NCBI GenBank assembly: GCA_030549335.1
Contig: CM060193.1
Coordinates: 59,921,146-59,985,145, forward strand
Origin: Pontederia crassipes
Taxonomy: Eukaryota; Streptophyta; Magnoliopsida; Commelinales; Pontederiaceae
Reading direction: 5' to 3'
DNA: 64,000 nucleotides
The translations under genes and the position numbers were made by a program. The notes below the pieces were generated by a model that was not told the origin of the DNA, searched no databases, and was given only the letters and a program-made list of their open reading frames with translations. Positions 1 through 64,000 of the stretch are shown piece by piece. The number at the start of each line of letters is the position of its first letter. Within the stretch, counting starts at the first letter, position 1.

Positions 1-2055
1 AAAGATATACATGACAAATATTCTAGATCATGACCTGTTGAAACTATTTAACAAATGGAAAACTTAAAATTTCTATTTTCTTAGCTGTAAAGTTGTTATA
101 GTTTAATGGGCAATATAAATATTGAGTGTCATGTTCTTTAGAAAAGATTAATACTCCATCAAAAAAGAAATTGTAAATACATAAGAAGTGTATCCCTGTG
201 CCCCTTATAGATTTCGTATGTCCTGATAAAGTAACAGAAAGATATCTTGTGAAATTTATGGATGAAGTTAAACAAGAAGTTGGCAAGAAACATGACCATA
301 AATATTATGAATGTAAAAAGAAAATATAGGGGGAAAAGTTATATTATAGCCTAGTAATATAAAGTTGTTTTGTTCATGCGACATGTAGCATAATTTAACG
401 AAAAAAAAATAGTGTCCTTTCATTCCAAGATGTTGGTCTCTCTCTAGGATGTTTGCAATAAAACAAAAGGACCACAAGGATGCCATGCATTAACACACCA
501 CAAAGAAATAAAAAACAGCAAAGTTTAATGAATGAGTTAAATGCTTTTATGGGGCACTCAAACATGGAAGCCTCCCTGCCATCATACTAGGGAGATGTGC
601 ATTCACTCACTCACTCCTTTGAAGTCATGCACTTTCTTTAAAGGAGGAGGAGAAGAAGACCACTACTTTAAAAACAGAACCTCTGTGGAGTTGGATTCTT
701 TCTCCTCTCATGTCATTCACTGCCAACACAGCAAGGGCAGAGGAGAGAGAAGGAGCCATGGCAACTTCCAAAGATACTCCCTTGTCCTTGAAGCCTGAGG
801 TGCACATGAGCTAAAGCAATGAAGCAAAAAATGCTGTGTTTTGGCTTTATTTTTCTTTCTCTTTAATTTTTCATCTTTTCCTCTTTTTGTCTTTTCCTTT
901 GCCTCCTCAGCATGCTCACCAACTCATTTTTTTTATTCTCATAAAAAAAGATTGGGTAATTAAATGAGGGTGGTGAAAGATGCCTCACCACAGTCCAGTA
1001 AAGGGCCTAAAGGCAAAGGGGCCTGCCATTGTGTGTTTTAATTTGCTTTTCTAGGAGGAGCTCCCTTAAGTGGTGGCCATCACTTGCTTTCTTTGCTCAA
1101 GCCAGCTTTCTCACAGACAAACTTACATGGGATGGGGTGATTGATGTGCTCATTTGTAAAATGATGGGGGGATACTTATTCTTACTTGTCAATCATTCAA
1201 TCTTGAGACATAAAAAGCAATATCAATTAATCCCATGATGTTTATTGTCATCATGTAAAAGTTATTGACAAGAGATATCTTGTCACTCTGCAAGGTAAAA
1301 CTTTGATGCTGATAATCTAAGTTGATCTATGTGGGCATTAACTTGTCTCTAATTCTCTACTAATACATATTAGCCAAACTAAACCACCTGATCTTTGTGT
1401 GGGTTATCCTTTAGCTTTTGCAATGTGATTCGTAAGAGCTTCTGTTCAGGTTCATTGGAAAGGCAAGAGAAGAAAGTTCTTGAGTGCATGAGCAAAGAAA
1501 TCTAATCCTGGTGACAGTGCATGAAATGCCACCTAAAAGATTAATCTCACTCAGTAGCCTTTCAAGTAAAAAAAAGAAAGGTCTCAATTATGAGCAATGG
1601 AGCCTACCAGCCATCATCAAGTCCCCCAATTACTCCAATAGAAAAGCAAGCCCCGGTAAACAGTAAGTTTTGAACATGTTACATGTGCATACATCTAAAG
1701 CCTCTGATAGATCACTGAACTTTTTGCTCTTGATCCACAAACATTTCACCATCCTACTCCTACTGCCCCTTGATATCAAGCTAGAAGTGGCTGTGATGAC
1801 CCCTCCATCCCTCACTACCCCTGTGGCAGGTCCACTTGCTTCATACATTATTATCAAGGGCTTAGAGGGTGACCTCTCATTGGCCTACCCCTTCTCATCA
1901 GCCTTAAAAAAGAGCACTTACCACAAGATGTATCATACTAAACCAGACAGCCAAAGAGGAAGGTTTCAGATGCCACTCAATGAGACCAACACCTAGCCAG
2001 GGTGGAACCACACTAGTCACAGAACCCTGACCCTCCCCTGAGGAGAGAAAGGGAG

Positions 2056-2061
<6 letters not shown>
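1..2061. other. Intergenic DNA, no gene recognised
   Basis: AT-rich sequence with short open frames on both strands, none of which resembles a protein family I know. A 19-codon frame at 758-814 has a good start context but no further support. This may be distal upstream DNA of the receptor kinase gene. Confidence 0.5.

Positions 2062-2142
<81 letters not shown>
2062..2142. repeat. (AG)n microsatellite
   Basis: An almost perfect AG dinucleotide run of about 80 bases. It lies 1.46 kb upstream of the receptor kinase start codon. The Ser-Leu-repeat frames across it on the other strand are products of the repeat. Confidence 0.97.
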
Positions 2143-2145
<3 letters not shown>

Positions 2146-3199
2146 GGGAAAGAAAAAGAGGTTCCAATTCAAGTCCATATGATACAAAAGCACTCTTTCC
2201 CATGTGAAGGGGGGCCATGGACATATCTTTATTTTCTTTTGAAATTGAAGGGATCTAACCCCACAAAACATCTCTCTTTCTCACACCTCTCTCTCCTTTT
2301 GCCTTTAGTTTTCCTTTTTTTTTCCTCCCTCACTCTCTTTTTAAGACTACGAGTCCCTGAGATTGAGGTGAGAATGGGGAGAGGAAAGAATAAAGCATGC
2401 AAAAGCTTCAATGATTCCTTTCCATACAACATATCCATACTTTTATATACGTGTGATTAATTATATCTCGGATTGTACCCCCATACTCATTCCATTGCTG
2501 AACTGAAAATTTGATTCTCCATGTCATCTGCGCACAATGATTCAGCTGACTACTACTCAACTAAATGAATCCTGCTAGAACCATCTGTAAATATGCAATC
2601 CAGGTTAATTGCATCATCTGGCTTGAACGCATTAACTGCAACGCTTAATTACTGAAACAGTGTGCGACCTATTAAAATCCATTAGAGGACGCTGCAAGCT
2701 TGACTTTTAATGGCCACCGTACGGTTCTCTGAGATGTTTTTGCCCCTCTGAGCAGCAACAGCTGGTGGCTGGCCAGGAACATTGCATTGCATGCATGAGA
2801 CTGCATGGTGATACAAGAAGTGTCACTGTTCTCTGTCCAGGCGAATTTATTACTGCTGTTTGCACACTGAGATTTCAAGGAGCAGCACATTCAAATCCTG
2901 ACTCAGTAGACTCACCCCCACACTCCCTTCATCGATGGAACAAATCCTTCTGTCCAATCCTTTGAGTGCCCCGGGCATGAAAGAATCGATCGATCACTGA
3001 AACCATGATTCGATTTTCTGCAATGCAAAGATCGATCGACCCAATTCTTTAGGTTCGACCGCAACAGTGCGAAAGAGTTTTTATCTGTAGGTCTTTACGT
3101 TGATGCTTGGCTAAAAACCTAAAAACTTTAACAGGGCCCCCCTTGATGGCAAGACCAACGGCAGTGTCTGCATTGGAGGCATTAAAATTTAAAAAAAAA

Positions 3200-3602
3200 A
3201 GAGGCCTAAAAGAGTCCCCTTAAATAAACAGTCATCACTGGACACAACATCCAGGTTGGTTCCCTCTACGCATATATCTTTGAGCAGAGCCAAAGCGGAA
3301 GAAAGGATCAGAAAACACTGTTCTCATCCTTTGAACAGCGAGAGAGAGAGAGAGAGAGTACTCATATCACTTCTGTTCATGCCTTCTTTGTGAAGTGTCT
3401 CAGTGCAAAAAGAAGAGATGCCTACAAAACCACGACCGCCTGAAGCTTCTCAGATTCTATTCTCTCTGCCTTTCCTTAACCTTATATTCTCCTACGAACA
3501 CGTCCTAAGCCTCCATTTCTTTCTTCATTCCTCCTGCTCCAATCAACAGAAGGCCATGTACAACTAGTGCAAGCTTCAACCAGCTAATAACGTCGCCACA
3601 AG
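3200..3602 (+). promoter_or_regulatory. Probable promoter and 5' leader of the BAM3-like gene
   Basis: TATA-like stretches occur at about 3217-3226 and 3269-3277. A short GA repeat follows at about 3339-3358 and a pyrimidine-rich leader runs up to the start codon at 3603. Two short upstream frames start at 3379 (5 codons) and 3418 (50 codons including the stop); the second ends at 3567, 35 bases before the main start, and is not in frame with it. The transcription start is not known, so whether both frames lie in the mRNA is inference. Confidence 0.45.
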
Positions 3603-6600
3603 ATGTTCCATCCTGTTGTTCTTCTCCTCGTATTGTCCATCGTTCCAAGCTTCACTACTTGTGCTGGAGCACTTCACAGGGATGCTCTGGTTTTGGCTTC
3701 TATAAGAGAAGGGTTCCGCTCTCCGGTACTTGAGCTCGACAGCTGGAGCGCAGGGGATTTGGACTCGGTTTGCTCGTGGTCTGGAGTGCACTGCGAGGGC
3801 GATCGTGTCGTCGCCGTCGACCTGTCTGACTTGAACATTTCCAGCACCGTGTCGCTCCGTTTCTCTGGCCTTGACGCCCTCGTCAACCTCTCCCTCGCCG
3901 GGAACCAGCTGGAAGGTGAGATCAGCGTTGCCAACTTGCCCAGCCTCCGGTACCTGAACATATCGAGCAACCTCTTCCGGGGCGACCTCGAGTGGGACTA
4001 CTCAAGCCTGCCGAGCCTAGAGGTCTTCGACGCGTACGACAACAACTTCTCGGCCGCATTGCCGCTAGGCGTCGTCAACTTGAGGAGAGTTAAGTATTTG
4101 GACCTCGGCGGCAACTACTTCGACGATAGCATCCCGGCGAGCTATGGCGGCTTCACAGCACTGGAGTACCTCTCATTGAACGGGAACGACCTCCGCGGCA
4201 GAATTCCTGCCGAGTTGGGCGAACTGACGAGCCTCAAGGAGCTCTACCTCGGCTATTATAATGCGTACGACGGCGGCATCCCTGCGGAGCTCGGGAAGTT
4301 GATCAACTTGGTGCACCTGGACCTGTCCAACTGCAGCCTCAGCGGAGAGATACCGCACCAGCTGGGCAATTTGGTCAACCTCGATGCACTCTTTCTGCAC
4401 ACCAACCAGCTCTCAGGCGGGATACCGGCGTCGCTTGCAAACCTCACTCGGCTGACGGCGCTTGACCTCTCGAACAATGCGCTCACTGGGGAGGTTCCCA
4501 GAGAGCTCGCGGCCCTCTCCGGGCTCAGCCTGCTCAACCTCTTCATGAACAAGCTTCACGGTCCGATACCAGAGTTCGTCGCCAAGTTGCCCAACTTGGA
4601 GAAGCTCCAGCTGTTCATGAACAACTTCACGGGCGCCATCCCTGAGGCGCTCGGTTCCAGTGGCCGGATTCAGGTGCTCGACCTCTCGTCGAACAGGCTC
4701 ACGGGTACGATTCCTGCAAACTTGTGCCCGTTCGGGGAGCTCAAAGTCCTCATCTTGCTCAAGAATTTCCTGTTCGGTGCAATCCCTGATAGCTTGGGCA
4801 AGTGCTCAAGCTTGACGCGAGTGAGGCTTGGCCAGAATTATCTCAACGGCAGCATCCCTTCCGGCTTCCTTTACTTGCCTCAACTCAACCTGTTAGAGCT
4901 CCAGAACAACTACCTCTCAGGTTCGATCTCGGAGAACCCCGACAGTGGCAGCAGACAGGATCCAACCCAATTGGCCGAGCTGAACCTGTCCAACAACTTG
5001 CTCACTGGTCCGATCCCGTCCTCCATCTCGAACTTGTCCTCGATCCAGACGCTGTTGCTCAGCAACAACCAACTAGTTGGACCGATACCGGCCTCCATCA
5101 GCGAGCTGCGGCGCATGGTCAAGTTCGACCTCAGCCACAATGGCTTGTCCGGCTCAATTCCGACGGAGTTGAGCAACTGCACTCAGCTCACCTACCTGGA
5201 CATCAGCCAGAACAACTTGTCGGGTCCCATTCCGCCGGAGATCGCCGGAATCAGCATACTGAACTACCTAAACGTGTCCCACAACCATCTGACGGACGCG
5301 ATACCGAGGTCAGTCGCCGCGATGCGGAGCCTGACGGCGGCCGACTTCTCGTTCAACGATCTCTCCGGGCGGCTGCCGGAGGTGAGCCAGCTGGCCTACC
5401 TGAACGCCACGTCCTTCGCGGGCAACCCGAAGCTATGCGGCCCGGTGCTGAACAACCCTTGCAACTACACGGCGGGTGTCGCGGCCAGGGACGGGCACGG
5501 CGGCACAGGAGTCTTCAAACTGGTGTTCGCACTGGGCCTCCTCGCGTGCTCGCTGGTGTTCGCCGGTGCGGCCGTGGCGCGGGCCCGGTGCGGGTCCCGC
5601 GGGGGCGTGGCATGGCGCCTCGCCACGTTCCTCAAGGTGGATTTCGGCGTGTCGGACGTGCTGGAGTGCATGAAGGAGGCTAATGTGATCGGGCGAGGCG
5701 GGGCAGGGGTGGTCTACGTCGGCCGGACGCAGACCGGGGAAGCCATCGCCGTGAAGCGACTGATGGGGTTCGGATCCGCCGGCCACGACCACGGCTTCCG
5801 CGCGGAGATTCGGACGCTGGGCAGCATCAGGCACCGGAACATCGTCCGACTGCTGGCGTTCGCGACCAACTCGGAGACCAACGTGTTGGTCTACGAGTAC
5901 ATGGGCAACGGGAGCCTGGGCGAGGTCCTGCACGGCAAGGGAGGCGGCTTCCTCGGCTGGGATCGCAGGTACCGGATAGCCGTCGAGGCCGCCAGGGGTC
6001 TATGTTACCTCCACCATGACTGTAGTCCTATGATAGTACACCGGGACGTCAAATCCAACAACATCCTGCTCGACACCAACTTTGAGGCACACGTGGCCGA
6101 CTTCGGATTGGCCAAGTTCTTGCAGGACGGTGGTGCCTCCGAGTGCATGTCTGCCATTGCTGGATCTTATGGCTACATAGCTCCTGGTGAGTTCCTTTCT
6201 CCTCCCTTCTCATATTACTTACTCGCATGTTTAATGTTCAGATATCAGCAGCATTTTTAAGTTTCCAGTTTTGTTTCTTGCTTAATGTTTCAATCCTCCG
6301 AGTGCCAAATGAATCCATGAAACTTTGAACATGCATAATTAGAACCTAAATGGACTGTGTTCAGACTTCAGAATAGCTGAGTCAGTGGTAGGTGATCAGG
6401 GACTCGCCTGAGAGTCACAGCTGAGAGGGCTAAACATGATGGCATAATAATCTAGGAATCATGAAGTCAGTCAGGGTTAGAGAAACGAAGAGAAGGGGGG
6501 ACCCTGCAGCACAGTGACCTGACACTTGCTACGACTGGGCCACATCCTGTCCCCTCCCTCCCCCCCCCTCCCCCCCCCCCCCCCTCCCCCCTGTTCATAT

Positions 6601-7897
6601 CCACTCCTCCCCGCGCACGCAGTCAGACGCACAAAGGAAGTGTTAGCATTGCAATTTGCAACATTGCACTGCCTTGACTGGGTACCATGGGGAAATGGAA
6701 GTCCAAGTCAGTCATGCATGGCATGGGGAGTGATGGAGGTCTGCTCGGGCCTTGGGTGTTCTCTGAGACATAAGAAAAATACAATAAACAAACAATTATA
6801 GCAGGCAGCTCTGACAGTGCTCCAAAAGCAGAGCAGCAACAGTTATCGTTCGGAGAGAAAGCGAAAAAACAAAAAAAAAAAAACTACTGCGTTGATCCAC
6901 AGGTCCTTCTAAGGGGTGTCTTGATTCGGTTAACGCCACTGTATTTGGTGTCCTTTTCCAAGCATGTGTTTAACACTACCATGACCACTGCTCTGGAGAT
7001 CTTTTGAACTGTGCGACTTTGGATTTCCCTAGGAAATGCAGAATCCAAGTGAAGCTTAAATTATGATTACTTGCCATAACCCCAATCTTTTGATTAGATT
7101 CGATGGGAGGTGCATTCCTCTGGGGATTGCAGAGAATGTTGCATGCCTGAGCTCCTTCCATTTGAATCACAATTGACCAGTTGATCTTTTTTTTTATTTT
7201 TATACAGCATGCTTCTTAGGCATAACGTACAATGGTACGTATATGTATGATGATGCCTCCACAGTAGGGTTCTCTTTTTCTTCCTTCTCAGGAATGTTTC
7301 TGTACTACGTTGCACGCCTTTGTCTCAGAAAACCACAATTTTATTCGGGACTACATGAAGTTTCATTTCAGCAGTGCATATAAATAAACAAAAATATGCA
7401 TATTTTATTGATATGACTGGTCACTGGACAGAAATATTAATGATAATGATCATGCAGAATATGCATATACACTCAAGGTGGACGAGAAGAGCGACGTGTA
7501 TAGCTTCGGCGTGGTCCTCTTGGAGCTTATCACGGGGCGGCGGCCGGTGGGCGAGTTCGGCGACGGCGTGGACATCGTTCAGTGGGCGAAGACGAGCACC
7601 AGCTGCAGCAGGGAGAACGTCGCGTCCATCGTGGACTCGAGGCTGAGCACGCTGCCCCTGAGCGAGGTCATGCATGTCTTCTTCGTCGCCATGCTGTGCG
7701 TGCAGGAGAACAGCGTCGAGAGGCCGACGATGAGGGAGGTGGTCCAGATGCTCTCCGAGTTCCCCCACCATGTATCCGACCACAAACAGTCTCCAACGTC
7801 GTCTGCTGCACAGCACAAAGACAGCAGCAGCAGCAGCAGCAGCAGCTCTGACAAGGAGACCAACTGCTACAAGCTCTTTCCTGATCTCTTGAACTAA
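3603..7897 (+). CDS. LRR receptor-like kinase, CLV1/BAM family, BAM3-like (exons 3603-6186 and 7458-7897)
   Basis: The gene encodes a plasma-membrane receptor kinase of about 1007 residues. The order is signal peptide (1-21), N-terminal cysteine pair (C57, C64), about 20 leucine-rich repeats (roughly 70-600), a second cysteine pair, a membrane segment (about 636-660) and a kinase domain. The kinase shows the glycine loop GRGGAGVV near 697, lysine K718, HRD at 813-815 and DFG at 833-835. The activation-segment APE is split by the intron: the donor GTGAGT lies at 6187 and the acceptor CAG ends at 7457, and the phase restores the glutamate. CLV1-family genes are known to carry an intron in the kinase region. 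The repeat sequence follows Arabidopsis BAM3 closely (for example [30 protein letters not shown]). BAM receptors bind CLE peptides, and BAM3 perceives CLE45 in developing phloem. All key kinase residues are present, so an active kinase is expected. The C-terminal tail carries a serine run from an (AGC)n tract at 7821-7846. BAM1/2 or CLV1 are less likely alternatives. Confidence 0.93.
6187..7457 (+). other. Intron of the BAM3-like gene, with a long C-tract
   Basis: This 1271-bp intron has a GTGAGT donor and a CAG acceptor. At about 6549-6592 it holds an almost pure cytosine run broken by single thymines, so the template strand is G-rich with many G-runs. It also contains a poly-A patch near 6867-6884. 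Confidence 0.9.
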
Positions 7898-8431
7898 TTG
7901 ATCACCATTAAGACTTAATTACACTAAAAGATTCCAAAATTGGCCTCCGAATTAAAGAACAGGATCGAATAATTGTAGTTTGCCAAGGTGTTGTTGCATT
8001 GCTGGGATAATTTGAGTGCAAGCTGGGAAGGAGGAGAAAAGCTACGAGAACAGATTTTTGTTTTTGGGGGGTTGTTTTAGTTTCTTTCTAATTACCTCTT
8101 CTTTTTTGAAAGGTGTATAGGCATTAAAAACCATCAACTAGATTAAAGGCATGCTGCTAATGATGCCAAGCAGCTCTACAAGAAGTGTGGACCAATGTAC
8201 AAAAGTTTTTACCATCATAGCAATCTGCTTTTGTAATCCATTCCAATTTATAGCCACCTTATGCTGTCATATGATCATATCCCTCCACCAGTTCTTCGTG
8301 GTATCCCCTTGAGACTCCATGTGGGAAGTCTCATGAGTGTGTCTGCGTGGCTTTTGCAAATTATGAGCTGTCTTATAATCATTTGGATGAAGTGCTAGTT
8401 ATGACTCTCTAATACATAATTTAAACAATTC

Positions 8432-8435
<4 letters not shown>
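7898..8435 (+). other. 3' flank of the BAM3-like gene
   Basis: AT-rich DNA after the stop codon, with AATTAAAG-like and AATAATT-like stretches within 100 bases that could serve polyadenylation. No other gene is visible here. Confidence 0.4.

Positions 8436-8467
<32 letters not shown>
8436..8467. repeat. (TA)n microsatellite
   Basis: Uninterrupted TA dinucleotide run of about 30 bases, directly before a SINE-like sequence. Confidence 0.95.
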
Positions 8468-8470
<3 letters not shown>

Positions 8471-8472
8471 AT

Positions 8473-8650
8473 TGCAAACGAACGTTGGTTGGCGTAATTG
8501 GATAGCGGGATTATCTCTGAATGCTAAGTAACCAATCAGGGTTTATCCATTTCACGTGTTAAAACATCGAATTAGTTAGGTGCGAATAACCTTAGAAATC
8601 GGTATGTCTCGACGGAAAAAATATACTTGTTGTATGATGCTAAAAATATT
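8473..8650 (+). mobile_element. Possible tRNA-derived SINE fragment
   Basis: An A-box-like TGGCGTAATTGG at about 8490-8501 is followed some 45 bases later by a degenerate B-box-like GGGTTTATCC. This spacing is usual for RNA polymerase III promoters of plant SINEs. No tail or target duplication could be fixed, so the ends are approximate. Confidence 0.3.
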
Positions 8651-10099
8651 AATAACAAATGATAAAAATGCTCTTAAAATCAATCTGAATCTAAAATACA
8701 TTAATTTTACAATGACTGATCATCTAGACATATAGTATATGTTTAGATGGTAAATGTTGAGCAAATCTGTTGGTAGTTGGATCAACTATCTCTCATATAT
8801 TGGTCTACGATCAGAAAAGGATAGGGCAAATTTAAAGATTACAAAAACATATTGCTCTGTAATGAAAAAATGTATTTGGAAAAAAAAAGAAGGAAAATAA
8901 CCATGAGCCAAAATGCTTGACACTTTTTCTGCTCATGAGAATTTGGACGATGCCCAACCCTATAATTCCCTCATGAGAAATCATGGTCACCATATGCATT
9001 GTGAAAATGCAGTATACAGCCACCCACACACCCCTGCAAATGGCCACTTGGCAACACTGTTTCTTTCTCTGGAAGAAGTGTATTACATCTCTTTTCAAAA
9101 AGCTCACCTTTCCTTTTTCCTACATACTGTTCAGTCACCCCACAAATGAAGGCCTTTCAAGCCTAAGAGCTAGAGCTGACGAGTGAAAGATAATTCAGAT
9201 TAAGATGAAAACAATGGAAGAAATTACATACGCGTTGATCTAAGTATTCTACAAAATTCTAATATTCTTGACCTGCATAATGGAGTTATCTCGTGTATGC
9301 TTCTTGAACTAATATAGTTATCTTGCCTATGTTTGAAACAGTTAAATTTGATTGGTCAGACAGGCACCTGACCTGTTTAATAATATTTTGTGGCTGTTGG
9401 ACAGCTAACAGACTCTTAACCTGAACTTAAAAATCCCAGAAACACAAACCATTCTTTGCAAGTATTCTTGACATCGGTTGTATGTACTAGCAAGTAGTAC
9501 AGAGACATCATTTTGAAATGTGGTTGGGATGGGGTGGCAAGCAGCTTCTATTCGTTTAAGTAAGATTTCGAATTCGAGTCATGTGAATGTAAAAAATTTC
9601 TCTCGAAAGTCTCACTTACCACATACGCAATTCAGGGTCGATAGTGAGCTGACTTTTCAATCCATGACCGGTGCACTCAGTGGAACCATACAAGTTGGAC
9701 AATGCTTCCCAAATACCAACGAATGGCTACAAAAAAAAAGTTCTTTTGTTGGAAATAATCAATTGGAGCAGTATGATTAGCTTGTCCCATGCTTGTAAAC
9801 AGATAAGATTTTCCTCCTAAGTAGTTAATACTTTATATGGAGAACTCGACCTTTTGAGTTGCCCTTGGAATTTAATTTTGTTATTCTTCTCATCTTCTTA
9901 TGGATTTGATTGGGAGTTGCCCTCATTAGTCCTTGATAAATTGAAGGACTCCAGGACATATATGCGAAAGAACAAAATGACATTTTTTTTTATATATACA
10001 GAATGCATGCACTCCTGTATCATTTCAGCGCTTATTAATTTGTGTTCCTGTTTTCCAATATTGTGGATGGGTGTCTCGCACAGAGGAACCTTCTTTAGG
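8651..10099. other. Intergenic DNA with a weak SINE-like trace
   Basis: AT-rich sequence. Around 9520-9600 a G-rich TGGGATGGGGTGG block and a TTCGAATTCGAGTC block are spaced like SINE A and B boxes, but the match is weak. No coding gene is recognised. Confidence 0.3.
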
Positions 10100-10168
10100 A
10101 TTTATATTTGATGCACATATACATATTTGTGTTCCGCTGGGATAAGGCTTTGTTGTTGTTGTTGTTGC
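10100..10168 (+). mobile_element. 3' tail of a LINE/SINE-type retroposon
   Basis: The sequence CTGGGATAAGGCTTTG followed by a (TTG)n run at about 10138-10167 is the familiar 3' end of a class of plant retroposons. The body upstream is short or too decayed to recognise. Confidence 0.45.
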
Positions 10169-10365
10169 ACATATAAATTGGTCAGCTTTTTCATGGCAAG
10201 GAGCAAAATTGATAATGTTCCAAAGTAATGCCGTCTGAACTTGCTGCAGCCCTTTCAATTTGTTAAAGCAAACGCATTACTTTGTCAGCGTTTCTTTTAT
10301 AATGTTTTGGTGGCAAGCATATGCAGGAGTTGGCTACATCTTCCCTTTATATATATTTTTTTTCA

Positions 10366-10637
10366 GTGTCTAGACTTTATGCAGCTAGGCCTATTAAACT
10401 GGTAAGAGAGTAAGACATCTTTTCTTCTGATAAATCGCTACATAGAATTACGTGGTTCTAGTTCCCCAAGAAAGGATTAAGTACGCTTTGCCAAGATTCT
10501 AAACTTCCTACTTTAATTGCTGCATTGTCCCAGTTCTGCTCCCAACAAGATCAGCTGTCTCAACTGGATTCAATGTACATCAAGCAGAACTTTAGAAAAC
10601 GCACTGGCTTGACAGAGGCCTTGAAGTTTATGTGATC
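10366..10637 (+). CDS. Candidate exons of an unidentified host gene (partial)
   Basis: A short candidate exon at 10366-10401 has a TTTTCAG acceptor and a GTAAGAG donor. A second begins after TTCTAG at about 10462 and keeps the same frame for 58 codons to a stop at 10635-10637. The phases agree across the intron. The predicted peptide has balanced composition (it contains LIAALSQFCSQQ and MYIKQNFRKRTGL), unlike random translation of the AT-rich surroundings. I do not recognise the family. A further exon-like block at about 11012-11055, bounded by GCAG and GTAAGC, may be 3' UTR. Upstream exons were not found with confidence, so this may be a gene remnant. Confidence 0.35.
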
Positions 10638-11055
10638 ATCCATCTCAAACGTTTGAGTTCAGTGATTTATATCAGAGCTCCATTCTTCTGATATCTACTC
10701 ATTGAGCATCATCTGGGAACACATGCAGCATATATTCTTGCTATTGTGAAATGTTTTTAAGGAAGTTCATTGCAAGAATTAAAATTCACCATCATTTCCC
10801 ACAAACTGTGTCCTGGTTAATTTCCTTCTCACAAAGCAACTTTCTTTATCAAAACATGGGCAAGAATCAGATTTTTTAGGCTACATTATGATGCTATAGA
10901 TACAGTTTAAAAGATCAGAAAATGATTAAGCTGCATGCTTCTTGTTGATGGGAATCATCGATCACGAACTCCTGTGGACTGATGCCAATATTTTTTGGCT
11001 TGACAATTGCAGATGATACGCCCATGATCTGATGGATTCATCTCAGAAGGCCAAG

Positions 11056-11967
11056 AATTCTCCACATGTAAGCCACTTGCTCTATGTCTTAAATTTGTTT
11101 TTCTTTCTTAACTAGCTTATGGATTAGTCATTTCCAGTTAGAATTTAATAGTTTTATGGAGATGTCACGGTTAGTCACATGTAATTTCTCTTTTTCCGCT
11201 TGTTGTAATTGCAACAGAGAAAATCACTGACGTTTGATATGTCTAGCATCTTTCAGTTTTGAGAATTTTGAAGTATAAAAAGCTTTTATCATCTACACAT
11301 GATTTTTTTTATACTACAACACTAGTGTTGGGACATCATCAAGCACAAAGTTAATTCATTGAAGCCTATGAAAATTATAAGTTAATACATTGAAGCCTAT
11401 GAAAATTGTTGATGTGCCTTGTATCCAAAATTCTGAAAGAAAAAAAAAAAGAGAAAAAGGAAAATGTGGATTTGTGGTGGAAGCGAAGAGCTTGGACCGT
11501 TAGGATTTTATATGATATACTCTCTTTTTGGCTCATAGTGAAATTCTTCTGACGGAGACCTCCTTTGTTCGTAAATATTTCTCTCTTGTTCACATTGAAG
11601 TTTTACCACGTTAAATCTCTGTGTTCATTCTCTTTCTTTCGTTATTTTTATCGATCCTCAGTGTTTTATCTCCAACAAAAATTATACGCAAAACCCCTTC
11701 ACATGATGTGCATTTTGCACATTCATTAATCATTTCAAAATTATTTTTCAGGTACTTAGTTGAGCCTCCTTTCAATTACAAAGGGGAGCCAAACCTAATA
11801 GAAAAAACCCACATGAAACTCGAATCTTTCAACTTCAATAAAAGAATTAATGCACCAACCAACTCAAACAGAAGTTAGTTCGATATCCTTCATACAAACA
11901 CAATGTTATAGAAAAAAAGACTTCTATTTTAAACTTCTAACCTCATTAAATTTATGGCTATTGCTCT

Positions 11968-12014
<47 letters not shown>

Positions 12015-12200
12015 TATTGCCTATGTGATGAAAGCATCCTTGTAAGCATTAATTTGTTTTTTCGGTTGCAAAGTCATATTTTTTAGATGATCATTCAATA
12101 GTAAAATTCTATAATGATATAGTATAGCGTGAAACTAAGATTGAGAGTTTGAGACATCCTGCATCCGTACAAATATACTCAACCAGCATTTGAATACCTT
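11056..12200. other. Intergenic AT-rich DNA
   Basis: No gene recognised. It includes a (TA)n microsatellite at 11969-12010 and a near-duplicate pair of short sequences (TTCATTGAAGCCTATGAAAA and a close variant) at about 11355-11407. Confidence 0.5.
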
Positions 12201-13640
12201 TGATTCCTCTTACATATTCCCATCATATATCCAGTTGGTTCGTTCCATGGTATAAACTGGTGTACATAGAAAAAGATAAGATAAACTTTCCCAGGTTGCT
12301 AAACTATTCTTTCTAAATGCTATCATCTCTTCCAAACAGAAGAGGTTATATGCAACTGCAACCATCTCTTAATTATTGTTTTTAGAGGAAGAGTTCAAGC
12401 CTCAGGTATCCGAGATCTCACTATTTTCAGAGACTATTCTTCTAGTTTAATTTCCATTTGTACTATATTTATGATTTCATGAATGATGAGAACAATGTCC
12501 AATCCTTATCCCCCAACAAAGTTACATCCAATCCACAGTCCTTTTTTGCTCGCTGGTGGATTAAATTAAAGATGCTTGATGCTTCATAAGCCACAAAGTT
12601 AAGCAAACAACATGGAAAAAAAAAGTATAATTTCACATAAATGCAATTTTTGAGGTAATTGTGATAGTAATATTCACACCAACATGAGACAAGAAAATTG
12701 TCATACCTCTTTTTTCAGCAGCCAATATATGATCCTCTAGCATACTATAATATAGCATGACACGCTTAAATACTTGGTAAAAATATTCCGTTTTCCTTCC
12801 TGTCTTCACAAGAGCATCACAGACCCCGAACTCAGAATTTTGGAGGAAATTTTCTTTCTGAGTTTTTATCTTGAAGCTCTAATGCCTCAAATAATTATTG
12901 CTTCCACAATGCTATTTGACTGTTTCACTCTACAAGAGCCAAAGAAAAGGTAAACTTTCCGGATTGCAATTGATTCAGCACTGATATGTAAACAAAGTCA
13001 CAATTTTACAGGCAACATGACCTTTTGTATGCAAAATCTAGAAAAGTGATACAACATTACTAGTTTTCGATTCTGGCACGCAGATGAAATAGATAGGCAT
13101 AATTTGGATAAAGAAAATTGAATGCCTAGAACAAGGTCACTTGCCTGAATCAAGAAGGAAGAGGTCCTTCATTCTCTTCGTACAGACAACTTATCTTAGC
13201 CATCTTCTTACCAGTTGAGCTCCCCTCGTATTGTTCCCTGCTTCTCATTAACGTAGTACTCGGCAGCCTCATTCATCACTCTCTCCAGTTTGCAGACATA
13301 TAATGAAAAAATCACATCTTTTTTTCTTCTCTTTTCACTCTCTTCAACAATTAAAGCGCCAAAGTAAGAAACTTTTACGGCCGAAGAAATCAAAACCGAT
13401 CCTTCTTTCAGAAATCGCGTCGTCGGTCCTGTATACGCTTCCGTCCGCATTGCACGAATCCGCAACGACGTCGCCGACCCGCCATTGTCCCAGTGCCATC
13501 AGGCGGCCGGGACGGCGGAAGCGGGAGCGCCCGGCCGCCGAAGCTTCCCCGCTCGCTCTACGATGCACGAAGAAATCGAATAACTGCAGCAGCGGGAGAG
13601 CGACGTCTTTGAGGACTTGGTAGCCCCATAAAAGCAAGTA
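12200..13640 (-). CDS. Candidate spliced gene of unknown product, - strand (exon boundaries tentative)
   Basis: A GC-rich patch at 13380-13640 has the look of a gene's 5' end. Reading the - strand, an open frame with NEAAEYYVNEKQG ends at a consensus donor GTAAGAAG at about 13211. A further exon-like block at 12707-12857 has a CTCAG acceptor and a GTATGA donor and encodes a well-mixed peptide including DALVKTGRKTEYFYQVFKR. Short open blocks near 12210-12380 could be later exons. Phases between the first two blocks do not join directly, so at least one exon is missing from my reading, or the gene is broken. Family not recognised. Confidence 0.33.
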
Positions 13641-14235
13641 TTAGTACGCCGAAAAAAAGCCCATTAAAGTTTGACATTGTGTACGGCCCACCAACCATTC
13701 TAAATGGCACTCTTATTTTATATGTTTTTTTCCGATTACAAAGGTCTTTGAAATTAATTCAATGTAAATAAAGATTAAAAATAAAGAAACACATACATTT
13801 TATTGGTGAATTCGAACTCGTGATCTTTGGATTTTCGAATCATGATATGCACCACAAAAGTTACATTTTTCCCTTATTTTATGTGTTCATGCTCAAACAC
13901 ATGATTAATTTCCACTTATGTGTACATATAAACTAAAGTTAATACATACAATTTAAAAGAAAAATAATAAATAGAATTTTTTTAGATATACCAAAATCAT
14001 AATTACATTACATGTTATTCACATGCTTCAGGCCAAAATTTTCAACTATATATGTTTCAATTTTTAGATATTAATTCTCGCCGCATTAAATTAATATAAA
14101 TTTAGCTTCTCAAGTGCTATTCCCATCTGGTCAGCTCCATTTCATCTCTTCCTGGCCCCAAGAAGGCAACAAAGAAACAAGAACAAGATAAAGAAAAAAA
14201 ACGTGGTGAGCTCAAGAGCAACAAAGCAATGCGCG
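13641..14235. other. Intergenic DNA, possible SINE trace
   Basis: AT-rich. On the - strand a GAGTTCGAATTC block near 13808-13820 resembles a SINE B box, but no partner A box is convincing. No gene seen. Confidence 0.35.
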
Positions 14236-14240
14236 CATGC

Positions 14241-16238
14241 TGTAACATCAGGAATAAAATAAAATAATATAAAATAAAATATATAAATAAATAATTAAAT
14301 GGATAAATATTTGAATAGGATCAAAAGAGGACAATCATGAATGGATAAGATTATTGATAAGATAAAAAAGGTAATGTTGACATTTCATCCCATACAAAAC
14401 CCCTATATAAAGAGAGCCTCTCTTGAATAAACCCTTTTCCTCTCCATTTGCCTTTGCCTTCAAGAATGTTGTTGTAGGAGTTCTCTCATAGGCCATCCAG
14501 GAGCATAGTAATAGGTTCTTCTTCATTTCTGCACTTTTTTTGATTTTAGCATCACCCCTTACTCCTTTCTCCAATTGGAATGCTTCGTAGGTGGAGAACG
14601 ACAAGAGGAGGGTGATTATCGGTGATCGAAAAGGTTCAAGCTATGATCAATCACGAAAAAAGGTGGATGAATTCGAAATTCTTCTGCATAACTTAATTAG
14701 CAATAGTGTAGAATTAGGGTTCTTATATTGGAATGTGTTCTTGATAAATGAAAGGATGTGGAAAAGGAATGATTGATTGTATTTTTGTGTTTGATTCATG
14801 ATTTTGATTCCTTATGACTATGAATGTGTTCAGTATCATTTTTCCATGCTTAGATGATTGTTTGCATGCATTGATTGTGTTTCTGAATTGAAAATCGTTG
14901 AAAATCGGGTTCTGTCCGATTCTATTTTCACGATGACCGGTCGACCAATCCAAGATATCAGTTGACCGGTGATATGAGAATCGGTCAACCGATCGATAGA
15001 GACCGGTCGACCGATCATTCCTTCCGAGCCTTTTTATAGGTTGGCCGATCGGCCGACCGAAGCTCGTTTTACAGACTAAGTACTATCGGTCGACTGACCT
15101 AGAGATATCGATCGACTAGTGCTCAGGACTTGCAGACCGAGAACCATTGTATTGCGTGTTAAGACCAACCGATCGACCGATCCAGAGATATCGATCGACC
15201 GTTGTCCGAAAGTCGGTCGACCGACCAGTGAGGACCGGTCGACCGAATCCTGATCAGAATGCATATTGGTTGCTGATTTGATTTAGATTCTTTCCATGAG
15301 TGTGATGTGCTACTTTCCTATGATTGAAATGTTATGTGACTGAATCATTGATCTTGTATTGATCTGTCAAGTGATCCAATCCTCTTATAGTATGCAAGAA
15401 TGATAAAGAGATAAAGAGATTAAGTATGAAAGATGGAAATGTAAATGGGAGGGTGGCCAGCCCATGCTAAGTGCTTACAAGTGAGGGTCACTCCCTTAGC
15501 CATGACTTATCACCCATAGGCTGCAGAAGGCTGTATTGTTTGCTCGGCGTAAAATTCTCAAATGTTAAAGACACCTAAAGACACCCAAAGTCATGTAATG
15601 TTAAGAAAGAAGTACAAGCATCAAGAGTATTATACAAATGATATGAGTATGATGATGATAAGTGAAGCATGATTGTTAATCCAACATGATTACTGTAACT
15701 CCTCATGATTATATGATTCATGATTTTTATCATCTTTTATCCATTGATATCTCCAATCTAATGATCTTATGCTCACTACTTGATCTTATTATCAATGATT
15801 ACTGATTCTAATTATTGCTATTTATTATTATGCATTGAGTACTTTATGGATTCTCATTAGGCTGTATAGCTTACGGGAGGACCTCCTCCCCTGTGTTGAT
15901 TTCCACAGGGCCAAGTCAGTGATGGTGATGAGATCGTATGCCGCGACCAGCTCGAGCGATAATAAAACACATGAACTGACAGAGGGCCTAGTTATCTTTT
16001 CTATATTTTCCGCATTATGAACTTTGATGTAATTAATATATAATTCCTATTATGGAGACATTGTAGTATTTTGAGACTTTCGCTATTTGATATCCTATGT
16101 TTTTCCCTTTATCTTTATTGCTGATTTGTCATCGCTTTTATGGAATTTTAGTCAATTGTTGGCCATAGTTATTGTGTTTTCGTACCGCCTTCGGAGAGAT
16201 CCTCGCAATGTGGCATTGGTCGATTTGGGGGCGTTACA
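14241..16238 (+). repeat. 5' LTR of the Gypsy element
   Basis: It carries TG...CA ends with inverted TGTAAC/GTTACA termini, a TATA box at about 14403-14409 (CTATATAAAG), and an array of GGTCGACCG-type palindromes between about 14935 and 15250. The 5 bases before it are CATGC; the matching right target copy is lost with the 3' end. Confidence 0.85.
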
Positions 16239-16797
16239 TTTATGGTATTTCGGACTCTTTTGATGTCTTATTGTATAGTATGGTATAAGAAATGTTCATG
16301 TGCTATCGCTGAGCTATCGCCACACTCTCCACCAAAAGAGGACTGTAAGTCAAATTCATGTTTATTATATGGTATTGGTTTTGAATGTATTGTTCTTTCA
16401 TGATTAAATGATAAGTATGTCGAGGCGATCAGAGCGGATCCAGGAGTGAGAGGCCGGGTCGGCCCGTATTGCTCCTGAAGCGCTAGAGGGCCCGATTACT
16501 GATTCACAGATCTTAGCCCAGCGAGGTCGGGGACGGGGCCGTGGTCGAGGCCGCACCCCCACCCGCGGCCGAGGACGAGGCCGCAGCGCGAAGGCGCAAG
16601 TACAGGATGAGTACGTTGATGAGACTGACCCACTGGAGGGCAGTCAAATTGGAGGCAGCCATTCCGCGACCAAACGTCGCACACGAGAACCTCGACAAGA
16701 GGATCTTGAGGATACCATTTAGGCATCCCTGAGGCTACATCCGTCATAGTTTGAGGGCAAGGTAAATTTCTTTAAGGCAGAGCAATGGATAGAGACC

Positions 16798-17412
16798 TTG
16801 GATCCGATATTTAAGTTGATGAGGTGTGCTGAAGAGCGAAAGGTGTTGTATGCGGTCCACATGATTACTGACACTGCCATGGGATGGTGGAAGACCACGA
16901 GAGCCACCAGATTTAGAGGACTAGAAGAAGAGGAAGTACCATGGGCTGAGTTTAAGCAGGCGTTTGCTGACCGCTACACCCCTGAGCACGGACGGGTCAG
17001 TAAACACGAAGAATTTCTAGAGCTTGTGCAGGGAACTATGACTGTGGTCGAGTACCACACTCAATTTGTCACGCTGGAGCAGTACTGCCCAATGTCATTT
17101 GTGGGACGCATCAGGGCAAATAAGTTCATTAATGAAATACAACAGGAATTGAAGACTGAAGTCCTATCTAGGGACTGTGACACCTTGAAAAAGGCGGTGA
17201 GATTGGCTACTCGCATGGAGAAAGACCAGGCTGAATGCAAGGCAAAAGCCTCAGCCAAGTCAGCAGAGCAACATTTACCTAGGACTGAAGATCGCCGACC
17301 GTTCAGGAGGGACGATCGTCGCGATCACCGCTATAGGCCTTATTACCAGAGAGAGGCCCCTCACTATGCTCAACCCCGTCAGTGCCCAGCACCAGCATCG
17401 CTTCAGGTATAA
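16798..17412 (+). pseudogene. gag region of the Gypsy element (fossil)
   Basis: This shows the Retrotrans_gag signature: a WWKTT motif followed by EFKQAF and an E-rich helix, ending in a basic Arg/His-rich stretch. The structural protein would have packaged the element RNA. The element is broken and nothing suggests current function. Confidence 0.85.
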
Positions 17413-18243
17413 AGATTCCAAAATCTTAATTAAGAATATGTTAAGGGTAGAATTTAACTTTCGTTCTGTGTAATAGCCTCTGAGACAGCTGCCACCTCCT
17501 CCTCGTCAGCCTCAGCCACATGCACTAGTAGTGCAGTAGAGGCCTCTCTGTCCTTATTGCGAGTAGTATCATGACGGCGAATGCCGCAGGAGGAATGGTG
17601 CGTGCGGACAGTTCGGATATTTTGCTCGAAACTACCCCCGGATCGCTAGGGGAGGCCGGGATAATCGGGGTGCCGGAGGCGCAAACCTCATGGTCCAAGG
17701 TAGGGTGCACAACATGGAGGCGAACGCTGTTCAGAATGATAACGATGTTATCAGAGGTACCCTCCCTATTGCTGATGTGTCTACTATTGTCTTGTTTGAT
17801 TCAGGGGTCACGCACTCGTTTATTTTGGAGTCGTGCGCCTAAGCTCTTGGCTTATCTTTACAACAGATGCCTCATGCCATGAGGGTGAGCACCCCCATAG
17901 GAGATCTTCACACGGCTATGTACATTTCGAATGTACCTGTCACCGTGGAAAAGAAGAACTTCTCTACAGATCTTATTGTCATTCCGATGACAGACTATGA
18001 TGTTATCATCGGATGGATTGACTTTCTTATTATGATGCAGCTTTACACTGTAAGCAGAAGAAGATCACTATAGGTGCACAGAACAAGCCGAAGACAGTCA
18101 TTAGGGATACTCCATCAGAAAGTAAGAAGGTGATTGTCTCAGCTATAAAGGCTCAGAAGATGCTCCAGAGAGGATGCTGTGCATACTTGGCCAGTGTGGT
18201 AAAAACCAATGCACCGGCCACCACAATGCAATAGATAGATGTA

Positions 18244-18794
18244 GTGCGTGAATTTCTAAATATTTTTCCTGAAGATACTTCAGGACTACCATCGAGGCGA
18301 GAGATAGACTTCAAGATCGAGCTACTACCTGGAACCGCACCCATCTTTAAGGCACCGTACCGCATGGCACCTGCCGAGATGCTAGAGTTAAAGAAGCAGA
18401 TACATGAATTGCTAAACAAAGGCTTCATCCGACCGAGTGTCTCACCGTGGGGAGCGCCTGTACTGTTTGTTAAGAAGAAAGATGGGTCATGCGGTTTTGC
18501 ATTGATTACAGGATGCTCAATAAGGTGACGGTGAAAAATAAGTACCCTCTGCCTCGCATCGGCGATCTTTTCGATCAGCTGTCCAAGGCATCCGTATTCT
18601 CCAAGATCGATCTGCGAAGTGACTATCATCAGTTGAGGGTTGCTGAGGAAGACATGCCGAAGACAACCTTTCGGTCTAGGTATGGGCATTATGAGTTTTT
18701 AGTAATGCAATTTGGACTGACGAACGCTCCTGCAACGTTTATGGATATGACGAACGCTCCTGCAGCATTTGAGTGTTGCTTCATTTTTACATAA
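18244..18794 (+). pseudogene. Reverse transcriptase N-terminal region of the Gypsy element (fossil)
   Basis: Typical Ty3/Gypsy RT blocks are visible: PYRMAPAE, the [15 protein letters not shown] block, [15 protein letters not shown] and TNAPATFM. The domain stops shortly after these because the element is truncated. Confidence 0.88.
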
Positions 18795-18839
18795 AATAAT
18801 ATATAATAATAAATTTAAAAAAGAAAAAAATGATCACGT

Positions 18840-18960
18840 TTCACGAGGGGGTCGCCGTCTCCCCCCTCCTCGTCGGAGGTCGCAGGGAGGGGGCGACCCC
18901 CCCTCCTTCCCTGTGCTCGCGCGGCGCAGGGGGCTGGGGGGTCGCCCCCTCCCTGCGAAA
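18840..18960. repeat. GC-rich palindromic patch
   Basis: An island of G and C runs in AT-rich DNA, with GGGGGCGACCCCCC and GGGGGGTCGCCCCC blocks that can fold on themselves. It resembles the core of the Mutator-like element at 25.5-26.1 kb, but flanking terminal repeats were not found here. Confidence 0.6.
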
Positions 18961-19464
18961 ATCAATAAAAAGCATTCTCTTCTCTCAGCTTAAAATATGA
19001 ATGTACAAAAAATATAAATTGTAATAATTATTGGAACTCTTAATTTTAATAAAAGAATATCTCATTCGATAAATTATATAGTTCATTTTATTTTATTAAA
19101 AAATATTATTTGGATTGTCATAATTATATATAATTTTACATAATTATATATTTAGTTATAACATCAATTTATTTTAAGTTTAATATAATTATATGCATAT
19201 AGTTATTAACATTTGGATTAGAACGTTATGATCACTAAAATATTGGCAACAAACATAAAAAAATATTGTGATAAATTCTCTAAATTATTATCATCATAAC
19301 ATATATATATCCATTTAATTTTAAATAAGATTAATTATGATCAAAACAAGTATTTGTAATAATAAAAGTGATTGGACATTCAACTTGAATAATAGTGTTT
19401 TAAGAAATCATGAAATAGGGTCAAGTAAATATGTTTTTTGAACATATGATCAGAAAAAAATATA

Positions 19465-19500
<36 letters not shown>

Positions 19501-20041
19501 TGTATGTATGTATGTATGTATGTATGTATGTATACGCAATAGTACTGGTGATATTTCTGCTTGGAACGTAACTCCGCCGACAAGAACACTTAGAGGAGCA
19601 AGCAACACCCCTTGTTAGAAAATTCACAGGAGACAAGATTAATAGTTTAAAGTGAATATCCCAATTTGAAATTGATCTCTAAATTGATATAATTTTTTTC
19701 CTTATAGATTCTGTATGATCAATATTAAGAAAATTGTCTTTCCATGATCATTGAAATAGTTTAAAAGGAAATTTCATGGAGGAAATTATCATTCCCATCT
19801 TTCTTAATCACTTATGTTATCCTAAGGCAGGTATAGAGTAATATTGTAAATTAAATGACAATTAAGTTAAAAGAGTAAGGAATTGAAATTTACATATATT
19901 AAATTACTCTAAAGGTTCATAGAAATGTGAAATCATATCGTATGATCCAACATGTTAAGTTTTAGAACATGGATAAAATATAGGCTAAACTAATGGTTTT
20001 TACGTGGAGTGTATGTAAAAAATTAAACTATATAGTTTTTA
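18961..20041. other. AT-rich intergenic DNA with a (TATG)n microsatellite
   Basis: No gene seen. A TA run passing into a TATG tetranucleotide repeat occupies about 19460-19533. Confidence 0.75.
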
Positions 20042-20433
20042 GGATTATTTTCTTAAATCTCCCCTGAATAATAATGATTTTTTGTATTTGCTCTTAATAT
20101 ATGAACTTAATGTAGCGCCCCATAAACTATATTGAAATTTTCACTTTAGTCCATCCGTCATATTCTAATAACTTTTTTGTTATTTTTTTATTATTTATTA
20201 AATGTGTAAACTATCCTCTTGTGACTTGAAATGAATGTCCACTTTTTTTCATTGATGTCAGTTGAGTCATTTAATATATAAAAAATAAAAAATAACAAGA
20301 AAGTTAACAAAATATGACACATTGATTAAAGTGAAAATCATGGTATAGTTTAAGGGGGGCTATGATAAGTTCATATACTAGGAGCAGACGTAAAAAAATA
20401 TTATAGTTAAAGGAAGGTTTAAAGAATTGATCC
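20042..20433. mobile_element. Mutator-like foldback element (non-autonomous)
   Basis: The two ends are inverted copies of each other over about 150-160 bases: the left part contains TATATGAACTTA and TTTTCACTTTA, and the right part carries their complements. Little sequence lies between the arms. Flanks TAGTTTTTA and TGATTTTTA match at 7 of 9 bases, as expected for an old 9-bp Mutator target duplication. No coding capacity. Confidence 0.65.
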
Positions 20434-20685
20434 TGATTTTTATGTCCAAATATTACTTATTGAAGTGTATACGGTTTATAAGAAAAATGTGCTCTCTCAG
20501 TAGTGATGAATTCTTTCAATGCCATGCACAGCTAGGTCACAAAACCCAAATATTTAGCTGAACGGGAAGATTACACTAAAAATAATTAATGATAATTATG
20601 TATGACAATCCCCTATGAGTCTGAACTTTAAATCCAAGTTACCCACAAGGTCCGGGAGAATATTTGAGAGAAAGATGGCAACATT

Positions 20686-22588
20686 TGTAACACACCGAAA
20701 GTTTCATTAAAATTTTAAATTGATGGTGTCATATTTTTGGATGCTCGAACCACAGAATAGGTGCCCGAAATCGCAACGGAGTGATACTTTAGCCGATGCT
20801 CCACCGGAATCCTTTCGAGCGTCTGGGAGAGGAACAAGTAGAAATGAAGAGATGTCGATTTTGATTTTTCCCTCTCCATTACACCATCATAACACTTGGT
20901 AATTTGGTAAACCCCCAGCCACAATCCTTGGGATTCATAGCACCAATAAACTTCCAAATGCCCTTTTTAAAGCTCTACATTCTCTCTTTCCTTCTTTCTT
21001 CTTCATTTTTCTTATTGTCCTCCATTGTTACTTTCATATTTTTTTCTCTCTTGTCTCGGCTAGAGGAAGGAAGAAGCATCTCAACATGTGCAGAAGGCTC
21101 AAGAGACCAAGGAGGGAGAAGGGGGCATAACTAGAGCTTCATCCGATCATTTTTTGATATGAACAATCCAAATCGATTGTCTGATCTAGGATCGATCATC
21201 TAATTTGGCAATCATTAGCGTATTTATGTCTTGATATTTCCAATTCAAATGTTTGATCCATGAATCAATCGTCCGATATGGTAGTTGATATCCTCTGTTG
21301 AGGTGATTCAGATGCCCGAAAGATGATTACACTGAATGATCGGTCAAGTTTCGGATGACTGAAACACTCGATCGAAAGTTCACATATAGCCACTATATGA
21401 TAATGGACGACTATAAACCTTTTGGATATTCGATCCATACGCAACCTTCGTCCGGCCGAAAGATAAACTAGAACGGATGCTCCGACACTTACGTACGATC
21501 CATAAGCACTCATGAAACGGGAGATAGCAACCCAATCAGTCAACCGCTACTCAGTTACAGGGCGGACATCTGACTTACTTTCGGACGACTCTAATTAACC
21601 GCTATGACTTGATTAATTTCTATCAACTTGCCTTTCTCGTATAACAATTCACAATGATATGGAGTCACCTTGCTCTCTAAAGCCTTGATTTATCCATGTG
21701 ATCAAAAGATAAATTCATAAATAAAGATAAAAGATGAGGGTCATCATTGCCTACCTAGATGGAATGTTATCAACTTTGTGAGACACTCCACATGAAGGTA
21801 TCAGCCTTGTGCGAGACACTCCACGTGAAGGTATCATCCTTGTGCGAGACACTCCATCTACAAATGTTACTACCTTGTGCGAGGTCATCCTCCACTTATG
21901 AGGCATTTATGTGCGAGGTCATCCCCCACTAATCAACCACGATCCAGGTAGCTACACATTTGTGTATTTATAATGATATTCTCTAAAAACTAAGGGCTCT
22001 TCTAACACATGAATAAGATGAAATGAATGGAATGACTATGTCATCATGAAATAAAATGGAAAGAAATGGACACATGATTATCCTCTTTGATTTATTCTTA
22101 TATATATATATATTTAATATATTTGCTTCATGCTTATTTTGATGGATTATTCACTTATTATGAATTCACACTTAGCTTTATGCTAATGGTTGAACTTGCT
22201 TTCCTTTGTAACATCCGTAGATACATGAGATATTTGCGATCCAGATTGATGTATGTGTGGAGACATCGGCTCGAGTGGCATGTGCACATTGTTATTTAGA
22301 ATTGTATTTGGTCTTCTTTATTATTAAGTTGTATTTGGGACTCATAAATATTATGTATTATGGCATGAAGTTTTATATGCCTAATATTGATGCTTAAATG
22401 ATGTGATGTACTTTTTATTTATTTAGCTTTCATATTTTTCATCTTTAATTGTTGTAATATTTTATTTTAAAGTCTTTTTCTTATGCATCACTTTTCTTAC
22501 CATCTAGGTCAACAAAAATGTTAAAGAAGCACAAAAAAAGTAGCGCACCGAGAGAAAATTTTCGCGAATCGAATGTCGGAACGTTACA
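20686..22588 (+). mobile_element. Solo LTR of a Ty3/Gypsy element (fossil)
   Basis: A 1.9-kb sequence starts TGTAACACACCG and ends GGAACGTTACA. It is flanked by ACATT (20681-20685) and ACATC (22589-22593), a near-perfect 5-bp target duplication. No internal region adjoins it, so it is a solo LTR left by recombination. It contains a tandem repeat of a CTTGTGCGAGACACTCC-type unit at about 21770-21930. Its right third is similar to 26519-27135. Confidence 0.78.
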
Positions 22589-22593
22589 ACATC

Positions 22594-23185
22594 AAAATGT
22601 TGCAATAAAATGTAACTAATTTCTCTTTAATTATATAGCACTTGTGTCTATCTATATATGTCTCTCTATATATAATGGAAATGTACGCAGGTATTATTAT
22701 CATTTCTCCATAAGTCCTGTGATATCTAAGATAGTACGGTGAAGCTAAGTTTATTCCTGGATCAATTCTATATAAAGAAATGTGCCAAACATATTTTCAA
22801 AACCATAATTTCAGTCTTTCTTGTTTAATTAAACTTCAATATATGCCACTCAATTTATTTCTTTGAAATTTAGATCACTTCTTTTAAATAATCTTGTGCC
22901 ATATGACACCGTCACCGACAAAGCGCAGCATCTACGACATAATTCACATTGCATTTGGAAAAATGATTATAAATAATTAAAGAAATATTCTGTGAAGCTA
23001 AGCTTTACAAACTTGCACGATATAAAATCTTTGCTTTTATTATTTTCGTAAATACTACTTTTCTTTTTTCTAGTCAAAATTATGCCGATGATTCAATTTG
23101 CGCGACCCTAAAAATCGCGCACCGTCGTTCATACCTTGCAATTACAAAAAAATTAGACTTTTATCATTACCAAATTTGACCTTTC
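22594..23185. other. AT-rich intergenic DNA
   Basis: No gene seen. This stretch, next to the left edge of the first PAH unit, has no counterpart beside the second unit. Confidence 0.6.
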
Positions 23186-25410
23186 GGAGAATAAAGATGT
23201 TTTATTTTCTATTTTTAATTTCTTTGCATGAGGTCAATACTCAATAGACATCTCAAAAAAAGAATTACTGACGTGCTGCTATGGATACGCGTGGTGCACT
23301 CATATTCCCCTCCACAGTCCCTTCCAATCTCAACTCATCTCCCCAAGGCAACAAGAATTTGAAGAACAAGAAATTAAGCAAATGGACAAGGACGAGCTCC
23401 TGCGGATCGCCGAAAGGAGGCTGGGGGATCAAAACAAGTACGAAATGCTGCTCACGCTCATGGCTCTCCGCAAGGACGGGGCCATAGGGGACGAAGACGC
23501 CGCCAACTGGGCGCATGGGCATATATTCGTCGGACTGCCGGAGCTTTCAGCAGGTTTCGATATCCTCATGCTGCCCCAACGGCACTGGCTGCAGACGCCG
23601 GACATCCGTACGGCCCACTACATCCTCCACAATATGGAGGAACACTTCAGGGAGCACATCGACCTTTTCCGGTGGATGCTTGTTACCCTATGTACGACAG
23701 AGGAAAGGACCTCCGCCGTGGACGGCGCTGACATTAACAGCCTCGTCAAGATTTTCTGCGTGCTTTCCCGGGTCTATCACTTGCCTATGCACCTATATGA
23801 CTGAACTCCGCGCGCCGGCCATATGCATGGAGCCGGCCGGACGGTCGACAGGTAAGTAATTTATTAGCCTTCGTCTCCTTACTTACGTAGATCACTTGTG
23901 CACGCGTGCAGGGATTATGTCATTTGTGATCATTCTTGTTGACGTTTAGGTACTGCGATTGTGCATGTCATGAACACACGTTGGCAAGTTTAATCTGTAT
24001 AGTGATCGTCAAGTTTCTGAAATGCAATATGTCGATCTCTGGCTAATATGTTCAACTTTCTTTCTGTGGTCTTTGTGTGTTAGAACCTTAGAAGAACTAC
24101 TTCCACTACCCGCTCTCACAAGAACTTATAAGCGATGCGTGTTTCCTTTTTCTGAGTAACAGTAGTTTAAAGGATCAGAGTCAGACGAATCATTTTCTTT
24201 TCTGATTACACAAATGATAGATCTTTTTTCTGGGTACTAAAATGATATATTTAATATAAGTTGTTTCTGTTTGTGGTTTCTCTTAGGTGGTGGATCCGAC
24301 AGCAAGACTTGAATCTGTTTGTCTCAGCCTCTCAGGCGACGAAGATGATGTCGGGCGATGATAATGCTTCTTTGATGATACGCTTTCTGCAAGATTTGTT
24401 TTCAGCTGATGCGATCAATCTGTTGAAACTACTGGTAGTGATCAAATTGTTCCTGAGACTTTGTCTTCTGCAATAATTTTAGATAAACATGCATGTTGGT
24501 GAAACTATTGATAAGATCAATTTTGTGTTCTGCAAGATTTATGTTTGACCGACGTAAATTTTACGTGCAAGATTTATTTCCCTGCCCTCAATTACTGTCT
24601 GACTGTGTTTCTTGAGAGAAACAATCTGAAACAAAATAAAATAGTTCTATTATCAATAAAAATCCTCAATAAACAAAGCATAAAATTACATATTAGAGAA
24701 CACAATGAAGAAAATGGCTGAGACTCCTGGTAGATGTCTGAAATTCATGGTCGAGAATGTTCCACCTGTATACAAATTAATTAAAAAAGTTTTGAACTTG
24801 GAGATCAGGCCTTCCCATCTGTATATCATTTCCTGTCATTTGTTCAATTCCAGCGATAGATTCACATCATTTGGTTGTATTGAGGGGAGGAGTGTGTGTG
24901 TGAGAGAGAGAGAGAGCGAGTGAGCGAGTGATTGACCTTAGAGATCTTTCTCTCTCCAACTGCAACTTGGCACCATACGCTACTCAGTACCCAGGGGAAT
25001 TCTGAGTTGAATCGACAAACATAAGCAGCTTTGTCCAGTATTAAATGCAGAATTAATCTTCTGATCTCAGCATTGGAGAAGCGAATACTAATGGGCGTTG
25101 AGATCAGGCCAGAATTCTGAACTAAGTTAGGAGATATTTCCAAATCGAATTTTAGCTATATTAGATTCTCAAAGGTCCAGAATTAGATCACACCAATTAG
25201 AGCTATATATATAAACTTTATTTTATAGTTGCAACCTGTAAGAAGCTTATTGAAAACAGATCTTGTGACACCCCAAATGCACAACTTTGTGATCTGCATA
25301 GGACTGTAGATTGGATATCATGTGGCATCTTATTTGGGTGTCACGTGTCACTACATAAATGGACCACATAAGTAGGGGATTATATGATGAAATGTAGTTT
25401 CCTTTTATAT
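23186..25410 (+). repeat. Duplicated PAH-gene unit, copy 1
   Basis: From AGAATAAAGATGTTTTATTT onward this region matches 49164-51079 through promoter, coding region, 3' intron and 3' flank. Copy 1 has about 280 extra bases at 24662-24950, where copy 2 is continuous. It retains the uninterrupted TTTCCTTTTATAT sequence at which copy 2 has a Mutator-like insertion. Confidence 0.9.
23382..23804 (+). CDS. Small single-PAH-domain (SIN3-like) protein, copy 1
   Basis: A 140-residue protein. Residues 1-70 form a paired amphipathic helix domain: an LLRIAERRLGDQNKYEMLL helix, then the hallmark FVGLPELSAGFDILMLP, which corresponds to the GHPELIxGFNxFLP block of SIN3 proteins. PAH domains bind short helices of transcription factors. 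Full SIN3 proteins carry three or four PAHs and a histone-deacetylase interaction region, all missing here. Residues 75-140 are conserved with the two paralogues in this window but unknown to me. The start follows AAGCAA, and the matching ATG exists in copy 2. A donor GTAAGT at 23852 and acceptor CTCTTAG ending at 24286 suggest an intron in the 3' UTR, conserved in copy 2. The TATA box seen in copies 2 and 3 is eroded here, so expression may be low. Nuclear location is inferred from the family. Confidence 0.8.
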   Translation: MDKDELLRIAERRLGDQNKYEMLLTLMALRKDGAIGDEDAANWAHGHIFVGLPELSAGFDILMLPQRHWLQTPDIRTAHYILHNMEEHFREHIDLFRWMLVTLCTTEERTSAVDGADINSLVKIFCVLSRVYHLPMHLYD

Positions 25411-25485
25411 TTTCCCTTTCTAAGGTTACCTAAATAAAACATAAAGTAAGTTATAAACCACGTAATAATAAAAATATAAAAATCA

Positions 25486-26099
25486 AGAAAAAATACACAA
25501 AATATCTTTCGACTTTGACATTTTATCAGCGTTATCCTCCAACTTTATTTTATAATTTGTGTATCCTTCATCTTTTAACTTATTTTACCAACTATCCTTT
25601 TGAATTTTGATAGACGATTTTCCGGTGATTTTGTTATCGTGTCGTCATGCAACGATTTTTCTCCCCATCATGTAAGGAGAGCGTCCCCCCCTCCCCCATT
25701 CTTCTCCGAGGGGGAGGGGGCCCCTCCCCTCTCTCTTCTATAGCCTCAGAGAAGAGAGGGATTGGGGCGTCCGCCCCTTACCAGTGAGGATGCCTATTCG
25801 AAGAGAGGAGGGGTGGCGCCCCCTTTTTTATTTTTTAATTTAATTTTATATTTATTTTTCTTTTAATAATTTGTTGATGTGGACGACAGCATGTGTGGCG
25901 GTGCCACGTCGGATGGTTGCTTGCGTGGCGGAGAGAACATTGCCATGTCAATTGGGTAATCGAAAAATGTGTGATAAGCAGTGAAAAGGGCATTCCATAA
26001 AATGAGTTAAAAGATGAATGACAGTCTAATTGCAAAGTAAAGTTGGAGGATAACGCTGAAAAACAGCCAAAGTTGGAGGGTATTTAGAATAATTTATCC
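25486..26099. mobile_element. Mutator-like non-autonomous element with long terminal inverted repeats
   Basis: The ends share about 105 bases of inverted similarity, including the block CAGCGTTATCCTCCAACTTT. Perfect 10-base flanks ATAAAAATCA occur at 25476-25485 and 26100-26109, matching the 9-11 bp target duplication of Mutator elements. The core (25670-25830) is very rich in G and C runs. No transposase is encoded. Confidence 0.85.
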
Positions 26100-26109
26100 A
26101 TAAAAATCA

Positions 26110-26518
26110 TATTTAATATTGTTTTGTGATATTATTGTTTATTTGCATATTGAATAAATTATAGATAATTCACTGTTTATTATTATATCATATTATTACT
26201 GATAGTAACATAGTTATGTTCTAATTATTAATTATACTTATTACAATGTTTTAAAGTTTATGAGTATATTATTGTCATTATTTTTATATTTATCCTATGT
26301 TTATTATTTATTTATAATATATTTATCTAATAATTTACTCTTATGAATTTACAATTTGAGTTTAATTATGAGGTGTATAACGGGAAGGAATCGTAGCAAG
26401 AAAAAAAAAGAAGTATTGACACGCCATCTTGATCGATCCGCTTCTACAACATCTTCCCAACGCAACTGGAAAACACAGACACACACACATACACACATAT
26501 ATATTATTTTCTTTAATT
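26110..26518. other. AT-rich DNA with a short block shared with the PAH3 flank
   Basis: About 57 bases at 26416-26475 match 52563-52620 at roughly 88% by eye. A CA repeat lies at about 26479-26505. No gene is recognised. Confidence 0.6.
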
Positions 26519-27135
26519 ACACTTACGGACGATCCATAAGTACTCATGGAACGGCCGACCGCACCCCAGCCGGTCAACTGCTACTCACAGGACGGACATC
26601 CGACTTACTTTCTGTCCACTTGATTCTCCCTTTCTCGTATAACAATTCATAATGATATGTAGTCACCTTGCCCCCTAAATCCTTGATTGATCTTGTGATC
26701 AAAAGGTATGTTCATAGATAATGATAAAAGATGGGAGGTAATCAACTTTGTGTGAGGTACTCCCGGAAAGGTTATCAGCCTTGTGCGAGCCACTCCACTT
26801 ACAAATGTTACTGCCTTGTGCGAGGTCATTCTCCCCTTATGAGGCATTTATCATGGCACTGATTCCCACTAGCCCACTATGATATAGGTAGCTACACAGT
26901 TGTGTGTTAGTGGAGAACTCTTTCAACACATAAATAAGATGAATTGAAATGAATGATTAAAAATGAATAGAAGGACTATATCAACATGAAATAAAATGAA
27001 AAGAAATGGACCCATGATTATCCAATTTATTCTTATATATATGTTTAATATGTTTGCTACATGCTTATTTTGATGGATCGACCCATTATGAATTCACACT
27101 TAACTTTATGCTAACGGTTGATCTTGCTTTTCTGT
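26519..27135 (+). mobile_element. Gypsy LTR fragment (fossil)
   Basis: Similar to the right-hand third of the solo LTR at 20686-22588 (compare the stretch after 21487). It shares the CTTGTGCGAG repeats and the final TTTATGCTAA segment. It is cut off on the right by the start of CACTA element D. Confidence 0.75.
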
Positions 27136-28410
27136 TACAACAAGAAAATTGCATTTTTCCTTTGGGAATTTCCGACGGCTGCATATCTCTCGCAAGTTCC
27201 GACGTATTTTTCTACGGTTCTTGCTATCCGATGGAAGTTGAGACATAATTCTTTCCCACGGTTTGAACCGTCACAAGTACCCATGGTTGCCTTACTGTCG
27301 CAAGTTCCCACGGCTAAAGCCGTGGAAAACATAAAATAAATTTTTTACATTCGGCTGAAATAAATATCTTACAAGATTTAATAAAAATATACATTAATTT
27401 TACAGTCGTGGGAAATGACTCAACGTATTTCCCATGGTTGAGGTCGTGGAAATTCAAAAAAAAAATAGAATATGACGAAGAAAGTGTCATTGGGAAATAT
27501 ATTTTAAAAAGTTTCCTACGGCTGCAAGTCCTCCTATATATAACCCAAGCCCCTACTCCCGATTGTTTCCTTCCCTCTTCGCCCGATCAGTCGACTCCAA
27601 CAGATCCCCTCATTTCTTCCGGTGCTCACCCTTCGGCTAGCTGCTGCTGCTCACATCGTGATCGGTGCCACTGCCATTTCCTCGTCCATCATTCCCCTTC
27701 AAATGAATCAAGCTCCGGCAGCAAGCTTCGATGATCCGCTCCGACTCTAGCATACGCCTCAGAGGACGCTCTGGTGATTCGCTCGAAGGTACGCCTGCGC
27801 CTTGTCATGTTCTGCTTTTGTCCTCCCCCTTTAAACCTCGGCTTCGACGCCCGGTGGATCCAACACTTGGCGGCGGATCTCCCACGGCTCTGCGAGGCTG
27901 GCTGGCCTTGTTGCGGCCCTCTCCCATCACTGCAAGGTTGGTCGGCCTTGCTGCGGCCCTTGCTCGTCGCTGCGTGGCTGGTCGGGCCCGCTGCAGACCT
28001 CGCCAGACGTAGCGATCGGGGCACGCATGGATCCGACCGTTGGCAATCGGAACCGGCCATGCACAACTGGATTGGGGCGTGAACAGTCGGATCCGAGCAT
28101 AAACGGCCCGGATTCGGCCGTTCATGCCCAGTTCCGGCCGTGCGCGCCAGGATTCCTGGATCCGTTGACATTTCGGATTCGGGCATTGTGTCCAAAATCG
28201 GACATTCACGTTCGAATCCATGCCGCGCGCCATCTCCGAATGGCCCGAGTTCATATTGCAATTAATATAAACTTATTTTTCCATATAGGCATCTTCGCAA
28301 GTTCATATTCTATGTTCATGGTTCCATCTTAATTTAATTGATCATTTTTACTCATTGTTACACTAATGTATTAACATTTAACAATTTTTATTTCATATAG
28401 AACTAATATA

Positions 28411-28570
28411 AAATGTATCATCCGGAACATCGTCGATGGATCTATAATAGAACAAATCCAGGTCGTTTAAGGTTGACACAAAAATTCATAGATGGTGTTG
28501 AATACTACACGACAATAGCTTGTCAGACTATATAATTTCAATAAGAAGGAACTATAAGATGTCCATGTTT
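28411..28570 (+). pseudogene. TNP2 transposase N-terminal exon remnant (element D)
   Basis: Read on the + strand it gives a RRWIYNR ... LTQKFIDGVEYYTT sequence, then CPC. This is the transposase-associated N-terminal domain and closely parallels the TNP2 start of element B at 44624-44863. The frame is interrupted and no further transposase sequence follows before element A begins. Confidence 0.7.
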
Positions 28571-28819
28571 AATTTCCTTTTTCTAATTGAAAATTGATGC
28601 ACTAAAATAGAATTTATTTTAATTTTCTTTTTAATTTCCAACTGATGGATTTTATTCTTTATTTTTATTTTTGAATTCTTTTTCTAATAAAAAATAGAAT
28701 TTCCCACGGCTGAAACTGTAGGAAACTTTCCCACGGCTTCCCACGACTCCAGCCGCAGGAAACTTTCCCACGGCTAGAAATTTCATTCTTGCGTCCATCT
28801 GCCGCCTGACAATGCTATA

Positions 28820-29035
28820 TCTATATCGGTCTTCGTCCCACCCGACGCTCTCTCCCTCGCGTGGCTCTCTCCCTCCTGACGCTCTCTCCCTCGTGGCGCT
28901 CCCTCTGGCGACATTCTCTCCCTCCAGCGGTGCACTCTTCCTCTAGCGACAATCTCTCCCTACGGTGCCGACTCCTTCTCCCGTTCCCTCCCGCCCCTCC
29001 CATTCCCTCTCTCGTCCCTCCTGGCCGACCTCGCT
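28820..29035. repeat. CTCTCTCCCTC minisatellite-like repeat
   Basis: Several irregular copies of a GACGCTCTCTCCCTCG-type unit sit in pyrimidine-rich DNA just outside the left end of element A. Confidence 0.6.
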
Positions 29036-29949
29036 AGTGTTGCAATACAAGAAATTAGTCAATTAGAGACACATATATTGACTCTAATGCATCACTAATT
29101 TATCGCTGAACAATGTAGCGTCGAATTAGCGTCGCCTACGCGTCACAGTCATGGTGACGCCAAAGGTCCGATGCTATTTGCGTCGCCATTAACTTTTCGG
29201 CGCTGGAGTGCTCGACGCTAATGTGACGCCGAGTTGATGCTAATATGACATTGTTTTGAGGCTAGTATGACGCTAAAATAATGCTTAAGTTTATCATCAT
29301 CATTGGCAAGTGGCTCTATCTAGATGCCAGCGCGACGCTAAATGGCGACACAGTTTTGCGACGCTAAGTGGACATTAATAGGGTGCTAAATGTACGACGC
29401 TAATGTGATGCTAAGGAGACACGGACTACAACATCTTCATCATTTGTACAATTTAATTTATATTTCACATTTCTTTACACAAGTTTAACTATGATACTCG
29501 ATCATGTTACACAATATAAATTAAGTTTACATATACATACCAAATTACACATTCTAATCACATTACAAATAATATATTACATGATCAACCGTACCGGCGC
29601 CGCCACCGAGTTCATCCGTGGCATCAAGAAATGGATCATTCTCGTACAGTGCTTGCCGCTTCATCAAGGAGGCAGACTGTGGTAGCGAACGACGTTAGGG
29701 AGGCAATCGGCGGCAGCGGACATGTCCATGGATGGTGTTAGGGAGGCAATCAGCAGCAGCGGATGAGTCCACAGACGGCGTCGGGGAAGCAAGTGACGGC
29801 AGCGGACGATTCCGTCGACGACTTCGAGGAGGCAGGCGGCAGCGGCAGATGCATTGGTGATCACCACTTATTATGCTCATAATTATTATAGTTAAACCCA
29901 CGGAATTAAATAAAATTTGATCATATTTAAACACTTTTCAATCATTATT

Positions 29950-30960
29950 AGGAGAAAATTTGAATGAGTAAAAGGGAGGACTAACTACTTTTCAAACTTT
30001 GAATTCTGAATAGGAAGGAAACAAAAAGAGGGAGAAGAACCCAAAACGAAGGGAGAAGGAGAAGGAGAGGAGAGGAGAAGAAGAAAGCTGAAGAAAAAGG
30101 AAGATCGATGCAGTCAAGATTCAGGATGAACTAAAAAGGATTTTTGGTTCCCTTGTGATGATACTTTGTTGATGTTACTCTTTTGACTCTATGATGCCGT
30201 GCATCTGACTCCTCGTTTCTATTTACTTGATGCATTGCAGTCTTATTATTTATGTTTAGTCTCAATTAGATCGAGAGATCGATTGTTTCTTCTTTAACTA
30301 GTTTCGTCTGAGAGGAGAAATTGGTTACATTACTTGTTGTGCTTCTAGTGATTATTGATTTAATATTCATATATAGATCGTTAGATCTACCATAATAATT
30401 GTTGCGAGGTGAGAGCCTTCGACAGTTGCGAGAGGTGTCAAATGTATTTTGATTGCTCTGATTAGGATAAAAGAATGAGTTGCCGAAGATCGAGAGATCT
30501 TGCTCTTCTTCTGATTAAGGATGAGAATATGAGTAATTCTAATCTACTAATTAATGGCTACTCTCCTTTCGGTTCAAAGAGAGGTCGGCGAATCGGGAGG
30601 CAGAGTAATTAATTCGTGCCCTAAGGTCCAAAGATCGTTTAACCAGATAAGTCGAAATTAAAAGGCAATATCGTCAACGGTTTCATTAGAGGGGAATCTC
30701 TTCCATACATTTTAATTTTTTCTCATTCTCTTTTGTTATTCTTCATCCAAATTTCGTTTCTTTATTATCTAATTTACTCTTAATTGTTTTGTGACAATCC
30801 TTGGGATTTAATCAGATTAGTAATTGGTCTAAATCAACGGGGTTACGACACTCAGGGTTTCTACTCAACCTGTGCACTTGCAGCTGCGTGAACTCTAGAT
30901 TAAAATTTAAACACGACTAGAATTACTTTTAGTGCGAGAATTCCAAAATCCACATATACA
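29950..30960. mobile_element. Possible Gypsy LTR-derived fragment inside element A
   Basis: This non-coding stretch differs in character from the CACTA repeats. It shares the 17-base block CCTGTGCACTTGCAGCT with the Athila-like LTR at 62581. This suggests an old LTR piece; ends are not defined. Confidence 0.25.
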
Positions 30961-31859
30961 TAAAATTCACGTCAGTTAGCGGACAACTTGGGGAGGCAGG
31001 CAGGCGGCAGCGGATGCATCAGCGGACGACTTCGGGGAGGCAGGCAGGCGGCGACAGCGGATGCATCGACGGAAAGCGTCGAGGAGGCAAGCGGCGGTAG
31101 CGGACGCATCGACGACAGGGGAGAAGGGGTCGTAGGGGATGGGTCAGAGGGGAGAAGGCAGGGGTGGATGTTGTTGGCATTTAAAAGAGGGAGAGAGATC
31201 GACTTAATCAAAAGAGGTGTTACGAATAGTTGGATTAAAAGAAAGGACGGTCAGGATTCGTTCCTTGACGAGCACACGAATCACCAGTTAGTGACAACAA
31301 TGATCCGACGCTATTGCATCACTACTATGACGCCATGCTGTATGCCAAATAGCACTGCAAGTTAGCGACTAAAAAAACACTAAGTTAAAGTATCACGTCG
31401 CATTGATGCCACGCATTCGAGACGCTAATTTAGCGTCACAACTTAGTGACGATATTGTGGTGTCACTGTGATGTTAAAATGAAATCGTCGCTATTGCGAC
31501 GCTGATGTGGCGCACTACAAGAAAAAGGCAATTATAGACGGTCACAACCGTCTGTAATTTGCGGAAAACTGTCGGAAATGACGACTTTCGACGGGTTTTT
31601 CGACGGATAGCATCCACGCAAAAATAACGCGTCGCAAACTATTTTCGACGGTTCTCTCACAACCGTCGCAATTTTCACGGTCTAGTTGGCGGGCTTAGCA
31701 GTCGACCAACGAAGAATTGAGACGGTTTTGGCCGCCGATATGTATCAACGGTTTGAGCTGTCAATACTATCGACGGTTCCAACCGTCGAAATATACATCG
31801 ACAGTTTGAGCCATCAATAATACCAGAGAGTTTCGACGTCTCAAACCTTCGTTAAGTTT

Positions 31860-32500
31860 CGACTCTGGGAACATTTGAGCACCGAGAATTAAAAGCCTTC
31901 CACATTTGTTCCATGTGCTCGGGATCCCACCACACATCAGCCTGCATGTACATAAAAATAATTAAATTAGTATGAATATAAATTTAAATGACCAAATTGG
32001 CTTATGAGGATACCTGAAATTCATTAAATAACATTTGTCTCGTGGCATATGGAACTTCCCTCCATGTATGCCACGCATTAGTATACCTATGTCGTAGCAC
32101 CTTAGTAACTACGACAACCGTGGATTTCGACAGTACAAACCTTTACGAATACGAAATTATAAAATTCGATGTATGAATCACAAAATGTAAATATTTCGAA
32201 ATACATAAAATAACACTTACCCTAAATTACCATCTGGTTGTACATATGCTTTGTATACATGATTTGACGAGGCTGCATCTGAAGGTTCCACGGAATCAGG
32301 AGCTCTAACGGGTTCTTCCGACAATTGTGTCTCTAGGTTCGCAATATCAGCGGGAGAGGAAGGAGCCAGCGGAGAAGACTATCATTCAACTATGCGAATG
32401 CCCCTGACTGATCTAGGCACTCCGTCTGAAGAAGTATCTTTAGGGACGACCTTCTCTTTTCTCTTATATTTTCCTTTCCCAAAACAAAACATCTGCATGA
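31860..32500 (-). pseudogene. TNPA/Transposase_24-like remnant (element B)
   Basis: Reading the - strand, pieces such as YTNAWHTWREVPYAT and VWWDPEHMEQMWKAF match the DNA-binding accessory protein of plant CACTA elements, which binds subterminal repeats. The pieces are in separate frames or exons, and I cannot tell introns from decay everywhere. Confidence 0.55.
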
Positions 32501-32999
32501 TACAAAATTTTATGCACTTCAATTTTACAATTTATAGAAAACTTTAAATTGACAACGTTTCGACCTGACGTTCGACTACGTCTTGGTCGCATCTTCAGGA
32601 ACGGAATTGTATGTATAACTCGAGAACCAATTCCTAATATCCGGAGGTGCTTATAAAAATAAACAAATTAATTCACTTATTTTTTATTTGTAAAATTGTG
32701 ATAATTATTTTAAACACTCACGAGATGGAATCGAATATGAAAATGCACCGTCCTAGTCAAGCATTCGTCGATCCGAATGATCATCAGCATGTATCGCTAA
32801 TTATGTATACAATTTTACGATAGGTGATAATTTAAATAAACTATTGGAATATAACATCATCTAAATTACAACAACCAGAGAGTCGTAAGATGACAACATT
32901 ACAGGAAAATAACATTGGCTAATAATAAAATTACTCATCATCCGAATTACTACATGATTCATATTCATTATCATCATCCTCTGAAGATGACATAGTTTC

Positions 33000-33993
33000 A
33001 ATTTCATCTTCGTCTGAAGAATTGTCGTCATTTTGTATCTCAGCATTATCGAAATCTTCAAATAACTATTTTGAATCTTGTAGATCTTTGACTAATTCGG
33101 TATCTACAATATGTGCCACAGAAGTATGTGAGTCATCTTAGTATGCACATTGCAACACACCATCAATTTCTATCCTGCTTCTTGCCTTCATCTTAATTAC
33201 AACCCACTATTGTGCTTTGTCCCTTGTCTTTTCTGGATAATATCTGTCTTGTGGAGGACGGAATAATAAAAAGATCAAAATGTTCATAACACCTATTGTG
33301 ACGTACTTCAACTATTTTGAAATCTTTATGAACTCGCATCTCTCTTTTTTCTTTTGGATCAAACCAATTACATTCAAACTATGTGACTCTATTACCTCGA
33401 GTGTATTCTAGCTGAATTATGACTTTGAGAATACCGTAGTAGTCACGCTCATTTTCCCCGTCCGTGGATCCTTTAACACAGACACCATTGTTTACAGTTT
33501 TCTTCCCTCTCGACCAGCTTTTCGTGTGAAACTTATAACCATTCACGAAATACACTGGCCAACTTTTAACCTCTCAAGCCGGACCCATGCCAAATTATGG
33601 AGACTAGACGTAGTAGAAATGGCAGTACTCAGAACATAAAATGAAAATGAAGGTCAAGAAATAATCGTCTACACTAGAGCATGACCAACATCGAAAGAGT
33701 TACCTGATCCTTAAACCACGATGCAAAGTCATTCTCGATTCTATCTTGTATATGTTCTTCAGGGACATTATAGTACTGTAAGAAAGCACTACATACAAAG
33801 TGATAGGTTAATCAATTTATAGTTTCACAATACAAAAAAAGGAACGCATTGCGACTAAACCTACATAATGTATCCTTGCACCTCCTGCGTGTTTAGAAGG
33901 ACGTGATTCGTGGCAGACTTGAATTCCACATCACTCAACCATCTACTTCTTGGCTTCCCAAAATGTCGTCCTAACTGATTGAAGATCGATAAG
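33000..33993 (-). pseudogene. TNP2 transposase C-terminal part (element B), cut off by element C
   Basis: The DUF4216 region is recognisable from CVKGS, DYYGIL and LEYTRGN, preceded by HFGKPRSRWLSD at about 33,945. An acidic Asp/Glu-rich tail follows at lower coordinates. The reading resumes on the far side of element C at 42742. Confidence 0.75.
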
Positions 33994-34676
33994 ACACTAC
34001 AAGAAAATCGAAAAATTGTGACCCACTACTTGCGATGCTACGGAGGCGCTATTACGTCTCTATGATGAAGAGCATCTCATTGGCGTCCAACTAGAGCCAC
34101 AATAGTTCGGCGCTGAAAATCGGTAGCTCCTGGCGTCGCAATAGAGTCAACAACAATGAGACTCTACTAGCGCCACGTGTTGACGCTATCTCGACATTAT
34201 TAAGACGTGTGATGTGCGACTGGGCGCAAAAGAGATGCGTTACTACTTCGACGCGAAGATGGCGCTACGTCTAAGGCACTATTCCAGTGCCCACGAGTCG
34301 CTAATGTAGGCGCTATAGTGACGCAAATATGATGGTATACACATCACCAATGAGACGCGAATATGGAGCTAAGAACGATATATTTAACTCAACGTCGACA
34401 GCATATGCGACGCTAATGTGACGCTATGGAGGCGCTACTTATAGATTTTTTTTACCCATACCAGCCTCATTTTTTTCCCTTCCCGCACCATACATTTTAT
34501 AATGCGTATAAAAATGCATTAATATTCATCACAAGCAATATAAAAGCATCACAGACAATATAAAAGCATCACATGAATAATATATAACATAAGAATACGA
34601 AAAGTAATAAACCGAACTAACAAACTATATGTATATCTAAGTTTATAAGTAACAAAAGCATAGTTTGTTTTCTATC

Positions 34677-36960
34677 CTAGGTTTGGGAGTTATTGTTATC
34701 ATTCTGGACGTTCGACCCAGACATGCTCGGTCCATAGCCTCGTGGGGATGGATTCTGCGTCGGAATCAATCCCTGAATCGCCTGCAATAGCGGAGTCAAC
34801 TGCTGCAACACCTGTTGTGACACCTGCTGTGATATCTGCGCCGATAACTGCTGCGATAGCTGCTGTGAGAGCTGCGTCATATCAGGTGCAGCGGATGAGC
34901 TCGGAGCAGATGCACCTCCTGCATATCCTCTAATCCTCCTAAGTATCTGAGTGTCTGTGCCGAGGCCATGCAAGTATTCCCTCGTGTCGTGCCGGCCACC
35001 TCCTCTCAAACAGCAGGGTCCTCTATGAAATAGTAAAATTATACAATCATATAATATATAAATTATATATCAAGAAACACATAAATTAAAAATATGACAA
35101 AACCAACGAAAAAATATTACCTGGTGGCTGAGTACTCGGATCATCTCCATACTTTTCAGCCATTTTTGCATTATACTCATCTTAAAAAATTTAAACATTG
35201 TGTATTTCAAAAATAGTGCACTAACGCCAACAGCCAAATGACCATGTCATGAGACTTAGCAGAAGCCTACGAGCAATGGGCGTGACTAAGTCGTTTGTCT
35301 TTCGACTCTTATGAATGGCCTCATAGACCACACGAAAACCTACGGGCCCATCTTCTTTCTCCTCCTACAATAAAGTTTCAAATTTGATAACATAAATATA
35401 AGTCAAAAGTTTAATAAATTGAATTTATATGTAAATTACCATGCGCCATCGATGCTTGTTAAATCGCATCGACCCCCCTATGTGGATGTGGGCCTCGAGC
35501 TTCGAAAGACGGTTAACTCTTGCCTTTTCCGACTTCCTTTGTGAACATCAAATACTTACACTTTCAAAAACTATAAATTTAATAAAAATAATTTAAAAGT
35601 AAACATACTTACCACTTCCTACATAAGGACTCCCAAACCGAGCGCCTAATATGCCTTGGGCATCTTTGTATGCCCTGCTCCAAAGTGAGGCCGGCGGAAG
35701 TGACGACCTTGCGAAACTTGTATAATCGATTCCGGAGGTGTTTCACAACGACCTCCTCAAAAGCTCTTCGGATCATCCCTAAACTAAGATCCGGATGAAA
35801 CTGATTTGCCTCCTACAAAATACGTTAAAACTTATTACTTTTAAAATAATATAAATCCAATTATGTAACCCAAATAGAAGATCGTACCATAAAGACTCGA
35901 AAGATGTCATTCCGCACTTGAATTGGGACATCTTTCCAGGATCCTGCCCCTTTCGGCAAGTGGAAAAGAATGAGAGCACTGACATCCCGCACGGTACTAG
36001 TGGGTATGAAAGTGGTCCTGTCAATTACAAAGAAGAATTAATTTTCAACGATAATCAAAACTATAACAAAATTTGTACAACTTATTTAACTTACGGTCGA
36101 GCAATATTATTCACAGTGCCCACCCCATTATCGTGTTACCCCTCTTCATCACTCGAAGATGAATCATCATCCGATATAACTGGGGTAGGCTGTGAGAGTC
36201 CGACATCATCTATGAGACCTAATATATAATAAATCATTAGTGTCATACCAAATTAAAGTTGTGATAATTGATAGATGTACAATAATGTTCTCACCTCGAT
36301 TGATGTGTACCGCAGCATGATCAGTGGCAATCCGCTCGTCTGAATGAATTGGGCTAGATGCTTGTGCTATCGGTGGCATAGCAACTGACATTATTCAAAA
36401 ATAACTAATATAATTAATTGAGAAATGTCAATAGCAATAAATATATCACCTGACGTAAGATGTCGTTCGCCAACGCTAGAATGTGGTGAATTGTCTAGTA
36501 TTCTTGCCGGTGGAGGTGGGGTAGCAACTATCATTATAAGAAAATATATAAAATTTGGCTCCTATTTAAAATTATGAAATATACAAAAAATAACCTGGTG
36601 TGACATGACGATCGTCGTCGTGCGATCGAGACGTCCCACTATGTTCCTCGTCGACGGTGGAGCAACTGTGACAAAAGCAAAATATTTAAAAAATGTTATC
36701 TCCTACTATCTATTGCCTACAATGTGTCATGTACCTGGAGTGATACGCTGAGCAGACTCGCCAATGGATCGCCTACTATGTGACGATCCGACTACGTGCC
36801 CCGTCGGCAGCGGAGGAACTAATATTATTAAAAAAAGAATTTAACTATTATAATCAACTATAAATAAGCAGCTCACAATAAATATATTACTTGGTGGTTG
36901 TGATGGCTGGTTCATCTGGAGTGAACGTCTGGAAGAGCGAGATAACCCAGATGCTCGACC
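34677..36960 (-). CDS. TNPA-like accessory transposition protein (element C), spliced
   Basis: Several exon-like blocks carry consensus splice sites on the - strand. One block, ending at a GTACGAT donor near 35887, contains LILFHLPKGAGSWKDVP. The block at about 35637-35813 starts after TTTGTAG, contains VTSAGLTLEQGIQRCP and ends in GTAAGT. The block at about 35230-35368 starts after TTGTAG and contains EDGPVGFRVVYEAIHKS. The last block, 34677-35009, has a QLSQQLSQQLSAQ coiled-coil-like run near the C-terminus. This layout fits Transposase_24/TNPA proteins, which bind subterminal repeats and help bring the ends together. The frame seems largely open, but exons above 36.1 kb are uncertain. Confidence 0.6.
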
Positions 36961-37083
36961 CCAAGTAATCATGACTGAAAAAAAGAACGAAACTTCTCTT
37001 ATTATCGGTAACCATATATAACTTAAAAATAAAGTAAAAAGCTTATGTCATTAGAATAACTACGGGATTCATTCGCTTGTTTC

Positions 37084-40019
37084 GTATTCTAATTCATTTT
37101 CATCATCTTCATCATCGTCACTATAATCTTGGTTCGAGTCATCGTCAACGAAATTATCAAAATTCACTTTCAAGAGGTCATTTGAATTGAACTCTTCCAT
37201 TGGCTTAGCGTCATCGACCAATTAAAAATTCTCAACTCCATCGACTACATCAATCTTCTCATTCACTCTATCTTCTTGATAGTATTCATCCATGGGCACA
37301 TCGTTGTATACGGATGATGCTTCATTATTATCTACCATTATTTCTTCTAAGAATAGTCTACTCCTCACCTTGCATGATGCCCACCATTCATCCTTGGTTC
37401 TTTTCAATGGATACTTAGTGTAGTACACTTGTTGCACTTGTTCTGCCAATACGAATGGATCGTATGACTAAAGTCTTGACCGACAGTGAGATCTCTGTCA
37501 TTCAAGATAACTTTATGTCCTGTACTAAGAAGTCGACATGAGTACTTGAAGATGGATAGAATATTCATGTCAACTTCTCTTTCACCACCATCATTGTTTC
37601 TTGGAACTTGGGTGTGTTGTGATTGTATGTGTGGCTCAAAGTATTTTGAAGTGAAGTTTGACACCTCCTCAATGAAATATGCTTCACATATGGAGCCTTC
37701 AATTTTTGCCTTATTCTTTGCCTTCCTTTTCGAATATAACATGCACCTTTCGAAAGGATACATCCATCGATACTAAATCGAACCCGCAATTTTTGTTTCA
37801 TATGGTAGATGTACAATCAAATGTTCCAACTCATCAAAGAAAGAAGGTGAAAATATCTTCTCAGCCTTGTACATGGTAATCACAATAAAAGCCTCTAACC
37901 GAGAGATGTCTTCTTTTCGAACGATGGATGCACAAAGCTCTTTAAAGAACATAGACAATTCTGTTAGAACCTTCCAGATGGCCTTTGGCAAAAGTTCTTT
38001 AAAGGCAATTGGAAGCAGTCTTTGCATAAAAATATGACAGTCATGACTCTTCATCCCATGTATCTTCTCATTGTCCAAGTTAAAACAACGAGATATGTTT
38101 GATACATATCCGTCGGGGAATTTCAATTGCTTTACCCATTCGAAAATCACTTTTCTTTGATCATTGCTCAAGGTATAAGTAACTTTTGACTTTTTTGCAT
38201 TTTAAGTTGAATGATATCTAACTATGGTCTTTTGCATATTAATTTCATGTCTTCGCGAGCCTGTATCCTATCTTTTGTTCTTCTTTTAACATCCATAATA
38301 GTGTTGAAGATGTTGTCAAATACGTTCTTCTCCACATGCATGACGTCCAGGTTATGACGTACCAGTTTGAAGACCAATAAGGCAACTCCCAAAAAATACT
38401 TCTTTTCTCCCAATTATGTTCACTTCCAAACCCAATTTGCTTATAACTACCGGCCTTCAGTCCGAATGACACTTCACTAAGCTTGTTTACTTGCTCTAGC
38501 AATTCTTTTCCCGTCAAATGAGTTGGAGATAAAGTGTTCTCGGATGTATTCTTTTTAAATGAGTTTCGATCACGACGCATCGAAATCTCCAATGGCAAAA
38601 ACATCCTATGACAATCAAACTAGCAAACTTTCCTATAATTTTTCAAATAAAATGATTTCATATTCTTTTTACATATGGGACAAGCAAGTTTACCTTTTGT
38701 GCTCCAACCACTCAACATTTCATATGCCAAAAAATCCATATTAATGCGGCTCTCATAATGAAATTTTACTTTTTAGATTTATCATAGATAATCACGCCAT
38801 CCTCCCACAATATCTTGTGTACATCAATCAAAGGTCTTAAGTAAACATCTAAACTTTTACCAGGAGATCGAGGACTCGGGATCATACAGGTAAGCCATAT
38901 ATTCTTTCGTCTCATACACATGCTCGGAGGCAAATTATAAGGTGTCACAAAAAATTGGCCAACATGAATAAGCAAAACTTGATGAGCCAAATGGATTGAA
39001 GCCATCGGTGCAAAGTCCTAATCTAACATTGCGTGATTCTGCAGAAAAAGCCGGATGAAATGTATCAAATCGTCTCCATGCCTCCGCATCCGAAGGATGT
39101 GTAATTGAATTTTGATCCCCACGTGCCCCTTCTCTGTGCCACTTTTTAAATGATGCAGTTTTTTCAGAAAGAAATAGACGTAGTCTTGGAACAATCAGAA
39201 AGTATCTAAATATTGCATTTGTCACATTTTTTTCGTACTTTGGAAATTCTTTTTCGACTTGAATTTAGGCTCACCACAAATATAACAACTCATAAGTGAG
39301 TTATTTTCCTTGTAGTACAACATGCAATGATTGCGGCATACATCAATCTTCTGATATTCCAACCCTAAATCTCTCATCAACCGTTTGCACTTGTAAAAAT
39401 GTCCCGGTAATTTCTCTGAAGTTGGAAGCATACTCTTAATAATGGCAAGCATCTGGTCAAAACAACTTTCACTCATATTAAATTTTAATTTTAAGTTCAT
39501 TAGTTGTGCCACTGTAGAAAGTGTAGTTTGCTTCACGCATCTATCGCATAAAGGTTCATCTGCTTCGAGAAGATTATAAAACTTAGAAGCTGAAGGATTC
39601 AGATCTTCTTCAATCAATGTTTCGCCAACATTTTCTCCTAACATTGCATCTCGTATCATGTCCATGTACGGATTGCTCGAGTCGCCCACAACAGTATCTA
39701 CATCCGTTATTTCTTTAGCCCATCTTTTTTCGCCATGAAAGATCCAATTTGTGTATGTCAGTAAGAAACCGTTGTAATATAAATTCTTCTGCACATCATA
39801 TCTTACTTTCCACTGATAACATTTGCACTTCCGGCATGGATACAAGATTTCACCATATGAAGAAGCAACACCTTCATTTTGATATGCCACATTAATGAAT
39901 TCATTAACACCATCCTTATATTCTTCAGTTATTACGCCATGTTTATCCTTCCAACAACGAATCCAACTACGATCTGGCTTAATCATTTTTGTAACGGACA
40001 ACATTAAGCCATATGTCAA
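37084..40019 (-). pseudogene. TNP2 transposase (element C), probably broken
   Basis: In order along the - strand are the N-terminal associated domain (RSWIRCWKDKHG, CRKCKCYQW), the Transposase_21 core (KIDVCRNHCMLYY, HPSDAEAWRRFD, VRLGLCTDGFNPFG, YSCWPIF), the HNLDVMHVEKNVFDNI block, DUF4218 (LKFPDGYVSNISRCF, KSHDCHIFMQRLLP), and DUF4216 with an acidic tail. TNP2 is the catalytic transposase that cuts at the CACTA ends. The sequence moves between frames at several points. Some shifts may be introns and others look like decay (for example within 38222-38604, where two frames both carry family sequence). All domains are represented, so the length is near that of an intact TNP2. Confidence 0.85.
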
Positions 40020-40389
40020 TAAATTCGTGTACTTGAAACATGTGATTTTGAACTTACGAAGTCCAAAATCACATGTTTCAAGTACTTCATCGTCGAATCA
40101 TAATATCATTTCATCACCAAGAGGTTCTAGTAATTAAGTAGTATTTTATCACCAAGAGGTTCTATGTCAATAGTAACTAAAGTAATAGCAATAGTTTCTC
40201 GTAATTAAGTAGTATAACTTAACATGCATTAGTAACTAACTTAACAACAATAGTTTCAAGTGATTAAGTGGTATTTAACTGAACATGCATTAATAATTAA
40301 CTTAGCAACAATAGTTCCAAGTAATTAAGTAGTATTTAACTTCCATGCATTAGTAATTAACTTAACATGGTGGCGGGCTAGTACCTTCT

Positions 40390-41060
40390 TAACCGGAGAG
40401 AGATGACGGCGGACGGCGGGCAGGGGTGGAGGAAGGTGGCGGGCGATGGCCGACAGAGGAGCGCGGTGGAGGCGGCGGTGGAGGTGGAGAGCGACCGAAG
40501 CGGAGGTCGGCACAGTGGAGGAGGGCGGTGGAGGCGGAGGGCGGTGGTGGAGGCGGAGGGCGGCGGTGGAGGCGGAGGGCGGTTGAGGCGGAGGGCGGCG
40601 GAGGCGGAGATTGGCGTGGTGGAGGAGGCCGGTGGAGGCGGAGGGTGGCGGAGACGGAGGTCCGTGCGGAGGGCGGTGGAGGAGGCGGAGGCGGCGGTGG
40701 AGGGCGGCGGAGGCGCGCGGAGGAGGAGGCGATGGAAGGCCGGCGGAGGAGGAGGAGGTGGAGGAGGCGTTGTGCGGTGGAGGAGGCGGACATCGGTGGT
40801 GGAGGAGGCGGAGAGCGGTGGAGGAGGCGGAGAGCGATGGAGGAGGCGAAGGCGGCGGTGGAGGGTGGCGGAGGCGCGCGGAGGAGGAGGGCGGAGGAGG
40901 AGGAGGAGGAGGAGGAGGCGGTGGAAGGCCGATGGAGGAGGAAGAGGCGGAGGAGGTAGACGTCGGCGCGGTGGAGGAGACGGCGGAGGTCGGCGCAGGG
41001 CAGTAGAGGAGGCGAAGATGACGGAGGCAAAGGCGGTGGAGGAGTCGATCGTCGGTGTCT
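40390..41060. repeat. GGAGGCGG-type purine-rich repeat (element C)
   Basis: About 670 bases are almost entirely built from GGAGG, GGCGG and GAGGCGG units on the + strand. It lies just upstream of the C TNP2 start (which reads leftward). Long Gly/Arg and Pro/Ser frames across it are products of composition. Confidence 0.9.
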
Positions 41061-41299
41061 AGCGTCGGGCGTCGTCGGGCGTCATCGGGCGTCGAACAGA
41101 GGGGTAAATAGTAAACAGTGAAAACGAAGAAGAGGGGTTAGGGATTTAAGTAAATTCTTTAGCGTCTCATTCTTCAGTGTTGCTACGTAGACGCTATATA
41201 GGCGCCCTATTGTGTCGCTAACCCTATAGCGACATAATAGCATCGCATTAGCGTCTACTAAGACCTGGCGTCTCAACATTGTGACGCCGGAGAGACACT

Positions 41300-41490
41300 A
41301 ATTTTTTTATTTATTTCTAATTTTCTATTATGTATGTAATTTTATTTATCAATATAGCGTCTCATCGCATTGTGCTCTGTTCCAATTGTTTTATTCTCTT
41401 CCGACAATCTATCATGTATGCATATAAAATTATAAGTGTATATGTGTCTATAAAAAAATTGTGTGTATATATATATATGTAATATATGCG

Positions 41491-41538
<48 letters not shown>

Positions 41539-41810
41539 ATATATGCATATGTATATGTCTACGTGTGAGAGATTAAGTCACAACAATGTGTTTATCTATA
41601 TGTATTATAAATATATACGTGTATGTATATGTCTATACATGTGCGAGACATATATAGATAACGTGTATATGCATACGTATTCCAAGTGTATATATGTATG
41701 TATATATTTATATGTGTGAGATTAAGTGATAATAATATGTATATGTCTACTTATTATATATAAGTATAAGTATATACACGTATACGTGCCCGAGTAAGTG
41801 AGTGTTTAAA
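41300..41810. repeat. TA/TATG-rich satellite-like stretch (element C)
   Basis: AT microsatellite DNA, including a long (TA)n at about 41490-41535 and scattered TATGTATATG units, separating two clusters of GACGCT subterminal repeats. Confidence 0.85.
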
Positions 41811-42741
41811 AGTTGGCTACGACGGCAATACAGACGCTATTAAGTCGCTAGAGGAGATTAGCGACCCCGTAGCGTCAAATTAGCATCTAAACTTATTCGC
41901 GTCTCAAGAAGGTGACGCTACAGAGACGCCAATAGTGTCACCATAGCTTCGACAATGTCGGAGGCTCTAGTTAGACTCGAAGTTGACGCTATTGAGTCTC
42001 TAAGGTGATACTAAAATATAATAATTTGTAGCAAATCACTCTCTTAATTCAACCATCATAATTTCATGATTAAGAATATAAAAATAATATATGCATAATT
42101 AAGATATGATATATATTGTATGTATAAATAATATATATAATATAGGTAACAAACTATATATTTAGGAACACTCCTATGATGTAAAAATACATATATATGT
42201 AATCATGTAGTACATATATATAATATAGGTAATCATGTAGGAATACATATATATGCTGATACTACTAATATAATATTTAATTTATTTATTGATTAACAGA
42301 TAGTATATATAATATATAGGGTAGGGTTTAAATATAAAACAAATAGCGATATAAATATAGATAACCTTTAAGTAATCACATTGCCATCTACATAGCGTCG
42401 TTTAAACATGTGACGCCAGATAGCATCTCTTTAGAGCCGCATGGTGTGCGACGCGAAGTCAGCGTCGAGAAATGTCGATGTGAGAACGGCGCTAGGTTCT
42501 CCCGTGCATTTTCGCTCCGTGGCGCGTAAGAATAGCGTCTACGTAGCATCTCCAAAGCACCTTCGTTAGCATATATTTCGTTAATAGCTAAGAACACGCT
42601 ACTAAGACACTATTGAGAGGCAAATAGCGTCTCATTATTGGGACGCAACGTCGATGCCATCAAGGCGCTAGTGACGTCTATTTAGCATCACTAAGATATA
42701 CGATGCTAATTCGCGTTGCTAATCGCCCATTTTTTGTAGTG

Positions 42742-44863
42742 AGGATGCCACGACAGACCTTTCTTCCGGAACTTCATCATTCCGATGAACTCTAGTCCTC
42801 GCACACTTAACATGAGAATCAAAGTAGTAGGAACAAAAGTACAAAACCTCTTGAATCATATAGGCTCAACATATGGATCATTCGACACGTGATTTGTTCT
42901 TAACCGTCCTTTTAATTCGATTAAGATATCTTTCAAAAAGATACATCCACCTATATTGTCAGATTCGATGCATAACCATCCAGCATTTCTTAGCTCTTGG
43001 ATCCATCGACACACTTGAGTCTTCTACTCTTTGGTGAGAGCATAACTTGCCTTTGGCTTAGATAATCTACCGTTAGGTAAACCAATTAAGTGCAACTCTG
43101 TGCCGTCGACAATACTCCTTCAAATCTAGTCTCGCCTTGAGGTTGTCCTTTGTTTTACCCTTAATGTCCATTACAGTATTGAATACATTTTCAAACACAT
43201 TTTTTTTCAATGTGCATGATATCCAAATTGTGACGTATCAAACAATCCTTCCAATAAGGTAAATCTCAGAATATACATCGTTTAATCCAATTATGAGAAA
43301 CACCATACTCATTGTATGTGACATTTGGATCATCGACAATTCTACATAGAGTATTGACAATGTGAAATAATTGAGGTCCTGAGCGTCTGACCGGAGCCAT
43401 GTCGTGCACAACTCTATTCCATCGAAAGGCATTTCGATTATTTCTGTACAGATGATCTGCTCTAAGAAATTGTCTATGACAATCAAATCAGTTATTTTTA
43501 TCCCATTTCTCAAAGTGAATTCATCTGAGTGTTTCATGCAATATGGACAAGCTAGTTTTCCTATCTTCCAACCAGATAACATCTCATACGCAGGAAAATC
43601 ATTAATTGTCCACAATAAGGCAGCTTTCAAGTTAAAGTTTTATTTCATCGACACATCAAAAGCGACGACACTATCCTACGGTTCTTTTAATTCGTCAATT
43701 AGATACTGTAAATATACGTCTATCTTCTGTTTAGGACTGTCATGACCAAATAAGACATGTAAAAAACATATAAGGTGCGGATATAGAAATTCCAAGAGGC
43801 AAATTATATGGTGTTACGATGATCGGCCAACATGAATAAGGAATTGAAGTCTGATCGTACGGTGTAAAACTATCCGCGCATATTCCGAGCCTTATGTTCC
43901 TTTCGTCACTAGCAAAATCTGGATGCATATGATCAAAATGTTTTCATGCTTTACCATTCGATGGGTGAAGCATGACACCTTCAGAAGTATTATGTTGTGC
44001 ATGCCACTTCATTTGCGACGCTGACCCTAGAGACGAGTATAGTCTTTTAAGTCTTGGAATAAGAGGCAAATAATGCATTCTCTTCGCAGCTACTTGAGTC
44101 TTGTTAGTCACTCTATATCGTTCGGTCCATAAAATTTGCATTCATTTAGATTGATGTCATCACTATAATATAACGTACAACCATTACGACAACAATCTAT
44201 TTTAATTGAGCCGAGACCAAGTTTAGAAATAAGTCTTTTTGTCCTATAAAAATTTTCAAGAATGCGAGCCCCAGTTGATGTGACCTCTTTTAAAATATCT
44301 AAAAATGCATCAAAACATGCTTGTGAAATATTGTGATATGCTTTCAGATTCAACATTCTAACAACAAGTGATAATTCCGAATGACTTTCACACCCAGGCC
44401 ATAAGGGCTGGCTCGAAGCATTTAGCAACTCAAAAAAATCTGTTGCTTTTGGATTTGGTGTCTCTTCATCTTGTTGAAATCCTATATTCCCATACTCAGT
44501 TGCAACTGCGTCATAAACTAGTTGTTCGTATTGCGAAGTAAATCCTTCATGAGGATCGACAAAATAGGGAACTTGATTTGGTACGCTTGTTGAAGGTTCT
44601 CCTTCACCTAAATCATGCCATTGCTAATAATTTGGTTTGAAATCCTTTCTATACAAGTGAACCTTAACTGTCTCTATCGTTTGCAACTTTGTGCTAAGAT
44701 ATTTCAAACAAGAGCACCTAATTGTTCCTTCCCGTTGAAATTGCAAAGATTGACAACCCACAGTAGTATAATAATCAACGCCATCTATGAATTGTTGTGT
44801 CAAACCTCTACGACTAGGATTATTTCTATTGTATATCCATCGACGATCATTCAAGTATGACAA
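42742..44863 (-). pseudogene. TNP2 transposase N-terminal and core part (element B)
   Basis: Pieces on the - strand are the N-terminal domain at 44624-44863 (DRRWIYNRNNPSRRGL), core pieces at 44108-44428 (IKIDCCRNGCTLYY), 43740-43928 (VRLGICADSFTPY) and 43238-43630 (WTINDFPAYEMLSGW), and a DUF4218-like tail up to the edge of element C. The frame changes repeatedly, so it is a relic. Its missing C-terminal part lies at 33.0-33.99 kb. Confidence 0.8.
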
Positions 44864-44935
44864 TTTCTATATTATTTACATATTACACTAATTAATTTAC
44901 CCTAAATTTTGTAATAAAAGACATATCAGAATCTT

Positions 44936-45115
44936 AAACAATAATTATAACTAATCATAAACAATAATTAGAATTCATCATAAACACTAATTAGAACTAA
45001 TTAGTAACATCATAAACACTAATTAGAACTAATCATAAACAATAATTAGAATTCATCATAAACACTAATTAGAACTAATCAGAAACATCATAAACACTAA
45101 TTAGAACTAATCATA
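44936..45115. repeat. CATAAACACTAATTAGAACTAAT-type minisatellite
   Basis: Tandem and slightly varied copies of an AACACTAATTAGAACTAAT unit, about 25-50 bases per period, within element B just upstream of its TNP2 start. Confidence 0.85.
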
Positions 45116-45519
45116 TTTGCACTCTAAATTAACAATGTAAAACTAATGAGTAGAATCTAAAATAAGGAATTTAAAAATATTACGTATTTCATAACTACTA
45201 CAATAAATAGAATTCATATTTCATTGTCAACACATATCAATGGTAATTTCCTTAAAAATAATAACTTACGTCGTTTGGAGTGACAGAGACAATAAAATAA
45301 TTCCAATAACCTGCATTCAAATTAAACATAAGAAAACAAAACATATAATCTTCAAATTTATGAAACATTCATTTTATGCATTCTACACTACTAAAGTTGT
45401 CGAAAGTAGAACCCTCACAAAGCTCTTCAAGCAGCAAAACAATGTCTTGTACCAAAAATAAAAGTACATAAACATACATGAGAGAAAAAATACACTGCAC
45501 GAAGTCGTACCCTGATAGA

Positions 45520-46045
45520 ATTGGCCGCCATCCAGACAAGTCATCTGTCTGGCCCGTTCGGATATGTCCGGCACAGCCGGATCTGGCCACGGCGGCCGGA
45601 CCTGATTTGGCCGCGGCGGCCGGCCAGATCGGGCCGCGGTGGCTGGACCTGATCTGGCCACGACAGGCGGATCCGCGCACGGCCAGATCTGGCCACGACG
45701 GGCACATCTGACCATCGCGCGCGACCGGATCTGGCCGCCGCGGCGTGGGCAAGGGCCGGCGGAGGAGAACGCCGGAATGAATGACGGTTTGGGCAAGGGC
45801 AGAGGGGAGCGGCCGGAGGATGGGGGGAATGACGTACCTGCGCCGGAGACGAACGTTTGCAAAGGCAGCGGGCAGGTCGAGCAGGCGGCGCACGGCAGGT
45901 CACGAGCACAGGCCGGCGGCGGCGGGTCTCATAGGCGGCGACAGAGCGCGGATGCCGGAGATCAGGAGGGAGGTGACCGCCGGAGGCTAGGCACGCGCGC
46001 AAGAGATCGGGCCGGATCGAAGGGAGGGAAACCGAAATAGTGACA
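45520..46045. promoter_or_regulatory. GC-rich island upstream of TNP2 (element B)
   Basis: It is rich in CpG and in GATCTGGCC-type repeats and lies between the CGACGG subterminal repeats and the TNP2 start, the expected place for the element promoter and leader. Long frames on both strands are probably non-coding. Promoter function is inference. Confidence 0.45.
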
Positions 46046-46794
46046 GAGGGGTCGCATATTTATATTGTCAATTTTCGACGGTCAAAACCATCGAAATGTA
46101 GGTAAAAAATATAAAATATTAATTCAAATTCAGACGACCCAAACTGTCAAAACTTTCGACGGTTCTTCAAACAGTCGAAACTTTCGACGGTTCTAACCGT
46201 CGCATAATCTAATATTATATATGAAGTGAAATAGAAATATAAATTATATATATTTCGTTTCGATGGTCAAAACCGTCGAATTTTTCTAAACTATATATAA
46301 AATGAGTTCAAATTCCAACGGTTCTAATCGTCGAAAGTTTCGATGGTTCCTCGAACCCTCGCAACTTTCGACGGTCCAAACCGTCGAAATTAAAAATATA
46401 GATAAACTATTAAGTGTTGTTAACGTTAACATTTTTCGACGGGTAAGGCCGCTGAAAGTTTCGATGGATACAAGAACCGTCGAAACTTTCGACGGTCAGA
46501 GCCGTCGAAAGCCCACATGGAAAACTAATCACCCAGATTTACTATTTTCGACGGTCATGAGCATAAATTTTTTTGACATATATTGCGACCAATTTTAAAC
46601 CGTCATAAGTTTAGATGGCCGGAACTGTCGAAAACTTCTCCGACGATAATTACAACAGATATTTCAATCCGTCGAAAAATCCATCTGTACTCAGACGAAT
46701 TTCAGCCCGTCAAAAAAGAACCGTCGAAAATCATGCTTTTTCTTGTAGTGGCGCCAAACTTTAAGTTATTTATTAACTATAAATTGATTATGTA

Positions 46795-46860
46795 TATATG
46801 CATGTATATTTATATGTATATGCATGTATATGTATATATGTACAAATGTGTATGTATATG

Positions 46861-46893
<33 letters not shown>

Positions 46894-46925
46894 GTATGTA
46901 TATGTATATATGCATATGTATGTGT
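46795..46925. repeat. TATGTATATG microsatellite
   Basis: Irregular TATG/TATA repeats directly right of element B, inside element A. Confidence 0.9.
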
Positions 46926-47683
46926 AAGTTTGGATACAAAAAAATTCTAACAAAATTAGTATTTCTCAAAAAAAAAAATTAAAAACTCTATGTCAACTAA
47001 ACGGGACCATTCAATTCTGAGCGCTTCCGAAAGGTCTGATTTTTGAGAATGCACACTTTTGAGGTTTTTTATAATTAAAAAAATAGGTATTTTGATCATT
47101 GGAGGAAACATGAAACACATGAAACTTTGAAACGCCTATTTTTTCATGGCAATCCGAGCTAGGACTATGGAGAAATGACCGTTTCTATTTCGAAACTTTG
47201 CCCATTTTATTGAATTTCTTTCGACCTCTGATCACAGCGATTCTTGTGCGACTGGAATTTTCCCCGATTCCCTTTGGACTCATGTCGACGATCGTCAAAA
47301 ATCTTTTTTTCCCTAGGTTTTTAAATTCCGTCCAGCCTCCTAAAATCATCAAAAATACTAAAAAATCTTTCCTGAAGTTATCTATGGGACGTACAAATTT
47401 TACGATGATCCGACGGTCTGATCTCCGGCAAATGAAGAAGCACTATTACTCCAATTTTGAAATTTGGAAATTAGAGTATAATATATGTATAGCATGGTAT
47501 ATTAATTTTTTGTATATTATATAATAGAATAATATAGTATAGTAAGGTATATAATATAATATAATTTATAGTATAACATAGTATAGTATTATATATTATA
47601 GTAGTATAGTATTCGATAATATACTATACAATATATAACATATATTGCCAAAAGAGCATAAACTAGCATCTACTTAACGTCGC

Positions 47684-48640
47684 AATCCTCCGACGCTAAT
47701 ACAACGTCACATGTGTCGACGTCAATACAATGCAAGACGTCAACGCTAATATCGCCTCTCATTTTAGCGTCCAATTACCGTCGCCATGGTGACGTTAAAT
47801 AAGCGTCGCAAGCTTGCGACGCCAATATAGCGCTACCATCTGCTACGTGTTTTCTAGTTTTCACGTGTGATAATAATGTCTCGGTGGCACCTCATTTAGC
47901 TTCGACATCATTTGACGCTAATGTGACACTAAATTGACGCTATAGAGAGGTATTTAGCGTCTATTTTTGTCGACCCAATGGAAACTCTATTGTGACGCTA
48001 TTAGTGTCTACTTAGCATCACGTTGTGCGGCGATGCTAATGCGCATCGGAATTCGATATTTTTCTTGTAGTGTCCCGACAGTCGGATCAGTCCTCCCACG
48101 ACTGAAACTAGCCATCCGGCAGCCGATCCGGCTGCCAGCGGCCGGATCGGCATGCAGGCCGCCAGATCTGGCGTCGCAATCCTCCGACGCTAATACAACA
48201 TCATATGTGTCGACGTCAATACAACGCAAGACGTCAACGCTAATATTGCCTCTCATTTTAGCGTCTAATTAGCGTCGTCATGGTGACGTTAAATAAGCGT
48301 CGCAAGCTTGCGACGCCAATATAGCGCTACCATCTGCTGCATGTTTTCTAGTTTTCACGTGTGATAATAGCGCCTCGGTGGCACCTCATTTAGCGTCGAC
48401 ATCATTTGACGCTAATGTGATGCTAAATTGACGCTATAGAGAGGCATTTAGCGTCTATTTTTGTCGACCCAATGGAAACTCTATTGTGACGCTATTAGTG
48501 TCTACTTAGCATCACGTTGTGCGGCGATGCTAATGCACGTCGGAATTCGATATTTTCTTGTAGTGCCCCGACAGTTGGATCAGTCCTCCCGCGACCGAAA
48601 CTAGCCGTCCGACGGCCGATCCGACTGTCAGATCTGGCCT
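47684..48640. repeat. Direct tandem duplication of the right end of element A
   Basis: About 490 bases (47684-48171) are repeated immediately at 48172-48640 with only a few percent difference. The unit covers the subterminal repeats, the CACTA terminus (ending 48072 or 48565) and about 95 bases of flanking D sequence (CCCGACAG...GATCTGG). Confidence 0.88.
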
Positions 48641-49060
48641 CCCAGGTTTGAATTGGTCGCTCGACGTCCGATCTGCCTGCAGGCAGCCGAATCTATCACG
48701 GGCAGCCGAAATTTGCAGCCCGACGCCTGGATTTGGCCTCCCGTGGTCGGAACTAGCCTCCCGACGATCTGCAGGGGCACCATCTGGTCACCCGACGGTA
48801 GATCTGGTTGTGGGAGGCCGGATCTGGCCGTCCGGTTGCCAATCCGACTGCGGACGGTCGGATTTGGCCTCTCGCAATTGAACTGGTCGCCGATCTAGCA
48901 GTGGGCGACGAGATGTGGCCTCCCGCAGGCGGATTTGACATAAGGCGGCAAGATGTGGCCTCCAGCAGTCAAATCTGACCTCCCATATCTGGTTGCGGGA
49001 CGGGTGGCATTTTTTTTTAATAATACAAATAAGATTTACGACGAATTATAGCCATGAGTT
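48641..49060. repeat. GATCTGG-rich GC island (right part of element D)
   Basis: Repeated GGATCTGGCC(T/G)CCC and GTCGGAT units over about 400 bases. No convincing coding frame. Confidence 0.6.
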
Positions 49061-49232
49061 TTTTCCACGACTTCGGCCATGGAAACGTTGCCACGGCTCT
49101 AACCCGTTGGAACGGCCCAAGCCGTGGGAATGTTCCCTCGACTGAAACCATGGAAAATTTATTTTCAGAGAATAAAGATGTTTTATTTTCTGTTTTTAAT
49201 TTCTTTGGATAAAAGAATTACTGACGTACTGT

Positions 49233-49241
49233 TATATATAC
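49233..49241 (+). promoter_or_regulatory. TATA box of PAH copy 2
   Basis: TTATATATAC lies about 95 bases before the start codon and just after a TGACGT motif. The third PAH gene has the same TATATATACGC-type sequence; copy 1 has TATGGATACGC at this position. Confidence 0.6.
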
Positions 49242-49331
49242 GCGTGCACTCATATTCCCCTCCCCAGTCCCTTCCAATCTCAACTCATCTCCCCAAGGAA
49301 ACAAGAATCAGAAGAACAAGAAATTAAGCAA

Positions 49332-49763
49332 ATGGATCATCGGAACGAGGACGAGTTCCTGCGGATCGCCGAAAGGAGGCTGGGGGATCAAAACAAGTAC
49401 GAGATGCTGCTCACGCTCATGGATCTCCGCAAGAAAGGGGCCATAGGGGACGAAGACGCCTCCAACTGGGCGCACGGGCATATATTCGTCGGGCTGCCGG
49501 AGCTTTCAGCAGGTTTCGATATCCTCATGCTGCCCCAACGGCACTGGCTGCCGACGCCGGACATCCGTAGGGCCCACTACATCCTCCACAATATGGAGGA
49601 ACACTTCAGGGAGCACGGAGACCTGTTTAGGTGGATGCTTGTTACCCTATGTACGACAGAGGAAAGGACCTCTGCCGTGGACGGCGCTGACATTGACATC
49701 CTCGTCAAGATTTTCTGCGTGCTTTCCCGGGTCTATCACTTGCCCATGCACCAATATGACTGA
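49332..49763 (+). CDS. Small single-PAH-domain (SIN3-like) protein, copy 2
   Basis: A 143-residue protein that differs from copy 1 by about ten replacements and three extra residues near the start (HRNE region). The PAH domain (residues 6-73) has the same FVGLPELSAGFDILMLP hallmark. The C-terminal half carries LCTTEERTSAVDGAD and VLSRVYHLPM, shared with copy 1. A donor GTAAGT at 49797 and acceptor TTAG ending at 50230 define a conserved 3' UTR intron. The intact TATA box makes this the better candidate of the pair for expression. As in the family, a nuclear role in binding transcription-factor helices is expected, but no deacetylase-binding region is present. By-eye counts give roughly as many replacement codons as silent ones, which suggests relaxed or changed constraint since duplication. 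Confidence 0.82.
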   Translation: MDHRNEDEFLRIAERRLGDQNKYEMLLTLMDLRKKGAIGDEDASNWAHGHIFVGLPELSAGFDILMLPQRHWLPTPDIRRAHYILHNMEEHFREHGDLFRWMLVTLCTTEERTSAVDGADIDILVKIFCVLSRVYHLPMHQYD

Positions 49764-51079
49764 ACTCCGCGCGCCGGCCAGCCGGCCGGTCGACCGGTAA
49801 GTAATTTATTAGCCTTCGTCTCCTTACTTCGTAGATCTCTTGTGCACGCGTGCAGGGATTATGTCATTTGTGACCATTCTTGTTGACGTTTAGGTACTGT
49901 GATTGTGCATGTCATGAACACACGTTGGCAAGTTTAATCTATATAGTGATCGTCAAGTTTTTGAAATGGAATATGTCGATCTCTGGCTAATATGTTCAAC
50001 TTTCTTTCTGTGGTCTTTGTGTGTTAGAACCTTAGAAGAACTACTTCCACTACCCGCTCTCACAAGAACTTATAAGCGATGCGTGTTTCCTTTTTCCGAG
50101 TAACAGTAGTTTAAAGGATCAGAGTCGGACGAATCATTTTCTTTTTCTGATTACACAAATGATAGATCTTTTTCTGGGTAGTAAAATGATATATTTAACA
50201 TAAGTAATTTCTGTTTGTGGTTTCTCTTAGGTGGTGGATCCGACAGCAAGACTTGAATCTGTTTGTCTCATCTTCTCAGGTGACGCAGATGATCTCGGGC
50301 GATGATAATGCTTCTTTGATGATAATGCTTTCTGCAAGATTTGTTTTCAGCTGATGCGATCAATCTGTTGAAACTACTGGTAGTGATCAAATTGTTCCTG
50401 AGACTTTGTCTTCTGCAAGAATTTTAGATAAACATGTTGGTGAAACTGTTGATAAGATCAATTTTGTGTTCTGCAAGATTTATGGTTGACCGACGGAAAT
50501 TTTACATGCAAGATTTATTTCCCTGCCCTCAGTTACTGCCTGACTGTGTTTCTTGCTAGAAACAATCTGAAACAAAATAAAATAGTTCTATTATCAATAC
50601 AAATCTTCCTCTCCAACTGCAACTTGGCACCAGATGCTACCCAGTACCCAGGGGAATTCTGAGTTGAATCGACAAACATAAGCAGCTTTGTCCAGAATTA
50701 AATGCAGAATTAATCTTCTGATCTCAGCATTGGAGAAGAGAATACTAATAAGCGTTGAGTTCAGACAAGAATTCTGAACTAAGTTAGGAGATATTTCCAA
50801 GTCGAATTTTAGCTATATTAGATTCTCAAATGTCCAGAATTAGATCATACCAATTAGAGCTATATATATAAACCTTATTTTATAGTTGCAACCTGTTAGA
50901 AGCTTACTGAAAAGTGAAAACAGATCTTTCGACACCCCAAAGTGCACAACTTTGTGATTTCCATAAGACTGTAGATTGGATATTCATGTAGCATCTTATT
51001 TGGGTGTCACGTGTCACCACATATATGGACCACATAAGCAGGGGACGATATGATAACGGTAGTTTCAAACTTCCTTTTC

Positions 51080-52122
51080 GGTAAACTGAATATACTGCAT
51101 CGTATTTTGCTGTGTACAGACTGCAACAACATCCAGTCGTTCACTAAAAAGTGATGGCTACGATTATTTTTTATACTTGTTTTTATCCAAAAGCCAGTTG
51201 TCTTCTTCGTGACACGGCCGTAAATTGCTCAAACGAAAGAAAATGTGGTCCTCATGTCGTACCTCCATGGCGAGGCATCTTGCGCACTGAGACATCAAGG
51301 ACCCGATAGGTGCAAAAGTGCATGCTCATTGGAATGGCGACCAGAGGACCACAATGGCAGGCGTCGTGGATGATTCCACATCGGCAGCAAATTGCTCACC
51401 AGAGCCGTAGCAAGCCAGGCAGATGTCATCCCAAGAGCATGTTGGACTCATCGAAGGAAAGCCAACGTCGACACATTCTTTTTTGCTCTTTGGGGTTCAT
51501 CCCCAAACGTGAGAGGGTAATCAGCAGGACTCATTGTAAAGCCAATTGGGTGAAAGAGGGAGTCTAGTGGCAGTGAGCTTGGGCTGACGACGATCTTGCA
51601 AAGATGACAATTCTTAGGAGGTGAGCTTGGGAACCACGACAACTATGGAGGTGAATTTTTTTTTATCATCGATATATGAGAAGTAGTGTCGACTGTCCAA
51701 TTCATGTGACACTATTGAGCACATTGTCTATAGGTTGAAAAGTTGGTTCATCATCAAATTCAACTAATTTAATATGATCGTCTCGATTGCGTGTCTGATA
51801 GTGATAAATGAAACTCTTAATAAAAAAATTTTACATTAAAAAAAACTTGAGCAGTGGCACAAAAGCACGGAACCTTTACACGATGAGAAAGCTTTGGGCA
51901 GCGGCGAATGGAAATAGGAGTTGGTAGAAGAAGGAAGAGATGTGTGTCATGTCAAGTTATTTTTTGGGTACATGTGTTAGGTTCTTTTGGTTATGGGCAA
52001 GCATCTGTCCTTTATTCCTGACATCATTAAAAACTAATCTCAACCATCCATATTTAATGAATGGATAAGATGTTATTGCAGTTTGTACACTGCATAATGA
52101 TATGCAGTATATTCAGTCTTCT
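51080..52122. mobile_element. Mutator-like non-autonomous element with cargo
   Basis: Inverted ends of about 90 bases (left ACTGAATATACTGCAT; its complement at the right near 52100-52117) are flanked by TTCCTTTTC (51071-51079) and TTCCTTTTT (52123-52131), an 8-of-9 target duplication. The paralogous unit at 25398-25410 shows the uninterrupted site. Between the ends lie about 800 bases of ordinary base composition without a recognised transposase or gene, so it may carry captured host sequence. Confidence 0.83.
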
Positions 52123-52131
52123 TTCCTTTTT

Positions 52132-52896
52132 ATATTTTTCCTTTTATATTCTTGCAAATACTCTAATTCTCTATTAACTTTTACAGGTGAAATATTCTCA
52201 AATAATTCATCTACAAATTAGTCAGTGTTTATTATTCGAACTTTTTATCCAGTAATTTCCCCGTAAATATTTATGAGCAAATATTGCGAATAAACTTTGT
52301 AACCTCAGCAAATATTTCGGGCATCGCCCAACAATTAATCTGCATACATGCCTCAACAATATACGTCATGGAATTAAAATATCTGTTGATAAAATCTTGC
52401 ATAAAGCAAATCGCCATCAACAATTCATTTCTGCAACACTTTGTAACCTCAGCAAAAAGTAACTAAGCAAGAAAATTTACAAGCAGCGTATCATGCACAT
52501 AAAGGTGTGTCGGTCTAGCTTCTTGCAAGCCATCATCATCCATGCAACTGCTAAAAACAGGCAGCACGCCATCTCGATCGATCCGCTTCTGCAGCATCTT
52601 CCCAACGCAACTGGGAAACACATCAAAATATATAAAACACTTTTTAATTACCACATATTTTAACAGTGGACTAATTAACGAATTAACAGGCAAAACTAAC
52701 ATATGCACAGAGAACAAAACACATACATAGTCTAATGGTGATTAGAAAAATATATATTCATATGTTATTAGAAAAATTCGAAGCCTTACATACTATATAT
52801 ATATAGTATGTATAGTGATATATTAGTGAAAGCCTTAACATATATAAATTTTAGAAAAATCCATCGACGCGCATAATTAAGCAGTGACTAATGTGC
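52132..52896. other. AT-rich intergenic DNA 3' of the third PAH gene
   Basis: A 57-base block at 52563-52620 is shared with 26416-26475. On the - strand it sits in an open frame (KMLQKRIDRDG). It may belong to a later exon or 3' end of the third PAH gene, but no splice link is proven. Confidence 0.4.
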
Positions 52897-53349
52897 GTGT
52901 TCTTGACATGTACAGACGCCACACGTAAAGACACACAAGAATTTAATGCATGTAAATATATACTGGTTTATTTCAAACATTTCATTAACTAAATAGTACT
53001 GAATCAGTGACTAATGAACGTTCAAGAGAGATCGTACAAATTAATTAACTCATGCATGGATGTAAAAATGAGACGGACACTTACACGAACCAGAGAGACT
53101 GTTGCATGCATGGCCAGGCGGTGTTCTTGACATGTACAGACGCCACACGTAAAGATATACAAGAATTTAATGCATGTACATATATACTGATTCATTTCAA
53201 ACATTTCATTAACTAAAGACTCGACCAGTGACTAATGAACATTCAAGAGAGATCGTGCAAATTAATTAACTCATGCATGCATGTAAAAATATGAGTCGGA
53301 CACTTACACGTACCAGAGACACTGTTGCATGCATGCATGGCCAGGCGGT
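52897..53349. repeat. 224-bp direct tandem duplication
   Basis: Unit 1 at 52897-53120 and unit 2 at 53121-53349 share GTGTTCTTGACATGTACAGA and the rest of the unit with few differences. It covers the 3' end of the third PAH gene, including a candidate splice donor on the - strand. Confidence 0.92.
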
Positions 53350-53351
53350 GT

Positions 53352-53783
53352 TCACCACTCTTGCATGGGGAAGTATAACATCCTGGAAATCACGCAGATG
53401 ATACTGACGACAACTGGGACGTCGACGCCGACGACCATGGTGGAGGCAGTCTCTTCTAACGAGCACAAGAGGGAAAGATACTCCAAGAAAACGTGGTTCC
53501 CGTCCTCCCCAAAGATGTCGTTCAACGTTTTGATCTGAAGGACGGCTGAATCGATCTCCGGCGTGTGCATCCAGTACTCTGAGGGGATGAGATGATTGAA
53601 CCCCGCTATTAGCTCCGGCCGCCCGTCCAGCAGTTCTAGCTGGTGCACGGCGCCGGCGAGCTCGTCGTCCCGCATCGTCTTCTCGCTCCAGTGGGCGATG
53701 TGATCCTCCAGCGCCTCGTACTTGGTTTCATCTAGTAGCTTGCTCCCTACGATCCTGAGGAATTCCTGAACCCTCGGCTTCAT
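53352..53783 (-). CDS. Small single-PAH-domain (SIN3-like) protein, copy 3 (diverged)
   Basis: A 143-residue protein starting at the ATG at 53783 (MKPRVQEFLRIVGSKLLD), which aligns with the starts of copies 1 and 2. The frame is open for a short way upstream but has no earlier ATG. The PAH domain has FLRIV, KYEAL and the hallmark LDGRPELIAGFNHLIP, which is closer to canonical SIN3 PAH sequence than copies 1 and 2. The C-terminal half is conserved: LCSLEETAST, VGVDVPVVVSIICVISR and FPM near the end. It lies opposite in orientation to copy 2, about 3.6 kb away. A donor-like GTACGTG follows about 40 bases after the stop, suggesting the same 3' UTR intron habit. Its promoter has an intact TATA box. 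Function is inferred from the fold only. Confidence 0.8.
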   Translation of the reverse strand: MKPRVQEFLRIVGSKLLDETKYEALEDHIAHWSEKTMRDDELAGAVHQLELLDGRPELIAGFNHLIPSEYWMHTPEIDSAVLQIKTLNDIFGEDGNHVFLEYLSLLCSLEETASTMVVGVDVPVVVSIICVISRMLYFPMQEW

Positions 53784-53902
53784 GGCCCGATTCTCTGCTG
53801 CGCGCACCACCTGCTTGGCCTTGTTCTTGTCGCCGGGGGTTTCTTGAAGAAATCGCGAACGTGTATGGAATGCGATGAGACGAGATGGAAGTGGAGATTG
53901 CG

Positions 53903-53912
53903 TATATATACA
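53903..53912 (-). promoter_or_regulatory. TATA box of PAH copy 3
   Basis: TATATATACGC on the - strand, about 120 bases before the start codon, matching the position and sequence of the copy 2 box. Confidence 0.55.
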
Positions 53913-53944
53913 TAGAAGTCGGTTGACAGTTAATTTGGGGCAAA

Positions 53945-56900
53945 CTAATTTATTGAAAAAAAATTATTTTCTCATGTTTCTACGTTTAACAAAATAAAGA
54001 AGTTTTAGTCATATTTTCTCATGTTTCGACCTCAATTTCAAAAGGCTAAATCAAAGTGGAAAAAACATTGCAAATATTAAAGGAAATCTTTAAAAAATGA
54101 ATTAATAGAGAGAAGAATTTATATTGAGGCAAGAAAGAAAAGACCAATATGTATGTAAATTCAAAAAGATTTTGCAGATGCAATCATACCTTGCAACATA
54201 TTTTATATAACTATAGTATATAGGGATGATGACAAATATGATATCATCAAATAATTTATATTATTATTTACTATTAAATTCTGATTCAACCATGAATTGG
54301 TTTACACCTTCATCTTAAATGAAAGCAAAAAATAAGGAAATTACAATGATAAGAAAGTTAAGAGTTTCATATAAAAGACTATTGTGATTACATTATTATT
54401 TTTATTAATTATATAAATAATAATAATTCAATTATTACGATATTTGGCTAAGCATTAACATTTTCGAACATAGTAATTAATTAGAAATTAAAACCTAGTT
54501 CAACTATAAATTGGAAAATAAAGAAAATTGAGGAAAAAACTTTTAGAAAGGAAAAGTTGACATGGGCAATACTGAAAATAAAAAGAGGAAATAAATATGG
54601 GAAAGAAATAAAAAAAATAAAGAGACAAAATAAAAGGAAGTAAAAGAAAATAAGTGGTATGTTTAAAAGTGAATTAAAAAGATAAAGTAAATTAATAAAA
54701 ATAAAAAATTATGTATACATAATAAAAGCATATCAATCATCATGATTTTGAAACCTTTAGAATATAGCAATTAATAATGTTTATATCAATTTTATTATTA
54801 ATAGTAGTTTATTATTATATATCTTTATATATTTTATAGTATAAGATTATACTCTTACCCTCATTTTTTAGTGAAACAAATTTTCCTAATCAAAATGAAA
54901 TAATAAATTCTTATAATATCTTAATCTATTTAGATATATAAGACTTTGAAATATAGTAGAACTCACAAGGGCGGAACCACGTGGTTTCCAATGCTCATCA
55001 AGCGAAGCACTGGATTATGTATATAGTAAGAGTTAGGGCACATATTTAAGATTGGCCCAGTGGTTAAGACCGAAACGCATGAAGCCAATTAATAATGGGA
55101 CTACCTTGTGAGGTATGAAGCCAATTAATATATTTGTGGAATTAGGGATGGGCCTTCCTAACAAATAAAAAACTTATCGCGTTTCATATATGAATATATT
55201 GATAAATAAAATATATCTTAGCTTTTTCTTGCATTTTTGTGTAATAAAATCATCATTTCTTTTTTTAGGTGTTAAATTATGTTGTTTTACCTTTTAGTTT
55301 AACTGTTTTAGTTTTTTTTAATCCAATGTACTTTTTCTTAATTTGACTTGTAAAATTCGAGTTTAAGATCTGTGATACTTCAGGAAGAATCTCTTTGCAT
55401 CAGTTGATGAATATTTTATAACTTTAGTTACAGTGTGAGTTTTTAGGTTAGAAAAGTTTAAAAAAAAAATAGATCTTTGACTATGCTTTTGGTTATTTTT
55501 TTATTTTAATGAGATATTCCAAGGTTAAAATTGTAAGTAAGATGGGGGTGTTAAAATTCCAAGGTTAAAAAAAAATTCTAAGAGAAGAAGAATATAACGA
55601 CTGCAGAACACGAAGATGATAACTTATATGTAACTAATTTCTTCACTTATTGATACGTTTTTTTAAATTTGTATGGACCAAAGGCCAAAAGAGCGCAATA
55701 TTTTGATTAAGCCCGAGCTGTTACACAATATCTTGAAGTTAAACATGTACTATTGGGACTATGCATGGAAGATGACTTTAGCATATAACAAGAGATTATG
55801 TGTTCTTTAATGATAGTGAAGATTTTATAAATAGGAAATCAACTTTTGCAGTGGAATCAATTTAGAGGTTCTTTCAACCATTGCAGCAGAATTAATTTAG
55901 AGGTTCTTTCACTTTGTACATTGGATCGACTACAATCACGAACTCAGAAAGTTGTCACTTGCCATAATCCAAATACTTAAAGAATTTCAATAAAATAAGA
56001 ACGAGATAAGGACTTGGATATTTACGTGCAATGTTATCAAAATCGGACGGGACCGGCCGTTCAACCACGAATCAGCTAGTGATCCGATCCAATTAGGTGT
56101 CAGAACTGATTTTAACATTGAACTAGGAAAATCGATTAAACCGGTCGGTTCAATTCAAATTTTGAAAAAATAATAAATGATAAAATTAGGAAAGTTAAAC
56201 GAGGAAAAAAAATGAAAGGAATATAAGGAAGGTTAAAGATGAGGGAATATGATATGTATAAAATTAAATAGGAATTGAAATAGAAAAGGTAAGTATTTAA
56301 AATTGAATAATATTAAAATGAAAAATTATCAAATGGAATAATGAAAGAAAATAAAAATGAAAGTGTTAAACAAAAAAAGAAATAGGAATAATTTTAAGAT
56401 AAAATTTATTCATATAACATCTACCATCATTAAATAATAGATATTAAATTAATAATAATCTATGTATATTTATATGTTAATCATTATAAAACTTTTAATA
56501 AATAAAATTATGTTATATTAATTTTTAATATTTTTAATAAGTTATTAGTATAATATTCATATACTATATCATATAACTTATACTATATCTTTATAATTAT
56601 CATAAATAATATTATTTTAATAATCGATTTAATCGTGATCCAATGATGAGTCCAATCTTATCGCTGATTTATTATGAAAAGCTTATGTGCTCTCATCGCA
56701 TGTGTTGTATGTGCAATAAAATCAAACTATATTTATAGAGTTGTATGAGTTGTTCCTATAACTGCACGTACTTTCGGTTTCCATAACTGCCTGGCCAACC
56801 AAGCAATTTACATGAGAGAAGCAAACACTCACATGTGCACACGTACAACAAATAGTAATGACTCATATGTTATTTGAGAATTATGTATCCTTAATAAGAT

Positions 56901-56990
56901 ACAATATTAGCTCACATGTTCATCGAACAGTTAAATACATATAATATTGTATGTTATTACTTAGTTGAGTAATTATGGTAGTGTTTGAAT
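53945..56990. other. AT-rich intergenic DNA, no gene recognised
   Basis: Long low-GC stretch. At about 55055 a TGGCCCAGTGG block resembles a SINE A box, without a B box. At 56041-56160 there is a GGACCGGCCG/CCGGTCGG-rich patch of the kind found at ends of some DNA transposons, but no matching second end is clear. Confidence 0.5.
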
Positions 56991-59140
56991 CACTACAAGA
57001 AAATTGTCAATTTGCGATAAAATGTTTTCGACGGACAGGAATCCTTCGCATTTTCTGACAGCATTTGTGATAGATAGAAAACCTTCCAAAATATCGAGGG
57101 CCAAAATATCCTTCGCTACTATAGACGAAAAATACTCGTCGATACATTATCGAGGAAATATTCTTCGGAATTGCCAAGGGATTTAAATCCGTCGGTAATT
57201 CCGAAGTTCAGACCCATCGATAAATATATTTACAATAATATATAAGTGATATAATATAAGTATATGTTTAATATTTTATGATTAAAATTACTGATGGGTT
57301 GAACCTTCAGAATTACCGAAGGATATTGATCAGTCGATAATTTCGAAGACTACGGCCGTCGGTAATTAATTTTAATAATAATATATATTTAATATTTTTT
57401 AAAGAGTCATATTGTGAATAATATTCAAAATAATCATTATGTTAAATTTTAGTGCATATTAAAATTTATCAATTTCATATTATAGATTAATTTATAATCT
57501 ATATTCCATATCTATAAATATATTAAAAGGAAAATGAGTAAAAAGATAAAAAAAATAAAGATGTTTTATGAGAAATTAAAAATAATGAAAACTTATTCAA
57601 TCATAATATTTATTAATGCATTAAGAAAAGAATATATAAAACGATAGACATGTATTATAAAAGGTGATAATGAATAATATTATTTTAATTACCGACGGGT
57701 ATTTTTTTTATGAAATTACCAACGGATATTAAATCCTTCGGTGAGGAGCTTTCATTCGGTAATTAAAATAATAATTTATTATTAATGCTTATAATATAAT
57801 AGATATCTCTTCCATTTACTTAAAATATTCATAAATATAATATGATATTATTCATATTTATAATCATATATATTAATTCATATAATATTATTAATGTTAA
57901 TAATAAGATTTTATATATAAGTATTGATAATGAACAATATTATTTTAATTACCGACGGGTATTTTCTTTCGAAATTACCGATGGATTTTAAAGCCTTCTA
58001 TAATTTTGAAGGACCTTTTCTTTAGTAATTAAAGATATTAATAATATATTCTTATTTTATGTACCGAAGGATAATGCTTTTGAAATTAGCGAAGGATTTA
58101 ACATCCGTCGATAATTTCAAAGGACGGTAATTACCGAATGATAATACCTTCGAAATTAAATCCTTCGGTAATTTCGAAGGAAATGTCCATCGGTAATTAA
58201 AATAGTATCATTTATTATGAATATAATATGATATTATTAATGTTTCTAATCAGATATATTAATATGTTAATATATATTATTTATCAAATTCAACCAAACT
58301 TCCACCGTAATTACAAATTTATATACTCTGGCCGACGGATCCAGAGCGTGGGTCGTTGGATTCGGAGCGCGGGCGTCCGGATCCGGAGTGCGGGCATCCG
58401 GATCCGACGCGCGGGCGGCCGGACCCCACCGCCCGGGACCCGGCAGCGGCCGGATCCAGCGCGCAGTCAACCGGATTTGCCGCGCGGACGGTCGATCGCA
58501 TCTGTGGCCTCCTCCCCTTCGTCCTCTCTCTCTCTATCTCAATTCCGGCCACCTGCTCCGGTTCGACTGCCAACGCCGATTCGACAGCAGGCGACCAATT
58601 TTTTTATTTTTTTAAAACTTTTCAACGGACGTATCTGTCACACTCTATCGGTGCTGCGACGGGACAACGATCGCCGAAGCCTTCGACAAGAGAAGAACAC
58701 CGAAGCGGTCAACGGGTGGCACCCATCTAAGGTTTCGACAGGTGAAGACCGGCCAAATCCTTCGACGGGTCAGTACCATCGAAGGTTTCGATGGGTTCTT
58801 GCGTCGAAATTCGTGAAAACTTGGAAAGGGGCTATCACTCCTTCATCCACCCTCGGCAGTCAGATTAGGACCTTCCGATGGCGGTTCCGAAGGACGATCT
58901 TTCCTTCGGAAATTTCAACGGATTTTAGCCTTCACTAATTTCGAAAGCCATTTTTCTGTCGCATACATCTGTCAAAATTTTCGAAGGGATGTTTGAGGAC
59001 CGTCGATAATTTTTTTCGATGAGAAAATTTCCAACTAACTCCGATCCATCAAAAAATCCATCGCAAAGACATATTTGTGATGGATTTCGAAGGTTTTGCG
59101 ACGAATTTATCCAACGCCAAATCGCAATATCCTTGTAGTG
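56991..59140. mobile_element. CACTA element E (non-autonomous)
   Basis: Termini CACTACAAGAAAATTG and ATATCCTTGTAGTG are flanked by perfect 3-bp copies AAT (56988-56990 and 59141-59143). Subterminal repeats of the CGACGG/CCTTCGGTAAT type fill both sides. A GC-rich island with GGATCC units sits at 58320-58900. No TNP1 or TNP2 sequence is seen, so movement would need enzymes from elsewhere. Length is 2150 bases. Confidence 0.9.
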
Positions 59141-59143
59141 AAT

Positions 59144-59623
59144 GCTCGACTCGTGGTGTGTGTGACATGAACAAAATGACGTAAAACAACACAAAGATCA
59201 TGACCACTTCATAGCAAAACTTCGAATAAGTTTCAAATTTTATAAAATCCTTAATATACACAATGAAGCTACAAATGCACAACGATAAAAAGGATCACCA
59301 CAAGGGAGGAAGAGTGAAATCCGAAATAAAGGAGTTACCAAAATCGAGAAAACAGAGTCACTTATTTCCTTATGACAAAAATATTTTTAATTAAAAAGAA
59401 TAATTAGGATGGGTAATAATAATTGTGTTTAATAATTTGAAATATTATGCTCACGTTTTTTGTTTTTTAGTTTTTTTCCCCTTATATCAAAGTGGCAATG
59501 GTAAATTTGACTCCTAATTTACAACACACGTTAAAAAAATTTTGCATGACACTTAATGGAAGAATCTATGTAAAATCAAAATATTTCCGAACTAAAATTT
59601 GTAAGTTTGTGTAGGATTATATG

Positions 59624-59657
<34 letters not shown>

Positions 59658-59724
59658 CCTTCAAGATCATTTTCAAACAAATGTTCTTTTTCATCATGTT
59701 ACTTATATAAAAAAATTAATTTTA
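59144..59724. other. Intergenic DNA with a (TA)n run
   Basis: AT-rich, with a TA microsatellite at about 59625-59655. No gene seen. Confidence 0.6.
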
Positions 59725-60500
59725 TATGTTAGATATTAAATTTAGTACCAAAGAGGTTATTTTTCTGCCACATGCAACACATCTCAAGCATCGATCATAT
59801 CTCTGCGTCTGCATCATACCTAGGACGCGTATACATCAAAACAGAAACCACACTTCAGCATCTTTATCCTGCCTAAAGAAAAAAACTCATATTGCGTTTA
59901 CATTCAACGAACGAATTAAAGAAGGAACAAAGAAAGAAACCAAAAGATTACGATCAAATTGGAGATTTAGATATATTTACTTCAGAATGAGTCAATCATA
60001 CGTCAGATATATTGTTAATGTAGGCTGATATATGATTAGTTGTAACAGTTTTTGTAATGAGTCGTATCGGTAGATAACTGTCATCGACTGTTATTTTCTA
60101 CTGTAGCTTCCAAACACTGTTATATAACTCATATAAATAGAGAAGCCGTGACTCGATCATTTTCTGATTTGGAGTCATTTTTTGGCTCAATTTTTGTTCT
60201 TCCTCAAACTCTCGACATGGTATTAGAGCAGGTTATGGTCTGAAGAGAAATGATCTTGGTTCTGGGACGTGCAATCAGATTGGAAGCTTCAGCTTAATCA
60301 AATTAGAGTATTTCATCATTGGCTAACACTTAATTTTTGTGTGTTTATGTTCATTTGAACTTCAAAATCTTGTTGAATCTCTGTGTTCGATCTCAAAGTT
60401 ATCATTCCGGGCCCCTTAATTCATTAATTTTGATACAATTTATCACTCCTGCACAACACTTAATCTCTTTTGATATTTGAGCTAGCAACTATCATCATCC
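59725..60500 (+). mobile_element. Ty1/Copia LTR and leader fragment (fossil)
   Basis: A TATA box (CATATAAATAGAG) at about 60130-60142 and an LTR end ...CTCGACA at 60217 are followed at once by TGGTATTAGAGCAGG, the initiator-Met tRNA primer site typical of Copia elements. The LTR probably begins at TGTTAGATATTA near 59728. Only a short leader remains before the next element. No coding region is present, so it is a fragment. Confidence 0.65.
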
Positions 60501-60535
60501 TAATTTTTATTTGTCAAAACATCATTCAAGGGCTT

Positions 60536-62685
60536 TGATGCTTGCTATTTGAGGATTTGTAGCAGGGAGAAAGGTGGCCAAAAAGTAGAAAAAGGAGGAG
60601 GGGACCACTTGCTTTTTGGCTGTCCAAAAGTTGTCACTGCAGATTCTTCCAGGACCAGGACACATGGCTGCAATCAATGGATAAAGAACATTCTGATGCT
60701 GATCCTAAGGTGGAGAGGAGTCATATAAAAGTTGAATTTTCTGGAGAAGCAAGATGGGGGCTGGTCATTGAGGGTTTGGAGAAGGGTTTGAAGCTGGATT
60801 ACAGGGCTGCTGGAGTTCTGGCCGAGAAGCTTCAAACCAGGATGTTTTGTACATGTTCTTCAATCCATTTTGTTTCAAATTTTGTAATTATGAGGAGCTA
60901 AACTCCATGTCTCCTAGGATAGGGCAGTAGTCTAGATTAATTTGGATGGATATGGACAGAAATTAATCCCAAACTGTTATCAATTCTGATTTTTAGATTT
61001 TTGCATTGAAATGAATCTGGTCTTATCATTGTTAGGTCCTACTTGTATCTACAACTGAGAAGTTGTCATTTGATCTAACCTTTGTTCAGATATGAATTAA
61101 GAATCAGTAATAAGTTTCTAGATTCCATTTCTGAAATCTGATTTCTGCATTCTAATTTCCTGCACTGAACTCAATCCTGAAATTTCTGATTTCTGCAATG
61201 TTATGGGTCTGTTCTTGCAATTATTAGATTCCACTTGTAATATATAACTGAGAAGTTATAATTTGATCTAGCTCTTATTCAGAAATGAATTAGGAATCAA
61301 TGCCCAGTTACTGGATTCCACTTTGATTGAAAATCTGATTTCTGATTTCCTGATTTTCTGAACTTCCTGAATCTGATTTTCTGATTTCTGTGAACTATTT
61401 GAATCTGATTTGCCATTGGGGATTTGATTAATTGAGCAACTGAGAGGTTGATATTAGTCCAAGTCTTGTTCAGAAATGAATCAAGATACTTTGGCATTTT
61501 ATGATTCAAACATGTTCTCCAATTCTGATTTCTGAAATTACATTCCTAAAATCTGTTTTCTGAAATTTATTGGAATCTGATTTGCTAATTGAATCTCTAA
61601 TTTCATTCAATCACTGAAAGGTGAACCTTAAGAATTTCTTGTTGTCCAGAGATGGGTCAATAAGCACTTAGCAAATCCAGAATTCCAATGAGAAGCATTG
61701 CTGATTTCCTTGCTGTTTTCCCAATTTGATTTCTGAAATTTTTTTGCTGAATTTTGATTTCTGATTTCTTGGAAATCTGATTGACATTGTTAAGCCCTAC
61801 TTAATTCACCATTGAGAGATGGTTTTTAGGCCTTCCTTGAGATTCAGAGATGAGCCAAGGAGCAATGACAATTTCTGATTTCCCAAACTTGTATTAGGTG
61901 CTGATTTCTATCCAATTCATTAATGAAAATGCGGATTTCATTTGAATTTGCAGCTAAGAAGTTGATTTTAAATCCTCTTGTAGTTTAGAGATAAACTAAT
62001 GAGCATTTGCATTAATATTGGATTGATTTCATCCCTGTTTAGTTGATTGAAACATTCCTTTCATTTTCAAGGTGTAATCTAGAAGTTATCATTTCAGATT
62101 TTATTGAAGTTGCCAAAAAATCAGCAAGTGCATTGAGTTGATCCCAATGATAACTTGATTTTCAGTGGGGATCATCTTCTAATTCAACTTGGCTAACAAT
62201 TATATGACAATATATTGTTTAGTTCTGGTCTAATTGAGTTGTGAAAACAGCCATATTGAAAGTTGAATTAGATTTGACTAAAAAGTGATAACTTGTCAAT
62301 TTCCATCCATAATTAATTTAGATGAACCTCAACTCCTAGGAGAACCTTCCTCATTGATAGTTGAACCTTTTTAGACTTCATTCTAGAATTTATAACTCAG
62401 TTTTGATAAATTTCCAAAACCCAAAAATCTGTTATCATTTCACTTTCCATTAAAAATCTATTTTCACTTCTCTTTGAAAATATGTTTTTAGTCATTAAAG
62501 TAGAACTAATTTAGATTATTTTAGGGTGCCTTAGACTTTAAATTCTTGTGGATACGACAACCTGAGTTTACTATAACTTACCTGTGCACTTGCAGCTAGT
62601 GAGTTGGAAGACCAAAATTAAAAAAAATTGACCCTTTTACTTAATTTCAGCAAGTTATCACTAGAAAACTCAAATATCACTATCA
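60536..62685 (+). repeat. 5' LTR of the Athila-like element
   Basis: It contains many loose copies of TCTGATTTCTGA-type sequence between 61100 and 61950 and a CCTGTGCACTTGCAGCT block at 62581. The right end ATCACTATCA is clear; the left end is approximate. Confidence 0.5.
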
Positions 62686-62845
62686 AGTTTTTGGCACCGT
62701 TGCCGGGGATTTGAGATCAATTAGGCTAACTTAGATAGTTTAGATTAGTTTTAGATTAGTTTTTAGTTTATTTGTTAGGCTAATTTTCAATTTTTTCAAG
62801 TTATCATTTTTAACTTTTCACTTTTGTCTAGTTTTCATTTCTTTC

Positions 62846-63900
62846 TTGAATTTGATACTTCTGAATATCTTTATGCAGGACTTGGACCATCAAGAGGAAC
62901 ATTACCAATCAGATCCTGAACCTGAAAAAAAATTTTTAAGAAGAAGGAGATTGCAAAGGCTTGAGGCAAGGAGAAGGATATTTGAAGAAGAAGAGGAAGA
63001 GGCATACAACCCTGAATTTGAAGAAGTTGTGAATCAAAATATGGCAGCTCCTAGAATTCTTAGGGACTGTTATTCACAAAGCAATGCAAGGAATCAATCA
63101 TGGGGAGGAGCCTTAGCACCTGTGGCAAACTTTGAAGTTAATCCAATCTTAATTTCTATGATTAGTCAAAGTCAGTTTTCTGGACTTGGGATTGAAGATT
63201 CAGCTTGTCATTTGGACAATTTCAAGGAGATATGTAGCACTGTCAACTTCAATAATATCCCCATGAATGTAGTATATATGAGATTATTTCCCTTCTCACT
63301 CAAAGACAAAGCCAAGACATGGTTCAAAGGATTGAATCCTGAAGAGGTGGCCACTTGGGAATCAATTGTCCAATTATTTCTTTCAGAATTCTTTCCTCCT
63401 TCAAAAACTGATAACTTCAGGGATCAAATAGTCAGATTCTATCAGTTGGACCAAGAGAACATTTGTGAGGCATGGCAAAGACTTCAAAGATTGTTAAGGA
63501 CATGTCCCCACCATGGATTTGAAAAGTGACAATTAGTCAACTATTTTCATAAGGGATTGAACTACCCTAGCAAGGTGGCATTGGACACTGCAACAGGAGG
63601 TATCTTTGTATCCAAAAATATAGATGAGGCCTACCAAGTGATAGAGAATATTGCAAAGAACCATCACTTCCTCACACATGATAGGACCAGGAGGCCACCT
63701 ATGGATAATTCAGTGAACCAGTTATCAACCCAACTTGAGGAGGTGCTGTACAAGACTTTGGAGAGGTTGAACTTGACTCCTAATGGCAATAGGGCTTCCA
63801 ATTCTGAAAGCATGTGCTGTGTATGTGGGAATCAAGGCCATGTGTCAGAAAATTGCAATTTGATTATGCAACAAGTGGAGCAAACAGTTGATCAAATCAA
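62846..63900 (+). pseudogene. gag region of the Athila-like element (fossil)
   Basis: An acidic/basic N-terminal stretch (REGION EEEEEEAYNPEFEE-like) is followed by the Retrotrans_gag block with LKDKAKTWFKGL and CPHHGFEK, and a CCHC zinc knuckle near 63816 (CCVCGNQGHVSENC). The arrangement is that of Athila/Tat gag. It is broken and has no inferred present role. Confidence 0.8.
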
Positions 63901-64000
63901 TGATGTGGGCAATTATGGAATTAAACCTCCTGCTGAGTTCTACACTCCAGAAAACATGAATCATCCATACTTTTCTTACAAGGACAATAACTATCAAGGG

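Follow-up and report, generated by a model that had tools for sequence, protein, structure and literature searches.

The window, a 64,000-nucleotide stretch on one of the two homeologous chromosomes (C11/C12) of the 1.13-Gb Pontederia crassipes genome, holds three small open reading frames: copy 1 (A_C11a, 23382..23804, plus strand, 140 aa), copy 2 (A_C11b, 49332..49763, plus strand, 143 aa) and copy 3 (B_C11, 53352..53783, minus strand, 143 aa). A preliminary description of this DNA had placed three frames at exactly these positions, in a transposon setting, and both points are confirmed: gag, tnp2-type transposase and DUF4218 fragments lie between and around the copies. It had also called copies 1 and 2 near-identical, which is too generous because their proteins share 91% identity and their coding alignment contains 22 mismatches in 423 bases and a single 9-bp gap, but it rightly set copy 3 apart as diverged (36% identity to copy 1). 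The homeolog of copy 3 lies at C12:10963819, with 91% protein identity. Copies 1 and 2 sit in a duplicated block of ~1.9 kb (23182..25401 and 49163..51066, both plus strand), in which 23182-24667 and 24952-25401, separated by a ~285 bp interruption, correspond to 49163-50608 and 50609-51066 at about 91.5%. A TATA-box-like motif, TATA(A/T)A(A/T), is located 99 bases 5′ of the ATG of copy 2 (49233..49239, plus strand) and 127 bases 5′ of that of copy 3 (53904..53910, minus strand), and is absent 5′ of copy 1 within the upstream stretch scanned.

Profile comparison and structure prediction support the reading of the first half of the window proteins, residues about 3-66, as a PAH domain. The PAH1-like domain of copy 1 (23388..23570, plus strand; AlphaFold2, hhalign, VIA) is predicted by AlphaFold2 to form helices at residues 3-13, 17-31, 37-47 and 53-63, the fourth at lower confidence; that of copy 2 (49347..49529, plus strand) was placed by alignment to copy 1 and that of copy 3 (53589..53777, minus strand) by hhalign, with a model of lower confidence. 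The Pfam profile PF02671 matched none of copies 1, 2 and 3 at E up to 10, and gave no match to paralogue B_C12; against a cut-off of 21.3 bits, paralogue C scored 19.4 bits, D 13.1 and a relative on C6 32.6. Although unmatched themselves, the three proteins belong, as divergent members, to a family that Pfam does recognise. When phmmer was run against the PDB with copies 2 and 3, copy 2 did not match SIN3 and copy 3 matched Pst3 at E 0.7; a search of viral contigs gave no match. HMMER with a five-sequence PAH profile gave copy 3 a score of 12.2 bits, exceeded by 1 of 900 shuffles, while copies 1 and 2 fell within the shuffle range. Profile-profile comparison was required. With hhalign, the N-terminal half matched the PAH-containing paralogues at E 3.4e-14 and the Sin3 PAH profile at E 7.3e-7, and a column-shuffle control of the profile comparison gave 0 of 300. 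These profiles tie the N-terminal half to PAH via two-PAH paralogues above the Pfam PAH cut-off, which makes it highly improbable that it is a different helical bundle, such as an alpha-alpha hub of the HHD or RST type. The single PAH domain of the preliminary description is therefore borne out by profile-profile comparison, the predicted fold and the paralogues, one of them above the Pfam cut-off and two below.

The C-terminal half lies at the PAH2 position in copy 1 (23595..23804, plus strand), where it ends in the conserved tail KIFCVLSRVYHLP, and in copy 2 (49554..49763, plus strand), where that position is remodelled; in copy 3 (53352..53567, minus strand) it ends in the conserved tail SIICVISRMLYFPMQEW. 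Within the clade to which the window genes belong, four residues of the tail, C, V, R and P, are invariant. This half agrees with PAH2 in position and is similar in length, with an hhalign match at E 0.0027 over just 20 columns and a score of 19.4, where the highest of 150 shuffles reached 18.8. The window clade retains PAH1, and a new conserved tail stands where PAH2 is expected. An origin of the tail by frameshift was considered and rejected; tblastn searches with four tails over 40 loci (39 of the family and the SIN3 gene on C9) returned one chance-level match.

The window genes form one divergent clade within a large family whose members mostly have two PAHs. Consecutive contigs pair as homeologs (C3/C4, C5/C6, C9/C10 and C11/C12), from which we infer that the genome is allotetraploid, and dozens of small, cut-down copies, collinear with the PAH1-PAH2 part of the gene-silencing scaffold SIN3, occur in clusters on the homeologous C11 and C12 and also on other chromosomes. 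The three copies are all real, but neither isolated nor typical as single-PAH genes, and a trio is too few: nine intact copies of the window clade, 3 fragments of it and 30 further small PAH frames were read genome-wide, counts that are lower bounds since some Pfam-matched places (e.g. on C3 and C4) were left unfetched. These small PAH proteins are mostly 140-220 aa long and encoded by single open frames. One PAH is recognisable in the window proteins and two are retained in 30 of the 39 open frames read, and the three-PAH layout of the SIN3 corepressor was not found; domain 2 of the C6 relative matches SIN3 PAH2 in the PDB at E about 1e-7. The claim that other SIN3 parts are missing holds as well. 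The HDAC-interaction domain (PF08295) has 7 matches in the genome: five fall at the canonical SIN3 genes, C3 and C4 carry one apiece, and the cluster chromosomes C11 and C12 have none. For contrast, the SIN3 gene on C9 carries its PAHs across several exons. Over 721 bases, the C9 and C10 copies of SIN3 share 97.9% identity, and inspection by eye showed no change in the PAH1-PAH2 residues. Literature searches returned no published small or expanded PAH family of this sort among the matches listed.

The frames of the window clade are kept while residues change at nearly the silent-site rate. Four homeolog pairs hold 1 coding gap opening in 1,716 bases against 25.9 expected from the flanks (P 1.5e-10), in keeping with the earlier proposal that selection maintains these frames, although the AT-rich flanks may be more prone to gaps. 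Homeolog dN/dS in the clade ranges from 0.7 to 1.05, and pair by pair none differs from 1. That value near 1 had been named beforehand as a warning sign, but it coincides with kept frames and, across the nine-gene clade, with an omega of 0.75 (LRT of 4.4 for a value below 1) and with roughly 40% of sites at an omega near 0.25. Positive selection within the clade is suggested by the sequences at most. The pairwise ratios are also what would be expected if SIN3 PAH1-PAH2 copies multiply and decay without function, the open ones being merely young, and many copies are indeed broken: besides the 3 window-clade fragments, 10 of the 39 loci that were fetched from the rest of the family are without a single regular two-PAH frame. 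In addition, the analysed copies were chosen intact, which biases them toward open frames. We nevertheless regard functionless decay as improbable, given the scarcity of coding gaps, the constrained sites, the invariant tail residues, the location of selected sites on the ligand face in the relatives described below, and a TATA-like motif that occurs in 26 of the 39 stretches upstream of the frames against 4.5 expected from mononucleotide shuffles, although these copies are related.

In the two-PAH relatives, natural selection seems to be altering the surface expected to face the ligand. Across 21 two-PAH array genes, the PAH2 half has a dN/dS of 1.1-1.8 depending on the method, and a site class with omega > 1 receives strong model support, judged against null simulations in which the tree and branch proportions were fixed and M2a was started from one point rather than the three used for the observed fit. 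All 5 published positions at which PAH2 contacts the SID fall in this class. Signs of positive selection are weaker in the PAH1 half, and model-free counts in recent pairs did not show omega above 1. If the gripping surface is under selection, the small PAH proteins would be competitors or baits for SIN3 partners, and selection centred on the cleft is compatible with the competitor (microProtein) idea of the preliminary description.

We therefore give roughly even weight to the reading that these genes, here called mini-SIN3, are intact protein genes whose products serve as SIN3-like decoys or competitors with a diversifying ligand cleft. The proteins would fold as SID-binding hubs and take up the amphipathic helices that otherwise dock on PAH1/PAH2 of SIN3; lacking the HDAC-interaction domain, they would bring no deacetylase, and would in this way compete with SIN3 for its partners or serve as decoys for them. 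In the window clade, the PAH1-type hub would be kept and PAH2 replaced by a conserved hydrophobic tail. Diversification of the cleft would reflect an ever-changing partner, either host repressors in a gene conflict or pathogen mimics of SIN3 ligands. More tentatively, and with the balance somewhat against it, the dozens of free PAH1-PAH2 modules, with no link to the deacetylase, could be variable traps for repressors or pathogen mimics in an arms race through the SIN3 ligand cleft, diversifying at exactly those residues that read SIN3-interaction helices; the window clade would then be a lineage in which PAH1 survived and PAH2 became a new conserved module.

Two narrower versions each name the partner. 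One, which we consider rather unlikely, holds that the proteins act by titration, drawing plant repressors off SIN3 either in reproductive tissue or where parental or selfish alleles are in conflict. It draws on the same sequence evidence, on the binding of the repressor VAL1 by Arabidopsis SNL PAH regions (PMC9266683), and on the fast turnover of a family in which broken and near-identical recent copies are both present; a stable host ligand alone, however, would not drive cleft diversification. The other, in our view also a minority possibility, is that the small PAH proteins serve as free-standing baits for pathogen effectors imitating the ligands of SIN3, or as guardees under NLR surveillance. 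PAH is listed in one survey among the domains fused to NLR immune receptors, both in A. thaliana and in Z. mays, and its authors read such domains as pathogen baits (PMC4759884); WRKY19 has a PAH beside its TIR-NB-LRR module (PMC7948954). Clustered copies and a selected ligand cleft likewise resemble host-pathogen families. However, an effector binding plant SIN3 PAHs was not among the literature matches listed, and we know of none.

SIN3 PAH domains are usually regarded as conserved docking sites. If the decoy or competitor reading is true, a large docking-only family that selection diversifies would point to a hitherto unrecognised conflict around a corepressor. It would also offer a natural collection of PAHs that differ in specificity, and a way to test directly if PAH-only proteins block SIN3. 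Among known systems, microProteins are single-domain competitors of multi-domain regulators. The likeness is that one interaction part of a larger regulator is kept alone, with dominant-negative action predicted, and most mini-SIN3 members differ in having two interaction domains, in clustering and in evolving fast. SIN3 and the plant SIN3-LIKE (SNL) proteins share the PAH1-PAH2 order (in SNL3, PAH1 at 7-77 and PAH2 at 90-163; PMC9266683), whereas the mini-SIN3 family is without the HDAC-interaction domain on C11/C12 and consists of single open frames in dozens of copies. Arabidopsis has small annotated "paired amphipathic helix repeat-containing" genes, compared here by description only, such as AT1G23810, which was moved by transposition of a copy; in the part of that account consulted (PMC2869330), the arrays, remodelled PAH2 and cleft-centred selection of mini-SIN3 are not mentioned. 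The integrated domains or decoys of NLRs, finally, include PAHs in two plant families (PMC4759884), but the PAHs there are fused domains and those of mini-SIN3 are free proteins.

The three small PAH frames of the preliminary description are all open and lie exactly where it had placed them, copy 1 at 23382–23804 (+), copy 2 at 49332–49763 (+) and copy 3 at 53352–53783 (−). Copies 1 and 2 share 91% residue identity, and the duplication they belong to spans about 1.9 kb; copy 3 is 36% identical to copy 1. Immediately 3′ of copy 3, a stretch of about 223 bp stands twice in the same orientation, the two units being 92–95% alike (52897–53335). Elsewhere in the window, about 1.15 kb (an intron or an insertion) splits the kinase domain of an LRR receptor kinase gene at 3603–6260 (+) and 7412–7897 (+), and pieces of a tnp2-type DNA transposon (DUF4218, Transpos_assoc, Transposase_21) lie at 37773–38201, 39222–40097 and 43238–43639 (−). 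A low-complexity stretch at 40320–41140 has several frames open on both strands, with a GC skew of +0.36 in 40–42 kb, and a snoR71 match (63413–63519, −; 42.4 bits) overlaps an opposite-strand gag frame (62744–63529). The snoR71 match identifies the window as plant DNA.

Within the 1.13-Gb assembly (43 contigs; window at C11:59,921,146–59,985,145), copy 3 matched 12 places and copy 2 matched nine, comprising nine full-length open frames, hereafter the window clade, and fragments. They form four lineages, A–D, each present on both homeologous chromosomes C11 and C12. The Pfam PAH search gave at least 87 matches, part of them exons of five canonical SIN3 genes (C5, C6, C9, C10, C13) and many others small frames (C12 8.2–13.6 Mb, C11 57.3–62.1 Mb, C3, C4 and C6); a later protein search gave at least 63. 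We fetched 39 small-frame loci and one SIN3 gene. Both PAHs stand in a single open frame at 29 loci, and the other ten are broken, partial or irregular. Adding the ten frames of the dN/dS set brings the open small genes to 39, of which 30 have two PAHs; the small genes align with SIN3 PAH1-PAH2 from end to end. A C6 relative exceeded the Pfam PAH cut-off over two stretches (32.6 bits), scoring best in its second half, for which SIN3 PAH2 chains are PDB hits (E about 1e-7). The HDAC-interaction domain had seven genome matches: those at the five SIN3 genes, another on C3 and another on C4; C11 and C12 had none. L035, L036 and L037 (C12:9.047–9.107 Mb), two-PAH genes spaced about 29.5 kb from one another and almost identical in sequence, are the product of very recent duplication. 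L054, L069 and L070, on the homeologous pair C4 and C3, encode two-PAH proteins that carry some 180 additional residues as a conserved extension, and L065 (C11:59.220 Mb) is a 445-aa open frame with several PAH units in series, partly degenerate. Neither such PAH arrays nor their selection is described among the matches listed from the open-licence literature.

Across 21 two-PAH array genes, overall omega was 1.26 (M2a versus M1a LRT 58.3). The PAH2 half gave omega 1.76 (LRT against 1, 13.9; M2a LRT 45.2), or 1.59 (LRT 31.3) with equal codon frequencies. Null simulations of this half (40 M1a, 40 neutral) reached LRTs of 17.6 and omega of 1.52, so the PAH1-half result (omega 0.84; M2a LRT 10.8, class omega 1.69) is not decisive. 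The size of the PAH2-half omega is uncertain because counting methods gave weaker values: 1.08 over all 210 pairs and 1.39 over five C11–C12 pairs, against 0.95 and 0.74 for the PAH1 half (difference between halves p 0.065). Ten recent pairs gave 1.12 for the PAH2 half and 1.16 for the N (PAH1-side) half; in the C6 pair among them the N half is the fast one instead. From these sequence comparisons, a fast site class in array PAH2 is well supported. One array gene, L055 (C12:8.981 Mb), has dN/dS of 2.4–3.9 against L035, L036, L037, L048 and L068, with 5–7 silent against 48–59 replacement changes, reflecting a burst of change or a mosaic origin.

PMC6295471 names single amphipathic helices as ligands of PAH clefts and five residues of Sin3A PAH2 that contact the SIN3-interaction helix (SID), which we mapped onto the array via the PDB sequence, a test covering the PAH2 half only. 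All five of these named contacts fall within the fast class (posteriors 0.99, 0.89, 0.97, 0.86 and 0.96) at a cut-off of 0.8, which 22 of the 74 sites exceed (P 0.0016; 0.013 within helices 1–2), three at a cut-off of 0.95 (P 0.035), and four with equal codon frequencies (P 0.017). Sliding the positions by 1 or 2 left 0–2 of five, and sliding by 3 left four. Leu332, whose change to Met cuts Mad1 binding 7-fold according to PMC7948954, is one of the five, and array residues there are L (9), M (6), V (3), I (2) and S (1). Because the PAH cleft changes rapidly, a moving, as yet putative, partner is suggested. A PAH protein without the HDAC-interaction domain would be expected to hold amphipathic helices but bring no deacetylase. 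PAH also belongs to the domains known to be integrated into NLRs (PMC4759884), and the rival reading of small PAH proteins as pathogen-effector baits or NLR guardees is therefore worth testing.

The N half of the window clade matches that of the family (E 3.4e-14, profile comparison). The C half sits where PAH2 would be and is similar to it in length, but its profile match to PAH2 is only marginal (19.4; best of 150 shuffles 18.8); it ends in a tail in which C, V, R and P residues are invariant. Since the N-half tree nests the clade among clades that are all two-PAH, with modest support (0.74–0.89), and the C-half match is marginal, loss or remodelling of PAH2 is the likeliest history judging from sequence, though not proven.

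In four homeolog pairs, gaps open 106 times over 7,024 aligned bases of flank and once (6 bp) over 1,716 of coding sequence (expected 25.9, P 1.5e-10), a contrast that may be overstated given the AT-richness of the flanks and the choice of intact copies. Substitution rates were 0.060 in flanks and 0.045 in coding sequence, and no stops had arisen versus 2.8 expected (P 0.06). Homeolog dN/dS did not differ from 1 in any pair, at 0.72–0.83 (A), 1.05 (B), 1.01 (C) and 0.73 (D); copies 1 and 2 gave 0.36 (p 0.018). For all nine genes the codon model gave omega 0.75 (LRT of about 4.4 against 1) and placed 41% of sites near 0.25; the M2a LRTs of 8.6 (whole), 9.9 (C half) and 2.6 (N half) are, given the null simulations, likewise not decisive. 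Canonical SIN3 on C9 and C10, by contrast, shows 97.9% identity across 721 bases, introns included, and no change in the PAH1-PAH2 residues when the translations were compared by eye.
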